The position numbers and the translations under genes were made by a program. Positions 1 through 64,000 of a stretch of DNA of 64,000 nt are shown here, piece by piece. The DNA comes from Paucibacter sp. Y2R2-4. Its GTDB lineage: Bacteria; Pseudomonadota; Gammaproteobacteria; Burkholderiales; Burkholderiaceae_C. The stretch's first letter is position 1. Every line of letters starts with the position of its first letter. The stretch spans positions 1,178,001 to 1,242,000 of the forward strand of contig NZ_JAJIRO010000001.1 of NCBI RefSeq assembly GCF_025717535.1. The letters run 5' to 3'. The notes beneath the pieces were generated by a model. It saw nothing but the letters and a program-made list of their open reading frames with translations, ran no database searches and had not been told where the DNA came from.

Positions 1-25
1 ACAAGGCGTCTAAGACGCCCTCATG

Positions 26-53
26 ACCCCGTGCCTCGGCATGGGGTTTCTTT
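26..53 (+). terminator. Intrinsic terminator of the gene left of the window
   Basis: The arms ACCCCGTGCC and GGCATGGGGT form a 10-bp hairpin with one wobble pair and a 2-nt loop, followed by the T-rich stretch TTTCTTT. It would end a + strand transcript entering from the left, before pepN starts. A smaller GGCGTC/GACGCC hairpin lies at 6-20. Confidence 0.6.
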
Positions 54-88
54 CATTCCCCATTGATTGACACCCAAGGATGCCCGCC

Positions 89-2770
89 ATGCGTGAAGGC
101 TCTGCCACCCTGATTCGCCGCGAAGACTATGTCGCGCCCGCTTTTTGGATCCGCACCGTTGATCTGACGTTTGATCTGGACCCGGCCAAGACCCTGGTCA
201 CCGCCAAGATGCAGCTCGAGCGCAATAGCGCCGTGGCGCACGGCCCGCTGCGCTTGCACGGCGAAGAGCTGAACATCTTGCGCGTCTTGATCAATGGCGA
301 GAGCGTGTCTTTCCGCCAAGACGGCAATGAGCTGGTGATCGACAACGCGCCCGACGCCGACTTTGCGCTGGAGCTGCGCAACACCTGCGCACCGGAGAAG
401 AACACCACGCTGTCTGGCCTCTACACCTCGGGCGGCAGCTTCTTCACCCAGTGCGAGGCCGAAGGCTTCCGCCGCATCACCTATTTCTTGGACCGCCCCG
501 ATGTGATGGCCGTCTACACCGTGCTGCTGCGCGCCGACAAGGCCAAGTATCCGGTGCTGCTGAGCAATGGCAATTTGCTGGAGTCGGGCGATCTCGAGAA
601 CGGCAAGCACTTCGCCAAATGGCATGACCCCTTCCCCAAGCCGAGCTATTTGTTCGCCTTGGTGGCGGGCGACCTGGTGGCGCGCGAGCAGCGCGTGCGC
701 ACCCGCGCCGGCAAAGACCATTTGTTGCAGGTCTATGTGCGCCGTGGTGACCTGGAAAAGACCGAGCACGCGATGAACTCGCTGATCGCCTCCATGGTCT
801 GGGATGAAGCGCGCTTCAACCTGCCGCTGGATCTGGAACGCTTCATGGTGGTCGGCGTGTCCGACTTCAATATGGGCGCGATGGAAAACAAGGGCCTGAA
901 TATCTTCAACACCAGCGCCCTGCTGGCCTCCGCCGCCACCGCCACCGATGCCGACTTTGGCCGCATCGAATCGATCGTGGCGCATGAGTACTTCCACAAC
1001 TGGACCGGCAACCGCGTCACCTGCCGCGACTGGTTCCAGCTCTCGCTGAAAGAAGGCCTGACCGTCTTCCGCGACCAAGAGTTCAGCATGGATATGGCCG
1101 CCACGCCGAGCGCGCGCGCCGTCTGCCGCATCCAAGACGTGCGCGGCCTGCGCGCCATGCAGTTCCCCGAGGACTCCGGCGCCATGGCCCACCCAGTGCG
1201 CCCGGACAGCTACGTCGAGATCAACAACTTCTACACCTCGACCATTTACGACAAGGGCTCGGAAGTGGTGCGCATGTACCAAACCCTGGTCGGCCGCGCC
1301 GGCTTTGAGGCGGGCATGAAGCTCTACTTCGAGCGCCATGACGGCCAGGCCGTGACCTGCGACGACTTCGCCGCCGCCATCGCCGATGCCAACCCCGGCT
1401 CGCAGCTGACGGTGCGCCTGGACGCCTTCAAGCGCTGGTACTCGCAAGCCGGCACGCCCCGCGTCCAGGCACGCGGCAGCTATGACGCCGCCGCTCAAAC
1501 CTACACCTTGACGCTGAGCCAGCACACCCCCGCCACGCCGGGCCAAGACCACAAGCTGCCGCAAGTGATCCCGGTGGCCATGGGTCTCTTGAGTGCCGAG
1601 GGTCAGGCCTTGCCTTTGCAGTTGCAAGGCGAAGCGGAAGCCGCCAGTGCTGATCGCGTGTTGGTCTTGGACCAGGCCGAACAGAGCTTTGTCTTCATCA
1701 ACGTGGCGAGCATCCCGGTGCCCTCTTTGCTGCGCGGCTTCTCGGCCCCGGTGGTGCTGGACGATGGTCTGAGCGACGCCGATCTGCTGGTGCTGCTCAA
1801 GTACGACAGCGACGCCTTCAACCGCTGGGAAGCCGGCCAACGCCTGGCGCTGAACCGCATTCTGGCGGCGCTGCGCAGCGGCACCGCCCTGCAATTGGAC
1901 GAAGCCTATCTGGACGCAATGCGCGCCGTGCTGCGCCATCCGCAGCTGGATTCCGCCTTCAAGGAGTTGGCCCTGACCTTGCCGGCTGAAAGCTATATCG
2001 CCGAACAGCTGGATCTGGTCGACCCACAAGCCATCCACGCGGTGGTGGACGCAGCCCAGAAACAACTGGCGCAAGCGCTGCGCGAAGACTGGATCGCCGC
2101 CTTTGAAGCCAATCAGGTCAAGGGTGGCTACACGCCCGACCCGGTTTCTTCGGGCAAGCGCTCGCTGGCCAATCTGGCCCTGAGCATGCTGGTGATGGAC
2201 GCCCCGCGCGCAGGCGACACCGTCTGGCCGGGCCGCGCCTACCAGCGCTTCAAGGACGCCGGCAATATGACCGATCGCCTGGGCGCCTTGAGTGCCTTGG
2301 TCAACAATCACGCCGAGCTGGCCGAGGCCGCGCTGGAACGCTTCTACGAGCTATTCAAGCAGGACGCGCTGGTGGTGGACAAGTGGTTTGCCCTGCAGGG
2401 CCGCACGCCCGAGCAAGACGGCAAGTCCTTTGCCCGCGTCAAGGCGCTGACCCAGCACGCCGACTTCACGCTGAAGAACCCCAACCGCGCGCGCAGCCTG
2501 ATCTTCTCGCTGTGCATGTTCAACCCGGCCGCCTTCCACCGTGCTGATGCCGCAGGTTATGTGTTCTGGGCCGAGCAGGTGCTGGCGCTGGACGCGATCA
2601 ACCCGCAAGTCGCCAGCCGCCTGGCTCGCGTGATGGACCGCTGGACCACCTTGGCCGAGCCTTATCGCAGCGCCGCGCTGGAAGCGATCCGCCGCGTGGC
2701 CGCCAAGTCGGACCTGTCCAATGACGTGCGTGAGGTCATCAGCCGCGCGCTGGCGTCCGTCACCGCTTAA
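89..2770 (+). CDS. pepN: Aminopeptidase N (M1 family zinc metallopeptidase)
   Basis: This is a cytoplasmic zinc aminopeptidase that removes N-terminal residues from peptides during intracellular protein turnover. The protein has 893 residues, near the family's usual ~870. The exopeptidase motif GAMEN is followed by the zinc site HEYFHNW (HExxH with His299 and His303, third ligand Glu about 19 residues later). The beta-barrel and helical C-terminal domains typical of gammaproteobacterial-type PepN follow to the end. I chose the ATG at 89 because AAGGA at 76-80 sits 8 nt ahead of it; the in-frame ATG at 80 overlaps that Shine-Dalgarno. fbp follows after 51 nt on the same strand and may be cotranscribed, although the two functions are unrelated. 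Confidence 0.97.
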   Translation: MREGSATLIRREDYVAPAFWIRTVDLTFDLDPAKTLVTAKMQLERNSAVAHGPLRLHGEELNILRVLINGESVSFRQDGNELVIDNAPDADFALELRNTCAPEKNTTLSGLYTSGGSFFTQCEAEGFRRITYFLDRPDVMAVYTVLLRADKAKYPVLLSNGNLLESGDLENGKHFAKWHDPFPKPSYLFALVAGDLVAREQRVRTRAGKDHLLQVYVRRGDLEKTEHAMNSLIASMVWDEARFNLPLDLERFMVVGVSDFNMGAMENKGLNIFNTSALLASAATATDADFGRIESIVAHEYFHNWTGNRVTCRDWFQLSLKEGLTVFRDQEFSMDMAATPSARAVCRIQDVRGLRAMQFPEDSGAMAHPVRPDSYVEINNFYTSTIYDKGSEVVRMYQTLVGRAGFEAGMKLYFERHDGQAVTCDDFAAAIADANPGSQLTVRLDAFKRWYSQAGTPRVQARGSYDAAAQTYTLTLSQHTPATPGQDHKLPQVIPVAMGLLSAEGQALPLQLQGEAEAASADRVLVLDQAEQSFVFINVASIPVPSLLRGFSAPVVLDDGLSDADLLVLLKYDSDAFNRWEAGQRLALNRILAALRSGTALQLDEAYLDAMRAVLRHPQLDSAFKELALTLPAESYIAEQLDLVDPQAIHAVVDAAQKQLAQALREDWIAAFEANQVKGGYTPDPVSSGKRSLANLALSMLVMDAPRAGDTVWPGRAYQRFKDAGNMTDRLGALSALVNNHAELAEAALERFYELFKQDALVVDKWFALQGRTPEQDGKSFARVKALTQHADFTLKNPNRARSLIFSLCMFNPAAFHRADAAGYVFWAEQVLALDAINPQVASRLARVMDRWTTLAEPYRSAALEAIRRVAAKSDLSNDVREVISRALASVTA

Positions 2771-2821
2771 GGCATTCAGGCGGACCGGCGCCCCAGTTTT
2801 CTAACTTCGAGCTTCACCACC

Positions 2822-3835
2822 ATGACACGACGTATCAGCCTGACCCAGTATCTGATCGAACAGCAGCGCCAGCACGGCGCGATTCCGCAAGAGCTGCGCC
2901 TCTTGATTGAAGTGGTGGCGCGCGCCTGCAAGCGCATCGCCATCAGCGTCAACAAAGGCGCGCTCGGCGAAGTGCTGGGCTCGGCCGGCAGCGAGAACGT
3001 GCAAGGCGAGGTGCAGAAGAAGCTGGACATCATCGCCAACGAGGTCTTGATCGAGGCGAATGAATGGGGCGGCCATCTGGCGGCCATGGCGTCCGAAGAA
3101 ATGGAAGGCATCTACTTGGTGCCGAACCGTTTCCCCCAGGGTGAGTACCTGCTGATGTTCGATCCGCTGGATGGCTCATCCAATATCGACGTCAACGTGT
3201 CGATTGGCACCATCTTCTCGGTGCTCAAGAAGGCCGAGGGCAGCAAGGGCGTGTCGGAAGAAGACTTCCTCCAACCGGGCTCGGCACAAGCCGCCGCCGG
3301 CTACTGCGTCTACGGCCCGCAGACCACGCTGGTGCTGACCTTCGGCCAGGGCGTGGCCATGTTCACACTGGACCGCGAACAAGGCTCCTTTGTGCTGACC
3401 TCGGACGAAGTCAAGATCCCCGAGGACACCAAAGAGTTCGCCATCAATATGTCCAATATGCGCCACTGGGACGCACCGATGCAGCGTTATGTCGAAGAGT
3501 GCCTGGCCGGCAGCACCGGCCCGCGCGGCAAAGACTTCAATATGCGCTGGATCGCCTCCATGGTGGCCGATGTGCACCGCATCCTGACCCGTGGCGGCGT
3601 CTTCATGTACCCCTGGGACAAACGCGAGCCCAACAAAGCCGGCAAGCTGCGCCTGATGTACGAAGCAAACCCCATGGCCTTCCTGGTTGAACAAGCCGGC
3701 GGCGCCGCCACCAATGCCAAGCAACGCATCATGGACTTGCAGCCCACACAGCTGCATGAGCGAGTCTCAGTGGTCTTGGGTTCCAAGAACGAAGTTGAGC
3801 GCGTGACCGCCTACCACCTCGAAGCGGCCCAGTAA
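2822..3835 (+). CDS. fbp: Fructose-1,6-bisphosphatase class I
   Basis: It hydrolyses fructose 1,6-bisphosphate to fructose 6-phosphate in gluconeogenesis (and in the Calvin cycle where present). The 337-residue length is normal for class I enzymes. The metal-binding signature [12 protein letters not shown] near residue 115 and the downstream WDKREP segment of the active site are both visible. The C-terminal region contains a typical [14 protein letters not shown] stretch. No second fbp or other Calvin-cycle genes are nearby, so a gluconeogenic role is the simplest reading. The gene ends 25 nt before the tRNA-Thr, whose -10 box lies just past the stop codon. Confidence 0.96.
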
Positions 3836-3842
3836 GTTCCGC

Positions 3843-3848
3843 TATAAT
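3843..3848 (+). promoter_or_regulatory. -10 box of the tRNA-Thr promoter
   Basis: A perfect TATAAT stands 12 nt before the mature 5' end of the tRNA, a position expected for a short leader. No good -35 hexamer is seen 16-18 nt further upstream, where the end of fbp lies. Confidence 0.5.
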
Positions 3849-3860
3849 TTTGCGCTTGTC

Positions 3861-3936
3861 GCCGGTGTAGCTCAGTCGGTAGAGCAGCTCATTCGTAATG
3901 AGAAGGTCGGGTGTTCGATTCATCTCTCCGGCACCA
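3861..3936 (+). tRNA. tRNA-Thr (anticodon CGT)
   Basis: A full cloverleaf can be drawn by hand. The acceptor GCCGGTG pairs with CTCCGGC with one T-T mismatch, and the discriminator A is followed by an encoded CCA. The D-arm GCTCAGTCGGTAGAGC is standard. The anticodon stem CTCA/TGAG closes the loop TTCGTAA with anticodon CGT at positions 34-36, reading ACG. The T-loop is TTCGATT. Confidence 0.95.
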
Positions 3937-3945
3937 AAAAATATC

Positions 3946-3978
3946 AAAGCCAACCCCTCAAGGGTTGGCTTTGTTGTT
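3946..3978 (+). terminator. Intrinsic terminator after tRNA-Thr
   Basis: An 11-bp perfect stem, AAAGCCAACCC with GGGTTGGCTTT, and a CTCAA loop are followed by TTGTTGTTT. It sits 10 nt after the tRNA 3' end and would also stop fbp read-through. Confidence 0.85.
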
Positions 3979-4206
3979 TCTGGGGATCATGTCGCAGTCC
4001 TGTGACCCAGCAGTCAGGCCTCGTCTCTGCGTGCTCCGTCTCAGCATGCAGCACTCGAACTGCCGATGACTCCGAAGTTCAGCACGGTCTGATTGACGCT
4101 TGCGTTAGCCCTTCTTTGAGGCCTTTTGGCTTGCCGGCCGAGCCTCACTATCAGACACTAGGCGCGGGCCGCCGCGCCCCTCGTGCACATCAACCAGGAG
4201 ACCCCG

Positions 4207-4932
4207 ATGACCGTAATTTCGAAGTCGTTTGCTCTGATCATTGCCCTCGGCCTCGGCTCCGCCCAAGCCTCCGACGATCACGGCGGTCCGGTGACGCCGA
4301 AGCCCTACACACCTGGGGTGACGCTGAGCAAGTCCGTGCAAGCTTCCATCACGCCGGAACAAGCGATCAAAATCCTGCAGGCTGGCAACCAGCGCTTCGC
4401 CACCGGCCGCTCACTGAAGTACGACCACAAGCGCCATGTGCGCCAGACCGCGCTGGGCCAGTTCCCCTTTGCCAGCGTGGTGGCCTGCATCGACTCACGC
4501 TCAGCGCCCGAGCAGGTTTTCGACACCGGCGTTGGCGACATCTTCACCACCCGCGTGGCGGGCGCCACCGTCAATGAAGACATGGTCGGCAGCCTGGAAT
4601 ACGCCGCCAAAGTCGCCGGCTCGCGCGCCATCATCGTACTGGGTCATACCAATTGCGGCGCCATCAAGGGGGCTTGCGACGATGTCCAGATGGGCAATCT
4701 GACCGGCCTGCTGGCTAAGCTGAAACCTGCCGTCGAAGCCAGTTCGACACCGGGCGAGCGCAATTCCAAGAACTACAGCTTTGTGAAAGACGTGACCGAA
4801 ATGAACGTCAAACTCACCGTCGAGAAGATTCGCAACACCAGTCCTATCCTGAAGGAAATGGAAGCGGCCGGCCAAATCAAGATCGTCGGCGCGGTGTACG
4901 ACACCGGCACTGGCCAGGTGCATTGGCAGTAA
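4207..4932 (+). CDS. Beta-class carbonic anhydrase with a signal peptide
   Basis: It interconverts CO2 and bicarbonate using zinc. The zinc ligands appear as CIDSRS (C-x-D-x-R with Cys, Asp and Arg) and HTNCGA (His and Cys), the complete beta-class set. The first ~22 residues (MTVISKSFALIIALGLGSA...) form a Sec signal peptide ending around AQA-SDD, so the mature enzyme should be periplasmic, unlike the housekeeping cytoplasmic form. The ATG at 4207 follows AGGAG with good spacing; an upstream in-frame ATG at 4183 would bury the signal peptide. The gene stands alone between the tRNA terminator and a long gap, so no partner or substrate pathway can be read from context. Confidence 0.9.
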   Translation: MTVISKSFALIIALGLGSAQASDDHGGPVTPKPYTPGVTLSKSVQASITPEQAIKILQAGNQRFATGRSLKYDHKRHVRQTALGQFPFASVVACIDSRSAPEQVFDTGVGDIFTTRVAGATVNEDMVGSLEYAAKVAGSRAIIVLGHTNCGAIKGACDDVQMGNLTGLLAKLKPAVEASSTPGERNSKNYSFVKDVTEMNVKLTVEKIRNTSPILKEMEAAGQIKIVGAVYDTGTGQVHWQ

Positions 4933-5257
4933 TTTCTCGGCAACGCGGGCACTGCCACGCTTGGGCTTTTTGCCTGGCGGTGTCTTGCACTGTGATTCTC
5001 ACAGTGTCTCGCACAGTGCTTCGCGCAATGGTTCGAAATTGGGGTGCGGCGTTCGCACCCTGCTCTTTTCGCGACACCCCACCCACAAGGCGGAAAGCCC
5101 CGCAGGCACAGCACCCCTAGTTCTTCTTTGAAGAGTCCGCACTCGTTGCGGGCCATTTTCAAACGCATTCAAGCTCTATCAAACTTCTTCCGCTCTCGTG
5201 ATTCACAACAAGACATCAACACTCGCAGCACGACTCAACAGCAGCCAGGCACAAACC
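4933..5257. other. Gap with an inverted repeat; no gene seen
   Basis: The gap between the carbonic anhydrase and the VanZ-like gene has no supported coding region. At 4988-5006 lies CACTGTGA-TTC-TCACAGTG, a perfect 8-bp inverted repeat with a 3-nt spacer; a third copy of CACAGTG follows at 5012-5018. No T-run follows, so it looks more like a protein-binding site than a terminator. A GTG start at 5198 could extend the next gene into this gap. Confidence 0.5.
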
Positions 5258-5611
5258 ATGGGACGACTGCTCTTGCTGGCCCTGCTCTGTATCGTGAGCT
5301 ATCTCGCACTGACTCCTCACCCGCCCAAGGGCATGGACACCGGCTGGGACAAGGCCAACCACCTGCTGGCCTTTGCGGCTTTGGCCTTCTGCGGCCACTG
5401 GGGCTGGGGTACGCACTTGCAACGATATGTGGGCGTGCCGGCTGCCTTGTTGGTCTTTGGGGGCGCAATCGAATTGCTGCAATTGCATGTACCCGGCCGC
5501 AGCGGCGAATGGGCCGATCTGTTTGCCGACAGTTGTGGCATCGTGGCCGGTCTGCTGCTGGCCATGCTGATCTTGCGCTTGCTTGCGGCATTGACTCCAG
5601 CCAAGCGCTAA
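5258..5611 (+). CDS. VanZ-like family membrane protein
   Basis: This small integral membrane protein (117 residues) has about four hydrophobic segments: MGRLLLLALLCIVSY, the NHLLAFAALAFCG segment, a middle segment PAALLVFGGAIELLQ and the C-terminal GIVAGLLLAMLILRLLAAL. The WDKANHLLAF and GRSGEWADLFADS motifs are typical of VanZ-like proteins, a family named after a teicoplanin-resistance accessory protein but mostly of unknown function in betaproteobacteria. The ATG at 5258 lies right before the first hydrophobic segment. A GTG at 5198 would add 20 polar residues and lacks a Shine-Dalgarno, so I prefer the shorter form, without certainty. Confidence 0.75.
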   Translation: MGRLLLLALLCIVSYLALTPHPPKGMDTGWDKANHLLAFAALAFCGHWGWGTHLQRYVGVPAALLVFGGAIELLQLHVPGRSGEWADLFADSCGIVAGLLLAMLILRLLAALTPAKR

Positions 5612-5752
5612 ACCAAGTGCGCTCAAGCGCAAGTGGCTCGGGAGTGCCACTTTCGTTGTTCTGACGATGTCACCAAGGCTTCACGCAAGTCGGCAATGCT
5701 GCGCTTGCGGCATATCGCCGTGCAGTCACCTCATCTTCAGGAAGCACAGGCC

Positions 5753-6040
5753 ATGAGCAACGATCATCAGACGCTGGACACCCCCGCTGAAAACGAGATC
5801 GACAATGAGTTTTTGGACGAAGACAGCGAGTCCATTGGCGACCTACACCGCATCGCGGCGCAGCATTTCAGCGCTGCCGCCGAGCACCACCTCGCGGCGG
5901 CCGCTGCTGACGACGAAGGCGACATCGAGTCCCTGGCTCGCCACGCTTATCTGGCCTACCGCCACCAGCTGAATGCCGTGCAGTATGCGGAAATCGCGGC
6001 TCTCGACAACGACGCCCTGGACACTGAATTGGTCAGCTGA
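5753..6040 (+). CDS. Small acidic hypothetical protein
   Basis: This 95-residue protein of unknown function begins with a strongly acidic stretch (about residues 9-33, rich in Asp and Glu). An alanine- and histidine-rich helical part follows (HRIAAQHFSAAAEHHLAAAA), then a second helix around ARHAYLAYRHQ. There is no signal peptide or membrane segment. The ATG at 5753 is preceded by AGGAAG at suitable spacing; the frame is open further upstream, but that part has no good start. The AEHHLAAA pattern resembles small bacterial proteins found across Burkholderiales, but I do not recognise a named family. Confidence 0.6.
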   Translation: MSNDHQTLDTPAENEIDNEFLDEDSESIGDLHRIAAQHFSAAAEHHLAAAAADDEGDIESLARHAYLAYRHQLNAVQYAEIAALDNDALDTELVS

Positions 6041-6068
6041 AGCTCAGCGACCCGCCACGCCCGCAAGT

Positions 6069-6096
6069 GAGTTCGTGCCCTCAGCGGCACGAACTC
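6069..6096 (+). terminator. Perfect hairpin after the small acidic gene, no T-run
   Basis: The 11-bp stem GAGTTCGTGCC/GGCACGAACTC with a 6-nt loop starts 29 nt after the stop codon. It lacks a T-tract, so it may act as an RNA 3'-end stabiliser or a weak terminator. Confidence 0.4.
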
Positions 6097-6151
6097 GGCA
6101 TTCAAAGTATCAAGCCTTGCTTGGCGACGAGCATCGCCAGGGCCAATAACG

Positions 6152-6191
6152 GCGCAATTCATCGCATCGCAGATGAATTGCGCAGCCGTTT
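6152..6191 (+). terminator. Hairpin followed by T-run
   Basis: The 12-bp perfect stem GCGCAATTCATC/GATGAATTGCGC with an 8-nt loop is followed by AGCCGTTTTC. It is the second hairpin after the small acidic gene, the better terminator candidate of the two, although the T-run is short. Confidence 0.5.
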
Positions 6192-6859
6192 TCAGCCAGC
6201 ACCGACTATGCAAGCACAGTCCCCGAAAAGAAAAGCCTGCAAGCCGACCCGCATTGGTGTTTGAGTCAACTTGCAGGGAACGAGGAATTTCAAAACAAGA
6301 GCGAGCCCAAGAGCCTTCAGGGTTCGCTTCGCATCGGCACTCAGAGCGCCTTTTAGCTTTCATTGGTGCCCAAACCCTTTGAAACCACCGCCTTGATGCC
6401 CAAACGAGCGGCCAAAGCTTGTCCCACATGGGGTTTGCAGCAGTCGAACCATAGATGTACCCGCCGTGTAACACAAGCCAAGGCCAGCCCTGCATGTCCA
6501 GCTGGACTGCGCGGCCGCAAAAAACTAACGCGCAAAGCCCGCTGATTGGACGGAGCCAAGTCTTCTTCGGCCTTTGCGCGGAATGACTGAGAAATGCCAC
6601 TAGGCATCGCGATTCTGTGGCGCAAAGGCCTCGTGTTACCTTTTCTTACATGGCTTGCCGAGCTCCCGCCCCAGGGAGAACAGGCGCCAGGGCGCTTTCA
6701 AGCCCGCTTGCCCAGCGAAACCCCCAATCGCCAAGCGGAGTTTGGCCTCCCAGAATTGTCACAACAGCGCTAGCGCCTCCATCCGTGACTTACACAACAT
6801 CACCGAAGTCCAACAGTTCATTGATTTGCAGAGCTCAATCGCAAGGCAAGATTCAGCGC

Positions 6860-8173
6860 ATGTGTGCGCTCGCCCTGCTTCCGCTTGCTGCGGCCTTGAC
6901 CACGCCCGGACGTGCGGCGCCGCCTGTGGTGAGCGCCGACGGCAGCAATGAGCTCAATGTGCTGCATTGGTGGACCTCCAGCAGCGAGCGCGCCGCGGCC
7001 GACCATGTGGCGGCGCGCATGGCGGAGATTGGTCTACGCTGGGTGGACGGCGCGGTGGCTGGCGGCGGTGGTGGCGCGGCCATCAAGGTTTTGAACGAGC
7101 GTACTTTGCGCCGCATGGCACCCAAGGTGGCGCAGTTGAATGGCCAGTCCATGAGCGAATGGGCCGATATGGGTCTGCTGCTGGACTTGGACAATGTGGC
7201 GCAGCGCCGCAATTGGTCGCGCACCATGTTCCCTCAAGTGATGGCGCAGTTGACCGTCAGAGACCATGTGGTGGCCGCGCCGCTGGGCATCCACCGCATC
7301 AACAATCTCTACCTGAACAAAGCGGTTTTCAAGCAGCACAAGATCGAGTTGCCCAGCGACTGGGCCGGCTTGGAGCGCGCAGCCGTGGCCTTGCGGGCGG
7401 CCGGCGTCACGCCAGTGGCCTTCAGCGACGAGCCTTGGCAGGTCGCTACCGTGTTTGAAACCCTGCTGCTGGGCGAGGCCGGGCCTGCGCTGTATCGACG
7501 AATGATGGTGCAGCGCGAGTTGCAAGCCTTTGACGACCCGGCGCTGGAGCGCACCTTCAAACGCCTGCGCGACTGGCGCAATATGGCCACGGGGCCTGCC
7601 AGCGCCGCACAAAGCGGCACACCGCGAGAGCGCCCCTGGACCGAGTTGGTCGCCGACTTTGCCGCCGGCCGGGCAGCCATGTTGATCACTGGCGACTGGG
7701 CCCGCGGCGAGCTCGGCACCCTGGGCCTGGAAGGCGGGCGCGATTTCGAATGCAAGGCCGTGCCCGGCACCGCCCAAGCGCACCTGTACAGCATCGATAC
7801 GCTGGCCATGCTGGCGGGCAATCTGAGCTCACAAGCTGAACAAGAAAAAATGGCCGAGCTGCTAGGCAGCGCCGCGCTGCAGCTGGGCTACAACCGCATC
7901 AAGGGTTCGGTGCCGGTGCGCCGCGATGTGCCGGTGGACGAATTGGACCCTTGCGCCCAGCAGTCCTTCAAATTGTTTGCCAACCCCAACACCCCGCGCG
8001 TGCCCAGCCTGGTGCACCGCATGGCCTTTGAAGAAGTCGGCAAGAACGCCGTCATCGAAACCGTCCATCGCTTCGCCTTGGACCCCAATCAAACACCGGC
8101 CGCCGCGCAGCGCAAACTGCAGGGCCTTTTGCGCGCCCTGGGTCCGAAGTCTGCTGTGAAAGCCGCCCCATGA
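6860..8173 (+). CDS. Periplasmic sugar-binding protein (family 1 solute-binding), sensor-associated
   Basis: A family-1 ABC-type carbohydrate-binding protein of 437 residues. The N-terminus MCALALLPLAAALTTPGRAA is a signal peptide, and the mature part opens with the family-typical NVLHWWTSSSE. Later segments such as PLGIHRINNLYLNKAVF and ITGDWARGE match the fold of glucose/sugar-binding proteins. No permease or ATPase is adjacent. Instead the stop codon is 10 nt before a response regulator and histidine kinase. Its likely job is therefore to present a sugar to the sensor kinase, or to serve a transporter encoded elsewhere. The frame is open further upstream to 6617, but that part is not protein-like and ATG 6860 starts a proper signal peptide. 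Confidence 0.85.
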   Translation: MCALALLPLAAALTTPGRAAPPVVSADGSNELNVLHWWTSSSERAAADHVAARMAEIGLRWVDGAVAGGGGGAAIKVLNERTLRRMAPKVAQLNGQSMSEWADMGLLLDLDNVAQRRNWSRTMFPQVMAQLTVRDHVVAAPLGIHRINNLYLNKAVFKQHKIELPSDWAGLERAAVALRAAGVTPVAFSDEPWQVATVFETLLLGEAGPALYRRMMVQRELQAFDDPALERTFKRLRDWRNMATGPASAAQSGTPRERPWTELVADFAAGRAAMLITGDWARGELGTLGLEGGRDFECKAVPGTAQAHLYSIDTLAMLAGNLSSQAEQEKMAELLGSAALQLGYNRIKGSVPVRRDVPVDELDPCAQQSFKLFANPNTPRVPSLVHRMAFEEVGKNAVIETVHRFALDPNQTPAAAQRKLQGLLRALGPKSAVKAAP

Positions 8174-8183
8174 AAGCCCTGGC

Positions 8184-8900
8184 ATGACCCGCACCATCTT
8201 GCTTGTTGATGACGACCAGAAGATCCGCACGCTGCTGAAGACCTATCTGGAAAAGAATCAGTACGAAGTCCGCCTGGCCCACGACGGCGCCAGCTTTCTG
8301 GCGGAGTTTGAGCGCTTTCGGGATGAGATCAGTCTGTGTATTTTGGACGTCATGCTGCCGGACACCGAAGGCTTCGCCTTGTGCCAATCGGTGCGTCGGC
8401 GCTCCGATGTGCCCGTCATCATGCTGACCGCCAGCGCCGAAGAAACCGACCGCATCGTCGGTCTTGAATTGGGCGCTGATGACTACATCGGCAAGCCCTT
8501 CAATCCGCGCGAACTGCTGGCCCGCATCAAGGCCATCCACCGCCGGTCGGGCCAAGACCGCAGCCACACACCGCGCTACTTCCGCTTCAATGGCTTTTGC
8601 CTGGACGTGCTGGAACGCAGCCTGATCGACCCCGATGGCGCCGTGTCCGCGCTCTCGGGCATGGACTTCCAGCTGCTCAAACTCTTGGTCGAACACCCCG
8701 GCGAGGTCTTGGACCGCAGCCGCCTGGCCGAAGTCACCCGCGGACGCGACCTGGGCCCCCTTGACCGCTCCTTGGATGTGCAGGTCAGCCGCCTGCGCCA
8801 GCGCCTGCAAGATGACGGCAAGCAGCCGGCCTTGATCAAGACCGTGCGCGGTTCGGGTTATGTGTTTGCCACCACGGTCAGCGCCGGGCACACGCTCTGA
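8184..8900 (+). CDS. OmpR-family response regulator
   Basis: A two-component DNA-binding regulator of 238 residues. The receiver domain (about 1-115) has the acidic pocket DDD at residues 9-11, the phosphoacceptor Asp55 in LDVMLPD and Lys104 in GKPF. The C-terminal winged helix (about 135-232) ends with the usual VRGSGYVF strand. It lies between a sugar-binding protein and its kinase, and overlaps the kinase start by 1 nt, so the pair is translationally coupled. Targets may be the adjacent genes, which is inference. Confidence 0.95.
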   Translation: MTRTILLVDDDQKIRTLLKTYLEKNQYEVRLAHDGASFLAEFERFRDEISLCILDVMLPDTEGFALCQSVRRRSDVPVIMLTASAEETDRIVGLELGADDYIGKPFNPRELLARIKAIHRRSGQDRSHTPRYFRFNGFCLDVLERSLIDPDGAVSALSGMDFQLLKLLVEHPGEVLDRSRLAEVTRGRDLGPLDRSLDVQVSRLRQRLQDDGKQPALIKTVRGSGYVFATTVSAGHTL

Positions 8901-10459
8901 TGGCTGAGGAAGGTTTCGCGCCTGGCCGCTCCGGAGCCATGAGTGTCCAAGGTACCCGAGTGGGCCGCGGCTGGTCGCAGCGCTTTACCGCCTTTTTGTT
9001 TGACAGCCTGCAGGGCCGCTTTGTGCTGGCCATGTTGGGCGGCATGGTCTTGCTGCAGCTCTTGATCAATCTGCTTTGGTACAAGCAGATCGAGCAGCGC
9101 ACCAGCCGTCAGACCGAAATGGCGGCCCACCATGTGGCTAGCAGCGCTTTGGGCGTCTTGCGCGCAGTGCGCGAGCTACCGCCGCCCGAGCGGCAGCTGG
9201 TGCTGCAGCAGCTGCGCACCATGGGCGGCACCCGCTTCCTGGTCTTTTTCAACAATGCTGAAGTGCCCACCCGCCCCTTGCCCAGCCAGGCGCTGGCCCG
9301 ACAGCTGGAAACGCAGGTGCAAGACAAGCTGCGTCAGCAGCTGCCCGCTAACGCCAAACTCAGCGTGACTCTGGCCTCGCCGCTTGACTTGATGGTGTCC
9401 CCCAACGGCGCGCTACTGGCCGATCTGCCCGACAGCTGGGTCGACCCCTCGCTGCTGTCGCCCGACAGGCCCGCGCCCTTCCTGGTCATCCAGGCCGAGA
9501 CCGAGCCGGGGCACTGGCTCTACCTCAGCAGCGCCATGCCCGACCCCTATTTTTTGGAACAACTGGAGTTCTTCACCTGGCAGCGCATGGCGCCGCAGCT
9601 GCTGACCCTGGGCCTGGCCTTGCTGATGACCCTGACCACGGCGCGCGCCTTGACGCGGCCCCTGCTGGGCCTGAGCCGCGCTGCGGCGCGCATGGGCCAC
9701 AAGTCCACGCCCAAGCCGCTGCGCGTGACCGGCACGTCTGAGGTGCGCCGCGCCATCCAGGCTTTCAATGAAATGCAAGAGCGCATCCGGCGCTATTTGA
9801 GCGACCGGGAGCGCCTGTTTGCCTCCATCTCGCACGATCTGCGCACCCCCATCACCCGGCTGCGCCTGCGCAGCGAATTGCTTGACGACCTGGCCGTACA
9901 AGACGAGTTCCATGAGGATCTGGACGAGCTCGACATGATGGTCAAGACCGCTCTGCAAATCGTCAAAGACACCGACATCCACGAGAACCGCGTGCCGGTG
10001 CGCATCGACCTGGTGCTGCAAAAAATGGTGCGCGACGCCCGTATGGCCGGCCAGCACATCGAGCTGAGAGAGAAGCCGCTGACAGTGTTTGGCAAGCCAC
10101 TGGCCCTGAAGCGCGCGCTGGGCAATCTGCTGGACAACGCCATGTTCTATGGCGCCGGCAATGATGTGCCCAAGGCCGAGCTGCTGATGGACGAGGGCGA
10201 GCCCGGCAGCCCGGAAGAGGGTCAGGTCTTGCTGACAGTGCGCGACCACGGCCCGGGCGTGCCAGAAAGCGCGCTGGCCAAGCTGGGCCAGCCCTACACC
10301 CGCTTGGCCCATGGCGCCAAGCTGCGCGCCGAAGGCTTGGGGCTAGGCCTGTCCATCGTGCGTGACATCGTGGCTGACCATGGCGGCAGCCTGCGCTTTC
10401 GCAACCATCCGCAAGGCGGCTTCGAGGTGCGCCTGGCTCTGCCCAGCCGTGCCAGCTAA
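8900..10459 (+). CDS. Sensor histidine kinase, membrane-bound
   Basis: The cognate kinase (519 residues) starts at the ATG overlapping the regulator's TGA; a second ATG lies at 8939. Transmembrane helix 1 is at about residues 33-55 (VLAMLGGMVLLQLLINLLWY). A periplasmic region of about 175 residues follows, then helix 2 near 235-255, HAMP, and the HisKA domain with FASISHDLRTPITR (phosphoacceptor His312). The ATPase domain has an N-box NLLDNAMFYG, DHGPGVPE and GLGLGLSIVRDI. The large periplasmic region could bind the sugar-binding protein encoded two genes upstream, as in other systems where a periplasmic binding protein acts as co-sensor. Confidence 0.95.
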   Translation: MAEEGFAPGRSGAMSVQGTRVGRGWSQRFTAFLFDSLQGRFVLAMLGGMVLLQLLINLLWYKQIEQRTSRQTEMAAHHVASSALGVLRAVRELPPPERQLVLQQLRTMGGTRFLVFFNNAEVPTRPLPSQALARQLETQVQDKLRQQLPANAKLSVTLASPLDLMVSPNGALLADLPDSWVDPSLLSPDRPAPFLVIQAETEPGHWLYLSSAMPDPYFLEQLEFFTWQRMAPQLLTLGLALLMTLTTARALTRPLLGLSRAAARMGHKSTPKPLRVTGTSEVRRAIQAFNEMQERIRRYLSDRERLFASISHDLRTPITRLRLRSELLDDLAVQDEFHEDLDELDMMVKTALQIVKDTDIHENRVPVRIDLVLQKMVRDARMAGQHIELREKPLTVFGKPLALKRALGNLLDNAMFYGAGNDVPKAELLMDEGEPGSPEEGQVLLTVRDHGPGVPESALAKLGQPYTRLAHGAKLRAEGLGLGLSIVRDIVADHGGSLRFRNHPQGGFEVRLALPSRAS

Positions 10460-10492
10460 GCCATTGAAGCAGCCCTCAATCAGCCCAGTCTC

Positions 10493-12019
10493 GTGAATCC
10501 CATTCCTCTGCAACACATCGTCATCGTAGGCGGCGGCAGCGCCGGCTGGATGGCCGCCAATATGCTGGCCCATCAATGGGGCCCGCGCGGTGCGCGCATC
10601 ACCCTGCTGGAGTCCAGTGACATCGGCATCATCGGCGTCGGCGAGGGCTCCACCCCTTATCTGCGCCAGTTCTTCGCCCGGCTGAACATCAGCGAGGCCG
10701 AATGGATGCCGGCCTGCAATGCCAGCTACAAATGCGGGATTCGCTTCCCCAATTGGTCGGAGGTGCAGGGCTATGAGTCCTATGTTCACCCCTTTTTCAA
10801 CCAGGCGGATCTGGCGATTGGCAGCGAGTTTTTCACCAATGCCTGCTTGCGTCGCCGCGGCAGCGAGGTCGATGCCAATCCGCAAGATTTCTTCATCGCC
10901 GCCGAGTTGGCTCGGCAGCGTCGTGCGCCGCATTACCTCCCGCGCAAGGACGGCAAACCCAGCCAGGCGACCGACTACGCCTACCATTTTGACGCCGGGC
11001 TGCTGGGCCAGTTCCTGCGCAAACATGCGCTCAAACTCGGCGTCAGTCATTTGATTGGCACCGTGAACCAGGTACGGCAGCTGGAGAACGGCGACATTCA
11101 ATCCCTGCAGCTGGCCGATGGCACGGTGCTGGACGGCGACTTGTTCATTGACTGCAGTGGCTTTCGCGGCCTGCTGATCAATGAGACCTTGGGCGAGCCC
11201 TTTTTGTCTTTTGCCGACAACCTCTTCAACGACCGAGCCATCGCGATTCCCACAGCTTTGCCTGAGGACGAGGACATTCCCTCGGAAACCGTTTCCAGTG
11301 CACTCAAGCATGGCTGGGCCTGGCAGATTCCCTTGAGCCACCGCTTTGGCAATGGCTATGTCTATGCCTCCAGCTTTGTCAGCGATGAGGAGGCTGAACG
11401 GGAGCTGCGCGCATTCCTCGGGCCAGCAGCCGAAGGCCAGACGGCGCGCCGCCTGCAAATGCGTGTCGGCCGGGTGGCGCAACACTGGCGCAATAACTGC
11501 CTGGCCATCGGCCTATCGCAAGGTTTTATCGAGCCGCTCGAAGCCACCGCCCTGATGCTGATTCAGTTCTCTGTGGAGCTATTCATCGCCGAGATGGAGC
11601 AAGGGCAGTTCAGCCGCCAACGGCAAGCGCCCTTCAACCGGCGCATCAATCAGATGTTTGAGGGGGTTCGCGACTATGTCGTCACCCATTACCAACTTAA
11701 TACCCGCGAAGACAGCGACTACTGGCGCGAGAACCGCGCCAATCGCAAGATCTCGGACCGATTGGCCAGCATTCTGGAGGTTTGGGACCGCGGCGGTGAC
11801 TTCGAATCCGAGCTGACCCGGCATGGCGATGATTTGATGTACATCCGCCCCTCCTGGTACTGCCTCTTGGCCGGCATGGGACGCTTCCCGGCTCGGCTGC
11901 AAGCCAGCAAAGCAAGCCCAGCGCCCCTTGGCAAAGAGCCTGCTCGGCGCTCTCTAGAACAAATGGCTCAGCAGTTCTACGGGCACCGGCAGTATTTGCA
12001 GCTGCTGGCCCAGCACTAA
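10493..12019 (+). CDS. Flavin-dependent tryptophan halogenase family protein
   Basis: A 508-residue FAD-dependent halogenase-family protein. The dinucleotide site GGGSAGW is at residues 13-19, and the catalytic lysine equivalent to that of PrnA is Lys80 in ASYKCGIRFPNW. The halogenase signature WxWxIP is present as WAWQIP at residues 275-280. The start is a GTG 33 nt after the kinase gene. In Xanthomonas- and Caulobacter-type genomes, proteins of this family occur beside TonB-dependent receptors and sugar permeases, and the same partners converge on it here from 12.1 to 16.2 kb. Whether it halogenates tryptophan, another substrate, or has lost that activity cannot be told from sequence. Confidence 0.9.
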   Translation: MNPIPLQHIVIVGGGSAGWMAANMLAHQWGPRGARITLLESSDIGIIGVGEGSTPYLRQFFARLNISEAEWMPACNASYKCGIRFPNWSEVQGYESYVHPFFNQADLAIGSEFFTNACLRRRGSEVDANPQDFFIAAELARQRRAPHYLPRKDGKPSQATDYAYHFDAGLLGQFLRKHALKLGVSHLIGTVNQVRQLENGDIQSLQLADGTVLDGDLFIDCSGFRGLLINETLGEPFLSFADNLFNDRAIAIPTALPEDEDIPSETVSSALKHGWAWQIPLSHRFGNGYVYASSFVSDEEAERELRAFLGPAAEGQTARRLQMRVGRVAQHWRNNCLAIGLSQGFIEPLEATALMLIQFSVELFIAEMEQGQFSRQRQAPFNRRINQMFEGVRDYVVTHYQLNTREDSDYWRENRANRKISDRLASILEVWDRGGDFESELTRHGDDLMYIRPSWYCLLAGMGRFPARLQASKASPAPLGKEPARRSLEQMAQQFYGHRQYLQLLAQH

Positions 12020-12022
12020 GAA

Positions 12023-12047
12023 AGGGCGCCGCATGATGCGGCGCCCT
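12023..12047. terminator. Bidirectional hairpin between converging genes
   Basis: The 12-bp perfect stem AGGGCGCCGCAT/ATGCGGCGCCCT has a single-base spacer. It sits 4 nt after the halogenase stop and 27 nt before the permease stop on the other strand. It has no clear T-run. Confidence 0.6.
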
Positions 12048-12073
12048 GCTCATTCAAGAGTGACTTTGAAGAC

Positions 12074-13420
12074 TCAGGCCTGCTTCAAGGTCTTGGCCGA
12101 ACTGCCCCAGCTGCGCAGCTTGTGGCCATGCAAGGCGTAGTACAGGATCAAGGCATAGCAGGGCAGCATGATCCAGTAGGCATGCTGGGAGTTGCTGGCA
12201 TCGGACAAGCTGCCGTAAACCATGGGCAGCAAGGCGCCACCAGCGATGGCCATGATCAGCAAAGCTGACCCGGCTGCGGTGAATTTACCCAGGCCCTCCA
12301 AAGCCAGCGGCCAAATGGCCGGCCAGACCAGCGCGTTGGCAAAGCCCAGCAAGGCCAGGAACATCACCGTATTCGGCACGGCGGGAACGCCCAGCCAGTC
12401 TAGCAAGGCCTGAGAGATTCCGCTATCGCCAGAGGAGCCGGTGATGACTCCCAGGGAGAACAGAATGCCACTGACAGCCGACAGGATCAGTGCGCCCTTT
12501 TGCGAGAGGAACTTCGGAATCGCCACCACACCCACCAGATAGCCCAGCACCATAAAGCCCATGGTGTAGGAGGTCAGCACCGCAAAGTTCTGGACTCCGA
12601 GATTGCGGCCGTACAGACCGATGGTGTCACCGGCGATCACCTCGACCCCCACATAGGCAAACAAAGCCAATGCGCCCAGGACCAGTTGCGGGAACTGCAA
12701 AACGCCACGACCGCCTGCCGCATCCGCCTTGGCTTCTTCCTCAAGTGCCAGCTCCGGCAGCGAGGAGAACAAGATGATGAGCATGAAGACCAGCAGCCCA
12801 GCGGCCATGGCCAGATAGGGGAAGATCAAACGGGAAGCCAGCTCCGAGCGCGCGGCAGCACGACCCACCTCGTCCATAGCGGCCAGCGCAGAGTCGGAGA
12901 ACTGGTCGATGCCGGACAACATCAAGGCCGAAAACACCAAGGGCACCACAATGCCCGCGCCCTTGTTGAACAGGCCCATGATACTGATGCGCATGGCAGC
13001 GCTCTCGCGAGAGCCAATGCACACGATGTAGGGGTTGATGGCGGTTTGCATCAAGGTCATGCCGGTGGCCAGGGTGAACAAGGCCAGCAAGAACAAGCCG
13101 TACTGGCTGCTCTTGGCGGCGGGGATGAAAAGCAAAGCCCCCACAGCCATAACACCCAAGCCCAGCGCCATGCCCTTCTTGTAACCGGTGCGACTCAAGA
13201 CCGCCGCCGAAGGCAGGGCCATGATGGTGTAGGCAATGTAGAAGGCGAAGGTCACCCACAGAGCCTGGAAGTTATTCAGGTCGCAGACGATCTTCAGAAA
13301 AGGAATCAAGGCTCCGTTGAGCCAGGTCACGAAACCGAGGATGAAGAACATCATCCCGATGAAAAACATGGCCAGGACCACACTGGGTGCCGATCCTGCC
13401 GATTGAACTTTATTGCCCAT
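12074..13420 (-). CDS. FucP/GluP-type sugar:H+ symporter (MFS, FHS family)
   Basis: An inner-membrane transporter (448 residues, about 12 hydrophobic segments) of the fucose/glucose-galactose permease family. The N-terminal GFVTWLNGALIPFLK and the TAINPYIV motif are characteristic. Substrate is likely a hexose, but fucose, glucose, galactose or N-acetylglucosamine cannot be separated by eye. I chose ATG 13420 because GGAAG lies 5 nt ahead; an upstream ATG at 13432 lacks a ribosome site. It is downstream of the TonB-dependent receptor, separated by a terminator, so it may depend on read-through or have its own promoter. Confidence 0.92.
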   Translation of the reverse strand: MGNKVQSAGSAPSVVLAMFFIGMMFFILGFVTWLNGALIPFLKIVCDLNNFQALWVTFAFYIAYTIMALPSAAVLSRTGYKKGMALGLGVMAVGALLFIPAAKSSQYGLFLLALFTLATGMTLMQTAINPYIVCIGSRESAAMRISIMGLFNKGAGIVVPLVFSALMLSGIDQFSDSALAAMDEVGRAAARSELASRLIFPYLAMAAGLLVFMLIILFSSLPELALEEEAKADAAGGRGVLQFPQLVLGALALFAYVGVEVIAGDTIGLYGRNLGVQNFAVLTSYTMGFMVLGYLVGVVAIPKFLSQKGALILSAVSGILFSLGVITGSSGDSGISQALLDWLGVPAVPNTVMFLALLGFANALVWPAIWPLALEGLGKFTAAGSALLIMAIAGGALLPMVYGSLSDASNSQHAYWIMLPCYALILYYALHGHKLRSWGSSAKTLKQA

Positions 13421-13476
13421 GACAGCTTCCATAGAGAGTGAGGTTGCGCTGGCTTGTTCTCACCTTGAAACTTGCG

Positions 13477-13517
13477 AAAAAGACAAGCCTCCCTCCCAGC
13501 ACTGGGGGGAGGCTTGT
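13477..13517 (-). terminator. Intrinsic terminator between receptor and permease
   Basis: On the - strand an ACAAGCCTCCC/GGGAGGCTTGT stem is followed by CTTTTTC. It would end most receptor transcripts before the permease gene, which would make receptor mRNA more abundant than permease mRNA. Confidence 0.8.
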
Positions 13518-13572
13518 GACACAAGGTGCTGACCCGGAGACTTCCGGGCCAAGGCAAGTCAGCGGCTAGGCC

Positions 13573-16176
13573 TTAGAACTTGGCGCGCACGCCGATGGTG
13601 TAGCGAGGCCCGTTCTCGTACACACCCACCGGGATGCCATCGGTGGTGTTCATGCGGTTGACCGAATTGGTCAGGTTCACGCCAGAGCCGTACACCGTGA
13701 TCTTGTCGGTCAGGTCGTAGCCGAGGGTGGCGTCCAGTTGACCGTAAGCGCTGGTCTGGTCCTGACCGCCCATGTCCAAACCGCCGAAGTAAGCGGAGCG
13801 GTAGTTGTAGGACAAGCGGGCGTTCAGGCCGTGCTTTTCATAGAAAACGCTGGCATTGAACTGATGTTTGGAGTTGCCCACCACACCCAGGCGCGGCTGG
13901 CCGGCCACTGCACCGGCCTTGGCGTCGGAGTAGGTGTAGTTCACCACGGTACCGAAGCCCGTCTTGGCAAACGGCTGTTGCCATTGCACTTCCAGGCCAT
14001 TGATGGTGGCGCCATTGTCAGCATTGTTCGGGCGGGTCACCGAGCGCACCACACCGCCGATGGTCTCAGGCAATGTGGTGTCGTAGATGAAGGTATCCAG
14101 GCGCTTGGTGAACAAGGTGGCCGACAACATTGAGGCTTCGGCGAAGTACCACTCCGCACCAATTTCAGCTTGGTTGGCGTGGTAAGGCTTCAGGTTTGGA
14201 TTGCCAGCCGTAGCGGAACTGGTCGTGCCACTCAACTCGGTGCTGGCGCTCAAGTTGCTGAATGTGTTCCGGGCCATCACGCGGGACACGGCACCACGGA
14301 TCAGCCACTCCTTGTTCAGCTCATACACCGCATTGAGGTTGGGCAACACGTCGTTGTAGGTGCGCGTGGTGCTGGCCAAGGTCCAACCTGCGGCGTCATT
14401 GCCCTGGTTGGCTTCCGAAGTCTGCTTGGTCTTGACCAGGCGTACACCGAAATCACCACGCCACTGGTTGGCGGCGAAATCGGCTTTCACATAGGCTGCA
14501 GTGATCTGTTCCTTGATCTTGTAGTACTCGGCCTTGGCCTCGCCGCCCTTCATGCCCTTGTCGAACATGGCGAAGCCCTTGCTGACGGCCAAGCCGTCAT
14601 CCACCCAGGCGTACTGAGTCAAAGAGCCCGAGGTGGCCGCAGCCTGGCTAAGCAGGGGCGAGGCGCCGGTCGACAAATCGGCCAGGGTCAGGACTTCCCA
14701 GCCGGTGCCGCCAGGGCCATTGGTCAGGATGGTGCGATGGTTCTGCACCGTGTTGTCACGCAGCTTCAGGCCCACCTTGACGGCAGAGATGAACGAGCCA
14801 TTGATGTCGATGGTCAGGTCACCTTGCGCATAGTTCTCGGTGCTCTCCATCTTGCGGATCCAGTCGCGCGTGCCCATCAGCGTCAAAGCCTTGGGGTCGA
14901 GCGGGTTCATGCCGATGTACTTGACGTTGTACTGATCCTTGGCCAAGTCGATTTGCGTCTGGCCCTTGCCCTCGAACCAGAAGTTGCGATCGTGCTTGCT
15001 GCCGCCAGAGCCGGAGGTGGTACCCACCTGGCCATGGAGGTGCCAGTTGTCAGCGTTGTAAGTGCCTTCAAGGTCCAGCACCTTGGACTTGATGTAGGCC
15101 TCACGATAAATCGGTTCGAAGGACACGCCGCCATCCAGGGTCCCGCCGACCAAAGCCTTGGTGCCATCGCTGGTGGTGATGAACTTCGGGTCGGTCACGG
15201 CGATCTTGCCGGCCTTGGCCACACCACCCGCTTGCCACAGGTAGTTCTGGTTGTTGTTGTTCATGCTCATGTCTGAATTCATGTAATTCAGAACAATGTC
15301 CGTGGCCTGATTGGGGCGGAACTGCAGAGCCAGATTGCCGGTAGTGCGCTCGCGGTCTTGGCGGAAGATGGCCGAGCCACCGCCCCAAGAAGCATAGGCC
15401 GGTGTCGACGCGCCCTTCTGATCGACGATATCGTACTTGGTCGCGTCGGTGAAGTTCTCCAGACCGTCACGGCGCATGGTGCGCTTTTGCTGGCTGACGG
15501 CGAGCAAAACACCAAAGGTCTTATCCTCGCTCTTCCAGTTCAACAGGCCTGCCAATTGCGGGTCAGTCTTGCCGGGCAATTTGCTGTAAGTCGCTTCGGC
15601 TGAACCTTGCACAGTCAGCCGATCCTTGAAGTCCAGCGGCTTGCGTGTCTTGACGTTTACCAGGCCGCCGATGCTGCCTTCATCCAGATCGGCCGAGGGG
15701 CTCTTGTACACGTCCAGACTGCCGACGATTTCCGAGGGCAGGATGTCGTAGTTGAAGCCGCGGCTTTGCGAGTCGTTCTTCCACCAGTACGCCGAAGCCA
15801 CCGACTGCCCATTCAACTGGGTCATATTGAGGTTCTTGTCGGTGCCGCGCACGAAAATATCTCGGCCTTCGCCCCAGGTCCGATCCACCGAGATGCCTGG
15901 CACGCGCTGCAGCGAGTCAGCCACGTTTTTGTCGGGGAATTTGCCCACGTCTTCGGCCGAGATCGAATCGACGATGCTGGAGTTCTCACGCTTCTCAATG
16001 AGGTTCTTGTTCAACGTGGCCCGAATGCCGCGGATTTCCACCGTTTCGAGTTGCTCAGACTTCTTGCCGGCTTTGGCATCGGCTTCTTGTGCATGAGCGG
16101 CTTGCAAGGCAAGCGAACCCAGCGTCAGGGTGATCAGATGGGGCAAGACTTTCTTCTTGAAGCTCGGCTGAGTCAT
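13573..16176 (-). CDS. TonB-dependent outer-membrane receptor, Caulobacter type
   Basis: A TonB-dependent transporter of 867 residues with a signal peptide (to about residue 29, LAALQAAHAQ). The plug domain begins with ENSSIVDSISAEDVGKFPDK and continues ADSLQRVPGISVDR, the hallmark of the Caulobacter-type subfamily used for plant and chitin saccharides. The C-terminus YTIGVRAKF ends in Phe, as required for insertion by the BAM complex. It would bring an oligosaccharide into the periplasm for the FucP-type permease that follows. The start is supported by CGGAG just upstream. Confidence 0.94.
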   Translation of the reverse strand: MTQPSFKKKVLPHLITLTLGSLALQAAHAQEADAKAGKKSEQLETVEIRGIRATLNKNLIEKRENSSIVDSISAEDVGKFPDKNVADSLQRVPGISVDRTWGEGRDIFVRGTDKNLNMTQLNGQSVASAYWWKNDSQSRGFNYDILPSEIVGSLDVYKSPSADLDEGSIGGLVNVKTRKPLDFKDRLTVQGSAEATYSKLPGKTDPQLAGLLNWKSEDKTFGVLLAVSQQKRTMRRDGLENFTDATKYDIVDQKGASTPAYASWGGGSAIFRQDRERTTGNLALQFRPNQATDIVLNYMNSDMSMNNNNQNYLWQAGGVAKAGKIAVTDPKFITTSDGTKALVGGTLDGGVSFEPIYREAYIKSKVLDLEGTYNADNWHLHGQVGTTSGSGGSKHDRNFWFEGKGQTQIDLAKDQYNVKYIGMNPLDPKALTLMGTRDWIRKMESTENYAQGDLTIDINGSFISAVKVGLKLRDNTVQNHRTILTNGPGGTGWEVLTLADLSTGASPLLSQAAATSGSLTQYAWVDDGLAVSKGFAMFDKGMKGGEAKAEYYKIKEQITAAYVKADFAANQWRGDFGVRLVKTKQTSEANQGNDAAGWTLASTTRTYNDVLPNLNAVYELNKEWLIRGAVSRVMARNTFSNLSASTELSGTTSSATAGNPNLKPYHANQAEIGAEWYFAEASMLSATLFTKRLDTFIYDTTLPETIGGVVRSVTRPNNADNGATINGLEVQWQQPFAKTGFGTVVNYTYSDAKAGAVAGQPRLGVVGNSKHQFNASVFYEKHGLNARLSYNYRSAYFGGLDMGGQDQTSAYGQLDATLGYDLTDKITVYGSGVNLTNSVNRMNTTDGIPVGVYENGPRYTIGVRAKF

Positions 16177-16514
16177 GGCATATCTCCGTAGGAATTATTG
16201 GGAAATCGGCGTTGGGAGGGATTGCTCAGCCACAAAGCCTAAGGTCAGTTGATGACCTCTGCGAGGCATGCATTCAAGATGCACCCGACTTTGCCGGACT
16301 GGAGCTCTTGCTAACGCTGCGCAATAGCAGCATCGCAAGCCTTCTCGACAGCGGCAATTTAACGCTCTCACCTGCGCTTGACTCAGCGCGTTGCGTTTTG
16401 ACGGACTTCATTGCATGCAAGTTACATAGCCGCCGTCTCGCGCAAGATTCAGCGGCCCAAACATTCGGGTAGACCCTGAGCTCCCGCACAGAGTCCACCG
16501 GGTTTACCTTGAGA
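16177..16514. other. 338-bp promoter region of the TonB receptor
   Basis: There is no supported gene. Two small symmetric elements stand out: AGGTCA-GTTGA-TGACCT at 16242-16258, about 70 nt before the receptor start, and the 10-bp palindrome TTGCATGCAA at 16411-16420. Either could be an operator. The fahA gene ends at the right border on the same strand, without an obvious terminator. Confidence 0.45.
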
Positions 16515-17834
16515 TCAGAGCGAGGGTGCCGGCACGATGGTGGCGACGCATTCGCCAAAACCAATGCGACGTGCGCCCTCGTGCACCGCATAAGCCCGCA
16601 GGCCGACGGCATCCCCGTCCAACAAGAAGCTGCGCGTCTCGCCATTCGGCAGCGTCAGCACTTGCTTGCCGCCATTTGAAAGCTCCAGCATCGAGCCGCC
16701 TTCATTGGCTTCGGGGCCTGATTGCGTGCCGGTGCCCAACAAATCGCCGGGCTGCAAATTGCAACCATTGCTGGCGTGGTGGGTCAGCATCTGCGCCAGG
16801 GTCCAGTAAGCATGCTTGAAGTTGGAGCGCATCAAACGCGTGGCCGACTCGCCCTTGGCGCGCATGGCTTCGGTCTGCAGCCAAACTTCCAGTTCAATCT
16901 GATAGCCGCCTTCGGCACGATTCTTGGCAGAGTCGATATAGGGCAGCGGCTGCGGGTCACTCTCAGGATGCGCAAACGCGGTGCGGAAAGGCTCCAACGC
17001 GTCCATGGAGACGATCCAGGGAGAGATGGTGGTGGCGAAGTTCTTGGCCAGGAAGGGGCCCAGCGGCTGATATTCCCAGCCCTGCATATCGCGCGCCGAC
17101 CAGTCATTCAGCAGGGTCACGCCGAACATATGCTCGTCGGCGTCTTCCATGGCGATGGGCTCGCCCAGCGCGTTGCCACCGGCGACAAACAGGCCCAGCT
17201 CCAACTCATGGTCCAGGCGTTTGCAGGCGGCGCGCACCGGTGCTTCGGCGCCTGGCGGCATCAGCTGACCCAGGGGGCGGCGCACGGTGCCGCCGCTCAC
17301 GCCGATGGAAGAACTGCGGCCGTGATAGCCGATGGGCACCCATTTGTAATTGGGCAGCAGCGGGTTGTCCGGACGGAACAGCTTGCCCACCGTGGTGGCG
17401 TGGTAGATGCCGGTGTAGAAGTCGGTGTAGTCGCCGATGCGGCAAGGCACGGCCATCTGCGCAGCGGCCTGCGGCAACAGGCAAGCGCTCAGAGCCGCCT
17501 GCTGCTTGGAGCCTTCCAGCAAGGCTTCAAAGATGGCATGGCGCAGCAAGCGGCGCTGCGCCGAAGGCTGGGCCATGAAGGTGTTCAAGTCGCCGTCCGC
17601 CAGCGGCTGCAGCAAGACCTGCACGGCCGAGCTCCATTTGCCCGCCGCAGCGGCCAGTTTCAGATCGAGGATCTGCTCGCCGATGGCGATGCCGACGCGG
17701 GCGCTCTCGTTCGAGCCGGCGCGGCGGAACAGGCCGTAAGGGAGGTTTTGAATCGGGAAATCGGTATCGGCCGCGTTGGCGCTGGCCACCCAGCTCAAGG
17801 CGTCGGGGCGATGGGTGTGGTCAATCAAGCTCAT
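16515..17834 (-). CDS. fahA: Fumarylacetoacetase
   Basis: It hydrolyses 4-fumarylacetoacetate to fumarate and acetoacetate, the last step of tyrosine catabolism. The length of 439 residues is normal. The N-terminal SH3-like domain is followed by the catalytic domain with DYTDFYTGIYHATTVGKLF (catalytic Asp and His), GYHGRSSSI, the metal-binding ELELGLFV region and GTGTQSGPE near the C-terminus. It lies 7 nt after hmgA, so the two are cotranscribed. No separate maleylacetoacetate isomerase gene is seen in the cluster. Confidence 0.96.
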   Translation of the reverse strand: MSLIDHTHRPDALSWVASANAADTDFPIQNLPYGLFRRAGSNESARVGIAIGEQILDLKLAAAAGKWSSAVQVLLQPLADGDLNTFMAQPSAQRRLLRHAIFEALLEGSKQQAALSACLLPQAAAQMAVPCRIGDYTDFYTGIYHATTVGKLFRPDNPLLPNYKWVPIGYHGRSSSIGVSGGTVRRPLGQLMPPGAEAPVRAACKRLDHELELGLFVAGGNALGEPIAMEDADEHMFGVTLLNDWSARDMQGWEYQPLGPFLAKNFATTISPWIVSMDALEPFRTAFAHPESDPQPLPYIDSAKNRAEGGYQIELEVWLQTEAMRAKGESATRLMRSNFKHAYWTLAQMLTHHASNGCNLQPGDLLGTGTQSGPEANEGGSMLELSNGGKQVLTLPNGETRSFLLDGDAVGLRAYAVHEGARRIGFGECVATIVPAPSL

Positions 17835-17841
17835 GGCGAGT

Positions 17842-19140
17842 TCAGGCTTTCGTGTCGGGGGTGAATTGATCGTTCAGGCCGGCCCAGCAGTCGGCATAGC
17901 TGCGCTCCAGGGCGCCGCCATTCAGGGCGAAATCGGTGGGAAGCAAGCGCCAGCGGGTCTCGAACATAAAGGCCAGGGTGTGGTCCAGTTTATGCGGGCT
18001 CAAGTCGACGCTGGAGGCCTTGGCGAAGGCTTCGGTATCGGGGCCATGGGGCACAAAAGCATTGTGCAAGCTTGAGCCACCGGGCTTGAAGCCCTCGGGC
18101 TTGGCGTCGTACTGGCCCAGCACCAGGCCCATGTACTCGCTCATCACATTGCGGTGGTACCAAGGCGGACGGAAGGTGTTTTCCGCCACCATCCAGCGAG
18201 GCGGGAAGATCACGAAGTCGCAGTTGGCCCAGCCGGCGGTGTCGGACGGCGAAGTCAGCACGGTAAAGATGCTCGGGTCCGGATGATCAAAGCTGATCGA
18301 GCCTATGGTCATGAAGTGCGCAGTGTTGTACTTGTAAGGCACCAGATTGCCATGCCAGGCCACCACATTGAAGGGGCTGTGACCCTGCTCGGCGCGCCAC
18401 AGGCTGCCGCCATACTTCTTGACGATCTCGTACGCACCCGGCTCGGTCTCGAAGGCCGCCACCGGCGCTTGGAAGTCACGCGCATTGGCCAGGCCGTTGG
18501 AGCCAATCGGGCCCAGCTCGGGCAGGCGGAAAGCGGCGCCGTAGTTCTCGCAGATATAGCCGCGCGAGGGGCCGTCCACCGCCACCTTGAAAGCCATGCC
18601 GCGCGGCAGCAAGGCGATCTCGCCCGGCGCTACGCGCAAAAGGCCCAGCTCGGTGGTCAAGGTCAACACCCCTTGCTGCGGCACGATCAGCATCTCGCCA
18701 TCGGCATTCACAAAGGCGCGGCGCTCCATGCTGCGATTGGCCACATACAGATGCGCGGCAATGCCGAGATGCGCGTCCGGGTCGCCATTGACGGCCATGG
18801 TGCGCAGACCTTCGATGAAATCGGTGGGCTCTGCCGGGATGGCGGTTGGCGCCCAGCGCAGCGGGTCGGGCGGCGAGACCTGACCCTCTTTGGCACCGGT
18901 TCGCAAAAAGGCATGCGCCATCGGCTGGTAGCCACCCACCACCACCGAGGGCTGACGACGGTACAGCCAAGTGCGCAGGTTCTCATTGCGCGGCGCGGTG
19001 AAGGCCGCGCCTGAGAGCAGCTCGGCATAGAGGCCATGGGCGGCGCGCTGCGGGCTGTTGCGGCCGATCGGCAAGCTGCCGGGCACGGCCTCGCTTTGAT
19101 GCTGATTGCCAAAGCCCGCAAGGTAGTTCAGTTCACTCAT
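17842..19140 (-). CDS. hmgA: Homogentisate 1,2-dioxygenase
   Basis: It opens the ring of homogentisate to maleylacetoacetate using Fe(II) and O2. The protein is 432 residues long and shows the family sequence throughout: [13 protein letters not shown] at the start, [15 protein letters not shown] in the middle, and the iron-site segment [25 protein letters not shown] with its His and Glu ligands. It sits between fahA and the MBL-fold gene, all on the same strand, with divergent hmgR beyond. Loss of this enzyme typically causes brown pyomelanin pigment. Confidence 0.97.
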
Positions 19141-19207
19141 GGTGTGGGTTCTCGTTCAGAACAGGAATCAAGTTTTCAAGCACAGAGGCCGCTTGCGCAA
19201 AGGGCGA

Positions 19208-20173
19208 TCAGTCACGCTCCAAGGCGCGCCACATCTCGAGGTCGCGCTCGGCAGTCCAGATGCGCGGGTCGGCGTGACCCTGGGCTTCGTCGTAAGCGCG
19301 GGTCACATCAAAAGGCATGCAATGGGCAAAGATCACCCAGTGGCCATAGCGCTGCGCCAGCTTGGCGTAGGTCTCGCGGTAAACGGTCTTCAAATCAGCG
19401 CCTGCGCGGGCGCCCGCCTGCACGCTCTCGTACAACTCGCTGACAAAGGCGCGAGTACCGCTCAAACCCGCCGCCACTTGCTCGGGCGTTTGCAGCGCGG
19501 CACCGCGTCCGGGCACCAGCTTGGCGGGCTGCAAAGCGGCCAAGCGGTCCAGCGTTTGCGGCCAGTCTTGAAAATAAGCATCGCCCGCATAGGGCGTGGC
19601 ATCAAACTCGACCAAATCGCCAGAGAACAGAATACGGTCCTTGGGCAACCAGACCACCGTGTCGCCCTTGGTATGGCCGCGACCCAGCTGCAGGATTTGC
19701 ACCTCCAACTGCCCCAGCCACAGCGTCATGCGGCCCGAAAAGGTCAGGGTCGGCCAAGTCAGCCCCGGCGGCACGGTTTCAACATTGCTGAACAAACGCG
19801 GAAAACGGCCAATCTCGCTGGCCTTGTCTTGCTCACCGCGCTCCACGATCAAGTCATAGGTGTCTTGGCTGGCGATGATGTGCTCGGGCTGATAGGCCGA
19901 GGCACCCAGCACACGCACCGCGTGATAGTGGCTCAGCAGCACGTACTTGATCGGTTTGTCCGTCACCTCGCGGACCCGCCGAATCACGTCTTGCGCCATG
20001 GCGGGTGTGGCCTGGGTGTCAATCACCATGACCGCGTCGTCACCAATCACGATGCCGGTATTGGGGTCGCCCTCGGCGGTGTAGGCATAAGCATGCTCGG
20101 ACAAACGATCAAAGCTGACGCGTTTGACCTCCAGATCAGCCTGGGATGCAAAGCTCTTGCTGTTTTGACTCAT
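19208..20173 (-). CDS. Atypical metallo-beta-lactamase-fold protein of the homogentisate operon
   Basis: First gene of the homogentisate operon, encoding a 321-residue MBL-fold protein. The canonical HxHxDH motif reads HYHAVR: the first two His remain, but Asp and the third His are replaced. Further on, GRGHTKGD keeps a His and FSGDLVEF keeps the bridging Asp, while the usual PGHG reads PGRG. The metal site is therefore partly missing, and it may bind one metal or use another chemistry. Location suggests a role in homogentisate or quinone turnover, but no specific reaction can be assigned. There is no signal peptide. Confidence 0.8.
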   Translation of the reverse strand: MSQNSKSFASQADLEVKRVSFDRLSEHAYAYTAEGDPNTGIVIGDDAVMVIDTQATPAMAQDVIRRVREVTDKPIKYVLLSHYHAVRVLGASAYQPEHIIASQDTYDLIVERGEQDKASEIGRFPRLFSNVETVPPGLTWPTLTFSGRMTLWLGQLEVQILQLGRGHTKGDTVVWLPKDRILFSGDLVEFDATPYAGDAYFQDWPQTLDRLAALQPAKLVPGRGAALQTPEQVAAGLSGTRAFVSELYESVQAGARAGADLKTVYRETYAKLAQRYGHWVIFAHCMPFDVTRAYDEAQGHADPRIWTAERDLEMWRALERD

Positions 20174-20246
20174 GAAAACGGCCTCGGGGTGGCGCAGTGA
20201 CGCAATTTTGCGCCGAGCTGGCGCCAGGCCCGGATTTAACCAAAGT

Positions 20247-20258
20247 CAAATTGATTTG
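20247..20258. promoter_or_regulatory. Candidate IclR-type operator between hmgR and the hmg operon
   Basis: CAAAT-TG-ATTTG is a perfect 5-bp inverted repeat in a short AT-rich island of the 154-bp divergent region. It lies 74 nt from the MBL-fold gene start and 70 nt from the regulator start. Its symmetry and location fit an IclR operator; no experimental consensus was applied. Confidence 0.4.
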
Positions 20259-20327
20259 TCTATTTTGAATTTTTAACCGCAGTTTGGGCGGGGAAATGCG
20301 GCGCGGATTCGGTTCTAATCACGCCTC

Positions 20328-21122
20328 ATGCAAAGCCCACTCCCCAGCGAAGCCGCCGAACGCGGACCCCGAGGCATCCAAAGTATTGAAGTCGGGGGGC
20401 AATTGCTGATTGCCCTGGCGCACCAAGGCCGCCCCTTGGCCCTGAAAGACCTGGCGCGCGAGGCCGGCATGGCGCCTGCCAAAGCCCACCCCTATCTGGT
20501 GAGCTTCATCAAGATTGGTTTGGTCGAGCAAGACGGCAGCAGCGGCCGCTACGGCCTGGGCCCCTTGGCCCTGCAACTGGGCTTGATCAGCTTGCAGCAA
20601 TACGAACCGGTGCGCCTGGCGACGCCGCGCATCGAAGAACTCGCTCTGCAACTGGGTCACACGGTGGCCATCACCGTCTGGGGCGATCGCGGCCCCACCA
20701 TCGTGCGGGTCGCCGAAGCTCCCAGCCCGGTGCATATCAGCATGCGCCACGGCACGGTGATGAGCTTGACGGGGACGGCTTCAGGTCGATTGTTTGCGGC
20801 CTATCTGCCCCGCGAACGCATTCAAGAGTTGCTGAATGCGGAGCAAGCGCAGGGCGCGAGCAGCGCAGATCCAGCGCTGGAATCCTTGCTCGCGAGCGTG
20901 CGGAGCAAGGGCCTGGCCAATTCGCATGACGGCGTGGTGCAAGGCGTCAGCGCACTGGCCGCGCCGGTCTTTGATGATCAGAGCCGCTTGGTGCTAACGC
21001 TGACCGCCATCGGCCCCAGCGGCAGCTTTGATCTTGATCCAGCCGGCCCAGTCGCTTGCGCTTTGAAGCTGGCGGGAGCTGAGTTGTCTCGGCAGTTGGG
21101 CTGGCGCCCCAGCGGACCATAA
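20328..21122 (+). CDS. hmgR: IclR-family regulator, probable homogentisate-pathway regulator
   Basis: A 264-residue IclR regulator. The N-terminal winged helix-turn-helix spans about residues 18-75 (GIQSIEVGGQLLIAL..., LKDLAREAGMAPAKAHPYL). The effector-binding domain follows, with GRYGLGPLALQLG and LTGTASGRLFAAY. It is transcribed away from the hmg operon, the arrangement used by known HmgR repressors that respond to homogentisate. The symbol is assigned from context and family rather than from a specific residue signature. Confidence 0.85.
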   Translation: MQSPLPSEAAERGPRGIQSIEVGGQLLIALAHQGRPLALKDLAREAGMAPAKAHPYLVSFIKIGLVEQDGSSGRYGLGPLALQLGLISLQQYEPVRLATPRIEELALQLGHTVAITVWGDRGPTIVRVAEAPSPVHISMRHGTVMSLTGTASGRLFAAYLPRERIQELLNAEQAQGASSADPALESLLASVRSKGLANSHDGVVQGVSALAAPVFDDQSRLVLTLTAIGPSGSFDLDPAGPVACALKLAGAELSRQLGWRPSGP

Positions 21123-21150
21123 AACCTGCCGCTGTTTCAAGCCAAGGGGC

Positions 21151-21822
21151 TTACTGACGCAGCTTGGCCAAGATGGCCGTTTCCTCGGCCGCACCATAGG
21201 AGTAGGGATAGAGCGAGCGGGTAGACGCGGCACTCGCCTCGTCACCCCCAAAGCGCGCGATTTGTTCGCGTGCATAGTTCAAATCCAGACCCAACAGCAC
21301 GGCAGGCGCATTGACGCGCGGATTCATTCGCGCCTCGCCCAAAAGCTTGTAGCCCAACGTCCTGCAATAGAAGGGCACATGGCGAGGATTGACCTCAATC
21401 ACGGCCATCTCACAGCCACTCAAACGGTGCGCATGCAAATAGGCCAGGTGAAACAGTCGCGCCAATAACTCTTTGCTGCCACTGACCTGGTGATCCACTG
21501 CCAATCGGCCAAACTCGCACAGGACCTTGCCTCTGGCGCGCAAATCTGCCAGCTCCGAAGCGAACACCAAATCAGCCTTGAGCCCTTGTGGCGAATCGAA
21601 TCGAACCGCAATCGTGCCCACGGTGGTCGCACCTTCAAAAGCAGAGCAGACCACGACCGAGCCCTCTTCAAGATGGGTACTCAAGTCTTTGCAAACATAG
21701 CCGCGCTCGGCATAGCGCCTGCTCACCAAATGCCCCGCGCTCTCCCATTCAGAGGCCGAGGCCGTTGCAAGTGCCAGCTGGGGCTGCGCCCGCGAATAGC
21801 TTGTCACTTCGATCGAATTCAT
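21151..21822 (-). CDS. FeeM-like N-acyl amino acid synthase / acyltransferase
   Basis: A 223-residue GNAT-fold acyltransferase similar to FeeM-type N-acyl amino acid synthases and distantly to acyl-homoserine-lactone synthases. Visible signatures are VSRRYAERGYVCKDL, the core strand VGTIAVRFDSPQGL, CEFGRLAVD and the helix FHLAYLHAHR; NPRHVPFYCRTLGYK is the usual late motif. It is predicted to join an acyl chain from acyl-ACP or acyl-CoA to an amino acid, but the substrates are unknown. ATG 21822 is chosen because TGGAG lies right upstream; the open frame extends 69 nt further without a ribosome site. A 19-bp inverted repeat lies about 70 nt ahead. Confidence 0.75.
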   Translation of the reverse strand: MNSIEVTSYSRAQPQLALATASASEWESAGHLVSRRYAERGYVCKDLSTHLEEGSVVVCSAFEGATTVGTIAVRFDSPQGLKADLVFASELADLRARGKVLCEFGRLAVDHQVSGSKELLARLFHLAYLHAHRLSGCEMAVIEVNPRHVPFYCRTLGYKLLGEARMNPRVNAPAVLLGLDLNYAREQIARFGGDEASAASTRSLYPYSYGAAEETAILAKLRQ

Positions 21823-22185
21823 GTCACTCCAGCCGCTTGTCAAGCACCCAAACCAGGGGGCACCAAAAGAAGCCCGAAGTCTATAGACCAAAGCGTGAAA
21901 AATTCACGCTGAAACAGACCGTTACGTTTGATGCTGGAACTCACAAGTCCTGTACTTTCAGCGGCACAAGCAGGCAAAGAAAACCCACACGCCGACACTT
22001 TCACCGTGGGCGCTTCTGTAGGGAAAAAGGGGGGTGGGGTACGGCCCAACTCGCAAGAGCTGGGCCGTCAGGAAGCGAGCATCAGCCGGCAAGCCCGACT
22101 CGATCCAAATCGACCGATCGGCAAACCCACCGTTGAGCCACGACTCCAGTCAAGGCCTGATCAGCGTTGACGCATGCGCCTAGAT
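21823..22185. other. 363-bp gap upstream of the acyltransferase
   Basis: It holds no supported gene. The right part has an 8-bp hairpin ACGGCCCA/TGGGCCGT (22041-22068), which might end the SapC-gene transcript, although the T-run on the - strand begins about 13 nt later. The left part contains the inverted repeat at 21892-21910. Confidence 0.5.
21892..21910. promoter_or_regulatory. 19-bp inverted repeat ahead of the acyltransferase gene
   Basis: AGCGTGAA-AAA-TTCACGCT is a perfect 8-bp inverted repeat with a 3-nt spacer, 70 nt upstream of the chosen start. No T-run follows on the - strand, so an operator is more likely than a terminator. Confidence 0.5.
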
Positions 22186-22935
22186 TCAGGCCACCGTCGC
22201 GTGCTGAGTCGCCAGGCGATTCATATTACCCATCGACACGCGGTGCATTTCCAGCAAGGCGAGCACGCCGCTGCGATGCAGTTGCACCACTTTGTCGTCG
22301 GCCAGTTCGGCCAGCTTTTGCTCATCGACGGCCAGGAAACCTTCGACGTCGATCTTCTCGCCATTGCTCAGCGTGGCTTCGAAGCGCATATCGCGCAGCA
22401 AGTCCAATTCAACCAATTGGGTGCAGAAAGCACGGGTGCGTTCGGACTCTTGCTCGAAGCTTTCCAGGAAGTTCTTAGCATTCAGCAAGAACTCGGTCGG
22501 CTGACCGTCGGCAGCGAACAGCGAAGTGCCTTCGGTGACCGAGAAGCCAGGCCATTCGCTGTCATAGCAAACTGCCACGGTGTCGGAGTTCTCTTCAATG
22601 CGGGCCATGGCGAAGGGATAGCGACGCAGATAGGCCGGCACATAGTTGCCTGTCCACACGCCATCTTTGACGAACAAATTGGTACCGGGCTTCAGGCCCA
22701 AGACGGCCAGGGGCGCAATCGTCGGCTTGGCGCCTTCGGCCGGCGGCTCGCCAACGCGCACGAACACGATCGGGTATTCCTTGCAGGCTTCAGCAAACTC
22801 GACCACGGCCAGGAACAAAGAGTTCATGCCTTGCACGCGATCAATCGTCGACAGCTCGGTCTTCAGGCGCAGATGCTTGTGAGCCTCGCGGTCCAGGGGC
22901 ACCAGATTGCCATACAGCGGGGGGGTCGTACTCAT
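22186..22935 (-). CDS. SapC-family protein
   Basis: A 249-residue member of the SapC family, a group named from a Campylobacter S-layer locus but found in many proteobacteria. It matches throughout: LYGNLVPLDREAHKHLRLK at the start, then FPV-type core FVRVGE, VPAYLRRYPFA, FLLNAKNFLESFEQE and LAELADDKVVQLHRSG. The role is not established. The same family recurs beside tryptophan halogenases and TonB receptors in Caulobacter-like loci, and a halogenase of that type lies 10 kb away here. There is no signal peptide. Its start overlaps the end of the CBS-protein gene by 4 nt, so the two are coupled. Confidence 0.88.
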   Translation of the reverse strand: MSTTPPLYGNLVPLDREAHKHLRLKTELSTIDRVQGMNSLFLAVVEFAEACKEYPIVFVRVGEPPAEGAKPTIAPLAVLGLKPGTNLFVKDGVWTGNYVPAYLRRYPFAMARIEENSDTVAVCYDSEWPGFSVTEGTSLFAADGQPTEFLLNAKNFLESFEQESERTRAFCTQLVELDLLRDMRFEATLSNGEKIDVEGFLAVDEQKLAELADDKVVQLHRSGVLALLEMHRVSMGNMNRLATQHATVA

Positions 22936-24233
22936 TCTTTATCTCCATCAACAGCCAGTCGACTGACCAGCACTTTGTCCACACGCTTGCCATCGAGGTC
23001 CACGACCTCGAATCTCCAAGCATTCCACTCCACCACATCGGCCGTGCGCGGCAAGCGCCCCAGCAGCAGCATCACCATGCCGGCCAGGGTGTTGTAGCGC
23101 CCACGATCCTCTTCGGGCAGTTCCTTCAGCTCCAAGCGGTCCTTCAGCTCCGTCACAGGAATCAGGCCATCAAGCAGCCAGCTTCCGTCCTCGCGTTGCA
23201 CCGCCCAGGCATCTCCATCACCGGGCGCATTGAACTCGCCCGCGATTGCTTCCAGCACGTCGCGCACAGAGATCACGCCCTGCACCTCGCCGTATTCATC
23301 CACCACAAAGACCAAGGGCGCGTCCGACACCCGGAACTGCTCCAGCAACTCCATGCCGGACAGGGTCTCGGGCACAAAGACCGCGGCCTCCAAATCCTCA
23401 GCCAAAGACAGGGGCTGGCCACTGAGTGCGCGCTGCAGCAAAGCCTGTGCGGCCACCACGCCCATCACCTCGCCCAAGCTGCCGCGGCACACCGGATAGC
23501 GGCTGTAGCCATGGGCTTTGACAACCTCTAGCACCTGCTCGGCACTGTCGTTCACATCCAGCCAGGCGATCTCGGCACGCGGGATCATCATCGAACCGAT
23601 CTCGCGCTCGTCCAGGCGGAACACATTGCGCACCATCTGATGCTCGTGTTCTTCGATCACTCCGGCGTCCAAGCCTTCTTCCAGGCTGGCGGCGATTTCT
23701 TCTTCGGTCACGCCGCGCGCGCGACGCCCACCCAGGCCAAACAGGCCCAAGACCGCTTCGGTACTGAAACTCAGAAACTTCACCAGAGGCCCGGTGGCGG
23801 CCGACAACACATTCATCACCGGCGCCACGCGCCGCGCCACCATCTCCGGGAAAATCTGCCCCACGCGCTTGGGCACCAATTCGCCAAAGATGATGGACAA
23901 CATGGTGATCACCACCACCACGATGCCGGTGGACGCCACATTCAACCAGCGCCCGTCCCAGCCAAACTCTCGGCCCAGCCATTCGGCCAAAGGGCCCGAG
24001 AAGGCGGCATCACCGACGATGCCGTTGAGCAAACCAATCGAGGTGATGCCGACCTGCACGGTCGACAAAAATTTGGTCGGGTTGTCGTGCAGCATCATGG
24101 CCGCTTGGGCGCCTGACTCACCTGCCTCCACCAAGACCTGCAAACGCGCCTTGCGACTGGCCGACAAGGCCATCTCCGACATGGCGAAGAAGGCGTTCAA
24201 CAACAACAGAAAAATAAGTAAGGCGGTATCCAT
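22932..24233 (-). CDS. CNNM/CBS-domain membrane protein (CorC/HlyC-type)
   Basis: An inner-membrane protein of 433 residues. The N-terminal CNNM domain carries about four hydrophobic segments, beginning with LLIFLLLLNAFFAMSEMAL. Two CBS domains are near residues 205-330 (IPRAEIAWLDV, FVVDEYGEVQGVISV), and the CorC/HlyC domain is at the C-terminus. Relatives (YfjD, YtfL, CorB) act in magnesium or cobalt handling and membrane integrity; the hemolysin label is historical. It is likely cotranscribed with the SapC gene through a 4-nt overlap. Confidence 0.9.
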   Translation of the reverse strand: MDTALLIFLLLLNAFFAMSEMALSASRKARLQVLVEAGESGAQAAMMLHDNPTKFLSTVQVGITSIGLLNGIVGDAAFSGPLAEWLGREFGWDGRWLNVASTGIVVVVITMLSIIFGELVPKRVGQIFPEMVARRVAPVMNVLSAATGPLVKFLSFSTEAVLGLFGLGGRRARGVTEEEIAASLEEGLDAGVIEEHEHQMVRNVFRLDEREIGSMMIPRAEIAWLDVNDSAEQVLEVVKAHGYSRYPVCRGSLGEVMGVVAAQALLQRALSGQPLSLAEDLEAAVFVPETLSGMELLEQFRVSDAPLVFVVDEYGEVQGVISVRDVLEAIAGEFNAPGDGDAWAVQREDGSWLLDGLIPVTELKDRLELKELPEEDRGRYNTLAGMVMLLLGRLPRTADVVEWNAWRFEVVDLDGKRVDKVLVSRLAVDGDKE

Positions 24234-24343
24234 GGAGAGCGCATCCCGATGCCTAGGGTCTTCCCCAGGGGCTGCGCATGCAGATTGACGAAAGGCGCAA
24301 GGGTATCAGAAGGACATGACGATGGAAGCAGCACAATCCCGGC

Positions 24344-25168
24344 ATGAACTATCTGATCGGTGACCTGCAAGGCTGTTGCCACGCGCTGGAGCGCCTGCTC
24401 AGCAAAATCGATTTCTCACCCTCGCGTGACCAGCTTTATCTCCTAGGCGATCTGGTCAACCGGGGCCCCGCATCGCTGGCCACGCTGCGGCGCTTGATCG
24501 CGCTCGAGGGCTCGGCCACCTGCCTGCTCGGCAACCATGACTTGCACCTCTTGGCCGTGGCCCATGGGGCCAAAAAGGCGCACCGCAATGACACCCTCAG
24601 CGACATCCTCGACGCCCCTGATCGAGAAGCGCTGCTGCACTGGCTGCGACAACAACGCATGGCCTGCTATGAACAGGGCTGGCTGATGGTGCATGCCGGT
24701 GTGCTGCCACAATGGACACGCGACAAGACCTTGGCCCTGGCCGCCGAGGTCGAGGCCCTGCTGCGCGGCCCCGATCTGGGCGAGTTTTTGCAACAGATGT
24801 ATGGCAATGAACCCGCGCTGTGGCTGGACGAATTGCGCGGCCTGCCTCGCCTTCGATGCATCGTCAATGCACTGACCCGCCTGCGCTTTGTCGATGCCAG
24901 CGGCCAGATGGACTTGAAGACCAAAGACGGCGCCGACGGTGCCCCTCCCGGCCACATGCCATGGTTCGAAGTGGCCAGCCGCCAAAGTGCCGACACGCCC
25001 ATCGCCTTCGGTCATTGGTCCACCCTGGGCCTGCTGCAGCGCCCGGATCTGCTGGCCTTGGACACCGGCTGCGTCTGGGGCGGTCGACTGAGCGCCGCTC
25101 GGGTCGAAAACGGCCGCGCCCTGGAGTTGATTTCGGTGAAATGCGAGCAGGCGCAAAAGCCCGGTTAG
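24344..25168 (+). CDS. apaH: Symmetrical diadenosine tetraphosphatase
   Basis: It cleaves Ap4A into two ADP molecules and also removes Np4 caps from RNA. The metallophosphoesterase motifs are present in order: GDLQG near the N-terminus, GDLVNRGP, GNHD (LLGNHDLHLL), and later HAGVLPQW and GHWS. The protein has 274 residues, the usual size. It lies alone on the + strand before tRNA-Ser, divergent from the CBS-protein gene, with a 110-nt intergenic region that should hold both promoters. Confidence 0.95.
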   Translation: MNYLIGDLQGCCHALERLLSKIDFSPSRDQLYLLGDLVNRGPASLATLRRLIALEGSATCLLGNHDLHLLAVAHGAKKAHRNDTLSDILDAPDREALLHWLRQQRMACYEQGWLMVHAGVLPQWTRDKTLALAAEVEALLRGPDLGEFLQQMYGNEPALWLDELRGLPRLRCIVNALTRLRFVDASGQMDLKTKDGADGAPPGHMPWFEVASRQSADTPIAFGHWSTLGLLQRPDLLALDTGCVWGGRLSAARVENGRALELISVKCEQAQKPG

Positions 25169-25211
25169 AATCTCGACCCTGCCATGGTCTACACCATGAT
25201 GGATGATTCTA

Positions 25212-25301
25212 GGAAGCTTGGCCGAGCGGTTTAAGGCACCGGTCTTGAAAACCGGCGAGGGTTTATCCCCTCCGTGAGTTCGAATCTCACAGCTTCCGCC
25301 A
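25212..25301 (+). tRNA. tRNA-Ser (anticodon TGA)
   Basis: A class II tRNA with a long variable arm. The acceptor GGAAGCT pairs with AGCTTCC, with G discriminator and encoded CCA. The anticodon stem CCGGT/ACCGG closes the loop CTTGAAA with anticodon TGA. The T-arm GTGAG-TTCGAAT-CTCAC is intact. Confidence 0.96.
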
Positions 25302-25306
25302 CAATC

Positions 25307-25337
25307 AAAGGGCTCGCTCAGGCGAGCCCTTTTTTTT
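25307..25337 (+). terminator. Intrinsic terminator after tRNA-Ser
   Basis: An 11-bp stem AAAGGGCTCGC/GCGAGCCCTTT with a TCAG loop runs into eight T's. It is among the strongest terminators in the window. Confidence 0.92.
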
Positions 25338-25368
25338 GCCCTCATGCCCCAGCAAGCAACGGCCCATC

Positions 25369-26010
25369 ATGACCCTGCGCTACCAAACCATTCCCGTGAC
25401 CGCTTTTGCGCAAAACTGCTCGCTCGTTTGGTGCGATGCCACGATGGATGCTGCAGTGATCGACCCCGGAGGCGATTTGCCGCGTTTGAAGCAAGCGGTG
25501 CAGGCGCTTGGCCTCACGCTGAAAGCGATCTGGCTGACCCATGCCCATATCGACCACGCCGGCGGCACCGGGCAGCTCGCGCAAGAGCTGCAACTGCCCA
25601 TCATCGGCCCGCATCCGGGCGACCAGTTCTGGATCGATGGCCTGGCCCAGCAGAGCCAGATGTTTGGCTTCCCGCCAGCGCTGCCCTTCACGCCCACGCG
25701 CTGGTTGGCCGATGGCGATACCGTCAGCATCGGCCATGAAACCCTGAATGTGCGCCATTGCCCGGGCCACACGCCCGGCCATGTAGTGTTTCACTCGCCC
25801 AGTATTCAGCGCGCCTTTGTCGGCGATGTGCTGTTCGCGGGCAGCATAGGCCGAACCGACTTTCCGGGCGGCAACCATGACGATTTGATCGCTTCCATCC
25901 AGCAGCGCCTCTGGCCCATGGGGGATGACACCGTGTTCATCCCCGGCCATGGCCCGGAAAGCAATTTCGGCCGCGAGCGGCGCAGCAACCCCTACGTTCG
26001 CGAGGTTTGA
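25369..26010 (+). CDS. MBL-fold hydrolase, YcbL/glyoxalase-II-like
   Basis: A 213-residue metallo-beta-lactamase-fold hydrolase with the complete zinc site: HAHIDH (HxHxDH), GHTPGH, the bridging Asp in FVGDVLFAGSIGRTD and a terminal PGHGPES. The small size and GRTDFPGGN segment match the YcbL-type glyoxalase II subfamily, which hydrolyses S-lactoylglutathione-like thioesters. ATG 25369 starts the conserved RYQTIPV sequence; upstream in-frame codons fall inside the tRNA terminator. It begins 32 nt after that terminator and so should have a weak promoter there or overlap it. Confidence 0.88.
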   Translation: MTLRYQTIPVTAFAQNCSLVWCDATMDAAVIDPGGDLPRLKQAVQALGLTLKAIWLTHAHIDHAGGTGQLAQELQLPIIGPHPGDQFWIDGLAQQSQMFGFPPALPFTPTRWLADGDTVSIGHETLNVRHCPGHTPGHVVFHSPSIQRAFVGDVLFAGSIGRTDFPGGNHDDLIASIQQRLWPMGDDTVFIPGHGPESNFGRERRSNPYVREV

Positions 26011-26035
26011 ACGGTTGATGCGCGCCGGCTGAGGT

Positions 26036-27352
26036 TCACGCGCGCAAAGCCCGCGCCAGATCGGCAAACAAGGGCCTGGCGCTCACATCGGCTTGAGTAC
26101 AGGCTTGCTGCAGGCCCTGCAGCGCCACCATGGGCTGCGCGGCAGTGTCATCGCAACGAGCCAGCCACTCTTCCAGCAAATGCCCAAAAGCCAAGACCTC
26201 CAGGCGCTCGATCGCCTCGCGCTCGGCGCGACTCAGGTTTTCAGGCAAGAGCGTGGCGGCACCAAAATCGCCCAACCAGACTTCGCCACGGCCGTTCCAC
26301 ATCAGGTTGTGGGCATAGAGGTCGCCATGCGAGATGCCGCGACCGTGTAGATACCAAGCCGCATCGACCACGCCCTGGGCCATGCGCCACAGTTGCTCGG
26401 CCGTGAAACGGATCTCGGGCGCATAGACGTCGCGGGTGCAGCTACTCAAGCTGGGCGGGCCCGCCAAAGTGCTGAAGTCCGGCCCGATGCGCGGCATGAC
26501 CAGCCCTTCGGCGCCCATCGGGTGAGCCGTTAGACGCCCGCAGGCCGAGATCAGGTGAGGATGCAAACCCGCCGCCAAGCTGGCCGCCCATTCGCTGTGC
26601 GGCCAGCCATCGCTGGTGACTTCACCCTTGAAGACCTTGAGCGCCAGCTCGCGCAACTCGGGCGCCGCCTTGGGGTCTTGGGCCGCATAGATCACACCCG
26701 AAGCCCCCTGCCCTAGTACATCGCTCACCAAGAGTCGCTCCCAAGCAAACTCGGGCAGATCGGCCACCTCCAAGACGGCCGACTCACGCGCTGCCCCCCA
26801 GGGGTTGCCCCCCAAGGCCAGCCAGGCCAGTTGCGGCATGGCCAGCAGCCAGGACGGTATGCGCTCGAAGCGATTGGCCGAGATGCGCAGCAGGCCCAGC
26901 TGCTGGCACTGCTGCATAGCCTCCGGCAGGCTGCTGAGTCGATTGCCAGCCAGGGCCAGTTTCTGCAGCTGCGGCCGCTCGCCCAAGGCCTCGGGCAACT
27001 GCTCCAACTGGTTGTCGGTCAAGATCAACCAGCGCAGCTGCGCGGGTAAGGCCGCGGCGGACAGCTCGGTCAGCTGATTCGCCTTGAAGCCCACCATGCT
27101 GAGTGAAGGGCAGGCCCCCAGCACCTCGGGCACACGGCTGAACCGGTTGTCTGAGCAAAACAGCACTTTGAGCTTGTGCAGACGCGGCAGGTCCTGCGGC
27201 AGATCGGTCAAGCGATTGCCCGAGAGGTTCAGCACCTCCAGGCTGTCCGCCAAGTCAAACACCTCGGGCGGCAGCTCAGTCAGGGCGCAACTCAAGTCCA
27301 GGCGGCGGATGCCTGCCAGTTCGCCGGCGCGCAATTGGGCAAGGGTGTGCAT
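26036..27352 (-). CDS. Leucine-rich-repeat protein kinase
   Basis: A 438-residue protein with two parts. Residues ~14-185 are about seven leucine-rich repeats of the bacterial LxxLxLSxNxLxxLP type. Residues ~205-438 are a protein kinase domain with glycine loop GQGASG (214-219), Lys239 in LALKVF, catalytic loop HGDLYAHN (342-349) and DFG (362-364). The HGD loop replaces HRD, and the Lys at D+2 is Tyr, an arrangement nearer to Bud32- and small-molecule-kinase-like loops. There is no signal or membrane segment, so it should be cytoplasmic. Substrate is unknown. ATG 27352 begins the first repeat; the longer open frame upstream is not repeat-like. Confidence 0.88.
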   Translation of the reverse strand: MHTLAQLRAGELAGIRRLDLSCALTELPPEVFDLADSLEVLNLSGNRLTDLPQDLPRLHKLKVLFCSDNRFSRVPEVLGACPSLSMVGFKANQLTELSAAALPAQLRWLILTDNQLEQLPEALGERPQLQKLALAGNRLSSLPEAMQQCQQLGLLRISANRFERIPSWLLAMPQLAWLALGGNPWGAARESAVLEVADLPEFAWERLLVSDVLGQGASGVIYAAQDPKAAPELRELALKVFKGEVTSDGWPHSEWAASLAAGLHPHLISACGRLTAHPMGAEGLVMPRIGPDFSTLAGPPSLSSCTRDVYAPEIRFTAEQLWRMAQGVVDAAWYLHGRGISHGDLYAHNLMWNGRGEVWLGDFGAATLLPENLSRAEREAIERLEVLAFGHLLEEWLARCDDTAAQPMVALQGLQQACTQADVSARPLFADLARALRA

Positions 27353-27437
27353 GCGGAAAAATTCGGTGTCGAAAAACGGAGGGAGGCGCGATTGTCGCGC
27401 GCTCTGGCCACCCGCCCAGGCCATGCGCCTGCTCAGT

Positions 27438-28211
27438 TCAACGATAGCGCTGCAAAACCTGCTCGACTGCGCCATCCTTCACCATCTGCTTCACCGCAGA
27501 CTTGATGCGAGAGGCTTCAAGCCCTGGCTTGGGCGCCAGCGCGCAAGCCGTATTGACCGAGGCCAGGGTTTGGAGAAATTTGAGGCGCTGGTGCTGCGGC
27601 TGCTGCTTGTTGAACCAATCGGCGATCAGGCGATTGCTCACGGCAAAGTCGCTGCGCCCACGCAGCATTTTTTCGAACACCAGGGCCTGAGATGGCGCGT
27701 CTTCGCGCAGCATTCGGCCGCTGCTCAAGGCTTCATCCAGGGCGGGATACAAATAGCTCGTCACCAAGCCTACCGTGACGCCGCCCGCCACGCGGTCCAG
27801 GTCCAGGGTTTTGCCTTGATAAGTCGCCGGCGCCAGCAAAACATCGTCCATGCGCAAGACCAGCTCGGTCCAACGCTCACTGGGTAGTTTCTCGTTCAGC
27901 CACTCAGGACTGACCAGGCAATGCAGATCCACCGCACTGTCCTTCAACATGGCCTCCACTCGCCGAGGCGGAATCACTTGAATCTGTAGTGGAGCATCCA
28001 AGCGCTTGGCAATCTCTTGCGCAAGCTCCAAAAGAATGCCGCCCTTGATATGCCCCTTCTCATAACTCGCAAAAGGCATGGCCCAGGATTGGCTGATGCC
28101 CATGCGCAGCGGGCGAGCCTCTGGCTCCGCGCCCAGAGCCCAAGAGCAAAGCCCGCTCAGGAGCAGCAGGCCCAAGGCTTGAATCCGGCAGTCTGAGCGT
28201 CGCTTTGCCAT
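27438..28211 (-). CDS. Orphan family 3 solute-binding protein
   Basis: A 257-residue periplasmic binding protein of the amino-acid-type family 3, with a signal peptide (QALGLLLLSGLCSWALGA). The mature part begins LRMGISQSWAMPF and includes the family segment GGILLELAQEIAKRLD and YQGKTLDLDRVAGGVTVGLVTSY. No permease or ATPase is nearby. Such orphans in Burkholderiales often resemble the periplasmic sensing domains of signalling proteins, but the ligand is unknown. It lies 85 nt upstream of the LRR-kinase gene on the same strand. Confidence 0.8.
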   Translation of the reverse strand: MAKRRSDCRIQALGLLLLSGLCSWALGAEPEARPLRMGISQSWAMPFASYEKGHIKGGILLELAQEIAKRLDAPLQIQVIPPRRVEAMLKDSAVDLHCLVSPEWLNEKLPSERWTELVLRMDDVLLAPATYQGKTLDLDRVAGGVTVGLVTSYLYPALDEALSSGRMLREDAPSQALVFEKMLRGRSDFAVSNRLIADWFNKQQPQHQRLKFLQTLASVNTACALAPKPGLEASRIKSAVKQMVKDGAVEQVLQRYR

Positions 28212-28270
28212 GATGACCCGAGTGTACGGGGATCAGCCGTTAGGCCCTATCCCTCCGCGCCCCAAATTCG

Positions 28271-29425
28271 CTAGCGCGACAAGTCCAGCGCCTTCTTCAA
28301 ACTTGGACTGATGGCCTCAGCCATGCGCAAGAAACCCAGGTCGGTGGGGTGGGTGCCGTCGACCGTGGCTTCACCATCTTGACCCAGCAGGGAATCACCA
28401 GGCACGAAGAAGAGGCGATCGTCCTTGGTCATCAGCCGCGCCACGATGGGAGCCAAGATCGCGTTCTTCACGGCATGATCCGTTTGATTCAAGGGCCCCA
28501 GTCCCGCTTGCTGATAGCTGATATTGCCAAGCAAGATGATGGGTATCCGCGGATGCCGGGTGCGCAGCCGGGCCACAAAAGGCTCGATGCGTCCGGCAAT
28601 CTGCAGCGGCGTCATATTCGGCAAAGGGTCCAAGATGAAGACGCTTGGGTTCAGTTCTGAGACCAAATCCGCCGCCACGATCTCGGCATTGCCATTGCCC
28701 GAGAAGCCCAGGTTGATGACGGGCAGATTGAACTTGCGACCCAGAATCGCGGGGTAGGCCATGCCCGGCCGGGAAGCACAACCGCCCTGCGTGATCGAGG
28801 TGCCGTAGACGACCACCGTTTGTGCACTCAGCGGCGCCATCGCCGCCAGCTTGGCACTTGCGGGCACGCCGATCTGCAGGTCTTCAATGCCGTTGTACAG
28901 CGGCAGATAGAGGCGATAGTCGCGCATGCCGCCGCCGGCCGGCACGCTGGCCAGTTTGACCAGATTGCTCGGGCTCTCGGTAGGCCGGCCCACACCCAGC
29001 CACTGCCAACGGCCCTCATGGCGCACATACAGGTCCAGCCCACTCATGCCTGTGGCGGGCATGTGATCCATGGCCAGGCCCGGGTTGATCAGGGTCCAGC
29101 GTGCGCCGATTTCGCTGGCATCGGTGGAGAAATTGATTTCGATGCCGGCACTGTGGCGGCTCAAGCTCCAGACTTCGGGCCGAACCATTTTTTCCGCTCG
29201 CGCAGGCAAGCGATCCCAAGGCTTGGCCAGTTCATTGACAGGCCAACCGGCGCTGCTGCGCCTGAGTTGCAGGGCCGAGTACCAACGCAAATCGCTACCG
29301 GGCTGAGTGACCGAAAAGTTAGGGTCCAACTTTTCTGGCGCCAGCGCCGCGCTGTCCGCTTGAGCGAGGGCCAGGGTCATGAAAAAAACACCGGCCAAGC
29401 CAGTCATCAGTGAGTGCAGCGCCAT
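28271..29425 (-). CDS. Secreted SGNH/GDSL-type hydrolase
   Basis: A 384-residue secreted esterase-like protein with a signal peptide (LMTGLAGVFFMTLALAQA). An N-terminal beta-rich domain (about 35-190) precedes the SGNH hydrolase domain. Its blocks are GTSITQG (catalytic Ser), GFSGNG (Gly and Asn) and DGTHPTDLG (Asp-His) near the C-terminus. The arrangement is that of two-domain bacterial SGNH proteins linked to carbohydrate deacetylation, but the substrate is not certain. It is transcribed toward the orphan binding protein and divergently from the LysR regulator, which may control it. Confidence 0.85.
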   Translation of the reverse strand: MALHSLMTGLAGVFFMTLALAQADSAALAPEKLDPNFSVTQPGSDLRWYSALQLRRSSAGWPVNELAKPWDRLPARAEKMVRPEVWSLSRHSAGIEINFSTDASEIGARWTLINPGLAMDHMPATGMSGLDLYVRHEGRWQWLGVGRPTESPSNLVKLASVPAGGGMRDYRLYLPLYNGIEDLQIGVPASAKLAAMAPLSAQTVVVYGTSITQGGCASRPGMAYPAILGRKFNLPVINLGFSGNGNAEIVAADLVSELNPSVFILDPLPNMTPLQIAGRIEPFVARLRTRHPRIPIILLGNISYQQAGLGPLNQTDHAVKNAILAPIVARLMTKDDRLFFVPGDSLLGQDGEATVDGTHPTDLGFLRMAEAISPSLKKALDLSR

Positions 29426-29595
29426 GCCATCGTGTCCGTCTATTGAGAAAAAGAAAAAAGAGCGAAAACCCCTCGCGTCGAGGCCTGCGCCCGGAGCGCA
29501 GCAATTCGGCGAATCAGCATCAAGCCAAGTTCAAACCCCATTGTGTGCCGCGCTCAGGCCGCGGCTCACCTCAGCATGCATTAGCATGCCCGCCC

Positions 29596-30510
29596 ATGCG
29601 CCGCAATCTTGCCCATCATCTCAATGGCCTGCGATTTTTCGAGGCGGCAGCTCGGCATCTGTCCTTCACCCGCGCGGCTGAAGAGTTATGCGTGACCCAG
29701 GCGGCGGTCAGCCATCAGGTACGCGCACTGGAAGAAGCCCTCTCCCTGCAACTCTTCGAGCGGCGCCCTCGGCAAGTCAATTTGAGCCCGGCGGGCACGC
29801 GCTTGTTGGCGGTCTTGTCCAGCAGTTTTGATCACATCGAGTCGGTGCTTGATGAGCTGAAGCGCCAAGGTAGCAGCAGCTTGCAATTGGCGGTGACGCC
29901 TTCGTTTTCCAGCCGCTGGTTGATGCCGCGCTTGCCGCATTTCTGGGGTGCGCACCCGGATATCGAGCTGCACCTGCACCATACCGCGCAGGCAGACGCA
30001 CTCGCTCGCGGCGCTGCAGACGCCGCCATCATCTGGACCCACGGCAGTCCGGAGAAGCCGGGGCGCCTCTGGGCGCAACGTCTCTTCGGCACCGCCTTGA
30101 GCCCGGTGTGTGCTCCAGGGCTGGCGCGGCCTGATGCCCCCCTCAGCGAGCCTGAAGCTTTGCGCCATTACCCCTTGCTGCATGAAGACAGCTTTGAGGA
30201 CTGGCAGCGCTGGATGCAGGCCGCCGGCGTGGCCGATGCGCGGGTGCAGCAGGGCCCCGTCATCGACGACAGCAATGCCTTGCTGATGGCCGCCATGAGT
30301 GGCCGCGGTGTGGCCCTGGGCCGCCTGGCCTTGGTGGCCGATGACTTGCGCAGTGGCCGTTTGATACGGCCTTTCGAATGCAGCATCGAAGCCGATGGTG
30401 CCTATTGGCTGATCGCCTCGCAGACGACGGCCGAACAGCCCCGCTTCAAGGCGCTGGCGGCTTTTCTTCAAGCAGAAGCGAAAACGCCAACCGAGCACCA
30501 TCCGGGCTGA
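29596..30510 (+). CDS. LysR-family regulator, GcvA-like
   Basis: A 304-residue LysR regulator whose N-terminal helix-turn-helix reads LRFFEAAARHLSFTRAAEELCV-TQAAVSHQVRALE, the pattern of the GcvA subgroup. The effector domain follows from about residue 95. It is divergent from the SGNH hydrolase gene across 170 nt, so that gene and its own promoter are the natural targets. I chose ATG 29596 because it begins the conserved helix; the open frame extends 186 nt upstream without protein-like sequence. The last 65 nt overlap the end of the opposite-strand lipoprotein gene, which is unusual but possible for convergent genes. Confidence 0.88.
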   Translation: MRRNLAHHLNGLRFFEAAARHLSFTRAAEELCVTQAAVSHQVRALEEALSLQLFERRPRQVNLSPAGTRLLAVLSSSFDHIESVLDELKRQGSSSLQLAVTPSFSSRWLMPRLPHFWGAHPDIELHLHHTAQADALARGAADAAIIWTHGSPEKPGRLWAQRLFGTALSPVCAPGLARPDAPLSEPEALRHYPLLHEDSFEDWQRWMQAAGVADARVQQGPVIDDSNALLMAAMSGRGVALGRLALVADDLRSGRLIRPFECSIEADGAYWLIASQTTAEQPRFKALAAFLQAEAKTPTEHHPG

Positions 30511-31489
30511 GCGCCAAGTTCTTGATCACCCCGCCCAAATGGCGCAGGTCGGCAAAGGGCTTGAACCCCGTGCCCGGCCGGCCGTCCCAACGCAGCAGGC
30601 GCCCACCTTGCGGCAAGAGCAATGAGCCATCGGGCAACCAGACAAAGTAATGGCTGCGACCGGCCTCGCCCTCGCCGGCCGGGGGCAACGGCAAGTCGAT
30701 CAATGCCTGAGGCTGTGCGTCCTGCAGGCCCATGGCCATCAAGACCCAGCGCTGCGGGTCTGGCTTGTCGATGAAGCTGACGCGATCGCCCTGCGGCATG
30801 CGCGCAAAACCACTGCCCGGCTTCTCGCTAAGCAGCACCTGTCGGCCGATCATGCGATCTTCCAACACGAGCCGATGTGCATTGCGCTCGGCTTGATCGT
30901 CCACCAAGAAGAGCGCCATTTGCTGCGCGTTGATCCAGGCGTGGTAGCCCACCCTCAGCGTCGGCGTGAGGGCTTCGAGGGGCTGGCCGTCCCAGCCAAA
31001 TCTCCATACCGGCGGCGCCTTGGCCTCGGCGCCATAAAAAGGGTCGGGGCTTTGCACTCGAATGACGGAGAAGCCTCGCCCATCGGCCATGGGCGTTGGG
31101 GAATACAGGCTCTCCGTGCTTTGGGTGATCGCGCGAGTCTGCGCGCTGACAAAGTCGTAGCGATAGATATTGGGGGTGCCGCTGCGCTGAGAAACGTACA
31201 GCAAGCCGCTCCCGTCCATCAAAAAGGCAGGCTGAAAATTGCTGCCCGGGCCAGACGTGATCTTGATCGGGGCGCCGAGACGGCCGGTAGCCAGATCCAG
31301 GCTGGCCACGTACACAGCGATATTGGGTTCGGTCGCAACCGCATCAGCCGCGGCCACGGGTTTTGCTGTCGGCGCTGGCAAGGGCAGGCTGGCACAAGCG
31401 CTCAACAAGCCCCCCAACACCAGTGCGCCGAAACGGGCCAAGGCCCGCCGGGCAGGAAAGCTGGTGCGTTCGGATCGAAACACGGCCAT
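30446..31489 (-). CDS. Putative lipoprotein with PD40/TolB-like beta-propeller repeats
   Basis: A 347-residue protein with a lipoprotein signal ending GLLSAC (lipidated Cys32). The mature part has beta-propeller features: FQPAFLMDGSGLLYVSQRSGTPNIYRYD, SPTPMADGRGFSVIR and LALSPDGARLAFSL resemble PD40/TolB repeats. Such propellers bind sugars or proteins. ATG 31489 has GAGAGG 6 nt ahead and is preferred over ATG 31507. It is the last gene of the sugar locus, 82 nt after the cupin gene, and may be part of its operon. Its role there is unknown. Confidence 0.75.
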   Translation of the reverse strand: MAVFRSERTSFPARRALARFGALVLGGLLSACASLPLPAPTAKPVAAADAVATEPNIAVYVASLDLATGRLGAPIKITSGPGSNFQPAFLMDGSGLLYVSQRSGTPNIYRYDFVSAQTRAITQSTESLYSPTPMADGRGFSVIRVQSPDPFYGAEAKAPPVWRFGWDGQPLEALTPTLRVGYHAWINAQQMALFLVDDQAERNAHRLVLEDRMIGRQVLLSEKPGSGFARMPQGDRVSFIDKPDPQRWVLMAMGLQDAQPQALIDLPLPPAGEGEAGRSHYFVWLPDGSLLLPQGGRLLRWDGRPGTGFKPFADLRHLGGVIKNLALSPDGARLAFSLLLEEKPPAP

Positions 31490-31571
31490 CGCCGCCCTCT
31501 CTTCCATGTTTCAGTGGTTTGAATCGGACCGGACCGAGGCGGCAGGACCGCCTCGGCCGGCCTCAAGTCCC

Positions 31572-31958
31572 TCAGCCTTCGTCCTTGAAACCAAAGGCAC
31601 GCTCATGCACATAGACCAGCTTGCAGTCTTGCAGGTACTGGGCATCGTGGATGCGGCCCGCGGCCACATAGCCGGTTTCGCCTTCGCTCAAGGTCAGCGG
31701 CGGGCCATCGGCATGCAAGGCGCCGTCCGCGTCGCGGGTGAAGAACTGGATGCGCATCTGCCCTTGCACCACCACCGTCATGTCATTGCCGGGGTGGCTG
31801 TGCGGCGGCTCGCTGCTGCCGGCCTGCCAGCGCTCCAGCATCACCTCGACACCATCGGGATTGGCCGGAACGCAGGTGCGCACGGTGAAGCCCTCAGGTG
31901 CACCGGGTGCTTCAACGTGGTGGGACCAGATCGAACTGTCGTGTTGCTGTGTTGTCAT
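31572..31958 (-). CDS. Small cupin-domain protein
   Basis: A 128-residue single-domain cupin with the metal-site blocks PPHSHPGNDMTVVVQGQM (His-x-His and Glu-equivalent region) and VAAGRIHDAQY. Such cupins may be dioxygenases, isomerases or sugar epimerases. The only informative hint is its position, 15 nt after the TonB-receptor gene and before the PD40 lipoprotein gene. It has no signal peptide. A specific activity cannot be assigned. Confidence 0.8.
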   Translation of the reverse strand: MTTQQHDSSIWSHHVEAPGAPEGFTVRTCVPANPDGVEVMLERWQAGSSEPPHSHPGNDMTVVVQGQMRIQFFTRDADGALHADGPPLTLSEGETGYVAAGRIHDAQYLQDCKLVYVHERAFGFKDEG

Positions 31959-31973
31959 GAGAACTCCGTTTCC

Positions 31974-34604
31974 TTAGAAGGCCATGGTCAGCGACAACTG
32001 GGCGTTACGGCCCAGGATAGGCCGTGCATAGTAGTAGTCACTGCCGCCCGGTGCTTGCACAAAGCCTGAGCGCGGGTTGCCTTCGGTCAGACCGATGGTG
32101 TTGGTGAGATTTTGCACGCTGGCGTTCAGGGAGAGCTTGGGCGTCAGCTCATAGCGCAGGCTCAAATCCCAGGTTTGATAAGCCGGCAGCTTGACCGAGT
32201 TGGACACATCGGCGTATCGCAGGCCCATATGGTGATAGCTCAGGGTCAGTTCGCCCTTGTTGTCATTGAAGTAGACCGTCGGTGCGATGGTGTAGTTCAG
32301 CTCCGGCGTGCGCTCCGGGCGGTTGCCGTTCCAGCTGGTGGCTTCTTTGCGCAGGTCTTCCAGCTCTTGGCCCGATCCACGCAGCACGCGCAAATCATTG
32401 ACGCTGAAACGCGAGCGCTGCACCACGCCCACGGCATTCAGCTGCAGCCACTTCAGCGGACGCCAGTTCATTTCGAACTCCAGGCCGTTGGACTTCACGC
32501 CTTGCAGCATCTCCACCTGCGAGTCCCCCACCTCGGCGCCATTCGGGTCACCCTGGAAGTCGGCCTTGTAATAGGTGAAGGTGCCGGTGAAGCCGCGCGT
32601 TTGGTAGCGCAAGCCGGCTTCGGCGAACTGAATGCGGGTGACCGGCAGGTCGCCAGTGGCCTGATAGCTCTTGGCGTAGCGGCCATAGACGGCCATATTG
32701 TCATTCAGCAGGTAGTTGCCACCGACGGTCCAGGACGGTTCGCGCCAGTCATTGCGGATGCTCTCGTATTGGCCGTTGGTCGGATAGGCCCAGCGGTTGT
32801 TGGCAATGATGTTGTCCACATCGCAGGCGGCATCGCCGAGCTTGTCGACATCGCAGCCGGGCTTGAAGGCGCCAGGGATGGCGGTGTACTCGTTGTAGCC
32901 GCTGCGCTGCTCGCGGTATTTGTACTGTTCGATGCGCAGGCCAGCATCCAGACGCAGGCGCTCGTTCACCTTGTACTCGTTGTTCAGGTAGATGGACGTC
33001 GAGTTGTTGTGAAAGGTCGAGTTGCCATCGCCCCAGGTGGAGTACTCGCGCACGCCGTTCTCGGTGTAGGCGCCGACCACTTTGCCGGCGGGGTCCAAGG
33101 CCACGATATCCATGCGGCGGGCGTGCGTGCGCACATCGGTGACGAAGCGCGCGGTGGCCGGGCTGCCGTTGGGGCCGATGCGGGTGTCAAAGGCCAAGAG
33201 GCCCACCGTCAGGCTGTTGTTCGGCGTATTCCAGCTCAGCGACAAATCGTTCACCGCCTCGCGCTGCGCCTGCTTGTCGGCCTGCAGCACATTGTCGGAA
33301 AGCAGGCCATTGCCATTCAGCGCATTCAGCTGGGCTGGGGTCGACAAGATCTCGCCGGTGGACACCACCCGCAGCGCCGGTGTGCATTGCCCGCCACAAG
33401 AACCGGCGAAGCGATCCAGCATTTCCTGCACATAGCCGAATTTGGCCGGGTCGAGCCGGTTGACGGCCGGGCGCAGGCTGTTGTTGCTGGAGGAGAAGAC
33501 CACGCTGGCGGTCACATCGCTGTCGGTGTAGCGGCCCTTGGAGCGCAGGGTCAGCTCTTTGCTCAAGGCTTTCTCGAAGCTATAGCCAATGGCCGTGGCC
33601 TTGACGTGATAGCCCTCACGCGAATCGTTCAGCTGGCTGAAGCTGCCGGGCACCAGCGAGGTGCGCACGTTTTGCACGCCCGAATCCAGGCCGATCATGG
33701 TGCCGTAATTGGCATTGATGCCTGGCAGACTGCGCGGATTGTCTTTGCCCTGCACGGGGATCGGCAGGTAGAAGGTGTTGTGGTCATCGACCAGCTTGGC
33801 GTTGATGCTCCACTCGCCGCCCTCGATCTTCTTGCCCACATGGGCGCGCAAGGTGCCGCCGAAGTTGGCGGTGAACTCGGGGTTACGCACGCCGTCGTCG
33901 CGGCGATAAAAGCCCGAGGCACCGGCAAACCATCCATCGCCCAGGCCGCCAGCGTAGCGCAGATCAATGCGGCGGGTTCCGTAGTCTGAAGTCGTTAGGC
34001 GCACCGCGCCTTCTGGCGCGCCCTTGTTGCGGTAGGTGAGGAAGTTGATGGTGGCGCCCGCGCCATTGGTGGTCAGAATGGCCGAGGTCCCGCCGCGCAC
34101 CGCCTCCAGGCGGTCAATGCCGACTTCCTGCTTGACCAGGCCGTCGGCCGTCCAGCTGGGGTAGTAAAACACCGGCAGCCCGTCTTCTTGCAGCTGCACC
34201 CAGCGCTGGTTGCCGCCCGACATGCCGCGCACCGAGTAGTTGTTCGACATCTCGCCGCCCGAGGCTTCCACATACATACCGGGGATCAGCTCCATGGCCT
34301 CGGCGGTGGAGCGCGGCGCTTTGCGATCCAGCTCGTCACGGTCGGCCACAGTCACGGCCACCGAGCTGTCGCGCAGCGTGCGGTTCAGGCCGGTGCTGCC
34401 GGTGACGACCACCCGGTCGAGCTGGCTGGCTTCATCTTTCTTGTCGGCCTTGCTGTCGGCCGTGGCGGCTTGCTGCGCCAACGCGGGCACAACGCCCAGG
34501 CACAGCAGTGCAGCCATACAAATAGCGCTGGGCTGCAGGCGGCGCGGCAGTCGCGCTGCGGGGCTTGAGGAAAAGGTCTGCCCGATCTTGCTTGTCTTGC
34601 TCAT
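31974..34604 (-). CDS. TonB-dependent outer-membrane receptor of the sugar locus
   Basis: An 876-residue TonB-dependent receptor with a signal peptide (AICMAALLCLGVVPALAQ). A TonB-box-like stretch DRVVVTGS is followed by the plug (ELDRKAPRSTAEAMELIPGMYVE, RGMSGGNQRW) and the barrel. It ends RNAQLSLTMAF with the C-terminal Phe of outer-membrane proteins. ATG 34604 is preferred because GGAG lies 6 nt ahead; ATG 34616 and 34607 are in frame. Placed between glucokinase and the cupin gene, it probably imports the glycoside handled by the locus. It is unlike the Caulobacter-type receptor at 13.6 kb. Confidence 0.92.
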   Translation of the reverse strand: MSKTSKIGQTFSSSPAARLPRRLQPSAICMAALLCLGVVPALAQQAATADSKADKKDEASQLDRVVVTGSTGLNRTLRDSSVAVTVADRDELDRKAPRSTAEAMELIPGMYVEASGGEMSNNYSVRGMSGGNQRWVQLQEDGLPVFYYPSWTADGLVKQEVGIDRLEAVRGGTSAILTTNGAGATINFLTYRNKGAPEGAVRLTTSDYGTRRIDLRYAGGLGDGWFAGASGFYRRDDGVRNPEFTANFGGTLRAHVGKKIEGGEWSINAKLVDDHNTFYLPIPVQGKDNPRSLPGINANYGTMIGLDSGVQNVRTSLVPGSFSQLNDSREGYHVKATAIGYSFEKALSKELTLRSKGRYTDSDVTASVVFSSSNNSLRPAVNRLDPAKFGYVQEMLDRFAGSCGGQCTPALRVVSTGEILSTPAQLNALNGNGLLSDNVLQADKQAQREAVNDLSLSWNTPNNSLTVGLLAFDTRIGPNGSPATARFVTDVRTHARRMDIVALDPAGKVVGAYTENGVREYSTWGDGNSTFHNNSTSIYLNNEYKVNERLRLDAGLRIEQYKYREQRSGYNEYTAIPGAFKPGCDVDKLGDAACDVDNIIANNRWAYPTNGQYESIRNDWREPSWTVGGNYLLNDNMAVYGRYAKSYQATGDLPVTRIQFAEAGLRYQTRGFTGTFTYYKADFQGDPNGAEVGDSQVEMLQGVKSNGLEFEMNWRPLKWLQLNAVGVVQRSRFSVNDLRVLRGSGQELEDLRKEATSWNGNRPERTPELNYTIAPTVYFNDNKGELTLSYHHMGLRYADVSNSVKLPAYQTWDLSLRYELTPKLSLNASVQNLTNTIGLTEGNPRSGFVQAPGGSDYYYARPILGRNAQLSLTMAF

Positions 34605-34864
34605 CATGATCTCCATGTCTCCAGAGGTTTTGCTTTTAGGAAGGAAGGTAGGAACGAGAGAAAAAAACGGACGAAAAAAGCCACCCAGCACGCGGCCGGA
34701 ATTGCGCTGCGCGTTGCGGTTTTGCTTGCTTAAAAACGGTCGCGCCTCGTCCAGGCGCGCCGCGTCAGGTGGCCCCCACGCTGACGCCAAAAGGCGTCAG
34801 CCCCCCCGAGGGGGCGGCAGGAAGCACTTGGGGCGGCCCTGCGCTTGCTTCCAGTGAGGCGGCG
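34605..34864. other. Intergenic region ahead of the TonB receptor with a Burkholderiales-type repeat
   Basis: No gene is seen. At 34780-34801 lies GCTGACGCC-AAAA-GGCGTCAGC, a perfect 9-bp hairpin, directly followed by a C-run/G-run pair (34801-34814) that can form a second hairpin. Intergenic elements of the type C-run/hairpin/G-run are frequent in Burkholderiales genomes, which is recalled rather than checked here. It may attenuate transcription between glucokinase and the receptor. Confidence 0.5.
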
Positions 34865-35881
34865 TCATAGCGCTCGACTCGCACCCAGCAGGGCCGGCGG
34901 CTCCTGGCTGGCAATCACATAACTGGGCACGGCGGCCAGATAACCCGCCATGCGACCCTTGGCTTCAAAGCGCTCGCGAAAGCGCGAAGCCCGAATCCAT
35001 TCACGCCCGAGTCGCGGCACGATGCCGCCGCCGATGTAAACCCCGGCACGCGCGCCCAGCGACAGCACCAGGTCGCCGGCCACATCGCCCAAGAAGGCGC
35101 CAAACAGATCCAAGGCCTCGACGCACTGCGCTTGGCTTTGCGCCTGTGCCTGTTCGATCACCGCGGCGGGCGTGGTGCCCGCGGGCAATGTGCAGCCGTC
35201 CAGCTCGCACAAGGCCTCGACCAGATGCACCAGGCCCGGCCCCGACAACACCCGCTCGGCCGACACATGACCAAAGCGCCGCGCCAGCTGCTGCACCAGG
35301 CGGTGCTCGCGCTCGCTGTGAGCCGCCAGGCTGACATGCCCACCCTCCGTTTGCAGCGCCGTCCATTGCCGGTCGCCGGTGGACACCAAACCCGAGACGC
35401 CCAGGCCGGTACCAGGGCCCAGCAAGGCCAGGGTCCCAAAGTCGGCAACGGCGGCCACAGCACTCGGCCCACCGCAATGCCAAAAGTCCGCTTGCGGCAG
35501 CGCCGGAATCGCCAGCGCCAAGGCGGTGAAGTCATTCATCACCACCAGTCTTTGCAGGTCCAGCTCGCTGCGCAGCGCTTTAGCCGAGAAGCTCCAGTCA
35601 CGATTGGTTAGGCAAATCTGGTCTTGCAAGACCGGCGTGGCCACGCCCAAAGCCGCTTGGCTGGGCGGCGCCAGTCCGTCACGACCCAGGCCGCTCAGGT
35701 AATCCTGTATGCAAGCGGTCAGGCTTGGAAAGTCCGCGCAAGGCATGACCCGCACCCGCTCGATGCGCGCCCCTGCCCCGCCCTGCCAAGCCAGGCGCAC
35801 ATTGCTGCCGCCCACATCACCCAGTAGGCTGGGGCCGGCCTGCGCCAAGCCGCGATGAGGTTTGACACCAATCTCAATCAT
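34865..35881 (-). CDS. glk: Glucokinase (ROK-unrelated Glk type)
   Basis: It phosphorylates glucose to glucose 6-phosphate. The protein has 338 residues. The ATP-binding motif LGDVGGSN is near residue 20, followed by FTALALA, the GPGTGLGVSGL loop, EGGHVSLA and GGGIVPR toward the C-terminus, all of the proteobacterial Glk family. ATG 35881 has AGGAG/AAGGA upstream. It follows the third oxidoreductase gene after 12 nt. Its presence means that glucose, or something converted to it, is the end product of the locus. Confidence 0.93.
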   Translation of the reverse strand: MIEIGVKPHRGLAQAGPSLLGDVGGSNVRLAWQGGAGARIERVRVMPCADFPSLTACIQDYLSGLGRDGLAPPSQAALGVATPVLQDQICLTNRDWSFSAKALRSELDLQRLVVMNDFTALALAIPALPQADFWHCGGPSAVAAVADFGTLALLGPGTGLGVSGLVSTGDRQWTALQTEGGHVSLAAHSEREHRLVQQLARRFGHVSAERVLSGPGLVHLVEALCELDGCTLPAGTTPAAVIEQAQAQSQAQCVEALDLFGAFLGDVAGDLVLSLGARAGVYIGGGIVPRLGREWIRASRFRERFEAKGRMAGYLAAVPSYVIASQEPPALLGASRAL

Positions 35882-35893
35882 TCCTTGATCTCC

Positions 35894-37057
35894 TCAAGTC
35901 GTTTCAACGCGCGTCCAGATGCCACCGGCGCGATGACTGCGCAAGGCTGCGTCCACCAAGAGCAATCCCTCCAGGCCATCGGCCACCTGCGGCAGGCCCA
36001 AGCTCTCCGCCGCTGGCGCACGCCCTTGCTGGCGCGCCCGGATGTGCTCAGCGGCCTCGCGGTAAAGCTGGGCAAAGGCCTCCAGATAGCCTTCCGGATG
36101 GCCGGGAGGCAAGCGGGTGGCGGCGCGCGCGGCGGCGCTGTCCAGCCGGCCGCGTGTCAGGATCTCGCTGCTGCCGCCCTGGCGGCTCAGGCGCAGCTGA
36201 TTGGGCTGCTCTTGGTCAAACTCCAAACCGCCTTTGCTGCCGTAGAGGCGCAGGCGCAAGGCGTTCTCGCAGCCGCTGGCCACCTGGCTGGCCCAGAGCG
36301 CGCCGCGAGCACCGCCGGCAAAACGCAGCAGCAACTGGGCGTTGTCGTCGAGGCGCCGGCCCGGCACAAAGCTGCTCAGCTCGGCACACACGGATGCGGC
36401 ACGCAAGCCGCTGACAAAACAGGCCAGCTGATAGGCATGCGTGCCAATATCGCCGAGCGCCCCGGCGGGCCCGGCCAGGGCCGGGTCGCAGCGCCAGCTG
36501 GCCTGCTTTTGGCCCTGCTGCTCCAGCGGCTCGGCCAACCAGTCTTGGGCATATTCCATCTGCACCAGGCGCAGCTCGCCCAGGACGCCGGCGCGCACCA
36601 ACTCACGTGCATGGCGCACCGCCGGGTAGGCGCTGTAGTTGTAGGTCACCGCCAAGAACCGCTGGCGCGCCTCAGCCAAGGCCGCCAGCTCGCGCCCCTC
36701 GCGCACCGAGATGGCCAGCGGCTTGTCGCAGATCACATCGATGCCGGCCTGCAAAAAAGCCTGGGCCACCGGCGCGTGCAAATGGTTGGGTGTGACGATG
36801 GTCACCGCCTCGATGCCATCGGGCCGGCCCGCCTCTCGCCTGGCCATCTCGCGCCAGTCGGCGTAGCAGCGCTCGCTGGCCAGGCCCAGAGCGGCACCGC
36901 TGGCTGCGCTGCGCTCGGCCGTGCTGGAGAAGGCGCCAGCCACCAGCTCGAACTCACCGTCCAAACGCGCCGCGATACGGTGCACCGCGCCAATGAAAGC
37001 CTCTTGGCCGCCACCCACCATGCCCAGACGCAAGGGGCGTTGAAAGCTGGCACTCAT
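35894..37057 (-). CDS. Gfo/Idh/MocA oxidoreductase (third in the locus)
   Basis: An NAD(P)-dependent sugar oxidoreductase of 387 residues. The Rossmann region starts RLGMVGGGQEAFIGAVHR, with the catalytic-lysine motif CDKPL and the DIGTH motif (GDIGTHAYQL) of the family. It overlaps the TIM-barrel gene by 4 nt, so the two are translationally coupled, and together they resemble the oxidoreductase/isomerase pairs in oxidative glycoside pathways. The position of oxidation on the sugar is unknown. It has no signal peptide. Confidence 0.9.
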   Translation of the reverse strand: MSASFQRPLRLGMVGGGQEAFIGAVHRIAARLDGEFELVAGAFSSTAERSAASGAALGLASERCYADWREMARREAGRPDGIEAVTIVTPNHLHAPVAQAFLQAGIDVICDKPLAISVREGRELAALAEARQRFLAVTYNYSAYPAVRHARELVRAGVLGELRLVQMEYAQDWLAEPLEQQGQKQASWRCDPALAGPAGALGDIGTHAYQLACFVSGLRAASVCAELSSFVPGRRLDDNAQLLLRFAGGARGALWASQVASGCENALRLRLYGSKGGLEFDQEQPNQLRLSRQGGSSEILTRGRLDSAAARAATRLPPGHPEGYLEAFAQLYREAAEHIRARQQGRAPAAESLGLPQVADGLEGLLLVDAALRSHRAGGIWTRVETT

Positions 37058-38160
37058 GGCCGCGCCTCCCCGTCCGCTCCGACCATTGCAGAGCCCAAGC
37101 CCAGCAAGGCATGCAGCTCTTCGCGCGAGCTGCCATTGCCGGCGAAGTCATCAAAAGCCTTGTCAGCCACGCGGATCAAGTGCCGCTGGATGAAGGCTGC
37201 GCCCTCACGCGCACCGTCTTCCGGGTGCTTGAGGCAGCACTCCCATTCCAGCACCGCCCAACCGGGGTAGCCGTAACGGGTCAGCTTGGAGAAGATGGCA
37301 CAGAAGTCGATCTGCCCATCGCCCAGCGAGCGGAAGCGCCCCGCCCGGTCGGCCCAGTCGGCATAGCCGCCGTACACGCCTTGCCGGCCATTGGGGCGGA
37401 ACTCCGCGTCCTTGACGTGGAAGGCGCGAATGCGGGAGTGATACAGATCGATGAAGGCCAAGTAGTCGAGCTGCTGCAAGAGGAAATGGCTGGGGTCGTA
37501 GAGGATGCAGGCGCGCGGATGCTGCTGCACTGCGTCCAAGAAGCGCTCGAAGGTCACCCCATCGAACAAGTCTTCGCCCGGGTGCAGCTCGTAGCAGACA
37601 TCAACGCCCGCCTCATCGAACGCATTGAGGATGGGCGTCCAGCGCCTTGCCAGCTCGGCAAAGGCCTCGTCCACCAAGCCGGCCGGGCGCGGCGGCCAGG
37701 GGTAGAGATAGGGCCAGGCCAAAGCGCCAGAAAAGGTAGCGTGCGACTTCAGGCCCAGCCGAGCCGAGGCCTTGGCCGCCAGCTTCAGCTGCTCGGCCGC
37801 CCAGGCTTGGCGTGCGGCCGGCGAGCCGCGCACTGCCGCGGCGGCAAAGCCGTCAAACGGCCGGTCATAGGCCGGGTGCACCGCCAGCAACTGGCCTTGC
37901 AAATGGGTGGACAGCTCGCTGATCTGCAAGCCCAGCTCGGCCAAGCGGCCGCGCAGGTCGTCGCAGTAACTTTGACTCTCAGCGGCCAAAGCCAGGTCGA
38001 ACAAACGCGCATCCCAGCTGGGGATTTGCAGGGCCTTGAAGCCCAAGCCCGCCGCCCAGCGGGCGATGCTGTCCAGGCTGTTGAAGGGCGCGCTGTCGCC
38101 CGCGAACTGCGCCAGAAAGAGGCCGGGGCCTTGCAGGGTTCTCATCGTCGTCGTCATCAT
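37054..38160 (-). CDS. Sugar phosphate isomerase/epimerase-type TIM barrel (large form)
   Basis: A 368-residue TIM-barrel protein of the xylose-isomerase-like family. Metal-binding positions are suggested by ELHPGEDLFDG (Glu), ILYDPSHFLLQQLDY (Asp/His) and FHVKDAEFRPNGRQG, then WECCLKHP (Glu). No signal peptide is present. Members of this family include sugar epimerases, inosose dehydratases and 3-keto-glycoside cleaving enzymes. The gene overlaps the LacI gene by 4 nt upstream and the oxidoreductase gene by 4 nt downstream. A role in epimerising or eliminating the oxidised sugar is inference. Confidence 0.85.
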   Translation of the reverse strand: MMTTTMRTLQGPGLFLAQFAGDSAPFNSLDSIARWAAGLGFKALQIPSWDARLFDLALAAESQSYCDDLRGRLAELGLQISELSTHLQGQLLAVHPAYDRPFDGFAAAAVRGSPAARQAWAAEQLKLAAKASARLGLKSHATFSGALAWPYLYPWPPRPAGLVDEAFAELARRWTPILNAFDEAGVDVCYELHPGEDLFDGVTFERFLDAVQQHPRACILYDPSHFLLQQLDYLAFIDLYHSRIRAFHVKDAEFRPNGRQGVYGGYADWADRAGRFRSLGDGQIDFCAIFSKLTRYGYPGWAVLEWECCLKHPEDGAREGAAFIQRHLIRVADKAFDDFAGNGSSREELHALLGLGSAMVGADGEARP

Positions 38161-39236
38161 GGTTTGTGGGCCTTCTCAGGGGCTTGATCGCTTTGGCGCT
38201 CAATCAACTCGGCGCGCTCCAAGAGCTGCAAACGCTCCGGCGCTTCACCGTCCAGGCGCCGCAGCAAGAGGCTGCCGAGCTGGCGCCCGGCCCGGTGCAG
38301 CGAGGCAAAGTAGGTGCTGATGGGCGGCACAAAGAAGGCGCTGATATTGCTGTCATCGGTGGCCACCACCACCGCCTCGCGGCCGGCCTGCCAGCCCAGC
38401 TCGGCAAAGGCCGACAAGGCACCCAAGGCGGTGAATTCATTGGCGCAGACGAAAGCCGTGGGACGCTTTGCATGCTGGGCCAGGTCCAGCACGATGCGGC
38501 GACCGTCGCCTGCTGACAGGCCGGAGCTGCGCAGCAACGCGGCCTCAAAGTCCAAGCCCGCCTCGGCCAGCGCGCGCCGATAGCCCTGCTCGCGGTGCTG
38601 GGCATACATCAGCTCAGGGCTGGGGTTGAGCATGGCAATGCGTTTGTGGCCACGCTCAATCAAGCGGCGCGTCGCCTGATAGGCCATGTCTTCATGGTCG
38701 GTGTCATAGCTGGGGTGGGCTTGCGCCAGCTCGCTGCGGCCATAGCTGACGAAAGGAAAATCTTGCGCCAGCAAGTACTGGATGCGCTCGTCCTGCGGGC
38801 GGGTTTGGGTCAAGATCAGGCCATCCACGCGGCGCGACTCGACCAGGGTACGCAGGCCCTCCAGCGGGTCCACACCCGGCAGCTGCGGGTGCACCACCAA
38901 GCTGTAATAACTGCCCGCCAGTGCGGCATAGAGGCCCGAGACCAGGGCCATATAGCCGCTGTCGCTGAAGTCTTGCTGCGCGTCTTCCACCGGCAAGACG
39001 ATGCACAAGGTATAGGTCTTGCCGGTGCGCAGCTTCACCCCGGCCAGATTGACGCTATAGCCCAGCTCGGCGGCGGCACGCTTGACGCGCTCACGGGTCT
39101 CGGGCTTGACCTCGGGCGCGTCTTTCAAGGCCCGCGACACCGTGCCCAGCGACAAGCCGGTGTGGCGCACCAAAGTCTTCAGGGTGACGTTGGGATTGGC
39201 CACCGGCAGGGCCGTGGCGTCCAAATCATTCGACAT
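38157..39236 (-). CDS. LacI-family transcriptional regulator of the sugar locus
   Basis: A 359-residue LacI/GalR regulator. The helix-turn-helix is at about residues 17-60 (VTLKTLVRHTGLSLGTVSRALKD, then PETRERVKRAAAELGYSVN), followed by a periplasmic-binding-protein-like effector domain. ATG 39236 is chosen because AGGAG stands 7 nt ahead; a TTG at 39242 is less likely. The gene lies inside the operon it probably controls, overlapping the glycoside-hydrolase gene by 11 nt. The palindrome at 49306-49329 is the best operator candidate. Confidence 0.92.
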   Translation of the reverse strand: MSNDLDATALPVANPNVTLKTLVRHTGLSLGTVSRALKDAPEVKPETRERVKRAAAELGYSVNLAGVKLRTGKTYTLCIVLPVEDAQQDFSDSGYMALVSGLYAALAGSYYSLVVHPQLPGVDPLEGLRTLVESRRVDGLILTQTRPQDERIQYLLAQDFPFVSYGRSELAQAHPSYDTDHEDMAYQATRRLIERGHKRIAMLNPSPELMYAQHREQGYRRALAEAGLDFEAALLRSSGLSAGDGRRIVLDLAQHAKRPTAFVCANEFTALGALSAFAELGWQAGREAVVVATDDSNISAFFVPPISTYFASLHRAGRQLGSLLLRRLDGEAPERLQLLERAELIERQSDQAPEKAHKP

Positions 39237-40968
39237 CAGCAAGCTCCTGAGCTGCGGTCATCTCTTGCTGTTTGAGCAAACGCTGCCCCAGCAAAAGAAA
39301 GACGCTGGAGGTCCAAGTAAAGGCGGGGTCGCGCAGGCCGGCGCCGGTCTGCGCGTCATAGTTCTCGGCCATGCCGCTGCGGGCGGCCATGGCGGTGAAG
39401 CGGCGCGCCAGCTCGTCGCCCAGGTCGCTGCGGCCGCAGCGGTCCAGTGCATCGACAAAGAGCAGCATGGTCGGCGCCCAGATGGGGCCGCGCCAGTAAC
39501 CATCGGCGCGGTAGAAGGGGCTGTGCTGCGATTCGGTGGCCAGGCCATGCGCGCTCAAGAAGCGGCCCGGCGCCATCAGGCCTTGCAGCAAGGTGTGGCG
39601 CTGCGCCTCACTCAGGCGAGGGCCCAGGATCAGCGGAAGGAAGGCGATCAGGCTGTCGGCACCGGGTTCGGGTGTGGCCCCGCCATCGCAGATGGCAATG
39701 AAGCGTTCGCCATCCCAGAGCTGGCTCATCAGACGATCACACAAGGCATCGGCGCGCTGCAACCATTGCTGGGCGGCCTCGGGCTTTTGAAGCAAGGTGG
39801 CCAGAGCCGCCAGCTCTTCCATTTGCAGAATCAAGAAGCAGCTGAGATCCGGGCTTTGCAGCGGAGTGCCGGGCAAAAAACTGGTGGCGTTGTCCCAGCC
39901 GGCGTCATTGCCATGGTCGTATGCGGGCAAGCCATGCTGACCCGCGCTGGCCATCCAGCTCTCGACCTGGGCAGCCAGCCAGTCATAGGCCTGGGCGCAA
40001 CGCTCGGGCGTCCAGAAGCTCGGCGCCATGCGACGCAGTTGGGCCACGGTCCAGCCATGCACCGGCGGCTTGGTGAAGCGCCAATAGGCAAAACGGTCGT
40101 TCACAAAATCGGGGAGCCGGCCGCTGGCATGTTGATGCGCAAACAGCACAGCCAATTGCTGCCAGGCCCGCTCGGGCTGAGCCGCGCCCAGAGCCAGGGC
40201 ATTGAAGCAATGGTCCCAGCTCCAGATATTGGTCATCCAGTTCTTGGACATATACATGGCGGGATAGGCCAGCTGCCCCTCGGCTGGCACCAGGCATGAC
40301 CAGGTGATGTAGGCCGCCAGGCGGCGCGCGGCCTGCAGCTCGGGCAAGACCGGCGGGCAAAGGGCCAGCCAGTCGGCGAAGTCGGCGGCAGCGCTTTGCT
40401 TGGCTTCTTCAAATGCAGGGCAATCCAGGCGCTGTGGGGCAACGCGGTACAGATGCAGCGCCGCGCGGAGCCGGCCCTGATCGCCGGGCAGCAAGGCACA
40501 GGCAATGCGTTCAGCACGCTGGCCTTGCCAGGGCGCGTCCAGCTGCGAAGCGCCTTCGGCCAGCGTCAGGCGGGCCGAAAGGTCTTGGCTGGCGCAGCTG
40601 ATGTGCAGGGCATCAGGCAGGCGCTGGGCGTAGTCATAACGTTTCGATTGCAGGGCCAAAGAAAGACCGATGCCTTGGGCCGACAGTGCCAAGGTGTCGG
40701 CGTCAGCAAAAGCCAAGGATAGCTGGCCGGCCGCGCAGTGAAAGCTCAGCGCTTCAGGACTCAAGCGCCAAGTGCCTTGCAGCGGCTGGCCGGCAGCGTC
40801 GATAGGCGTCAGCCGGAACAAGCGCCCCAGATCAGTGTGTTCATCGCCACCGCGCAGATTGCGCAGCCAGAGGGATTGCTCCTCGGCCAAGTAAGACACG
40901 CACAGCCAGCTCTCGCGCCGCGAAAAGGGCACGCGCTGCGGATCCATCCATTCAAACTCGTCGTTCAT
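39226..40968 (-). CDS. GH63/trehalase-like glycoside hydrolase
   Basis: A 580-residue protein with an N-terminal beta-domain (WLCVSYLAEEQSLWLRNLRGGDEHTDLGRLFRL) and a C-terminal (alpha/alpha)6 barrel of the MGH1-like/GH63 type. The active-site-like block is KNWMTNIWSWDHCFNALALG, followed later by GWDNATSF and ATESQHSPFYRADGYWRGPIWAP. Relatives hydrolyse alpha-glucosides or mannosylglycerate-like compounds. There is no signal peptide, so the substrate is cytoplasmic after ABC import. ATG 40968 begins the conserved region; the longer open frame upstream overlaps the permease gene. Confidence 0.82.
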   Translation of the reverse strand: MNDEFEWMDPQRVPFSRRESWLCVSYLAEEQSLWLRNLRGGDEHTDLGRLFRLTPIDAAGQPLQGTWRLSPEALSFHCAAGQLSLAFADADTLALSAQGIGLSLALQSKRYDYAQRLPDALHISCASQDLSARLTLAEGASQLDAPWQGQRAERIACALLPGDQGRLRAALHLYRVAPQRLDCPAFEEAKQSAAADFADWLALCPPVLPELQAARRLAAYITWSCLVPAEGQLAYPAMYMSKNWMTNIWSWDHCFNALALGAAQPERAWQQLAVLFAHQHASGRLPDFVNDRFAYWRFTKPPVHGWTVAQLRRMAPSFWTPERCAQAYDWLAAQVESWMASAGQHGLPAYDHGNDAGWDNATSFLPGTPLQSPDLSCFLILQMEELAALATLLQKPEAAQQWLQRADALCDRLMSQLWDGERFIAICDGGATPEPGADSLIAFLPLILGPRLSEAQRHTLLQGLMAPGRFLSAHGLATESQHSPFYRADGYWRGPIWAPTMLLFVDALDRCGRSDLGDELARRFTAMAARSGMAENYDAQTGAGLRDPAFTWTSSVFLLLGQRLLKQQEMTAAQELADVE

Positions 40969-40973
40969 GCAAA

Positions 40974-41810
40974 TCAACCTTTGACGGCGGCGCTGGTGGC
41001 GCCGTCCATGATGTGGCGCTGGGCCAGGAAGAACAGGATCAGCGGAGCCAGGCACAAGAGCACCGTCATCGCGGCAATCGCGGTCACATTGTTTGAATGC
41101 AGGCCTTTGAACTGGGCCAGGCCCAGGGGCAAGGTGTATTGGCTTTGGTCGTTCAAAAAGATCAGCGGGCCTAGATAGTCGTTCCAGCTGCCCAGGAACT
41201 GGAAGGTGCCCACCAGCACCAGGGCCGGCGCCATCAGCGGCAAGTGGATGCGCCAGTAGATCTGCCAGGCATTGGCGCCGTCCATGCGCGCCGCCTCGTC
41301 CAGCTCGCGCGGAATGCTCATGATGAACTGGCGCAACAAGAAGATGAAGAAGGGCGCGGCAAAGAAGTTAGGCACGATCAGCGGCTTGAGCGTGTTGATC
41401 CAACCCAGGGCGTTGAATTCCATGTACAACGGAATCATGGTCACGTCCCAAGGAATCATCATCGAGCCCAGCACCACCATGAAGAGCGCATTGCGGCCCT
41501 TGAAATCAAAGCGCGCAAAGCCGTAAGCCACCAAGCTGGACGAGAAGATCTGGCCCACGGTGGAAAGCAACGCCACCCAAACCGAATTGCGCAAGAACAG
41601 CGCGAAAGGCTGGGCCTGCCAGGCTTCGACAAAATTGCTCCAGCGCGGCTCGGCCGGCCACCAGACCGGCGGCCAGGCGTAAAGCTCGCTCTTGGCCTTG
41701 AGCGCGGTGAGCAGCGTCCAGTACAGCGGCGCGGCAAAGGCAAAGCACAGCACCAGCATCAGGCTGTAAAAAGCCAAACGGCGGCTGCGGGTCTGCAGGC
41801 TGCTGTTCAT
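40974..41810 (-). CDS. Sugar ABC transporter permease, MalG type
   Basis: An inner-membrane permease of 278 residues with six hydrophobic segments, starting LAFYSLMLVLCFAFAAPLYW. The EAA-like loop is PRELDEAARMDGANAWQIYWRIHLPLMAP, which contacts the ATPase. It overlaps the other permease gene by 4 nt. It forms the importer with the permease at 41.8 kb, the binding protein at 42.9 kb and the ATPase at 44.1 kb. Confidence 0.95.
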   Translation of the reverse strand: MNSSLQTRSRRLAFYSLMLVLCFAFAAPLYWTLLTALKAKSELYAWPPVWWPAEPRWSNFVEAWQAQPFALFLRNSVWVALLSTVGQIFSSSLVAYGFARFDFKGRNALFMVVLGSMMIPWDVTMIPLYMEFNALGWINTLKPLIVPNFFAAPFFIFLLRQFIMSIPRELDEAARMDGANAWQIYWRIHLPLMAPALVLVGTFQFLGSWNDYLGPLIFLNDQSQYTLPLGLAQFKGLHSNNVTAIAAMTVLLCLAPLILFFLAQRHIMDGATSAAVKG

Positions 41811-42832
41811 GGGCGTATTCCCTTCTTGCCGGGTTTGGTCTCATCGGCCTTGACCTCGTTCTCATAAAAGACCCAGAGGCTGGAGAAGCGCATCACCGAG
41901 GCCGAGAGCAGCAAGATCAGCGCAAACATCAGCCAAGACATGGCCGAGGCATAGCCCATGTCGAAGTACTTGAAGGCGGTGTCGTAGATGTACATGGCGA
42001 GCATGTAGGTGGACTTCATCGGCCCGCCGCCGGTCAGCAACAAGGCCATGGTCAGCTGCTGGAAGGCCGCGATCAAGGTGGTGACCAAATTGAACAAAAG
42101 CACCGGCGACAGCAGTGGCAGCGTGATGTGGGTGAACTGCTTGAGCTTGGAGACCCCACTCATCTCGGCCGCCTCGTACAGCTCCACCGAAATGCCCTTG
42201 AGCCCGGCCAGAAAGACCAACATCGTGCCGCCCAAACTCCACAGACTGGCGATCACCACCGCGCTCATGGCCCAGTCTGGGCTGCCCAGCCAGTCGATGG
42301 CCGGCAGGCCCACGAGCGAGAGCAGATAGTTCAAAAGCCCGTACTCGCGGCTGTAGATCCAGGACCAGATGCTGACCAGGGCAACGCCTGAAAGCATGGA
42401 GGGCAGATAGAACACGGTGCGGAAGAAGCCCTCACCCCGGCAGCGCCGGTTCAGCAGCAGGGCCAGGCCCAGGGCGCCTGCCAGATGCGTAGGTACGTAG
42501 AACAGCGCGAAACGCGCGGTCACGCCCAAGGCCTCCCAGAAGTCCTCGTCCTGCGTCAGGATGCGCTGGTAGTTCTGCAGGCCCACAAAGCGCTCGCCGC
42601 CCATCAAGGGCCAATCAAAGAAGCTGATGTAGAGCGAGTACAGCAGCGGCCCGACGGTGAAGGCCAAGAAACCCAGCACCCAAGGGGCGATGAAGAGATA
42701 GGGCAAGACCTGCCCCCAAGAGCGCGAGCGCCCTTGCTGGGTTTGCGCCGGCTGTTGCTGTTGCTGCTGCTTGGCCGCATTCATAGGCATCAGCATTTCG
42801 CTTTGGGCATCCATATGTTGAGACTTGTGCAT
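41807..42832 (-). CDS. Sugar ABC transporter permease, MalF type
   Basis: A 341-residue permease with six or seven hydrophobic segments (first: QVLPYLFIAPWVLGFLAFTVGPLLY). The EAA motif VELYEAAEMSGVSKLKQFTHITLPLLSP couples it to the ATPase. The N-terminus holds a short glutamine-rich stretch (QQQQQQ). The start is uncertain, since ATG 42832, 42814 and 42784 are all in frame. It precedes the MalG-type permease with a 4-nt overlap. Confidence 0.94.
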   Translation of the reverse strand: MHKSQHMDAQSEMLMPMNAAKQQQQQQPAQTQQGRSRSWGQVLPYLFIAPWVLGFLAFTVGPLLYSLYISFFDWPLMGGERFVGLQNYQRILTQDEDFWEALGVTARFALFYVPTHLAGALGLALLLNRRCRGEGFFRTVFYLPSMLSGVALVSIWSWIYSREYGLLNYLLSLVGLPAIDWLGSPDWAMSAVVIASLWSLGGTMLVFLAGLKGISVELYEAAEMSGVSKLKQFTHITLPLLSPVLLFNLVTTLIAAFQQLTMALLLTGGGPMKSTYMLAMYIYDTAFKYFDMGYASAMSWLMFALILLLSASVMRFSSLWVFYENEVKADETKPGKKGIRP

Positions 42833-42854
42833 GGTCAGCGGTGTTCAGCGGTCT

Positions 42855-44147
42855 TCAGCGCAGACGCCGCTCGGCCTTGAGGGCAGCACGGTCCAGAATG
42901 GCCGCGCTGTCGCCCTGCTTGCTGAGAAAGACCTCTTGGATGGCGTCGCGAACGACATCCTGAGCTCGCATCCAGCGCGGGTTCAGCAGATGGGCCGGGC
43001 TCTCCTTCATGCTCTCGGCCATGGCATAAAAAGGCCGCACCAAGGGGTCCTGTGCCAAGCCCTGCTCGGCCGCTACGCTGAGCAAGACCGGCAGGTCGTT
43101 GCCGCGCAGACGCACCGCCTCGGCGCTGCTGAAGAACTGAATGAAGTCCCAGGCGAGATCTTTTTGCTGGCTGCTCTTGGCCATGGCCAGGGCCGAGACG
43201 CTGAGCACGCTTTGCGCCGGTCGGCCCTGAAAGCTGGGCAGACCCACCACGCCAAAGCGCTTGCGGTCTTGCGCCAGCTCCAGGCGGAAGGCGCTGCCGT
43301 CCAGCAGCATGGCCACCTTGTCGGAGACAAACATCTGGCGCTGATTGCGCCCATCGCCCACGCCCAGCGTGGCCACCGTGTCGCTGCGCAAAAGCTCCTG
43401 CAAATAGGCGAACATGGCCTTGCTCTCGGGGCTGTTCAGATGGCCTTGCACACTGACGCCATCAGCCCCCAACATGCGGCCGCCAGCGCTCCAGAGATAG
43501 CTTTGGAAGTCATAGGGATCCGGGTTCACATCCAGGCCAAAACCGTAGGCCTTGGCGGCCGGATTGCGCAGGCGCTGGGCCATCTGGCGCAGCTCGCCCC
43601 AAGTCCAGCCTTCTTGCGGATAGGCCAGGCCGGCGCGGTCCAGCATGTCTTTGTTGTAGTAGATGACTTGGGCGGTGAAGCCGGCCGGCACGCCGTAGAT
43701 GCGCGACTGCTTTTGGTCCGCATCCCAGACGGTGGAGAAGCGCCACAAGCCGGGCACGAAGTCGCCCTTGTCGATGCGCGCATCGCGGGCCAGGTAGGCG
43801 TCCAGTGGCTCCAGCACCCGCTGGTACTGCGGGAAGTTCCACATATACATGACATCGGGCGGATTGCCCGCGCCAAAAGCGGCCGAGAGCTTTTGGTTGT
43901 AGCCGCCGCCATAGGCCTCCACCTGCACTTTGACGCCGGGATGGCGGGCCTCGAAAGCGGCGGCAATGCGCTGCTGGATCAAGAGGCTTTCGCTGCCGTC
44001 CCAGGTGGCGAAGCGCAAGACGCGTGGCGCCGGCGCGGTCTGCTCAGGGTTGGCGCCCGCACTCGCCCACCAGGCGCCCGCACCGAGCAGGCCCAGCACA
44101 GCCAGAATGCCCAGCTTGGCGCGTTGGGAGCCTAGGATTGGCTTCAT
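42855..44147 (-). CDS. Sugar ABC transporter substrate-binding protein
   Basis: A 430-residue family-1 carbohydrate-binding protein with a hydrophobic signal peptide (GILAVLGLLGAGAWWASAG). The mature part begins LRFATWDGSESLLIQQRIAAAFEARHPG. Family segments include NPPDVMYMWNFPQYQ and VPAGFTAQVIYYNKDMLDRAGL. It is likely a glycoside- or oligosaccharide-binding protein, and its partner genes encode the permeases and the ATPase. It overlaps the ATPase gene by 4 nt. Confidence 0.94.
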   Translation of the reverse strand: MKPILGSQRAKLGILAVLGLLGAGAWWASAGANPEQTAPAPRVLRFATWDGSESLLIQQRIAAAFEARHPGVKVQVEAYGGGYNQKLSAAFGAGNPPDVMYMWNFPQYQRVLEPLDAYLARDARIDKGDFVPGLWRFSTVWDADQKQSRIYGVPAGFTAQVIYYNKDMLDRAGLAYPQEGWTWGELRQMAQRLRNPAAKAYGFGLDVNPDPYDFQSYLWSAGGRMLGADGVSVQGHLNSPESKAMFAYLQELLRSDTVATLGVGDGRNQRQMFVSDKVAMLLDGSAFRLELAQDRKRFGVVGLPSFQGRPAQSVLSVSALAMAKSSQQKDLAWDFIQFFSSAEAVRLRGNDLPVLLSVAAEQGLAQDPLVRPFYAMAESMKESPAHLLNPRWMRAQDVVRDAIQEVFLSKQGDSAAILDRAALKAERRLR

Positions 44148-45280
44148 TGCGCCAAGGCCTTTTCCACCGCTGCGCTCAAGCGCCGCGTCAAGGCGCGGCC
44201 ATCGGCTGCAAACACATGCAGATGTTCCAGCTCCAGCCCCAAGCCCAGTTGCTCACCACGCTGCACCAGCTGCGAGCCGTCAACGCAGACCGTCAACATT
44301 TCGCCCGAGGGCAGCTTCAGATGCACCATGCTTTGGGCGCCGAGTCGCTCCACTGACTGCACCTCAGCGCTGAGTTGCGCCGCCGCATCGTCCGGCGCCA
44401 AAAGGCGGATGTGCTCGGGGCGTATGCCCAGGGTCAGCGCCGCGCCTTGCGGCGCTAGCTCGGCCAAAGCAAGGGTTGAAAGCCGGGCCTCGGCCAGGGC
44501 GCCGGGCACGCTCAGCTGCAAAAGACCGTCGTGCACGCCCGAGGACGCCGCCGCCAAAAAGTTCATGCGCGGCGTGCCGATGAAGCCGGCCACAAACAGA
44601 TCGGCAGGCCGGTGGTACAGCTCCAGCGGCCGGCCCACCTGGGCGATGCGGCCTTGGTTCAAGACCACCACCTTGTCGGCCAGGGTCATGGCCTCCACCT
44701 GGTCGTGGGTGACGTAAATCATCGTGGCTTGCAGCTGCTGGTGCAGCCGGGCCAGCTCAGCGCGGGTGTTCTCGCGCAGGGCGGCGTCCAAATTGGAGAG
44801 CGGCTCGTCGAACAAAAACACCCGCGGGTTGCGCACGATGGCGCGGCCAATCGCGACCCGCTGCCGCTGTCCGCCGGAGAGCTGCTTGGGCTTGCGCTCC
44901 AGCAAGGCTTCCAGTTGCAACATGCGCGCCGCCTCGGCAATGCGGGTCTCGATCTCGCCCTTGGAAAATCGCCGAAGCGAGAGGCCAAAGGACAGGTTCT
45001 TGCGCACCGTCATATGCGGATAGAGCGCGTAGTTCTGGAACACCATGGCCAGGTCACGCTCGGCCGGGGCCACATCGTTCATGCGCTCGCCGCCGATCAA
45101 GAGCTCACCGCCCTGCACCGCCTCCAGGCCGGCGATGCAACGCAAAAGCGTGGACTTGCCGCAGCCCGAGGGGCCGAGAAAGCAGACGAATTCCCGGTCG
45201 GCAATGTCCAGATCGATGCCTTTGAGCACATCGACCGGTCCGTAACTCTTGCGCAAGCCGCGCAGCGATAGATCAGCCAT
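44144..45280 (-). CDS. Sugar ABC transporter ATP-binding protein (MalK/UgpC type)
   Basis: A 378-residue ATPase with Walker A GPSGCGKST near residues 36-44, signature LSGGQRQRVAIGRAIV, Walker B VFLFDEPLSNLD and the switch His in VTHDQVEA. A C-terminal TOBE-type extension (MNFLAAASSG to LTRRLSAAVEKA) is typical of MalK-like ATPases, which energise sugar import and may interact with regulators. It begins the transporter block, 29 nt after the TIM-barrel gene. Confidence 0.97.
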   Translation of the reverse strand: MADLSLRGLRKSYGPVDVLKGIDLDIADREFVCFLGPSGCGKSTLLRCIAGLEAVQGGELLIGGERMNDVAPAERDLAMVFQNYALYPHMTVRKNLSFGLSLRRFSKGEIETRIAEAARMLQLEALLERKPKQLSGGQRQRVAIGRAIVRNPRVFLFDEPLSNLDAALRENTRAELARLHQQLQATMIYVTHDQVEAMTLADKVVVLNQGRIAQVGRPLELYHRPADLFVAGFIGTPRMNFLAAASSGVHDGLLQLSVPGALAEARLSTLALAELAPQGAALTLGIRPEHIRLLAPDDAAAQLSAEVQSVERLGAQSMVHLKLPSGEMLTVCVDGSQLVQRGEQLGLGLELEHLHVFAADGRALTRRLSAAVEKALAQ

Positions 45281-45309
45281 GGTGAGGTGGGGGCTCCTGT
45301 TCGCTGGTT

Positions 45310-46095
45310 TCAGTTCAACAACAAGGTTTGCAGATAGGCCTGCCCTGCCGCCGCCGTGCGGGCCGGCTGGCTGGGCTGGTCATGCTCAACGATGAAGGTG
45401 CTGAGCACCTGACGCAGCCAGGGCAGCCAGGCCGGCCAATCCAAGCGCCCTTCGCCCAGCGTGGCCCAGCCTTGCTCAACTTGAGCCAGCTCAGCGTCGG
45501 GTTTGGCCAGGTCTTTCACATGCACCGACTGCAGTCGATCTGCATAGCGCTGCAGCCAAGGCAGTGGCGACTCGCCAGCACGCGCCACCCAGGCCACATC
45601 GGGCTGCCAACGCAGGGCTGGTGCAGCCTCCAACACCGTTTCAAGCACCGTACGGCCGTCTTCAGCCAGCCGCTCAAACTCGAAGGCATGGTTGTGATAG
45701 GCCAGCGTGATGCCTTGCGACTGCAGGCTCAGCGCATGGCTTTGCAGAGTCGCCGCCAGCGCCAGCCAGCCTGCACGGGTCGTCGGCCGCTCGGCCTCGT
45801 CCAGCCAGGGCATCACCAGTTGGCTGCAACCGCTGCCCTTCAAGGCGGCGAGCACTTCCTCCATGCGCTCGGCCAGATCGCTCATCTCCACATGCATGGA
45901 AGCCAGGCCCAGGCCGGAGGCGCGCAGCGTGGCGAGGAAGGCGTCAGCGCTCAGGCCGTGCAGCGCCTCGCTCTCCACCCAGGCAAAGCCGGCTTGGCTG
46001 GCCACTTGCAGGCGAGCGGCCAAGTCACCGGCGCTGCGTACGGTGTAGAGCTGCAGCGCGATGCGCGGCGCATTGATTTTCTTGCTACCGCTCAT
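45310..46095 (-). CDS. Sugar phosphate isomerase/epimerase-type TIM barrel (small form)
   Basis: A 261-residue TIM-barrel protein. It contains YHNHAFEFERL (Glu/His), WQPDVAWVARAG (Asp), SVHVKDLAKPDAEL and FIVEHDQPSQPARTAA (Glu), in the order expected for the family's divalent metal site. It overlaps the oxidoreductase gene upstream by 4 nt. In related loci such enzymes act on keto-glycosides made by the neighbouring oxidoreductases; the reaction is not proven from sequence. It lacks a signal peptide and differs strongly in length from the 368-residue paralogue. Confidence 0.85.
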   Translation of the reverse strand: MSGSKKINAPRIALQLYTVRSAGDLAARLQVASQAGFAWVESEALHGLSADAFLATLRASGLGLASMHVEMSDLAERMEEVLAALKGSGCSQLVMPWLDEAERPTTRAGWLALAATLQSHALSLQSQGITLAYHNHAFEFERLAEDGRTVLETVLEAAPALRWQPDVAWVARAGESPLPWLQRYADRLQSVHVKDLAKPDAELAQVEQGWATLGEGRLDWPAWLPWLRQVLSTFIVEHDQPSQPARTAAAGQAYLQTLLLN

Positions 46096-47261
46096 GCGCT
46101 TTGCTCCTGGGCCGCAGGCTTGGCCTGGAATTGCAGGCTTTCGGCAAAGCCGGGGTTGACGGGGTCAGGTCTTGCGCAACGGGTGCGCAGCGAAACCGGC
46201 GCCTTTTTCTCTGCAGCGCGCAGCACCGCATCCATGGCCTCCAAGACATGCAAGGCCATCTCGCCATTGGCACGGTGCTGGCGGCCACTGCGCAAGGCCT
46301 CGGCCATATCGGCCACACCCAGGCCGCGATGCCGACCGGTGAAGACTTGCGGCGTCTGCGACTGCCAATCGCCATCGGCCTCGCAGCTCTCAAGCGCCCC
46401 GCCAAACTGATTCGGATCGGGCAGCACCAGGCTGCCGCGCTCGCCATACAACTCAATATGGCTGCTCTTGTGCTTCCAGACATCAAAGCTGGTGCTGAGC
46501 GTGATGAAGGCGCCCTGCTCAAACTCCAAGCCTGCCACCAGATGGGTCGGCGTCTCGACCTGGATGCTCTCGCCCTGGCGCGGGCCGCGTGGAATCTGCC
46601 GGATCGGCCAGCTGGTGTGCGCCATGCCATTGACCCGGGTGATGGGCCCCAGCAGCTGCACCAGCTGGGTCAGGTAGTACACGCCCATATCCATCAAAGG
46701 GCCGGCACCGGGGCGGTAGAAGAAGGCGGGGTTGGGATGCCAGTCATCCGGGCCGCGCTCCATCATGGTGGCCTGGCCGGCCACGATGCGGCCCAGCTGC
46801 CCGCCATCCACCAGGGTGCGCGCCAGCTGGCCAGCGCCGCCCAAGAAGGTGTCGGGCGCGCAGCCGATGCGCAGGCCTTGCGCGCTGGCCAGTTCCATCA
46901 AGGCCGCGCCATCAGCGAAGCTGCCGGCCAGCGGCTTCTCGGTATAGAGATGCTTGCCGGCCTTCAGCACCGCCTCGCCCACCGCGCGGTGCGCTTGCGG
47001 CGGGGTCAGGTTGATGATGATTTGAGCCTCACCCGCTAACAACTCATCCACGCTGAAGGCGGGCACAGCCTGGGCTTGAGACTGCGCTGCGGCCGCCTCG
47101 GGTCGCGCATCGGCCACGCCGACCAGGCGCAGATTGCCAAACTGCGCCAGACCCGCCACATAGGCCGGGAAGATGTCGCCGGCGCCGATGATGGCCACCG
47201 GCGTTGCGGCTGCCTGCATGGCCTTGCCCTCGGGCTTGAGATGGAGATCGTTCATCTTCAT
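46092..47261 (-). CDS. Gfo/Idh/MocA oxidoreductase (second in the locus)
   Basis: A 389-residue NAD(P)-dependent oxidoreductase. The Rossmann fold begins VAIIGAGDIFPAYVAGLAQFGN, with TEKPL carrying the catalytic Lys and MDMGVYYLTQL matching the second family motif. Several in-frame starts exist; ATG 47261 overlaps the preceding fusion gene by 4 nt. It is coupled at both ends, so its product should be made in step with the fusion oxidoreductase and the small TIM-barrel enzyme. Confidence 0.9.
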   Translation of the reverse strand: MKMNDLHLKPEGKAMQAAATPVAIIGAGDIFPAYVAGLAQFGNLRLVGVADARPEAAAAQSQAQAVPAFSVDELLAGEAQIIINLTPPQAHRAVGEAVLKAGKHLYTEKPLAGSFADGAALMELASAQGLRIGCAPDTFLGGAGQLARTLVDGGQLGRIVAGQATMMERGPDDWHPNPAFFYRPGAGPLMDMGVYYLTQLVQLLGPITRVNGMAHTSWPIRQIPRGPRQGESIQVETPTHLVAGLEFEQGAFITLSTSFDVWKHKSSHIELYGERGSLVLPDPNQFGGALESCEADGDWQSQTPQVFTGRHRGLGVADMAEALRSGRQHRANGEMALHVLEAMDAVLRAAEKKAPVSLRTRCARPDPVNPGFAESLQFQAKPAAQEQSA

Positions 47262-49300
47262 GCCGGCGATCCTTGCTCGGCCAGGTCCAGCCAGGCCATT
47301 TCCTCGGGCGTCAATTGCACCGTCAAGCCGCGCATGGAGCTGGCGGTCTCGGCAATCGAGCGCGGCCCAATCAGGCTGAAGGCCGGGAATTGCTGGCCCA
47401 GCACCCAGGCCAGAGCAATATTGATGGCCTGCACGCCCTTCTCGGCCGCCAACTTCTGGGCGCGAGCACGGCGCTCAAAGTTCGCAGCGCTGTACCAGCA
47501 GCGCACCAGCTCTTCGTCCTCGCGCAGATCCGGGCCGGCCCGGTCGGTGAAGAAGCCACGTGCTTGCGAAGACCAGGCAAACAAGGCCAGGCCCTGCTCG
47601 GCCAGCAGCTGGCGCGAAGCCGGGTCTCCCGCCGACACACAGCCGCGCCAGATGGGTGCCTGCATGCGCGCCAGGCTGAGCTGGTTGTTCAGCAAAGAGA
47701 AGCCTTGCAAACCCTTGGAGGCCGCGTAGGCGTTTGCTTCCATCACCCGCTCAAGCGACCAGTTAGAGCCACCAAAGGCCTGGAAGCGGCCGAGGCGGCG
47801 TTGCTCGTTCAGCGCTTCGACAAACTCGGCCACGGGCACCTCGGGGTTGTCGCGGTGCAGGATGTAGAGATCGGCATGGTCGGTTTGCAGGCGCTCCAGG
47901 CTTTCGGCCAGTTCGCGGCGCATGCCCTCGGGTGTGCAGTTGGGGGTGTGTGCGCCCTTGGCGATCAGCACAATTTCGTCACGGATGCCGCGCGCCTTCA
48001 GCCATTGGCCCAGGATGGCCTCGCTGTGGCCGCCCTCAAAGTCATAGACCCAAGCGGTGTCAAAGGTGTTGCCACCGCGCTCGATGTAGTCGTCAAACAA
48101 GGCTGCGGCATGGGGCAGCGTTTCTTGGTTGTCCACACCCATGATCAGGCGCGACACCTGTTTGCCCTCCAGGCCTGGCACATGGCCATAAGTCATCAGC
48201 GCATCGGCGCGGCGCGCAATCGGCAAGCCGGCCAAGCTCAGGCGCCCTTGCATGGCGGCCTCGGCCTCTTTGGGGTAGCTCAGGCCAATCGCCTGGCGCC
48301 AGCGGTCCATCACCGCCAGATTGCCTAGCGAATCGGCCGGACTCATGGCGGGGTGCGGCACCGCACCGGCCTGCACGGCTTGGGCAAAGACATCGGCCTC
48401 GTAGGCATAGAGCCCGCGGTCGGTGCTGATCGTCCACGTCTGGGTCAGAGCTTCATCCACATACAGCTCGATGCGGCTCTCGCCCGCTTCGGCGCCCGCG
48501 CCGTACCAGGGCTTGGGCACGACCAAGGCGCCCTTGCTACCGCCAATGCGCAGCGACTCTTCTTGCTCAAAGCGCACGGCGGTGCTGAGCTGCGCCACGA
48601 TATTGCCGGGGAAGCGCAAGGTCGCTGTCGCCCATTCATCCACCGGGCCGCTGGCGCTTTGGTACAGCTGGCCCATGGCTTGCAATTCGGTCGGCTCAGC
48701 AAAGGGCAAGTTTCGCGCCACACCGGCGATCAGCCGCGCCATCGACACGGGGTAGCAGCCCACGTCCAAGATGCCGCCGCCAGCCAATGAAGCCTCCCAG
48801 GTGCGCGAACCGGCACGCGGCGTGGAGCTGTAGCAAAAGGACGCCTGGATATGGCGAACATCGCCAATCGTGCCAGCACGCAGCAACTCCAGCAGCTTGG
48901 CCGTTTGCGGCAGACAGCGGTACATGAAGGCTTCCATCAACACGCGGCCGGCACGCTCGGCCTCGTCATAGGCGATCATGGCTTCGGCATGGTTCAAGCC
49001 CAGCGGCTTCTCGCACAGCACATGCTTGCCGGCGCGCAGGGCCTGCACCGTCCAATGCAAATGCTCGGTATGCGGCAGGCCGATGTAGACCGCCTGCACC
49101 GCCGGATCGGCCAGCAAGGCTTGATAGGAGGCATGGGCTTTGGGCGGGCAAGCGGGCGTGCCGTGTTGCTCGGCAAAAGCCTGCGCCTTGGCCGCATCAC
49201 GGCTGGCCACCGCCACCAAAGCGCCACTGTCGGTCTGCTTCAGACCTGCTGCGAAAGCGCCCGAGATGTTCCCGGCGCCGATGATTCCCCAGTTGAGCAT
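47258..49300 (-). CDS. Fusion of Gfo/Idh/MocA oxidoreductase and aldo/keto reductase
   Basis: A 680-residue bifunctional protein. Residues ~1-340 are a Gfo/Idh/MocA oxidoreductase: GAGNISG (8-14), EKPL (97-100) and DVGCYP (179-184). Residues ~380-680 are an aldo/keto reductase with the catalytic tetrad Asp414 (TFDTA), Tyr419 (VYDF), Lys448 (LIAKG) and His482 (ILHRD). Both sets look intact, so both halves may be active. One could oxidise a sugar and the other reduce a keto or aldehyde product, sharing the pyridine nucleotide. It is the first gene of the operon; an operator-like palindrome lies 6-29 nt before the ATG. No signal peptide is present. Confidence 0.9.
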   Translation of the reverse strand: MLNWGIIGAGNISGAFAAGLKQTDSGALVAVASRDAAKAQAFAEQHGTPACPPKAHASYQALLADPAVQAVYIGLPHTEHLHWTVQALRAGKHVLCEKPLGLNHAEAMIAYDEAERAGRVLMEAFMYRCLPQTAKLLELLRAGTIGDVRHIQASFCYSSTPRAGSRTWEASLAGGGILDVGCYPVSMARLIAGVARNLPFAEPTELQAMGQLYQSASGPVDEWATATLRFPGNIVAQLSTAVRFEQEESLRIGGSKGALVVPKPWYGAGAEAGESRIELYVDEALTQTWTISTDRGLYAYEADVFAQAVQAGAVPHPAMSPADSLGNLAVMDRWRQAIGLSYPKEAEAAMQGRLSLAGLPIARRADALMTYGHVPGLEGKQVSRLIMGVDNQETLPHAAALFDDYIERGGNTFDTAWVYDFEGGHSEAILGQWLKARGIRDEIVLIAKGAHTPNCTPEGMRRELAESLERLQTDHADLYILHRDNPEVPVAEFVEALNEQRRLGRFQAFGGSNWSLERVMEANAYAASKGLQGFSLLNNQLSLARMQAPIWRGCVSAGDPASRQLLAEQGLALFAWSSQARGFFTDRAGPDLREDEELVRCWYSAANFERRARAQKLAAEKGVQAINIALAWVLGQQFPAFSLIGPRSIAETASSMRGLTVQLTPEEMAWLDLAEQGSPA

Positions 49301-49305
49301 GATGT

Positions 49306-49329
49306 GTAAATTGAAACGTTATGATTTAC
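49306..49329. promoter_or_regulatory. Candidate LacI-type operator of the sugar operon
   Basis: A 24-bp palindrome: outer arms GTAAAT (49306-49311) and ATTTAC (49324-49329) and a central AACGTT (49315-49320) share the same dyad axis, and 18 of 24 positions are symmetric. The central CG flanked by A's and T's is the usual LacI/GalR pattern. It lies 6-29 nt ahead of the first operon gene. The regulator at 38.2 kb is the likely ligand. Confidence 0.65.
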
Positions 49330-49448
49330 GAACAAAGCAAATATATTTTCGGCATGCACTTCAGAACAGGGGGAGAAACCCGCTGTGACTGGAGGCATGG
49401 CTCCTAAACCCGAGCACCTCTTGCAACGCGACCAAGAACGAGCAATCG

Positions 49449-49548
49449 CCCTGGGTCACGGGGGTACGGTTGAGCGAGGTAAAGGAGGAGCCGCGAGCGC
49501 TGCGAGCGGCGGGGGACAGGAGCGAGACCGTGCCCCCGTGATCCAGGG
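49449..49548. repeat. 22-bp imperfect inverted repeat, structured element
   Basis: The left arm (49449-49470, CCCTGGGTCACGGGG...) pairs with the right arm (49527-49548) at 20 of 22 positions, and both exceptions are G-T wobbles in RNA. The 56-nt loop contains another hairpin, GCCGC/GCGGC. An RNA from this region would fold strongly on either strand. Its function is unknown. Confidence 0.6.
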
Positions 49549-49773
49549 TCCGGCGGACCGAATTACTGGAATCGCCGAGAGCAACTCGGGCTCGTGAGAG
49601 CCTTGGGTGCTCTGCGCCGCTCATGTCACCCGACCGGCGCTGCGCACCGGTCTCCTTCTTTACTTCGCCGCGCAGAACACCCAAGCCCCTCATGGCGGCA
49701 GAGCGCTTGCGCATCGAGCAAAGAAACCGCGCCCCGTGCAAGGCGCCATCCATAACAGGTGAAACGAGCGTTC

Positions 49774-50571
49774 TCACGCCGAACCCGCCAACCCACCACC
49801 GTCCACCACATAGGCCGAGCCGGTGACGAAAGACGAGCGATCGCTGGCCAAGAAAAGCACCACCTGCGCAATCTCCAGAGCCTGACCCACGCGCATCAAC
49901 GGGCGCGCATTGCCGGCTTCCACCAAGGCCAACTCAGCCAAACCAAGTTGATGCGCTTCATTGCGCAGCATGGCGGTGTCGGTATCGCCCGGACAAACGC
50001 TGTTGACCCGGATGCGCTGCGGCCCATGGTCCACCGCCATGGCGCGCGTCATATTCACCACCGCACCCTTGGAGGCGCAGTAAGACACGGCGTCTTTGCC
50101 GCCCACCAGGCCCCAGCCAGAACCCGAGTTGATGATGCTGCCGCCGCCCTGCTCGGCCATCACAGGCACGGTGTACTTGCTCATCAGGAAAATCGACTTG
50201 ACGTTGACCGCCATCACCGCGTCCCAATCGGCCTCGCTGGTGTCCACCACATTGGCACGCCGCGTGATGCCGGCGTTATTGAACAAGACGTCCAAACGGC
50301 CAAAGCGCGCCAAAGTCTGAGCCACACTACGCTGGCAATCGGCGGCCACCGCCACATTCGCTTGCAGCGCAAGGGCCACGCCACCGCCAGCCTCGATCTC
50401 GCGCACTGTGGCTGCCGCACTCTCGGCATTCAAATCACAGACCACCACCTGCGCCCCCTCTTGGGCGAACAGCAAAGCCGTGGCGCGGCCGATGCCCGAG
50501 CCCGCGCCGGTGATCAGCGCCACCTTGCCGCGCAACTCACCTGCGGGCTTGCTCACATTCGATTGCGTCAT
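49774..50571 (-). CDS. Short-chain dehydrogenase/reductase
   Basis: A classical SDR of 265 residues. The cofactor motif TGAGSGIG is at residues 21-28, then NNAG, the catalytic Ser in INSGSGWG, and YCASK with Tyr and Lys. The C-terminal CPGDTDTAML and FVTGSAYVVDGG are standard. Cofactor preference and substrate are not clear; the acidic end of the second strand (VVCDLN) suggests NAD(H). ATG 50571 is preferred because GGAG lies 6 nt ahead. It follows the NAD-kinase-family gene by 41 nt and is probably the end of the gcvPA operon. Confidence 0.88.
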   Translation of the reverse strand: MTQSNVSKPAGELRGKVALITGAGSGIGRATALLFAQEGAQVVVCDLNAESAAATVREIEAGGGVALALQANVAVAADCQRSVAQTLARFGRLDVLFNNAGITRRANVVDTSEADWDAVMAVNVKSIFLMSKYTVPVMAEQGGGSIINSGSGWGLVGGKDAVSYCASKGAVVNMTRAMAVDHGPQRIRVNSVCPGDTDTAMLRNEAHQLGLAELALVEAGNARPLMRVGQALEIAQVVLFLASDRSSFVTGSAYVVDGGGLAGSA

Positions 50572-50612
50572 CCTCATCTCCATTTGTTTTTGTCCATGGC
50601 CGCAGCCAGCGG

Positions 50613-51728
50613 CTACTCTGCCACCAATCGCATCACCGCCCGGTCGCGCGGGCCGGTCAAGACCTGCACCGGGCCGCTAAACAAGGCATCCACCTCGGCA
50701 CAAGCGCTGTCCACCCGCAAGATGCCGCCGAAACTGGCCGTCAGGCTTTGCAGCTTGGCGGGCGTCATCAAGACCGTCAAGGCCTGCGGCCCTAAGGCCC
50801 GCAAGACGCGTGCGCTCAGCGGCGCATTGCCGCGACCGATCACATGGCCTTGGCCGCCAATGGCCGTCAACCACAAGCGGGCCCTTCCCGGCATGGCCTG
50901 CAGCAACTCCAGCAACTGCGCCTCGCTGGCATCACGCAACCAGAGCTGACCGTCCACCACCACATCCAGACCAATCAGACTGCCATCCAACTGCCGCGCC
51001 TGCTTCAAGGCCCAGGTGGTTGAACCCGGCCCGATCAGGTGCACGCCAAAAGCCAGCGCCGAACACAGGCTTTGGGCCAAAGCTGCGGCGGCTTGCGCAT
51101 CACCAGGCTGGCTGCGGGTCTTGCGCCCTTGCAGCCAGCGCGGGTCCACCGGCGAGGCCAGATAGCCAAACAAGCGAGGCAAGACCTGGCCCCCGCGCAG
51201 CGCTTCTTCGTCCAGATCCATCACTTCGCGCAGCTCTAGCGGCCGCGCAGCCGAGGCCAAGAAAGAGGCGGCCAAACGCCCTGCAGCCGCCGGACTGACG
51301 CCGAAACAGGCGGACTGCATCTTCACTCCGGCCGGAATGCCCAGCGCCGGCAGACAGGATGAATCCCCCAAACCCGCCAGCACATCGCGCGCCGTGCCGT
51401 CGCCGCCGGCAAAGAGCAGCAGGTCCAGTCCCAAGGCGGCCATCTGCCCCGCCAAGTCTTGTGTGTCTTGTGCTCGGCTGGGGCCCGCAGTCGCCAGCCT
51501 CAGCACCTGGGGCTGCAGCCCTTTCGAACGCAAGACCTCCTCACCCATGGCCCCCGGCCCGCAAACCCATTGCAGCGCCTGGCTTTCCCGCAAGCAGCCC
51601 AGCGCCACCAAGGCCCGCTCTGCCGACCAAGTGGAGGCCAAGGCCAGTCCATCGCTGCCATGCCGGGCCAAGACGCCACCCGCGCCCGCCATGGGGTTGA
51701 TGATCAAGCCGACGCGCTGCGCAGGCAT
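50613..51728 (-). CDS. ATP-NAD kinase family protein
   Basis: A 371-residue protein of the ATP-NAD kinase/AcoX-like family. It starts RVGLIINPMAGAGG, followed by the family GGDGT motif (LLFAGGDGTARDVLAG) and IPAGVKMQSACFG; a C-terminal IGGQGHVIGRGN block is conserved in the subfamily. It is not the essential NAD kinase and may phosphorylate NAD or another nucleotide-like ligand. ATG 51728 lies 1 nt after the gcvPB stop, which fits coupled translation. Reason for linkage to glycine dehydrogenase is unknown. Confidence 0.85.
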   Translation of the reverse strand: MPAQRVGLIINPMAGAGGVLARHGSDGLALASTWSAERALVALGCLRESQALQWVCGPGAMGEEVLRSKGLQPQVLRLATAGPSRAQDTQDLAGQMAALGLDLLLFAGGDGTARDVLAGLGDSSCLPALGIPAGVKMQSACFGVSPAAAGRLAASFLASAARPLELREVMDLDEEALRGGQVLPRLFGYLASPVDPRWLQGRKTRSQPGDAQAAAALAQSLCSALAFGVHLIGPGSTTWALKQARQLDGSLIGLDVVVDGQLWLRDASEAQLLELLQAMPGRARLWLTAIGGQGHVIGRGNAPLSARVLRALGPQALTVLMTPAKLQSLTASFGGILRVDSACAEVDALFSGPVQVLTGPRDRAVMRLVAE

Positions 51729-51729
51729 C

Positions 51730-53361
51730 TCAGTCCGCCCCGTGCTCAACCAACTTGCGCTTCCACGCGCGCCAGGTGATGGCCCAGCGCTTGGGGTCTT
51801 CCAGATAAGACTCATCCACCCGGCGTGTCGGGCAGTTGTGCGGCGCGCTGCGCAGCAGCTCCGGGTCGCTGCGAGCCTCATCGGCCACCCGGCTCATGAT
51901 CTGCGCGAACTCGTCCAGATCGGCGCGCGAGTAGGACTCGGTGGGCTCGATGGTGGCCGGCTCCGGCACCACATAAGGGTGATGGCTGGTCCAGTAGTGC
52001 ACGCCGTAGTCGGCAGCACGCAGTCCGATATCACCGGAATGCACACCAGTCTCGGCGCAAAGCTCGGCCCAGCTGTAGCGCACCTGCTCGATGCGGCGCT
52101 TGCCCGGCGCATAGGGAGCCGACAGGCCGCGGATCTTCAGCAGCTGGCTCATCATGTAGTTGTTGTTCAGCACCGCAACTTCCGCCACCTCGCGCAAGCC
52201 CGCCGCACCCAGACTCATCACCCAGGCATAAGCGCGCAGCACGATGCCGGCCGTGCCCATAAAAGCCGCCACCTTGCCGATGGACTGCGCATCGCCTTGG
52301 TCGATGCGGTAGCGGCCGTCGGCCTCTTTGACCACGCGCGGGCGAGGCAAGAACGGCGCCAGCGCTTGCGTCACCGCGCAAGCCCCCACCGCCGGGCCGC
52401 CGCAGGCATGCGGGGTGGAGAAGGTCTTGTGCAAATTGAAGTGGCACAGATCAAAGCCAGCCTCACGCGCCCGAGTGATGCCCAGGAGCCCATTGGCATT
52501 GGCCTGGTCATAGCAGGCCAGCGCGCCCACCGAATGCGCAGCCGCCACGAATTCGCGGATCTTGGCATTGAAGATGCCGGTGTCTTCGGGGTTGGTGATG
52601 ATGAGCGCAGCAGTCCGCGGGCCAACCGCCGCCTGCATGGCGGCCAGATCGGGGGAGCCCTGGGCATCGGGATACAGGGTGATGACCTTGTAGCCCAACA
52701 CCTTGGCGCAGGCTGCGTCCGAGGGGTGGCTGAAGATGGTGGTGATGATCTCGTCGCGCTCACCGGCCTCGCCGCGCGACTCGAACCAGGCGCGGATCAT
52801 GGCGATATTGGCGTAGATCGCTTGCGAGCCTGAGCGCGGCTGCAGGCTCACCGCGTCCATGCCCGAGACCTCTTTGAGCACGCCCTCCATCTCATGCATC
52901 ACCCGCAAGATGCCCTGCACCGTGCTCTCGTCTTGCAGCGGGTGCAACTCGCTCATGCGGGCATCGCGGGCCAGATGTTCGTTGACCTTGGGGTTGTACT
53001 TCATGGTGCACGTACCTTGACCGACGTCCACATTGAAGTCGGCGCCCAGGGTCTCTTGCGAGAGGCGCAGATAGTGGCGCAACACCCGGTTCTGGCTCAA
53101 CTCAGGCAGAGCCGGCGGCTTGGCACGGCGCATGCCGGGCGGAAGGGTGAACAAGACGTCATGGGCGGCGGCCTCAATAGCTGGCTCCAACTCGGGCGTC
53201 AGTATGGCGCGCTCGCCGGGCTGGCTGAGCTCAAAGATCACCGGCTCATCCCAGCGCGCTTGTTGGTAGCGGCGCAGATTGGGCTGACCTTCTGTGAAGC
53301 GGTGGGCGGAGATGTTTTCCATCGTGCGGGGCTCTGAAGAGTTAGGGCTGTGGGCGTTCAT
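51730..53361 (-). CDS. gcvPB: Glycine dehydrogenase (decarboxylating) subunit 2
   Basis: The PLP-binding half of a two-subunit P-protein, 543 residues. PLP lysine motif is HFNLHKTFSTPHACGGPA. Other conserved stretches are PRSGSQAIYANI, GTCTMKYNPKVNE and CYDQANANGLLG. With subunit 1 it decarboxylates glycine and passes the aminomethyl group to lipoyl H-protein. No gcvT, gcvH or lpdA is in the window. Subunit 1 is encoded immediately upstream with a 4-nt overlap. Confidence 0.95.
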   Translation of the reverse strand: MNAHSPNSSEPRTMENISAHRFTEGQPNLRRYQQARWDEPVIFELSQPGERAILTPELEPAIEAAAHDVLFTLPPGMRRAKPPALPELSQNRVLRHYLRLSQETLGADFNVDVGQGTCTMKYNPKVNEHLARDARMSELHPLQDESTVQGILRVMHEMEGVLKEVSGMDAVSLQPRSGSQAIYANIAMIRAWFESRGEAGERDEIITTIFSHPSDAACAKVLGYKVITLYPDAQGSPDLAAMQAAVGPRTAALIITNPEDTGIFNAKIREFVAAAHSVGALACYDQANANGLLGITRAREAGFDLCHFNLHKTFSTPHACGGPAVGACAVTQALAPFLPRPRVVKEADGRYRIDQGDAQSIGKVAAFMGTAGIVLRAYAWVMSLGAAGLREVAEVAVLNNNYMMSQLLKIRGLSAPYAPGKRRIEQVRYSWAELCAETGVHSGDIGLRAADYGVHYWTSHHPYVVPEPATIEPTESYSRADLDEFAQIMSRVADEARSDPELLRSAPHNCPTRRVDESYLEDPKRWAITWRAWKRKLVEHGAD

Positions 53362-54758
53362 TGGGACAAGACCTCGCGCAGAGCGGCCACCAAGGCATCG
53401 ATGTCCGCTTGGGCGTGCACTTCGGTGAAGGCGTAGAGCGCCGCCTGACCCAGCACAGGGAAAGCGCCCGACAGATCATGGCCGCCGAAAATGCCGCGCT
53501 TGCGCAGCGCCGCATTGATCTCGTTGACGGTCTTGCCACTGGGCGAAAAGTCCAGCACGAACTCCTTGAAGTGCACCGTATTCGCATGCATCAAGCGCAG
53601 GCCCGGCACGGTCGCCAGTTGCTGGCGTGCATAAGCCACCCGCTTCATGATGCCCTCGCCCAACTCCTGCATGCCTTGCGGCCCTTGGCAGGCCAGAAAG
53701 ACCCCGGCCGTGATGCCCCACAACGCGGCGGCGGTGCCGACAAACTCATTGCCCTGCTCGCGCTTGTCAAAGGAGGTGCGGTGGTAGGCCACATCGCCAA
53801 AGCCGTATTGGCCCGGCACCGAAGTCGGCGCCAAACCAAAAAGGCGTGAGGGGTATTGCAGCACCAAGGCCTCTTCGTCTCGGCTGGCGATGAAGCCGCC
53901 GTGGCCGCCGCCATAGCTCATATGCATGCCCAGCGGCTGAATGTCGCCGCAGACGATGTCGGCGCCATAGTCGGCCGGCGGAGTCAGCACGCCGAGGGAC
54001 AGCGGGTCCACGCCCACCACCAGCATCGCGCCAACCGACTTGACCAGGGCCGCAATAGCCCCGCCCTCTTCTATGCCGCCGAAGTAATTGGGCACATCCA
54101 GATACAGGGCCGCGACTTGATCATTCAGCTTGGCGCGCAGATCGGCGCGGTCCAGCAGGCCGCTCACCGGGTCGAAGCCGACCTCGATGAATTCGATCGC
54201 GCTGCGGCCATAGGTCTGGATGTGCGAGCGCTTGTCGGCACTGGTATTACCCGCCAACAGGACCCGAGGGCGGCCGGTGTACCGTGCCGCCATGCAGCAG
54301 GCGGTAGCCGCAGCCTGCATGCCGTCAAAGGTGGGCACACTGACCACGTCGAGATTGAGCAACTCGCCCATCATCGAGCAGTACTCCCACAGGGCCTGGA
54401 AGCGGCCGTGGTCGTCATAGGGCTCGCCGGCATAAGCCGTCAGGAACTCGCTGCGGCCATTGATCTCATCGCAGATGGAAGGCACATGGTGCTGATAGCA
54501 GCCACCGCCAAGAAAGCTCAGCACCTCGCCGCAATGCTGGTTGCGCGCCAAGATGCCCTGCACATGGCGCTTGAGACGCGCCTCCGAATGGATGGGCTCA
54601 GGCAAATTCATCGGCCGATCCAGGCGCAAGTCGGCCGGCACATCGGCATAAAACTCTTCGACCGAGGCGGCGCCGGTAGCGGCCAACATGGCGGCCTTGA
54701 CGGCCGGCACCGAGTTGGGGATGTAGGGGTAGACGAGCTGGGGCTTGGCTGTTCTCAT
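53358..54758 (-). CDS. gcvPA: Glycine dehydrogenase (decarboxylating) subunit 1
   Basis: The N-terminal half of the two-subunit P-protein, 466 residues. It begins YIPNSVPAVKAAMLA and includes FLGGGCYQHHVPSICDEIN, PYDDHGRFQALWEYCSMMGEL and FNVYADIV-like VCGDIQPLGMHMSYGGGHGGF. It is needed with subunit 2 for glycine decarboxylation. Most betaproteobacteria have a single-chain GcvP, so this version may be an additional, specialised system. It is the first gene of the transcription unit. Confidence 0.95.
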   Translation of the reverse strand: MRTAKPQLVYPYIPNSVPAVKAAMLAATGAASVEEFYADVPADLRLDRPMNLPEPIHSEARLKRHVQGILARNQHCGEVLSFLGGGCYQHHVPSICDEINGRSEFLTAYAGEPYDDHGRFQALWEYCSMMGELLNLDVVSVPTFDGMQAAATACCMAARYTGRPRVLLAGNTSADKRSHIQTYGRSAIEFIEVGFDPVSGLLDRADLRAKLNDQVAALYLDVPNYFGGIEEGGAIAALVKSVGAMLVVGVDPLSLGVLTPPADYGADIVCGDIQPLGMHMSYGGGHGGFIASRDEEALVLQYPSRLFGLAPTSVPGQYGFGDVAYHRTSFDKREQGNEFVGTAAALWGITAGVFLACQGPQGMQELGEGIMKRVAYARQQLATVPGLRLMHANTVHFKEFVLDFSPSGKTVNEINAALRKRGIFGGHDLSGAFPVLGQAALYAFTEVHAQADIDALVAALREVLSQ

Positions 54759-54852
54759 CGCGGCGCTTCGTTTCTCGAGGTCAGTGAATAGCGGGGCAAG
54801 GCCTGCATTTCACGCCGCATCACCGCGGCTGACAAACGAGAATTCGATGCGC

Positions 54853-54875
54853 ATGGATTAGCTGAGCTAATCCAT
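54853..54875. promoter_or_regulatory. 23-bp palindrome upstream of gcvPA
   Basis: ATGGATTAGCT-G-AGCTAATCCAT is a perfect inverted repeat with 11-bp arms and a single central base. It lies 95-117 nt before the gcvPA start and 9 nt after the stop codon of the upstream acetyltransferase gene. No T-run follows, so an operator is likelier than a terminator. Confidence 0.55.
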
Positions 54876-54883
54876 CAAACAAC

Positions 54884-55348
54884 TCACTGGGCCACTTCGG
54901 GCAGCGCCACCTTGAAGCTCAGTCCGTGTTGATCAAAGCCCAGGTGTTGGTAGAAGGCGTGAGCATCGCTGCGTCGCAAATTGGACGACAGCGCCAGCTT
55001 GTAGCAACCCGCTTGAGCGGCCAGACGCATGGCGTCTTCCATCATGGCGCGGCCGGCGCCTTGGCCTTGCAAGGCGGCATCCACACCCACACTTTCCACC
55101 ACGGCGCAGGGCGTGGCCTGATGCGAAAGCATGGGCAGGATGAACAGGGTCAGCGTGCCGATGATGCGCTCGCCGCTCTCGGCCACGCGCACTCGGGCCC
55201 CCGGCCATTGACTCAGTTGGCGCCAAGCCTTGCGAAGGCTGTCCACATCCCCTTGGCCCGGCGCATCCAAGCCGCTGGTCTCGAACAGATGCAAAAGGCC
55301 AGGAAGATCGGCCTCGACGGCGTCACGAATCTTGAAAGCTTTGGGCAT
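54884..55348 (-). CDS. GNAT-family N-acetyltransferase
   Basis: A 154-residue GNAT acetyltransferase. The core acetyl-CoA-binding loop is GVDAALQGQGAGRAMMEDAM (Q/R-x-x-G-x-G/A type), followed by CYKLALSSNLRRSDAHAFYQHLGF, the usual C-terminal part. The first domain reads IRDAVEADLPGLLHLF. Substrate is unknown. It lies between two terminator-like hairpins upstream and the 23-bp palindrome downstream, so it is probably monocistronic. Confidence 0.88.
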   Translation of the reverse strand: MPKAFKIRDAVEADLPGLLHLFETSGLDAPGQGDVDSLRKAWRQLSQWPGARVRVAESGERIIGTLTLFILPMLSHQATPCAVVESVGVDAALQGQGAGRAMMEDAMRLAAQAGCYKLALSSNLRRSDAHAFYQHLGFDQHGLSFKVALPEVAQ

Positions 55349-55383
55349 GAAATCACCGGGTTCGAGATCTAAACAAATGCAAA

Positions 55384-55404
55384 GCGGCGCCTTGAGGGCG
55401 CCGC
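55384..55404 (-). terminator. Second hairpin in the EF-hand/GNAT interval
   Basis: GCGGCGCC/GGCGCCGC forms a perfect 8-bp stem with a 5-nt loop. On the - strand it is followed by TTTGCATTTGTTT. It backs up the terminator at 55431-55465. Confidence 0.55.
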
Positions 55405-55430
55405 CAACTGCTTGCGAATCCCACCCAACA

Positions 55431-55465
55431 AGAAAAAGCCGCAGCCGGAAATCCGAGCTGCGGCT
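55431..55465 (-). terminator. Intrinsic terminator of the EF-hand gene
   Basis: On the - strand the 9-bp stem AGCCGCAGC/GCTGCGGCT with an 11-nt loop runs into TTTTTC. It begins 19 nt after the EF-hand gene's stop. Confidence 0.8.
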
Positions 55466-55483
55466 GGAACACTCAGAGCTGAC

Positions 55484-56068
55484 TTACTTGCCCGCGGCAG
55501 CCGCAGGTTCAGCTTTGCTCGCCTTCGCGGAAGCCGCTGCACTTGCCTTGGGGTGATGCTTGGCTTCAAAAGCCAGCGCTTCGCTCAGCGTCAAGCGGTC
55601 ATCATGATCCGCATCGGCTTCGTCAAAAAATGCCATGCGGGCTTCCACCAGCTCTTTGAAGCTGAGCTTCATGTCGCCATTGCTGTCGCTGCGCTGCAGC
55701 ATGCGCAACATGGCGCGCACCGCACCTCGGTCCGGAATGGATTCCAGCTCAGACCGAGTGATTTCGCCGTTATGGTCCAGATCCAGGGCATGCCAAGACT
55801 TGACGATGTCTTTGTGGAACTCGTCCAGGCTAACCACGCCGTCATTGTCCAGGTCTGCGGCCGCAAATGCCTGTTTGGCGGCGCTGGGCGACGATGCGCC
55901 CAGAACCTTGGCGATAGCCTTCTCGTTCGCTTTGTCCTTGCTCGTTGCACCCTGGGGATGCGCCACCTTGGCGCTGCCCTCAGCCAGAGCGCAAGAAGCA
56001 CCCGTGCCCAGAGCCAAAGCCACAGCTGCAGCCAACAAGGCGCGCATCGGTTTGAAAGAAGTATTCAT
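55484..56068 (-). CDS. Exported EF-hand calcium-binding protein
   Basis: A 194-residue protein with a signal peptide (ALLAAAVALALGTGASCALAEG) and four EF-hand-like loops: DLDNDGVVSLDE, DLDHNGEITRSE, DSNGDMKLSFKE and DADHDDRLTLSE. The spacing of acidic residues in each loop fits calcium binding. The mature part ends in an alanine/lysine-rich tail. It should be periplasmic or secreted. Relatives in betaproteobacteria have no assigned function; calcium sensing or storage is only a guess. Confidence 0.88.
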   Translation of the reverse strand: MNTSFKPMRALLAAAVALALGTGASCALAEGSAKVAHPQGATSKDKANEKAIAKVLGASSPSAAKQAFAAADLDNDGVVSLDEFHKDIVKSWHALDLDHNGEITRSELESIPDRGAVRAMLRMLQRSDSNGDMKLSFKELVEARMAFFDEADADHDDRLTLSEALAFEAKHHPKASAAASAKASKAEPAAAAGK

Positions 56069-56084
56069 CTCTGATGCCCTCGCC

Positions 56085-56936
56085 TTACCACCACCAACGT
56101 TGATTGGGTCCGCCGCTGCAGCGCCACATCAGGACCTGCTGACCGGGGCGCGCATTGCCATCACGAATGTCCAAGCACTTGCCGTTCATCTGGCTGCGAA
56201 TCTGGTTGCCGCTGCGCATCCAGCGCTGGTTGGGGCCGCCGCTGCACTGCCAGGCCAAGACCCTGGCACCATCGTTTTGGCTGCCACCATCGATATCGAG
56301 GCACATATTGCCAACCCGCATCTCCCCATTGCGAGTAAAGGTGAAACGTTGGTTGTCACCTCCCGCGCAGCGGTAGACGATCAAGCCATTGCCTTGGCGC
56401 ACACCGCCTTCGATGTCCAGGCAGAGATTGTTCATGCCGCGGACCTGACTGCCCCAGCCATTGCCGTTGCCATTCGGGCGGTTCGGGTAGGGGCGCTGCG
56501 GGTAGTTGTTGTCGTTGTAGTCGGGGTAGTAGTTGTTGTCCGACTGGTCGCGGTCTTTGTTCGCGTGGCTGGCGATCAAAGCCAGACCGGCAATGGCCGC
56601 CACCGCCGCCACTGCGGCGCCAGTGTTCGAGCCACTGGACGACTCATTGGAGTCGCCGCTGGTGCTGACCTTGAACTTAGCCGCGCAACCGCTGTTGACC
56701 CACAGCTCCAGATTGCTCAGGTCATAACCCCAGCTGCGATTGAATCGGCAGGTGCCGGACAGCTGCTGTTCCAATTCGACTTCGGTGGTGCCCTTGGGCA
56801 AGCGGGTGGACTCATAAGCACCGCGCGAGCGCAATTCCATGCTTTGCTCAGCAGCACGCACAGGCGCCGCCCCCAAGGTGACTGCTGCAGCCGTCAAGCC
56901 ACACACCCACTTGCTTCGTTTGAAGAGGTCTTTCAC
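56085..56936 (-). CDS. Exported DUF3011/ricin-type lectin-domain protein
   Basis: A 283-residue protein. After a signal peptide (to about residue 29, PVRAA) comes a DUF3011-like domain (SGTCRFNRSWGYDLSNLELWVNSGCAA). A hydrophobic alanine-rich segment (GAAVAAVAAIAGLALIA) near 105-125 and an Asn/Tyr/Pro-rich linker follow. The C-terminus (about 160-283) is a ricin-B-type beta-trefoil with CLDI repeats and the QxW-type ends NQRFTF, NQRWMR and NQRWWW. The trefoil should bind a glycan. Its neighbour is the EF-hand gene 16 nt downstream, a likely operon partner. Confidence 0.85.
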   Translation of the reverse strand: MKDLFKRSKWVCGLTAAAVTLGAAPVRAAEQSMELRSRGAYESTRLPKGTTEVELEQQLSGTCRFNRSWGYDLSNLELWVNSGCAAKFKVSTSGDSNESSSGSNTGAAVAAVAAIAGLALIASHANKDRDQSDNNYYPDYNDNNYPQRPYPNRPNGNGNGWGSQVRGMNNLCLDIEGGVRQGNGLIVYRCAGGDNQRFTFTRNGEMRVGNMCLDIDGGSQNDGARVLAWQCSGGPNQRWMRSGNQIRSQMNGKCLDIRDGNARPGQQVLMWRCSGGPNQRWWW

Positions 56937-57057
56937 TACTGCTCACCCTTGATTGAACGTTAGGCGGGCGTAGATTAGCAGCTTTTCATGGGTAAAAACT
57001 ACCCGGTGCGCTCACCTGGCTTGGGTTGCCTTGCGCCTTGTGCCACCGGAATACGCC

Positions 57058-59085
57058 TCAGAGAACCATGGTGTAGCGGGTATAGAAGCGCCGGCCGCCT
57101 GCGTCTTGGGCATACAACCAGATCTCGCTGCGTATCGGCGTGAAGTTGCCTGGCAGCGCCAGTGCCGTTAATACCATGCTGGTCTTGCTGGCCACGGCTG
57201 GCGCAGTATCGACAATCCAGGGCACCACGCCGCCATTGACTACGGTACGCACATTGATCAAGCGCAGATCGGGGTTGGCCGCGGCCCAAGCACTCCAGTT
57301 CAGGGTCAGGTCCGTCTTCAATGATTCAAAGCGGATCGGCTTGTCGGCGCTGACACCGTCCAGCACTGGAAAGCGCGACTGAGCTACATCGGACAGCACA
57401 TCCGCGCGCAGATAAACCGGTCGTGTCTCCGACGCGCCAGCGATGCTGTAGGCCACGGTGTATTTCCCGCCGCGTTGGCCATCGGCTGGGCCAATCCAGG
57501 CAACATTGGCTTTTTGCACCGCGGTGTCGGTGATGTCGCCGGTGGGATCTTGCAAAGTTGCGCCGGGCGTTTTGGACAAGCAAAGCAAGGCTCGCCGGCA
57601 GTAGGCAAAGCCCAGGCCGAAGCCTCCCGGCGTCTGCACGGTCGCGCTGTCCATCAATTTGGTCGGCAACGCATCGCCGACTGCAGGCTTTTGCGCCTGG
57701 ATTTCAAATTGCAAGCCTAGGCTGGGGTTGGGCACCTGGCTGATGCTCAGTGCACCGCTGCCCTCCAGCGCCAAGAAGGCCATCGGATAGACCGCCAGAT
57801 CCAACTTTTTGCCATTGCCAACCAGATTCCATTTGCTGCCCGTAGTGGAACTCTTGTTGTAACTGATCGCGTCGCTGAGTACCGCCACCGCCGAGCCTTT
57901 GTTGTCGGTTACGAGCGCAGAGAACAGCACCTTCAGGCATAGGCCGGCGGTCACACTGTCGTCCGCGCAACCGGTCGCCTGCACCCGGCCGACCTGCAGA
58001 CCGCGCGAGGCATAACTGGCCAACAAGGCGGCGAGATCTGCTTTTTGCCGCCCATTGTGCTGTCCATAAGTCGCCAGCAAGGGATGCGCCGCAATCGTTG
58101 TGGCGCTCAGAGTCTGCAGCATCAGCTGGTTCAAAGCCGCACTGAGCTCATCCAAGGAACCCATATTGGCCAAGGTGGCGGTCGGGCTGGTCGCAACTTT
58201 CAAAACCGAACTGATGGCATTGGCGGGCAATCCATCTGCTGTTTTAAGCAGTTCGGTCTGAGCCTGGGGAAGCTCCACCACCACCTCGGCCGCGGTGCCC
58301 ACCATCAATTTGTTGGAGAGCTGCAGCTGAGCCACGCCTTTGCTGCTTTTGGCCAGATCAACGCGCAAGGATTCCAGCAAAAGATCTTGCGCTCCCTTGT
58401 TGGCGACAAAAGCAGGATCACCCAAAAGGTCCAAGGTCTTGGGGTCGGTGATCTTCAAGTCGGTCAGCTGAGTCTTGACCAAGGTTTTGACGAACTCACC
58501 GGCCGCACTCGCAGCAGTGGCCACCTGGGCGATCACCGCTTTGTTTTGATCAGCGGCGGAAAACACTGGCTTCGGGTCGCCACCCATGGAAAGTGCCACG
58601 ATAGCATCGCTCAGCGGCGTGACATTGGCCACCATGGCTGCACTGGCGGCGCTCATGACCGGCACAGCGGAGTGCAAAACCTGTGGTGCGCCGGCAGCAT
58701 CCACCCCTCGAACCTGCACAAACAAAGGCGCGGTCAAACTCTTGCTGCTTAAAGTCAGCGAGTAAGACCCATCGCTGGCCAGCGTGGTCGCGCTGCCCAC
58801 GGACGTGCCCGTACCGTCAATAACTTTGATCTGCGCACCTGTCAGTGGCGCGGCCACCGCAGCCACACCGCTGAGCGTGGGCGAGTTGGTGAAGACAATA
58901 GCCGTGCCGGTAGTTCCAGAACCGGCATCCGTGCCGCCGGAGCCACCACCACCTCCGCCACATGCGCTCAAGACCAAGCTGCAGACCAAACCTAGGGGCA
59001 GACTCAACCATGCCCAAGATGGTGGCCGGCGCAAAGTTGTTTGCAACGAAGTCTGCAAGGAGTGACGCGGAGAAAGAATGGGCAT
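57058..59085 (-). CDS. Large putative lipoprotein of unknown function
   Basis: A 675-residue protein with a lipoprotein signal ending LVLSAC (Cys42), followed by a glycine run (GGGGGGSGG) and a low-complexity stretch. The region at about 55-170 reads like a carboxypeptidase-regulatory/fibronectin-type beta-sandwich (TGAQIKVIDGTG, SDGSYSLTL). The rest has no recognised family to me. It is likely attached to the outer membrane and may be surface exposed. It lies between the lectin-domain gene and the peptide-binding gene with no tight spacing. Confidence 0.7.
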   Translation of the reverse strand: MPILSPRHSLQTSLQTTLRRPPSWAWLSLPLGLVCSLVLSACGGGGGGSGGTDAGSGTTGTAIVFTNSPTLSGVAAVAAPLTGAQIKVIDGTGTSVGSATTLASDGSYSLTLSSKSLTAPLFVQVRGVDAAGAPQVLHSAVPVMSAASAAMVANVTPLSDAIVALSMGGDPKPVFSAADQNKAVIAQVATAASAAGEFVKTLVKTQLTDLKITDPKTLDLLGDPAFVANKGAQDLLLESLRVDLAKSSKGVAQLQLSNKLMVGTAAEVVVELPQAQTELLKTADGLPANAISSVLKVATSPTATLANMGSLDELSAALNQLMLQTLSATTIAAHPLLATYGQHNGRQKADLAALLASYASRGLQVGRVQATGCADDSVTAGLCLKVLFSALVTDNKGSAVAVLSDAISYNKSSTTGSKWNLVGNGKKLDLAVYPMAFLALEGSGALSISQVPNPSLGLQFEIQAQKPAVGDALPTKLMDSATVQTPGGFGLGFAYCRRALLCLSKTPGATLQDPTGDITDTAVQKANVAWIGPADGQRGGKYTVAYSIAGASETRPVYLRADVLSDVAQSRFPVLDGVSADKPIRFESLKTDLTLNWSAWAAANPDLRLINVRTVVNGGVVPWIVDTAPAVASKTSMVLTALALPGNFTPIRSEIWLYAQDAGGRRFYTRYTMVL

Positions 59086-59177
59086 AGGAGGCTCGACACA
59101 AAGCTAGGCCTCTTGATGCTAAGGGCCTGTCCGCCCTATCCAAACCTCAAAAACAGCGAGGCTTTCGGCGCTTTCGT

Positions 59178-60791
59178 TCACTTGCCCAGTTTGACCCAGG
59201 AGATTTCAAGCCAGTTATCGGCCCGGTTGATCGCGGTGACCGAGCTGCGCGCGGCCCAGGGGATCATCTGGCGATGCAGCGGCAGCACATGGAACTGCTC
59301 TTTGTATTCCGTCAGTGCGGCCTTGATCAATTGCTCGCGCTTCTTGGCATCGGGCTCCACCGTGGACTGCGCTGCCAATGCATCGAATTTGTCGTTATGC
59401 ACGCCGCCATAGTTGTAGGCACCGACCCCCTTCTCGCCGCGATTGCGGTAAACCGGGGTCATGATGGATTCAGCGTCGTTGATGGCGCCGCCCCAACCGT
59501 AGAGGAATAGACTGGTATCGAATTTCTCCAGCTTGGGAAAGAAAGTCACCCGCGGCATGGCGGAAACGCGCACTTTGATTTTGAGTTGCGCCCACATGGC
59601 GGCCAAGGCTTGGCAGATTTCTTCGTCATTGATGTAGCGGTTGTTGGGACAGTCCAGTGTGACTTCAAAGCCCTCCCCATAGCCCGCTTCCTGCATCAGC
59701 TTTCGAGCCGCAGTGATATCAAAGGGATAGCGCGCTTCCAACGCTGCGTCATTGAAGCTGGCCGCGGCGGACGGTGTTGGGCTGCCGGTGGGCAGGCTCA
59801 GGCCATTCATCAGTTTGACCCGCATGGCCTCCACATCAACGGCCTGATAAAGCGCTCGCCGCACGCGAACATCCTTGAAGGGGTTCTTGTCCGCGTTGGC
59901 CCCTGGCAGCTGGGCGTAGAGCAACTTGTCGCGCTGCTGGTCCATGCCGATGAAGATGATGCGGTTCTCCGGGCCATCGATCACTTTGACGCCGCTGGTG
60001 TTGCGCAGCCGGGGAATATCGCGCGGGGCCGGGTCGAGTACGAAGTCGATTTCCCCTGACACCAAGGCCGCCAAGCGTGTGGCGTCATTGCCAATCGGCG
60101 TGAACACCACCTCCTGCACATCGCCTTCGAACTTATTCCACCAAGCTGGGTTGCGCTTGAAGCTGGTTTTCACACCGGGCTGGCGCGACACCAGGATGTA
60201 GGGCCCGGTGCCATTCGCGTTCATGCTGGTATAGCTCTCTTCCTTGTTTTTGTAGTCCAAGGGGCGAGTGACTCGGTGTTTCTCGGACCAAGACTTGCTC
60301 ATCATCCAGAGCGTGTCCAGATGCTGTAGAAATATCGGGTTATAGCTGCTGAGTTGAAACTCCACCGTGAGCTCGTCGAGCTTGCGCGGCGTACCCACGG
60401 CATTGGCGTAGACCGCAATTTGCGAGGTCGGCGCCGCAGCGCGCTGGATCGAGAACAGCACATCGTCTGCCGTGAAGGGCTGACCGTCGTGGAACTTGAC
60501 GCCGGGCCGCAGCTTGAAGCGCCACAGCAAGGGCGAAACCTGAGTCCATTCACTGGCGAGACCGGGCACGATTTGGAGATTGCGGTCGCGGCGGGTCAGA
60601 CGCTCATAGACCTGGCCATTGACCATATTGGTCATGCTCTCGTTTTGCGAGTGTGGGTCCATGGTCTGCGGATCGCCCTGGCTGGCCCAGCGCAGGGTTT
60701 GCGCCTGCGTCGGCATCGACACAGCGATCAAGCCCCAACACAGCGCAGCCGCCAGCAGAATCGAATTCTCTTGCCGCTTCCTCATCCCCAT
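59178..60791 (-). CDS. Orphan oligopeptide-type substrate-binding protein (family 5)
   Basis: A 537-residue periplasmic binding protein of the DppA/OppA family with a signal peptide (ILLAAALCWGLIAVSMPTQAQ). The conserved start LRWASQGDPQTMDPHSQNE, VYERLTRRDRNLQIVPGLA and KFHDGQPFTADDVLFSIQRA are all typical. No permease or ATPase genes are next to it, so it may feed a transporter encoded elsewhere. ATG 60791 is 6 nt before ATG 60785, either possible. It is separated from the HD-GYP gene by 119 nt. Confidence 0.9.
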   Translation of the reverse strand: MGMRKRQENSILLAAALCWGLIAVSMPTQAQTLRWASQGDPQTMDPHSQNESMTNMVNGQVYERLTRRDRNLQIVPGLASEWTQVSPLLWRFKLRPGVKFHDGQPFTADDVLFSIQRAAAPTSQIAVYANAVGTPRKLDELTVEFQLSSYNPIFLQHLDTLWMMSKSWSEKHRVTRPLDYKNKEESYTSMNANGTGPYILVSRQPGVKTSFKRNPAWWNKFEGDVQEVVFTPIGNDATRLAALVSGEIDFVLDPAPRDIPRLRNTSGVKVIDGPENRIIFIGMDQQRDKLLYAQLPGANADKNPFKDVRVRRALYQAVDVEAMRVKLMNGLSLPTGSPTPSAAASFNDAALEARYPFDITAARKLMQEAGYGEGFEVTLDCPNNRYINDEEICQALAAMWAQLKIKVRVSAMPRVTFFPKLEKFDTSLFLYGWGGAINDAESIMTPVYRNRGEKGVGAYNYGGVHNDKFDALAAQSTVEPDAKKREQLIKAALTEYKEQFHVLPLHRQMIPWAARSSVTAINRADNWLEISWVKLGK

Positions 60792-60910
60792 GGCCGGACT
60801 CCCTCCAATCGATTGAGGCCGAGTTTAGGCATGCGCCTCGGGCCTTGGGCCTGGGCTTACCCTGTGGCGGGTCTATTCAGCGCAAGAGTGCCGAGGAGAA
60901 GCCAGTGCCA

Positions 60911-62140
60911 TCAGGCCTGACGCCAGATGTCCTCGAGATGCGGAAAGCCCCATTCCTGCGGCGACTCGCGCCCGAGCACTCGGTCCTTAGCACCACTGGC
61001 CGACAGGTCCAGCGTCTGCACCGGGATGGGCATCTTGGAGCGGGTCGAATAAAACACCCGTACCACCGGCGCGGCCAGGTTGAGCGGGTTCAGATCGGTC
61101 ACCACCGCCAGTCGCCCCGACTCCAGCCGCACCAGACTGCCGACCGGATAGATGCCGACGCTGGCCACAAAGGCCTTGAAGATGGCGGGATCGAAATGCC
61201 CTTTCCAGCCCGCCATGCGTTGGATGGAACCCGCCGGGTCCCAGGCTGCTTTGTAAGGGCGTGTCGAGGTGATGGCGTCATACACATCACAGACCGCCCC
61301 CATGCGCGCCAGCAAGCTGATCTGCTCCCCTTGCAGTTGATGTGGGTAGCCGCTGCCGTCGATCTTTTCATGATGATGCAAACACACCTCGAGCGCGGCC
61401 GCCGGCACGGCAGCGCCCTGCTTAAGCATCTCGAAACCACGCTCTGGGTGGGTGCGAATCACATTGAATTCCGACTCACTCAGCTGACCCGGCTTGTTCA
61501 ACACGTCTTGTGGCATGGCCATCTTGCCAATGTCGTGCAAGAGCCCGGCCAGACCGGCCTCGCGCGACTGCGCCTCATCCAGGCCGAGACGCCGCGCCAG
61601 CGAGACCATCAAGGCACAGACCGCCACCGAGTGCATATAGGTGTAGTTGTCCTTGGTCTTCAGCCGCGCCAGGCTGATCAAGGCGGAGGGGTTGCGAGCC
61701 ACCGAGTCGGCCACTTCTTCCACAATGGGCAGACACTGCTCGGTATCGACGGCACGCCCCATGCGGGCCTCGCCAAACAAGGACAGGACCGCCTGACGAG
61801 AACGGTTCACCACCTGCGCGGCTCGTTCGACTTCGGCGCCCATGCTGAGGCGGGCTTGAGGGGCCGCGGCCGGGGCGGCAGGTGCCGACGTCGCCACCAT
61901 CTCCTGCACGGGCAATTCAAACGGCAGCGGTGCAGCAGCCGTCTTGACCGCGCCCACATCGTCACCCTTGCTGCAATCGATCCAGACCATGGCCACGCCG
62001 CTGGTCAACAAGAGCTCCAGATCGCCCTGCTCTTGCAACAAGAACTTGGTCTTCCAAAAAGGATGCGACAGCCACGACCCTTCCAGGGACTGGATATACA
62101 TGCCCAACTGGACTTGTTGGGTGGGTATTTTTTTCAGCAT
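60911..62140 (-). CDS. HD-GYP domain protein with DUF3391-type N-terminus (copy A)
   Basis: A 409-residue protein. The N-terminal part (MLKKIPTQQVQLGMYIQSLEG) matches DUF3391; the HD-GYP domain follows from about residue 150 with HDIGKMAMP (HD) and HHEKIDGSGYP (GYP). HD-GYP enzymes hydrolyse cyclic di-GMP, so this likely affects motility or biofilm. ATG 62140 begins the family start; an upstream frame to 62206 has no family sequence. Its paralogue follows at 62.3 kb, the two sharing most residues. Confidence 0.9.
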   Translation of the reverse strand: MLKKIPTQQVQLGMYIQSLEGSWLSHPFWKTKFLLQEQGDLELLLTSGVAMVWIDCSKGDDVGAVKTAAAPLPFELPVQEMVATSAPAAPAAAPQARLSMGAEVERAAQVVNRSRQAVLSLFGEARMGRAVDTEQCLPIVEEVADSVARNPSALISLARLKTKDNYTYMHSVAVCALMVSLARRLGLDEAQSREAGLAGLLHDIGKMAMPQDVLNKPGQLSESEFNVIRTHPERGFEMLKQGAAVPAAALEVCLHHHEKIDGSGYPHQLQGEQISLLARMGAVCDVYDAITSTRPYKAAWDPAGSIQRMAGWKGHFDPAIFKAFVASVGIYPVGSLVRLESGRLAVVTDLNPLNLAAPVVRVFYSTRSKMPIPVQTLDLSASGAKDRVLGRESPQEWGFPHLEDIWRQA

Positions 62141-62298
62141 GTGAGGGACGAGAAGCCGTAGCTCTGGCGAGCTTGAGCCGCGCAGTATCCCTTGGCACCA
62201 GACCAATGCAAGACCGGATCAAGCGCTGTTTGTGAGGGCTCATTCCGGGATGCCCGGCCCATTGCTTAGGGCGGGCTCAGGACGCGCTCAGAACTGAA

Positions 62299-63588
62299 TC
62301 AAGACTTGCGCCAGATATCGTCCAGATGGGTGAAGCCCCAATCTTGCGGGGACTCACGCGAGATCACCCGGTCGCCGGCCGAAGCTTCGGACAGGTCCAG
62401 GGTCTGCACCGAGATCGGCAGCTTGGAGCGGGTCGAGAAAAACACCCGCACCACCGGAGCCGCCAGGTTCTGCTGATTCAGGTCGACCACCACCGCCAAA
62501 CGGCCGGACTCCAATTTGACCAAGCTCCCCACCGGATAGATGCCCACACACATAACGAAAGCCTTGAACACCACCGGATCGAACTGCCCGGTCCACTGCG
62601 CCATGCGCTGGATGGAACCGGCGGGATCCCAGGCGGTTTTGTAAGGCCGCGTCGAAGTCACGGCGTCATAGACATCACAGACCGCCCCCATGCGTGCCAG
62701 CAAGCTGATTTGCTCACCCTTGAGTCGCTTGGGGTAGCCGGTGCCATCCATTTTTTCATGGTGATGCAGGCAGACATCGAGCGCGGCATCGGGCACTCCG
62801 CCGCTGTCCTTCAGGATTTGGTAGCCACGCACCGGATGCGAACGGATCACATTGAACTCGGCGTCAGTCAACTGCCCGGCCTTGTTCAAAATCTCCAGCG
62901 GCATGGCCATCTTGCCGATGTCATGCAGCAGACCGGCCATGCCGGCTTCACGCATCTCTTGCTCGTCCATACCCAGCTGACGGCCCAGGGACACCATCAG
63001 GGCGCAGACCGCCACCGAGTGCATATAGGTGTAATCGTCTTTGGTCTTGAGCCGGGCCAGACTGATCAGGGCCGAAGGATTGCGCGACACCGAATTGGCG
63101 ATTTCTTCCACCAGCGGCAGGCATTGCTCGGCGCTGACCGAATTGCCCATGCGCGCCTCGCCGAACAGCGCCATCACCTGTTCACGCGAGCGGTTCATCA
63201 GCTGCGTGGCATGCTCGATCTCCGCACTCAGGCTGACTTTTGTCTGCGGCTTGGGTCGCTCGATGGGGAGTGTGAACTTGGGGGGGACTGGCGGCTTGAG
63301 TTCGATCTGCGGTGCGGCAACTTGTGGCGCAGCGTTTGATTCAGAGGGGGCCGCTGCAGCCACGGCTTCAGCGGGCGCACTGGCCGGCGGGGCTTCGGCT
63401 GCAACATCGCCGCCCTTGCTGACGTCGATCCACACCGCCGGCACGCCACTATTCTTCAGCGCCGCCAAGTCTGCCGCATCGCGCAAGACAAACTTGGTCT
63501 TCCAGAATGGATGTGACAGCCAAGAGCCCTCCATCGACTGGAGATACATGCCCAGCTCGACTTGTTCAGTAGGAATTCTCTTGAGCAT
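62299..63588 (-). CDS. HD-GYP domain protein with DUF3391-type N-terminus (copy B)
   Basis: A 429-residue paralogue of copy A, starting MLKRIPTEQVELGMYLQSMEG. The linker (about 65-115) is longer and rich in Ala/Pro (APPASAPAEAVAAAAPSES); the HD-GYP core has HDIGKMAMP and HHEKMDGTGYP. Both copies keep the metal-binding and GYP residues, so both may be active phosphodiesterases. It is transcribed from its own leader (63589-63673), upstream of copy A by 158 nt. Confidence 0.92.
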   Translation of the reverse strand: MLKRIPTEQVELGMYLQSMEGSWLSHPFWKTKFVLRDAADLAALKNSGVPAVWIDVSKGGDVAAEAPPASAPAEAVAAAAPSESNAAPQVAAPQIELKPPVPPKFTLPIERPKPQTKVSLSAEIEHATQLMNRSREQVMALFGEARMGNSVSAEQCLPLVEEIANSVSRNPSALISLARLKTKDDYTYMHSVAVCALMVSLGRQLGMDEQEMREAGMAGLLHDIGKMAMPLEILNKAGQLTDAEFNVIRSHPVRGYQILKDSGGVPDAALDVCLHHHEKMDGTGYPKRLKGEQISLLARMGAVCDVYDAVTSTRPYKTAWDPAGSIQRMAQWTGQFDPVVFKAFVMCVGIYPVGSLVKLESGRLAVVVDLNQQNLAAPVVRVFFSTRSKLPISVQTLDLSEASAGDRVISRESPQDWGFTHLDDIWRKS

Positions 63589-63673
63589 TGTTCGCCAAAA
63601 ACTCAGATCTTCAACTCAGGGGCCAGGTCCAAGTATCACCCGATCATCGCCCGTGCTTCGTGCCAGAGTGCAC

Positions 63674-63706
63674 AAAAAAACCGCCTCAAGGGCGGTTTTC
63701 TTTTTC
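63674..63706 (-). terminator. Intrinsic terminator after the cytochrome gene
   Basis: AAAACCGCC/GGCGGTTTT with a 5-nt loop is followed on the - strand by a run of T's (complement of 63674-63680). It starts 34 nt after the cytochrome stop. Confidence 0.85.
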
Positions 63707-63740
63707 ATTGTTTCGAACGAAGGGCTTGCCCCCACTCGAA

Positions 63741-64000
63741 TCAACGGAACTTGTTTTGCGGCACGGTGCGCAACTCGCTCGGCAAGGAGGCCAAGTATTT
63801 AGCCAGTGCCTTCAATTCAGCAGCGCTGAATTGCTTGACCTGACCCGCCATGATGGCGTTGCTACGGCCAACCACTGCTTGGCCTTCGGTTTGATACGAC
63901 TTCAGGGCCACATTCAGATAGTCGGCGTGTTGGCCGGCGATCTTGGGGTAGGCGCCGTCAATCGGCTTGCTGAAGTTGGCGCCGTGGCAGGATACGCAAG
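63741..64000 (-). CDS. C-type cytochrome, partial (window edge)
   Basis: The last 86 codons of a gene whose start lies right of the window. The visible part starts with CVSCHGANFSKPIDG, containing a haem-attachment CxxCH motif, then PKIAGQHADYLNVALKSYQ and the methionine-ligand region NAIMAGQVKQFSAAELKALAKYLAS. This is a class I c-type cytochrome of the cytochrome c553/c4 type, normally periplasmic or membrane attached. It ends with KFR-stop at 63741. The Met-ligand motif (IMAG) and the terminal YLAS helix are intact. Confidence 0.9.
   Translation of the reverse strand, partial: CVSCHGANFSKPIDGAYPKIAGQHADYLNVALKSYQTEGQAVVGRSNAIMAGQVKQFSAAELKALAKYLASLPSELRTVPQNKFR

Follow-up and report, generated by a model that had tools for sequence, protein, structure and literature searches.

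A candidate operon combining a predicted oxidation-elimination route for glycosides with a GH63-like hydrolase

In Agrobacterium tumefaciens the O-glycoside eliminase AtOGE, the hydratase AtHYD and a Gfo reductase are encoded in one operon; in the available part of its description, elimination by AtOGE was shown with the purified enzyme and the hydration and reduction are reported as preliminary (Bitter et al. 2023, PMC10628242). The Lgd pathway of Bacillus smithii, as the accessible text of the papers gives it, runs through oxidation, elimination, hydration and reduction to glucose and uses Gfo and TIM-barrel enzymes, an ABC importer and a LacI regulator, steps and parts that the locus analysed here is predicted to share (PMC7676230, PMC10066097). 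In E. coli, the ycj system brings an importer together with two sugar dehydrogenases, an epimerase/isomerase and two phosphorylases, according to the sections available (PMC11543891). We compared these systems with a locus in a 64,000-nucleotide stretch of Paucibacter sp. Y2R2-4 DNA (the whole stretch analysed, hereafter the window). From sequence comparison we read this locus, with a probability of roughly 0.75, as a LacI-regulated operon for the catabolism of an imported glucose-containing glycoside by an oxidation-elimination-hydration-reduction route.

Architecture and conservation of the locus

The 15 ORFs of the locus all lie on the minus strand and span 30446 to 49300 of the window (Table 1), as a sequence-only reading of this DNA had claimed. 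The domain set that it listed was likewise recovered by Pfam on the 15 genes: three Gfo/Idh/MocA domains, one aldo/keto reductase, two AP_endonuc_2 TIM barrels and an MGH1-like/GH63 hydrolase, together with a binding protein, two permeases, a MalK-type ATPase, a TonB receptor, a glucokinase, a cupin, a PD40 protein and a LacI regulator. The 4-nt overlaps that it placed at most junctions were found at only 6 of the 14; seven others range from -17 to +64 nt and the gap between glk and the TonB receptor gene measures 257 nt. A terminator-like hairpin lies inside this gap (34759-34741), although the scan that returned it is weak (20 sites of this kind, where shuffles gave 15.9 +/- 4.2), and the TonB receptor gene is possibly its own transcription unit.

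Table 1. Features of the locus and of the block upstream of it, in window coordinates
Feature	Coordinates	Strand	Basis
PD40 propeller lipoprotein	30446..31507	-	Pfam
Small cupin	31572..31958	-	Pfam; present in 5/5 family relatives
TonB-dependent outer-membrane receptor	31974..34607	-	Pfam; plausible start ATG 34607
Glucokinase (glk)	34865..35881	-	TIGR00749 273.1 bits, cut-off 225.45
GfoC, proposed 3-keto-glucose reductase	35894..37057	-	Pfam
HYD, 2-hydroxy-3-keto-glucal hydratase homologue	37054..38160	-	PDB match 8ro4
LacI-family regulator	38157..39242	-	Pfam
GH63/MGH1-like hydrolase	39226..40968	-	PF22422 168.3 bits (cut-off 27), PF03200 30.4 bits
ABC permease B (permB)	40974..41810	-	Pfam
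ABC permease A (permA)	41807..42832	-	Pfam
ABC sugar-binding protein (SBP)	42855..44147	-	Pfam, PDB sequence search
MalK/UgpC-type ABC ATPase	44144..45280	-	Pfam, NCBIfam
TIM2, O-glycoside beta-eliminase-like TIM barrel	45310..46095	-	PDB match 8bvk
GfoB, Gfo/Idh/MocA dehydrogenase, proposed glycoside 3-dehydrogenase	46092..47261	-	Pfam
GfoAKR, N-terminal Gfo/Idh/MocA and C-terminal aldo/keto reductase, 680 aa	47258..49300	-	Pfam; aligned with relatives
Operator-like palindrome, putative LacI site, 5' of first gene	49308..49327	-	
SDR oxidoreductase	49774..50583	-	Pfam
ATP-NAD-kinase-like protein	50613..51881	-	PF01513 44.3 bits
GcvPB homologue	51730..53361	-	NF003346 576.7 bits, cut-off 441
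GcvPA homologue	53358..54758	-	NF001696 460.6 bits, cut-off 364

The genome search for the gene set that the sequence-only reading had suggested returned the same gene order in five of the 199 further genomes sampled from the family, with protein identities of 64-85%. In one of these relatives (G111) HYD and GfoC are missing from the operon and a pair matching at 36% and 55% lies elsewhere in the genome. Because the order is kept in five relatives and AACGTTTCAA stands upstream of the first gene in all seven loci compared, the cluster is more than a chance arrangement. The pattern of the operator-like palindrome, which was written after seeing the site, matched once in the window against 0.01 expected from shuffles. 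The cupin, TonB receptor and glk were each found in all five conserved relatives and the PD40 lipoprotein had no match in their fetched stretches; the conserved unit thus appears to end near 31572, and the PD40 lipoprotein probably lies outside it. The claim of a 15-gene operon is confirmed in part: the gene cluster is real, and its PD40 gene finds no support in the fetched stretches of the relatives.

The eliminase and hydratase homologues

TIM2 aligned with AtOGE (8bvk) at 150.5 bits, with 92 of 242 residues identical (38.0%). Seven of the eight AtOGE active-site residues checked are kept (E39, H66, H132, H134, D163, H189 and E233), and these include H134 and the residues named for the active metal site in the available text on AtOGE (PMC10628242), so that the locus holds an eliminase homologue with AtOGE metal and catalytic residues. 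The seven positions were identical in all 50 aligned rows, AtOGE being among the rows, and in all seven TIM2 proteins of the window's lineage a Q replaces AtOGE E161. In the tree, a supported split (96/91) put TIM2 together with AtOGE. The second TIM barrel, HYD, is 69.1% identical to 8ro4 (241 of 349 residues, E 8e-174) and is the 2-hydroxy-3-keto-glucal hydratase homologue expected of such an operon; 8ro4 owes the hydratase name to its PDB title, and a literature search found no paper on this structure. Against the proposed route speaks a marine contig that carries GfoA, AKR, TIM2 and GfoB; HYD gave no match there, and GfoC one of only 50 bits.

TIM2 also gave weak matches (40.9-46.9 bits) to 8tct, 8tcs and 8tcd, which we take to come from work on Bacteroides BT2156-BT2160; that type of 3-keto glycan pathway, the subject of a 2024 paper, is reportedly alike in its general chemistry. 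The BT_2158 and BT_2159 3-dehydrogenases were considered and set aside, with scores of 46.7 and 27.5 bits for BT_2158 (cut-off 750) and 19.3 bits for BT_2159 (cut-off 650), and GfoB did not match either model at E 0.001.

The sequence-only reading had proposed that a glucoside undergoes C3 oxidation and elimination and yields glucose. The closeness of HYD to 8ro4, the likeness of TIM2 to AtOGE with its residues kept and the eliminase neighbourhoods found elsewhere all support this proposal, and the reading as a whole is supported in part. The alternative that it had set against itself, catabolism of inositols or sugar acids without glycosidic cleavage, now seems hardly credible. Gfo and IolE-like folds are common to inositol pathways and weak iolE and iolG matches were indeed obtained, but the scores stayed far below the cut-offs (61.9 and 36.6 bits against 290 for iolE; 59.7, 43.4 and 91.8 bits against 355 for iolG), the solved structures nearest to the TIM barrels are those of the hydratase and the eliminase, and the locus also holds a glucokinase and a GH63-like enzyme.

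Candidate dehydrogenases and their gene neighbourhoods

Where the Agrobacterium operon has a GMC-type glycoside 3-dehydrogenase, no GMC domain was found among the 15 genes and GfoB is present instead. Since the best PDB match of GfoB reached just 60.5 bits, the first oxidant was assigned from context. In a phylum sample of 398 genomes we surveyed 40 non-self TIM2 loci with about 9-10 kb per side, some shortened by contig ends and some near-duplicates (L132 and L133 have identical TIM2). GfoB and/or HYD lay in the fetched stretch of 38 loci and neither in two, while 22 had GfoB and no HYD in the stretch. GfoB was near 27 of the 40 and a GMC oxidoreductase near nine, never both, which points to GfoB as the likely C3 oxidant; the mutual exclusivity largely follows descent. 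On these neighbourhoods GfoB likely substitutes for the GMC oxidase before the O-glycoside eliminase. Row L120 was left out of the GfoB tree, whose two outgroups sit on very long branches and whose root is not interpreted, and alignment A2 is without L026, which has a stop within its stretch. The GfoB family is without a close characterised relative, and the link, if right, would make it easier to spot in genomes where glycosides are cleaved without hydrolysis.

As in the window, a GfoC homologue adjoins HYD in plasmids of Phaeobacter, Klebsiella and Hymenobacter; the 31% match that GfoC gave in L011 comes from cross-matching a different Gfo gene. The Phaeobacter plasmid pP10_b has the core set of importer, TIM2, GfoB, LacI, HYD and GfoC and lacks the fusion, GH63, glk and TonB genes. 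HYD and GfoC stand beside a levoglucosan dehydrogenase in Klebsiella (749.4 bits, cut-off 650) and near a GMC protein in Hymenobacter, and they thus appear to be a portable downstream pair. The true LGDH beside this pair in Klebsiella speaks for the Lgd pathway of levoglucosan (anhydrosugar) breakdown, which shares the four-step logic in the available text (PMC7676230) and whose LGDH model was the top NCBIfam match of both GfoC and GfoB. We nevertheless consider it very improbable, as the three Gfo domains scored 129.3, 46 and 65 bits, none of them reaching the LGDH cut-off of 650 (NF052479), and a TonB receptor and a GH63-like hydrolase would not be expected for an anhydro-monosaccharide.

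The aldo/keto reductase domain forms the C-terminal part of the 680-aa product of the first gene, which makes GfoAKR a fusion; it carries EKP at 97-99 and DVGCY at 179-183. Elsewhere the two domains form one protein or two separate ones, the latter sometimes encoded in reverse order, and they co-occur in several phyla, mostly outside the oxidation-elimination pathway in the loci looked at. Of 10 loci examined around it (nine of family f51, one of f55), none holds TIM2, GfoB or HYD within about 8 kb per side (6.4 kb in all for L163), and nine hold a MalK-type ATPase. In four further contigs most of the 10 neighbours examined have no evident connection with it, such as DNA polymerase III alpha, PhoH and sulphite reductase; one of these contigs, L025, has a GH5-like and a LacI gene. 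In Bacillota an esterase-like, aldose-epimerase, SDR or AraC gene lies beside the fusion. The neighbours were examined for clues to its role and no common substrate emerged; a literature search on it found nothing relevant.

Just upstream, the gcvPA-gcvPB-NAD-kinase-like-SDR block was present in all six genomes with the fusion and in none of the 194 without it. Operon and block might together form a catabolic island, about 23 kb long, whose substrate would be a glycoside with an N-containing or otherwise special aglycone. Glucose would be released by C3-oxidation/elimination, the SDR and the GcvP-like decarboxylase would process the aglycone, and GfoAKR would act as a single-chain cofactor-recycling epimerase feeding in non-glucose units. 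We regard this extension as doubtful.

Proposed pathway and comparison with described systems

In the pathway that we propose, the TonB receptor and the MalK-type ABC importer would take up the glucose-containing glycoside, and GfoB, placed here by its context, would oxidise C3 of the glucosyl unit in the cytoplasm. Metal-dependent TIM2, to judge from homology and its kept active site, would then release the aglycone by beta-elimination to give 2-hydroxy-3-keto-glucal, to which HYD, a close homologue, would add water to give 3-keto-glucose. GfoC, again from context, may reduce this to glucose, which the glucokinase would, like its family, convert to glucose-6-phosphate. The GH63-like hydrolase probably opens a hydrolytic route beside the first, or else removes an alpha-linked unit from a longer substrate. 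For the Gfo-AKR fusion, a coupled oxidation and reduction of a sugar (epimerisation or isomerisation) is the probable reaction, though this assignment is a guess.

The GH63-like protein passes the PF22422 cut-off for GH63/MGH1-like hydrolases. Its gene may start at ATG 40968, 5 nt past permB, and no signal peptide was seen by eye. It is 69-71% identical to its family relatives, and 29 D/E/W/H/Y positions are invariant among nine homologues; the relatives' frames are longest open frames, some with false N-terminal extensions. Scores against NF047898 and NF007525 (49.0 and 47.4 bits; cut-offs 550 and 625) led us to reject a glucosylglycerate hydrolase or YgjK. No glycoside phosphorylase was found among the 15 genes, the PF17167 score of the GH63-like protein being 18.7 bits (cut-off 27). 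Homologues of the GH63-like protein are rare in the phylum sample, occurring in three of its 398 genomes, the window's own counted, and in 69 plasmid records, 53 of them from Sinorhizobium.

E. coli ycj, in the available sections of its description, likewise unites an importer, paired Gfo dehydrogenases, a TIM barrel, a LacI regulator, an outer-membrane protein and enzymes that split glycosides directly, but its TIM barrel is an epimerase and its splitting enzymes are phosphorylases (PMC11543891). By analogy, Gfo and TIM-barrel enzymes here could turn a rare glycoside by inversion into a glucoside that the GH63-like enzyme hydrolyses, with no elimination, and the G111 operon, which keeps GH63, glk, GfoB, TIM2 and GfoAKR and not HYD and GfoC, would suit such a route. 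We judge it unlikely: it has no place for HYD, 69% identical to a hydratase, the TIM barrels match hydratase and eliminase structures, and neither TIM2 nor HYD had a tblastn match in the ycj stretch at E 1e-4, so that no YcjR-type epimerase was found. Matches to ycj were limited to the ABC parts (24-51%), YcjW with LacI (22%) and YcjS with GfoA (29%). The pairing of both routes in one unit had been called unusual; ycj already pairs redox enzymes with phosphorylases, yet a GH63-like gene was near only 1 of the 40 other eliminase loci of the phylum sample, besides those of the five family relatives.

The importer-GH63-LacI-beta-galactosidase locus of S. meliloti pSymB (L169) shares the order MalK-SBP-permA-permB-GH63-LacI at 42-66% identity; its 21.7-kb stretch gave no eliminase, hydratase or Gfo match, and a literature search by guessed gene names found no paper on it. 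The Agrobacterium GlycDH-AtOGE-AtHYD-Gfo operon, as far as the available text describes it, resembles the window locus in its eliminase and hydratase homologues and in the Gfo gene beside the hydratase (PMC10628242). Compared with that operon, the window locus adds an ABC importer, a TonB receptor, a glucokinase, a Gfo-AKR fusion and a GH63-like hydrolase, and would thereby unite oxidation-elimination with a GH63-like hydrolase in a single unit.

A predicted oxidation-elimination pathway

All 15 genes that the sequence-only reading had placed on one strand were confirmed there, running from GfoAKR, a fusion of a Gfo/Idh/MocA domain (GfoA) and an aldo/keto reductase half (AKR), to a PD40 lipoprotein gene. 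The 4-nt overlap that had been claimed for most junctions was found at exactly that length in just 6 of 14, and all 11 junctions between GfoAKR and glucokinase fall within -17 to +29 nt. A 257-nt gap containing a terminator-like hairpin precedes the TonB receptor gene.

Positions of features in the window and in fetched stretches of other genomes
Feature	Position	Strand	Remark
Sugar operon, 15 genes	30446-49300	minus
Operon genes 1-7		minus	transcription sense: GfoAKR, GfoB, TIM2, MalK, SBP, permease A, permease B
Operon genes 8-15		minus	transcription sense: GH63-like hydrolase, LacI, TIM1/HYD, GfoC, glucokinase, TonB receptor, cupin, PD40 lipoprotein
TIM2	45310-46095	minus	AtOGE E161 equivalent is Q, residue 164
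TonB receptor start	34607	minus	ATG
gcvPA, gcvPB, ATP-NAD-kinase-like gene, SDR	54758 down to 49774	minus	upstream of operon
Protein with ricin-B-type beta-trefoil lectin domain	56085-56936	minus
GAAACGTTTC palindrome, five relatives	L010:5117, L012:4567, L014:5463, L016:4637, L018:5491		shortly upstream of gcvPA start
Marine alphaproteobacterial contig	L036:4235-13898		GH4 gene and facing operon
Klebsiella plasmid	L110:2246-12233		HYD and GfoC homologues

The oxidation-elimination mechanism proposed from the sequence is judged largely right. HYD has the same residue as PDB entry 8ro4, titled 2-hydroxy-3-keto-glucal hydratase, at 241 of 349 positions; a literature search found no paper on this entry. 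TIM2 agrees with the Agrobacterium O-glycoside beta-eliminase AtOGE (8bvk) at 92 of 242 positions and retains its E39, H66, H132, H134, D163, H189 and E233, seven positions that are identical in all 50 aligned rows. At the E161 position, glutamine is restricted to the 7 window-lineage eliminases among these 50 rows. Bitter et al. 2023 (PMC10628242) report that AtOGE releases the aglycone from a 3-keto-glucoside and that its H134A variant is inactive; for AtHYD and the Gfo reductase, which are encoded in one operon with AtOGE, their evidence is preliminary. GfoC is closest in the PDB to 3v5n (427.5 bits), whose title reads merely 'oxidoreductase', and its proposed role as the reductase is based on its position next to HYD. 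We predict that the operon is a variant of the AtOGE/AtHYD pathway, in which GfoB would be the likely oxidant and whose product would feed glucokinase. For levoglucosan the same four steps were shown by Kuritani et al. 2020 (PMC7676230).

The candidate C3 dehydrogenase

To assess which enzyme oxidises C3 we searched 398 genomes of the phylum with TIM2 (E 1e-25) and compared all 40 loci found besides the window, which was itself one of the 41 matches. About 9-10 kb was covered on each side, a few stretches being shortened by contig ends, with thresholds of 200 bits for GfoB, GfoA and GMC (the query being the Hymenobacter GMC protein of stretch L112), 250 for HYD and GfoC, 150 for AKR and 90 for the others. 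GfoB was found near TIM2 in 27 of the 40 loci, HYD in 16, GMC and GfoC in 9 each and GH63 in 1. GfoB, HYD or both occur in 38 loci and the two together in 5, and HYD also accompanies all 9 GMC-bearing loci. GfoB and GMC were together in none of the 40; this would have a chance of 2.6e-6 were the labels independent, but the loci share descent, which keeps the exclusivity from being a clean test. Neither GfoB nor GMC is present at four loci (L128-L131), two of which have HYD.

In a midpoint-rooted TIM2 tree, in which the program flagged long branches, a split with 96/91 support places the seven window-lineage proteins with AtOGE and the GMC-associated eliminases, and the 28 other GfoB-associated proteins on the opposite side. 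This favours, without forcing, a separate origin of the TIM2-GfoB pairing on two occasions. The locus survey makes GfoB the best candidate for the predicted C3 dehydrogenase. Its EKP and DMGVY motifs are compatible with a dehydrogenase. By general rules, the acidic residue that follows strand two in GfoB (VADA) suggests NAD+ and the SRD of GfoA suggests NADP(H).

Conservation and the upstream gcvPA block

The fusion protein is present in 6 of 200 family genomes, the window's own included (E 1e-60 or better), and was not found at this threshold in the two same-genus genomes of the sample. Operon order is kept in the five other fusion-bearing genomes, with 64-85% identity per protein, except in G111, where HYD and GfoC are missing between LacI and glk and an HYD-like (36%) and GfoC-like (55%) pair lies about 123 kb from the operon. 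No PD40 gene turned up in the stretches fetched from these five relatives. In G542, which belongs to a different family within the order, the genes are partly reordered (a divergent GfoC, GfoAKR, GfoB, TIM2, MalK, HYD, SBP, permeases, GH63, LacI), and neither glk nor TonB was matched within the fetched 39.7 kb. In the window and in the five relatives, the sequence AACGTTTCAA stands 6-10 nt upstream of the start of GfoAKR; in G542 this distance is 106 nt. One-mismatch matches to this 10-mer are no rarer in the window than chance (4 seen, 1.73 expected), so the support for the element comes from its conserved location in these genomes. It is a putative LacI-binding site.

The gcvPA-gcvPB-kinase-like-SDR block precedes the operon in the window, all five relatives and G542. 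At 82% identity or more, gcvPA occurs in 6 of 6 fusion-bearing genomes and 0 of 194 others; this sample appears to be the same 200 genomes as in the fusion search, since handles recur. The remaining 5 of the 11 gcvPA matches at E 1e-60 are only 34-49% identical, and gcvPA (E 1e-60) and SDR (E 1e-80) were missing from three operon-less genomes checked separately. The GAAACGTTTC palindrome found before gcvPA in the five relatives has no exact match at that place in the window or G542. The kinase-like protein matches 11 plasmid records, four of which were examined: Rhodococcus and Gemmobacter plasmids carry it with gcvPA, gcvPB and a nearby SDR, a Sphingomonas plasmid with gcvPA and gcvPB and no SDR, and a Peptoclostridium plasmid with no gcvP genes. 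The annotation of the 13-kb stretches of these four plasmids lists neither a sugar importer nor an eliminase, and the block is therefore an independent cassette. Joint inheritance by linkage only would explain its co-occurrence with the operon; a functional link is possible.

The fusion gene and the origin of the operon

In the named plasmid collection the fusion matches 204 records (E 1e-40), 194 of them with a query coverage of 80% or more; 125 are from Rhizobium and 65 from Sinorhizobium. In three annotated rhizobial loci it closes a run of helix-turn-helix regulator and ABC sugar importer genes as the sole enzyme, and at 10 further fusion sites TIM2, GfoB and HYD were all absent from the stretch. 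When named bacterial contigs were scanned, the AKR half was matched above 100 bits in 25 of the best 80 of 581 confirmed loci. GfoA and AKR are separate neighbours on a marine alphaproteobacterial contig, where a GH4 gene faces an operon of importer, aldolase, GfoA, AKR, TIM2 and GfoB, and likewise in Mesobacillus (L068), where GfoB is matched at 46% about 6 kb off; on two Chloroflexi contigs (L045, L047) AKR and Gfo are separate neighbours in reversed order. Because the same two domains occur in differing fusion states, a joint reaction is suggested, and we would guess at a redox-neutral sugar-to-sugar conversion.

Parts of the operon were also found on other replicons. Phaeobacter inhibens pP10_b carries an importer, TIM2 (33%), GfoB (44%), LacI (33%), HYD (67%) and GfoC (55%), and gave no match to the AKR half, GH63, glk or TonB. 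On a Hymenobacter plasmid, GMC occurs with HYD (71%) and GfoC (45%). The Klebsiella plasmid encodes a levoglucosan dehydrogenase above the cut-off, HYD (69%), GfoC (60%), importer genes and a TIM barrel; its HYD and GfoC homologues may fill the LgdB2 and LgdC steps reported as undetected in some strains. Nine GH63-like proteins have 29 invariant D/E/W/H/Y positions in common. A block on Sinorhizobium meliloti pSymB matches the importer, GH63-like and LacI genes of the window in identical order (permease B 66%, permease A 55%, MalK 56%, SBP 46%, GH63 43%, LacI 42%), a far closer match than was obtained with the permeases from four further eliminase loci (25-33%). From the distribution of these modules on the Phaeobacter, Klebsiella, Hymenobacter and S. 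meliloti replicons, the operon appears to have been put together from three parts: an importer/GH63/LacI block, a block for oxidation and elimination, and the fusion gene.
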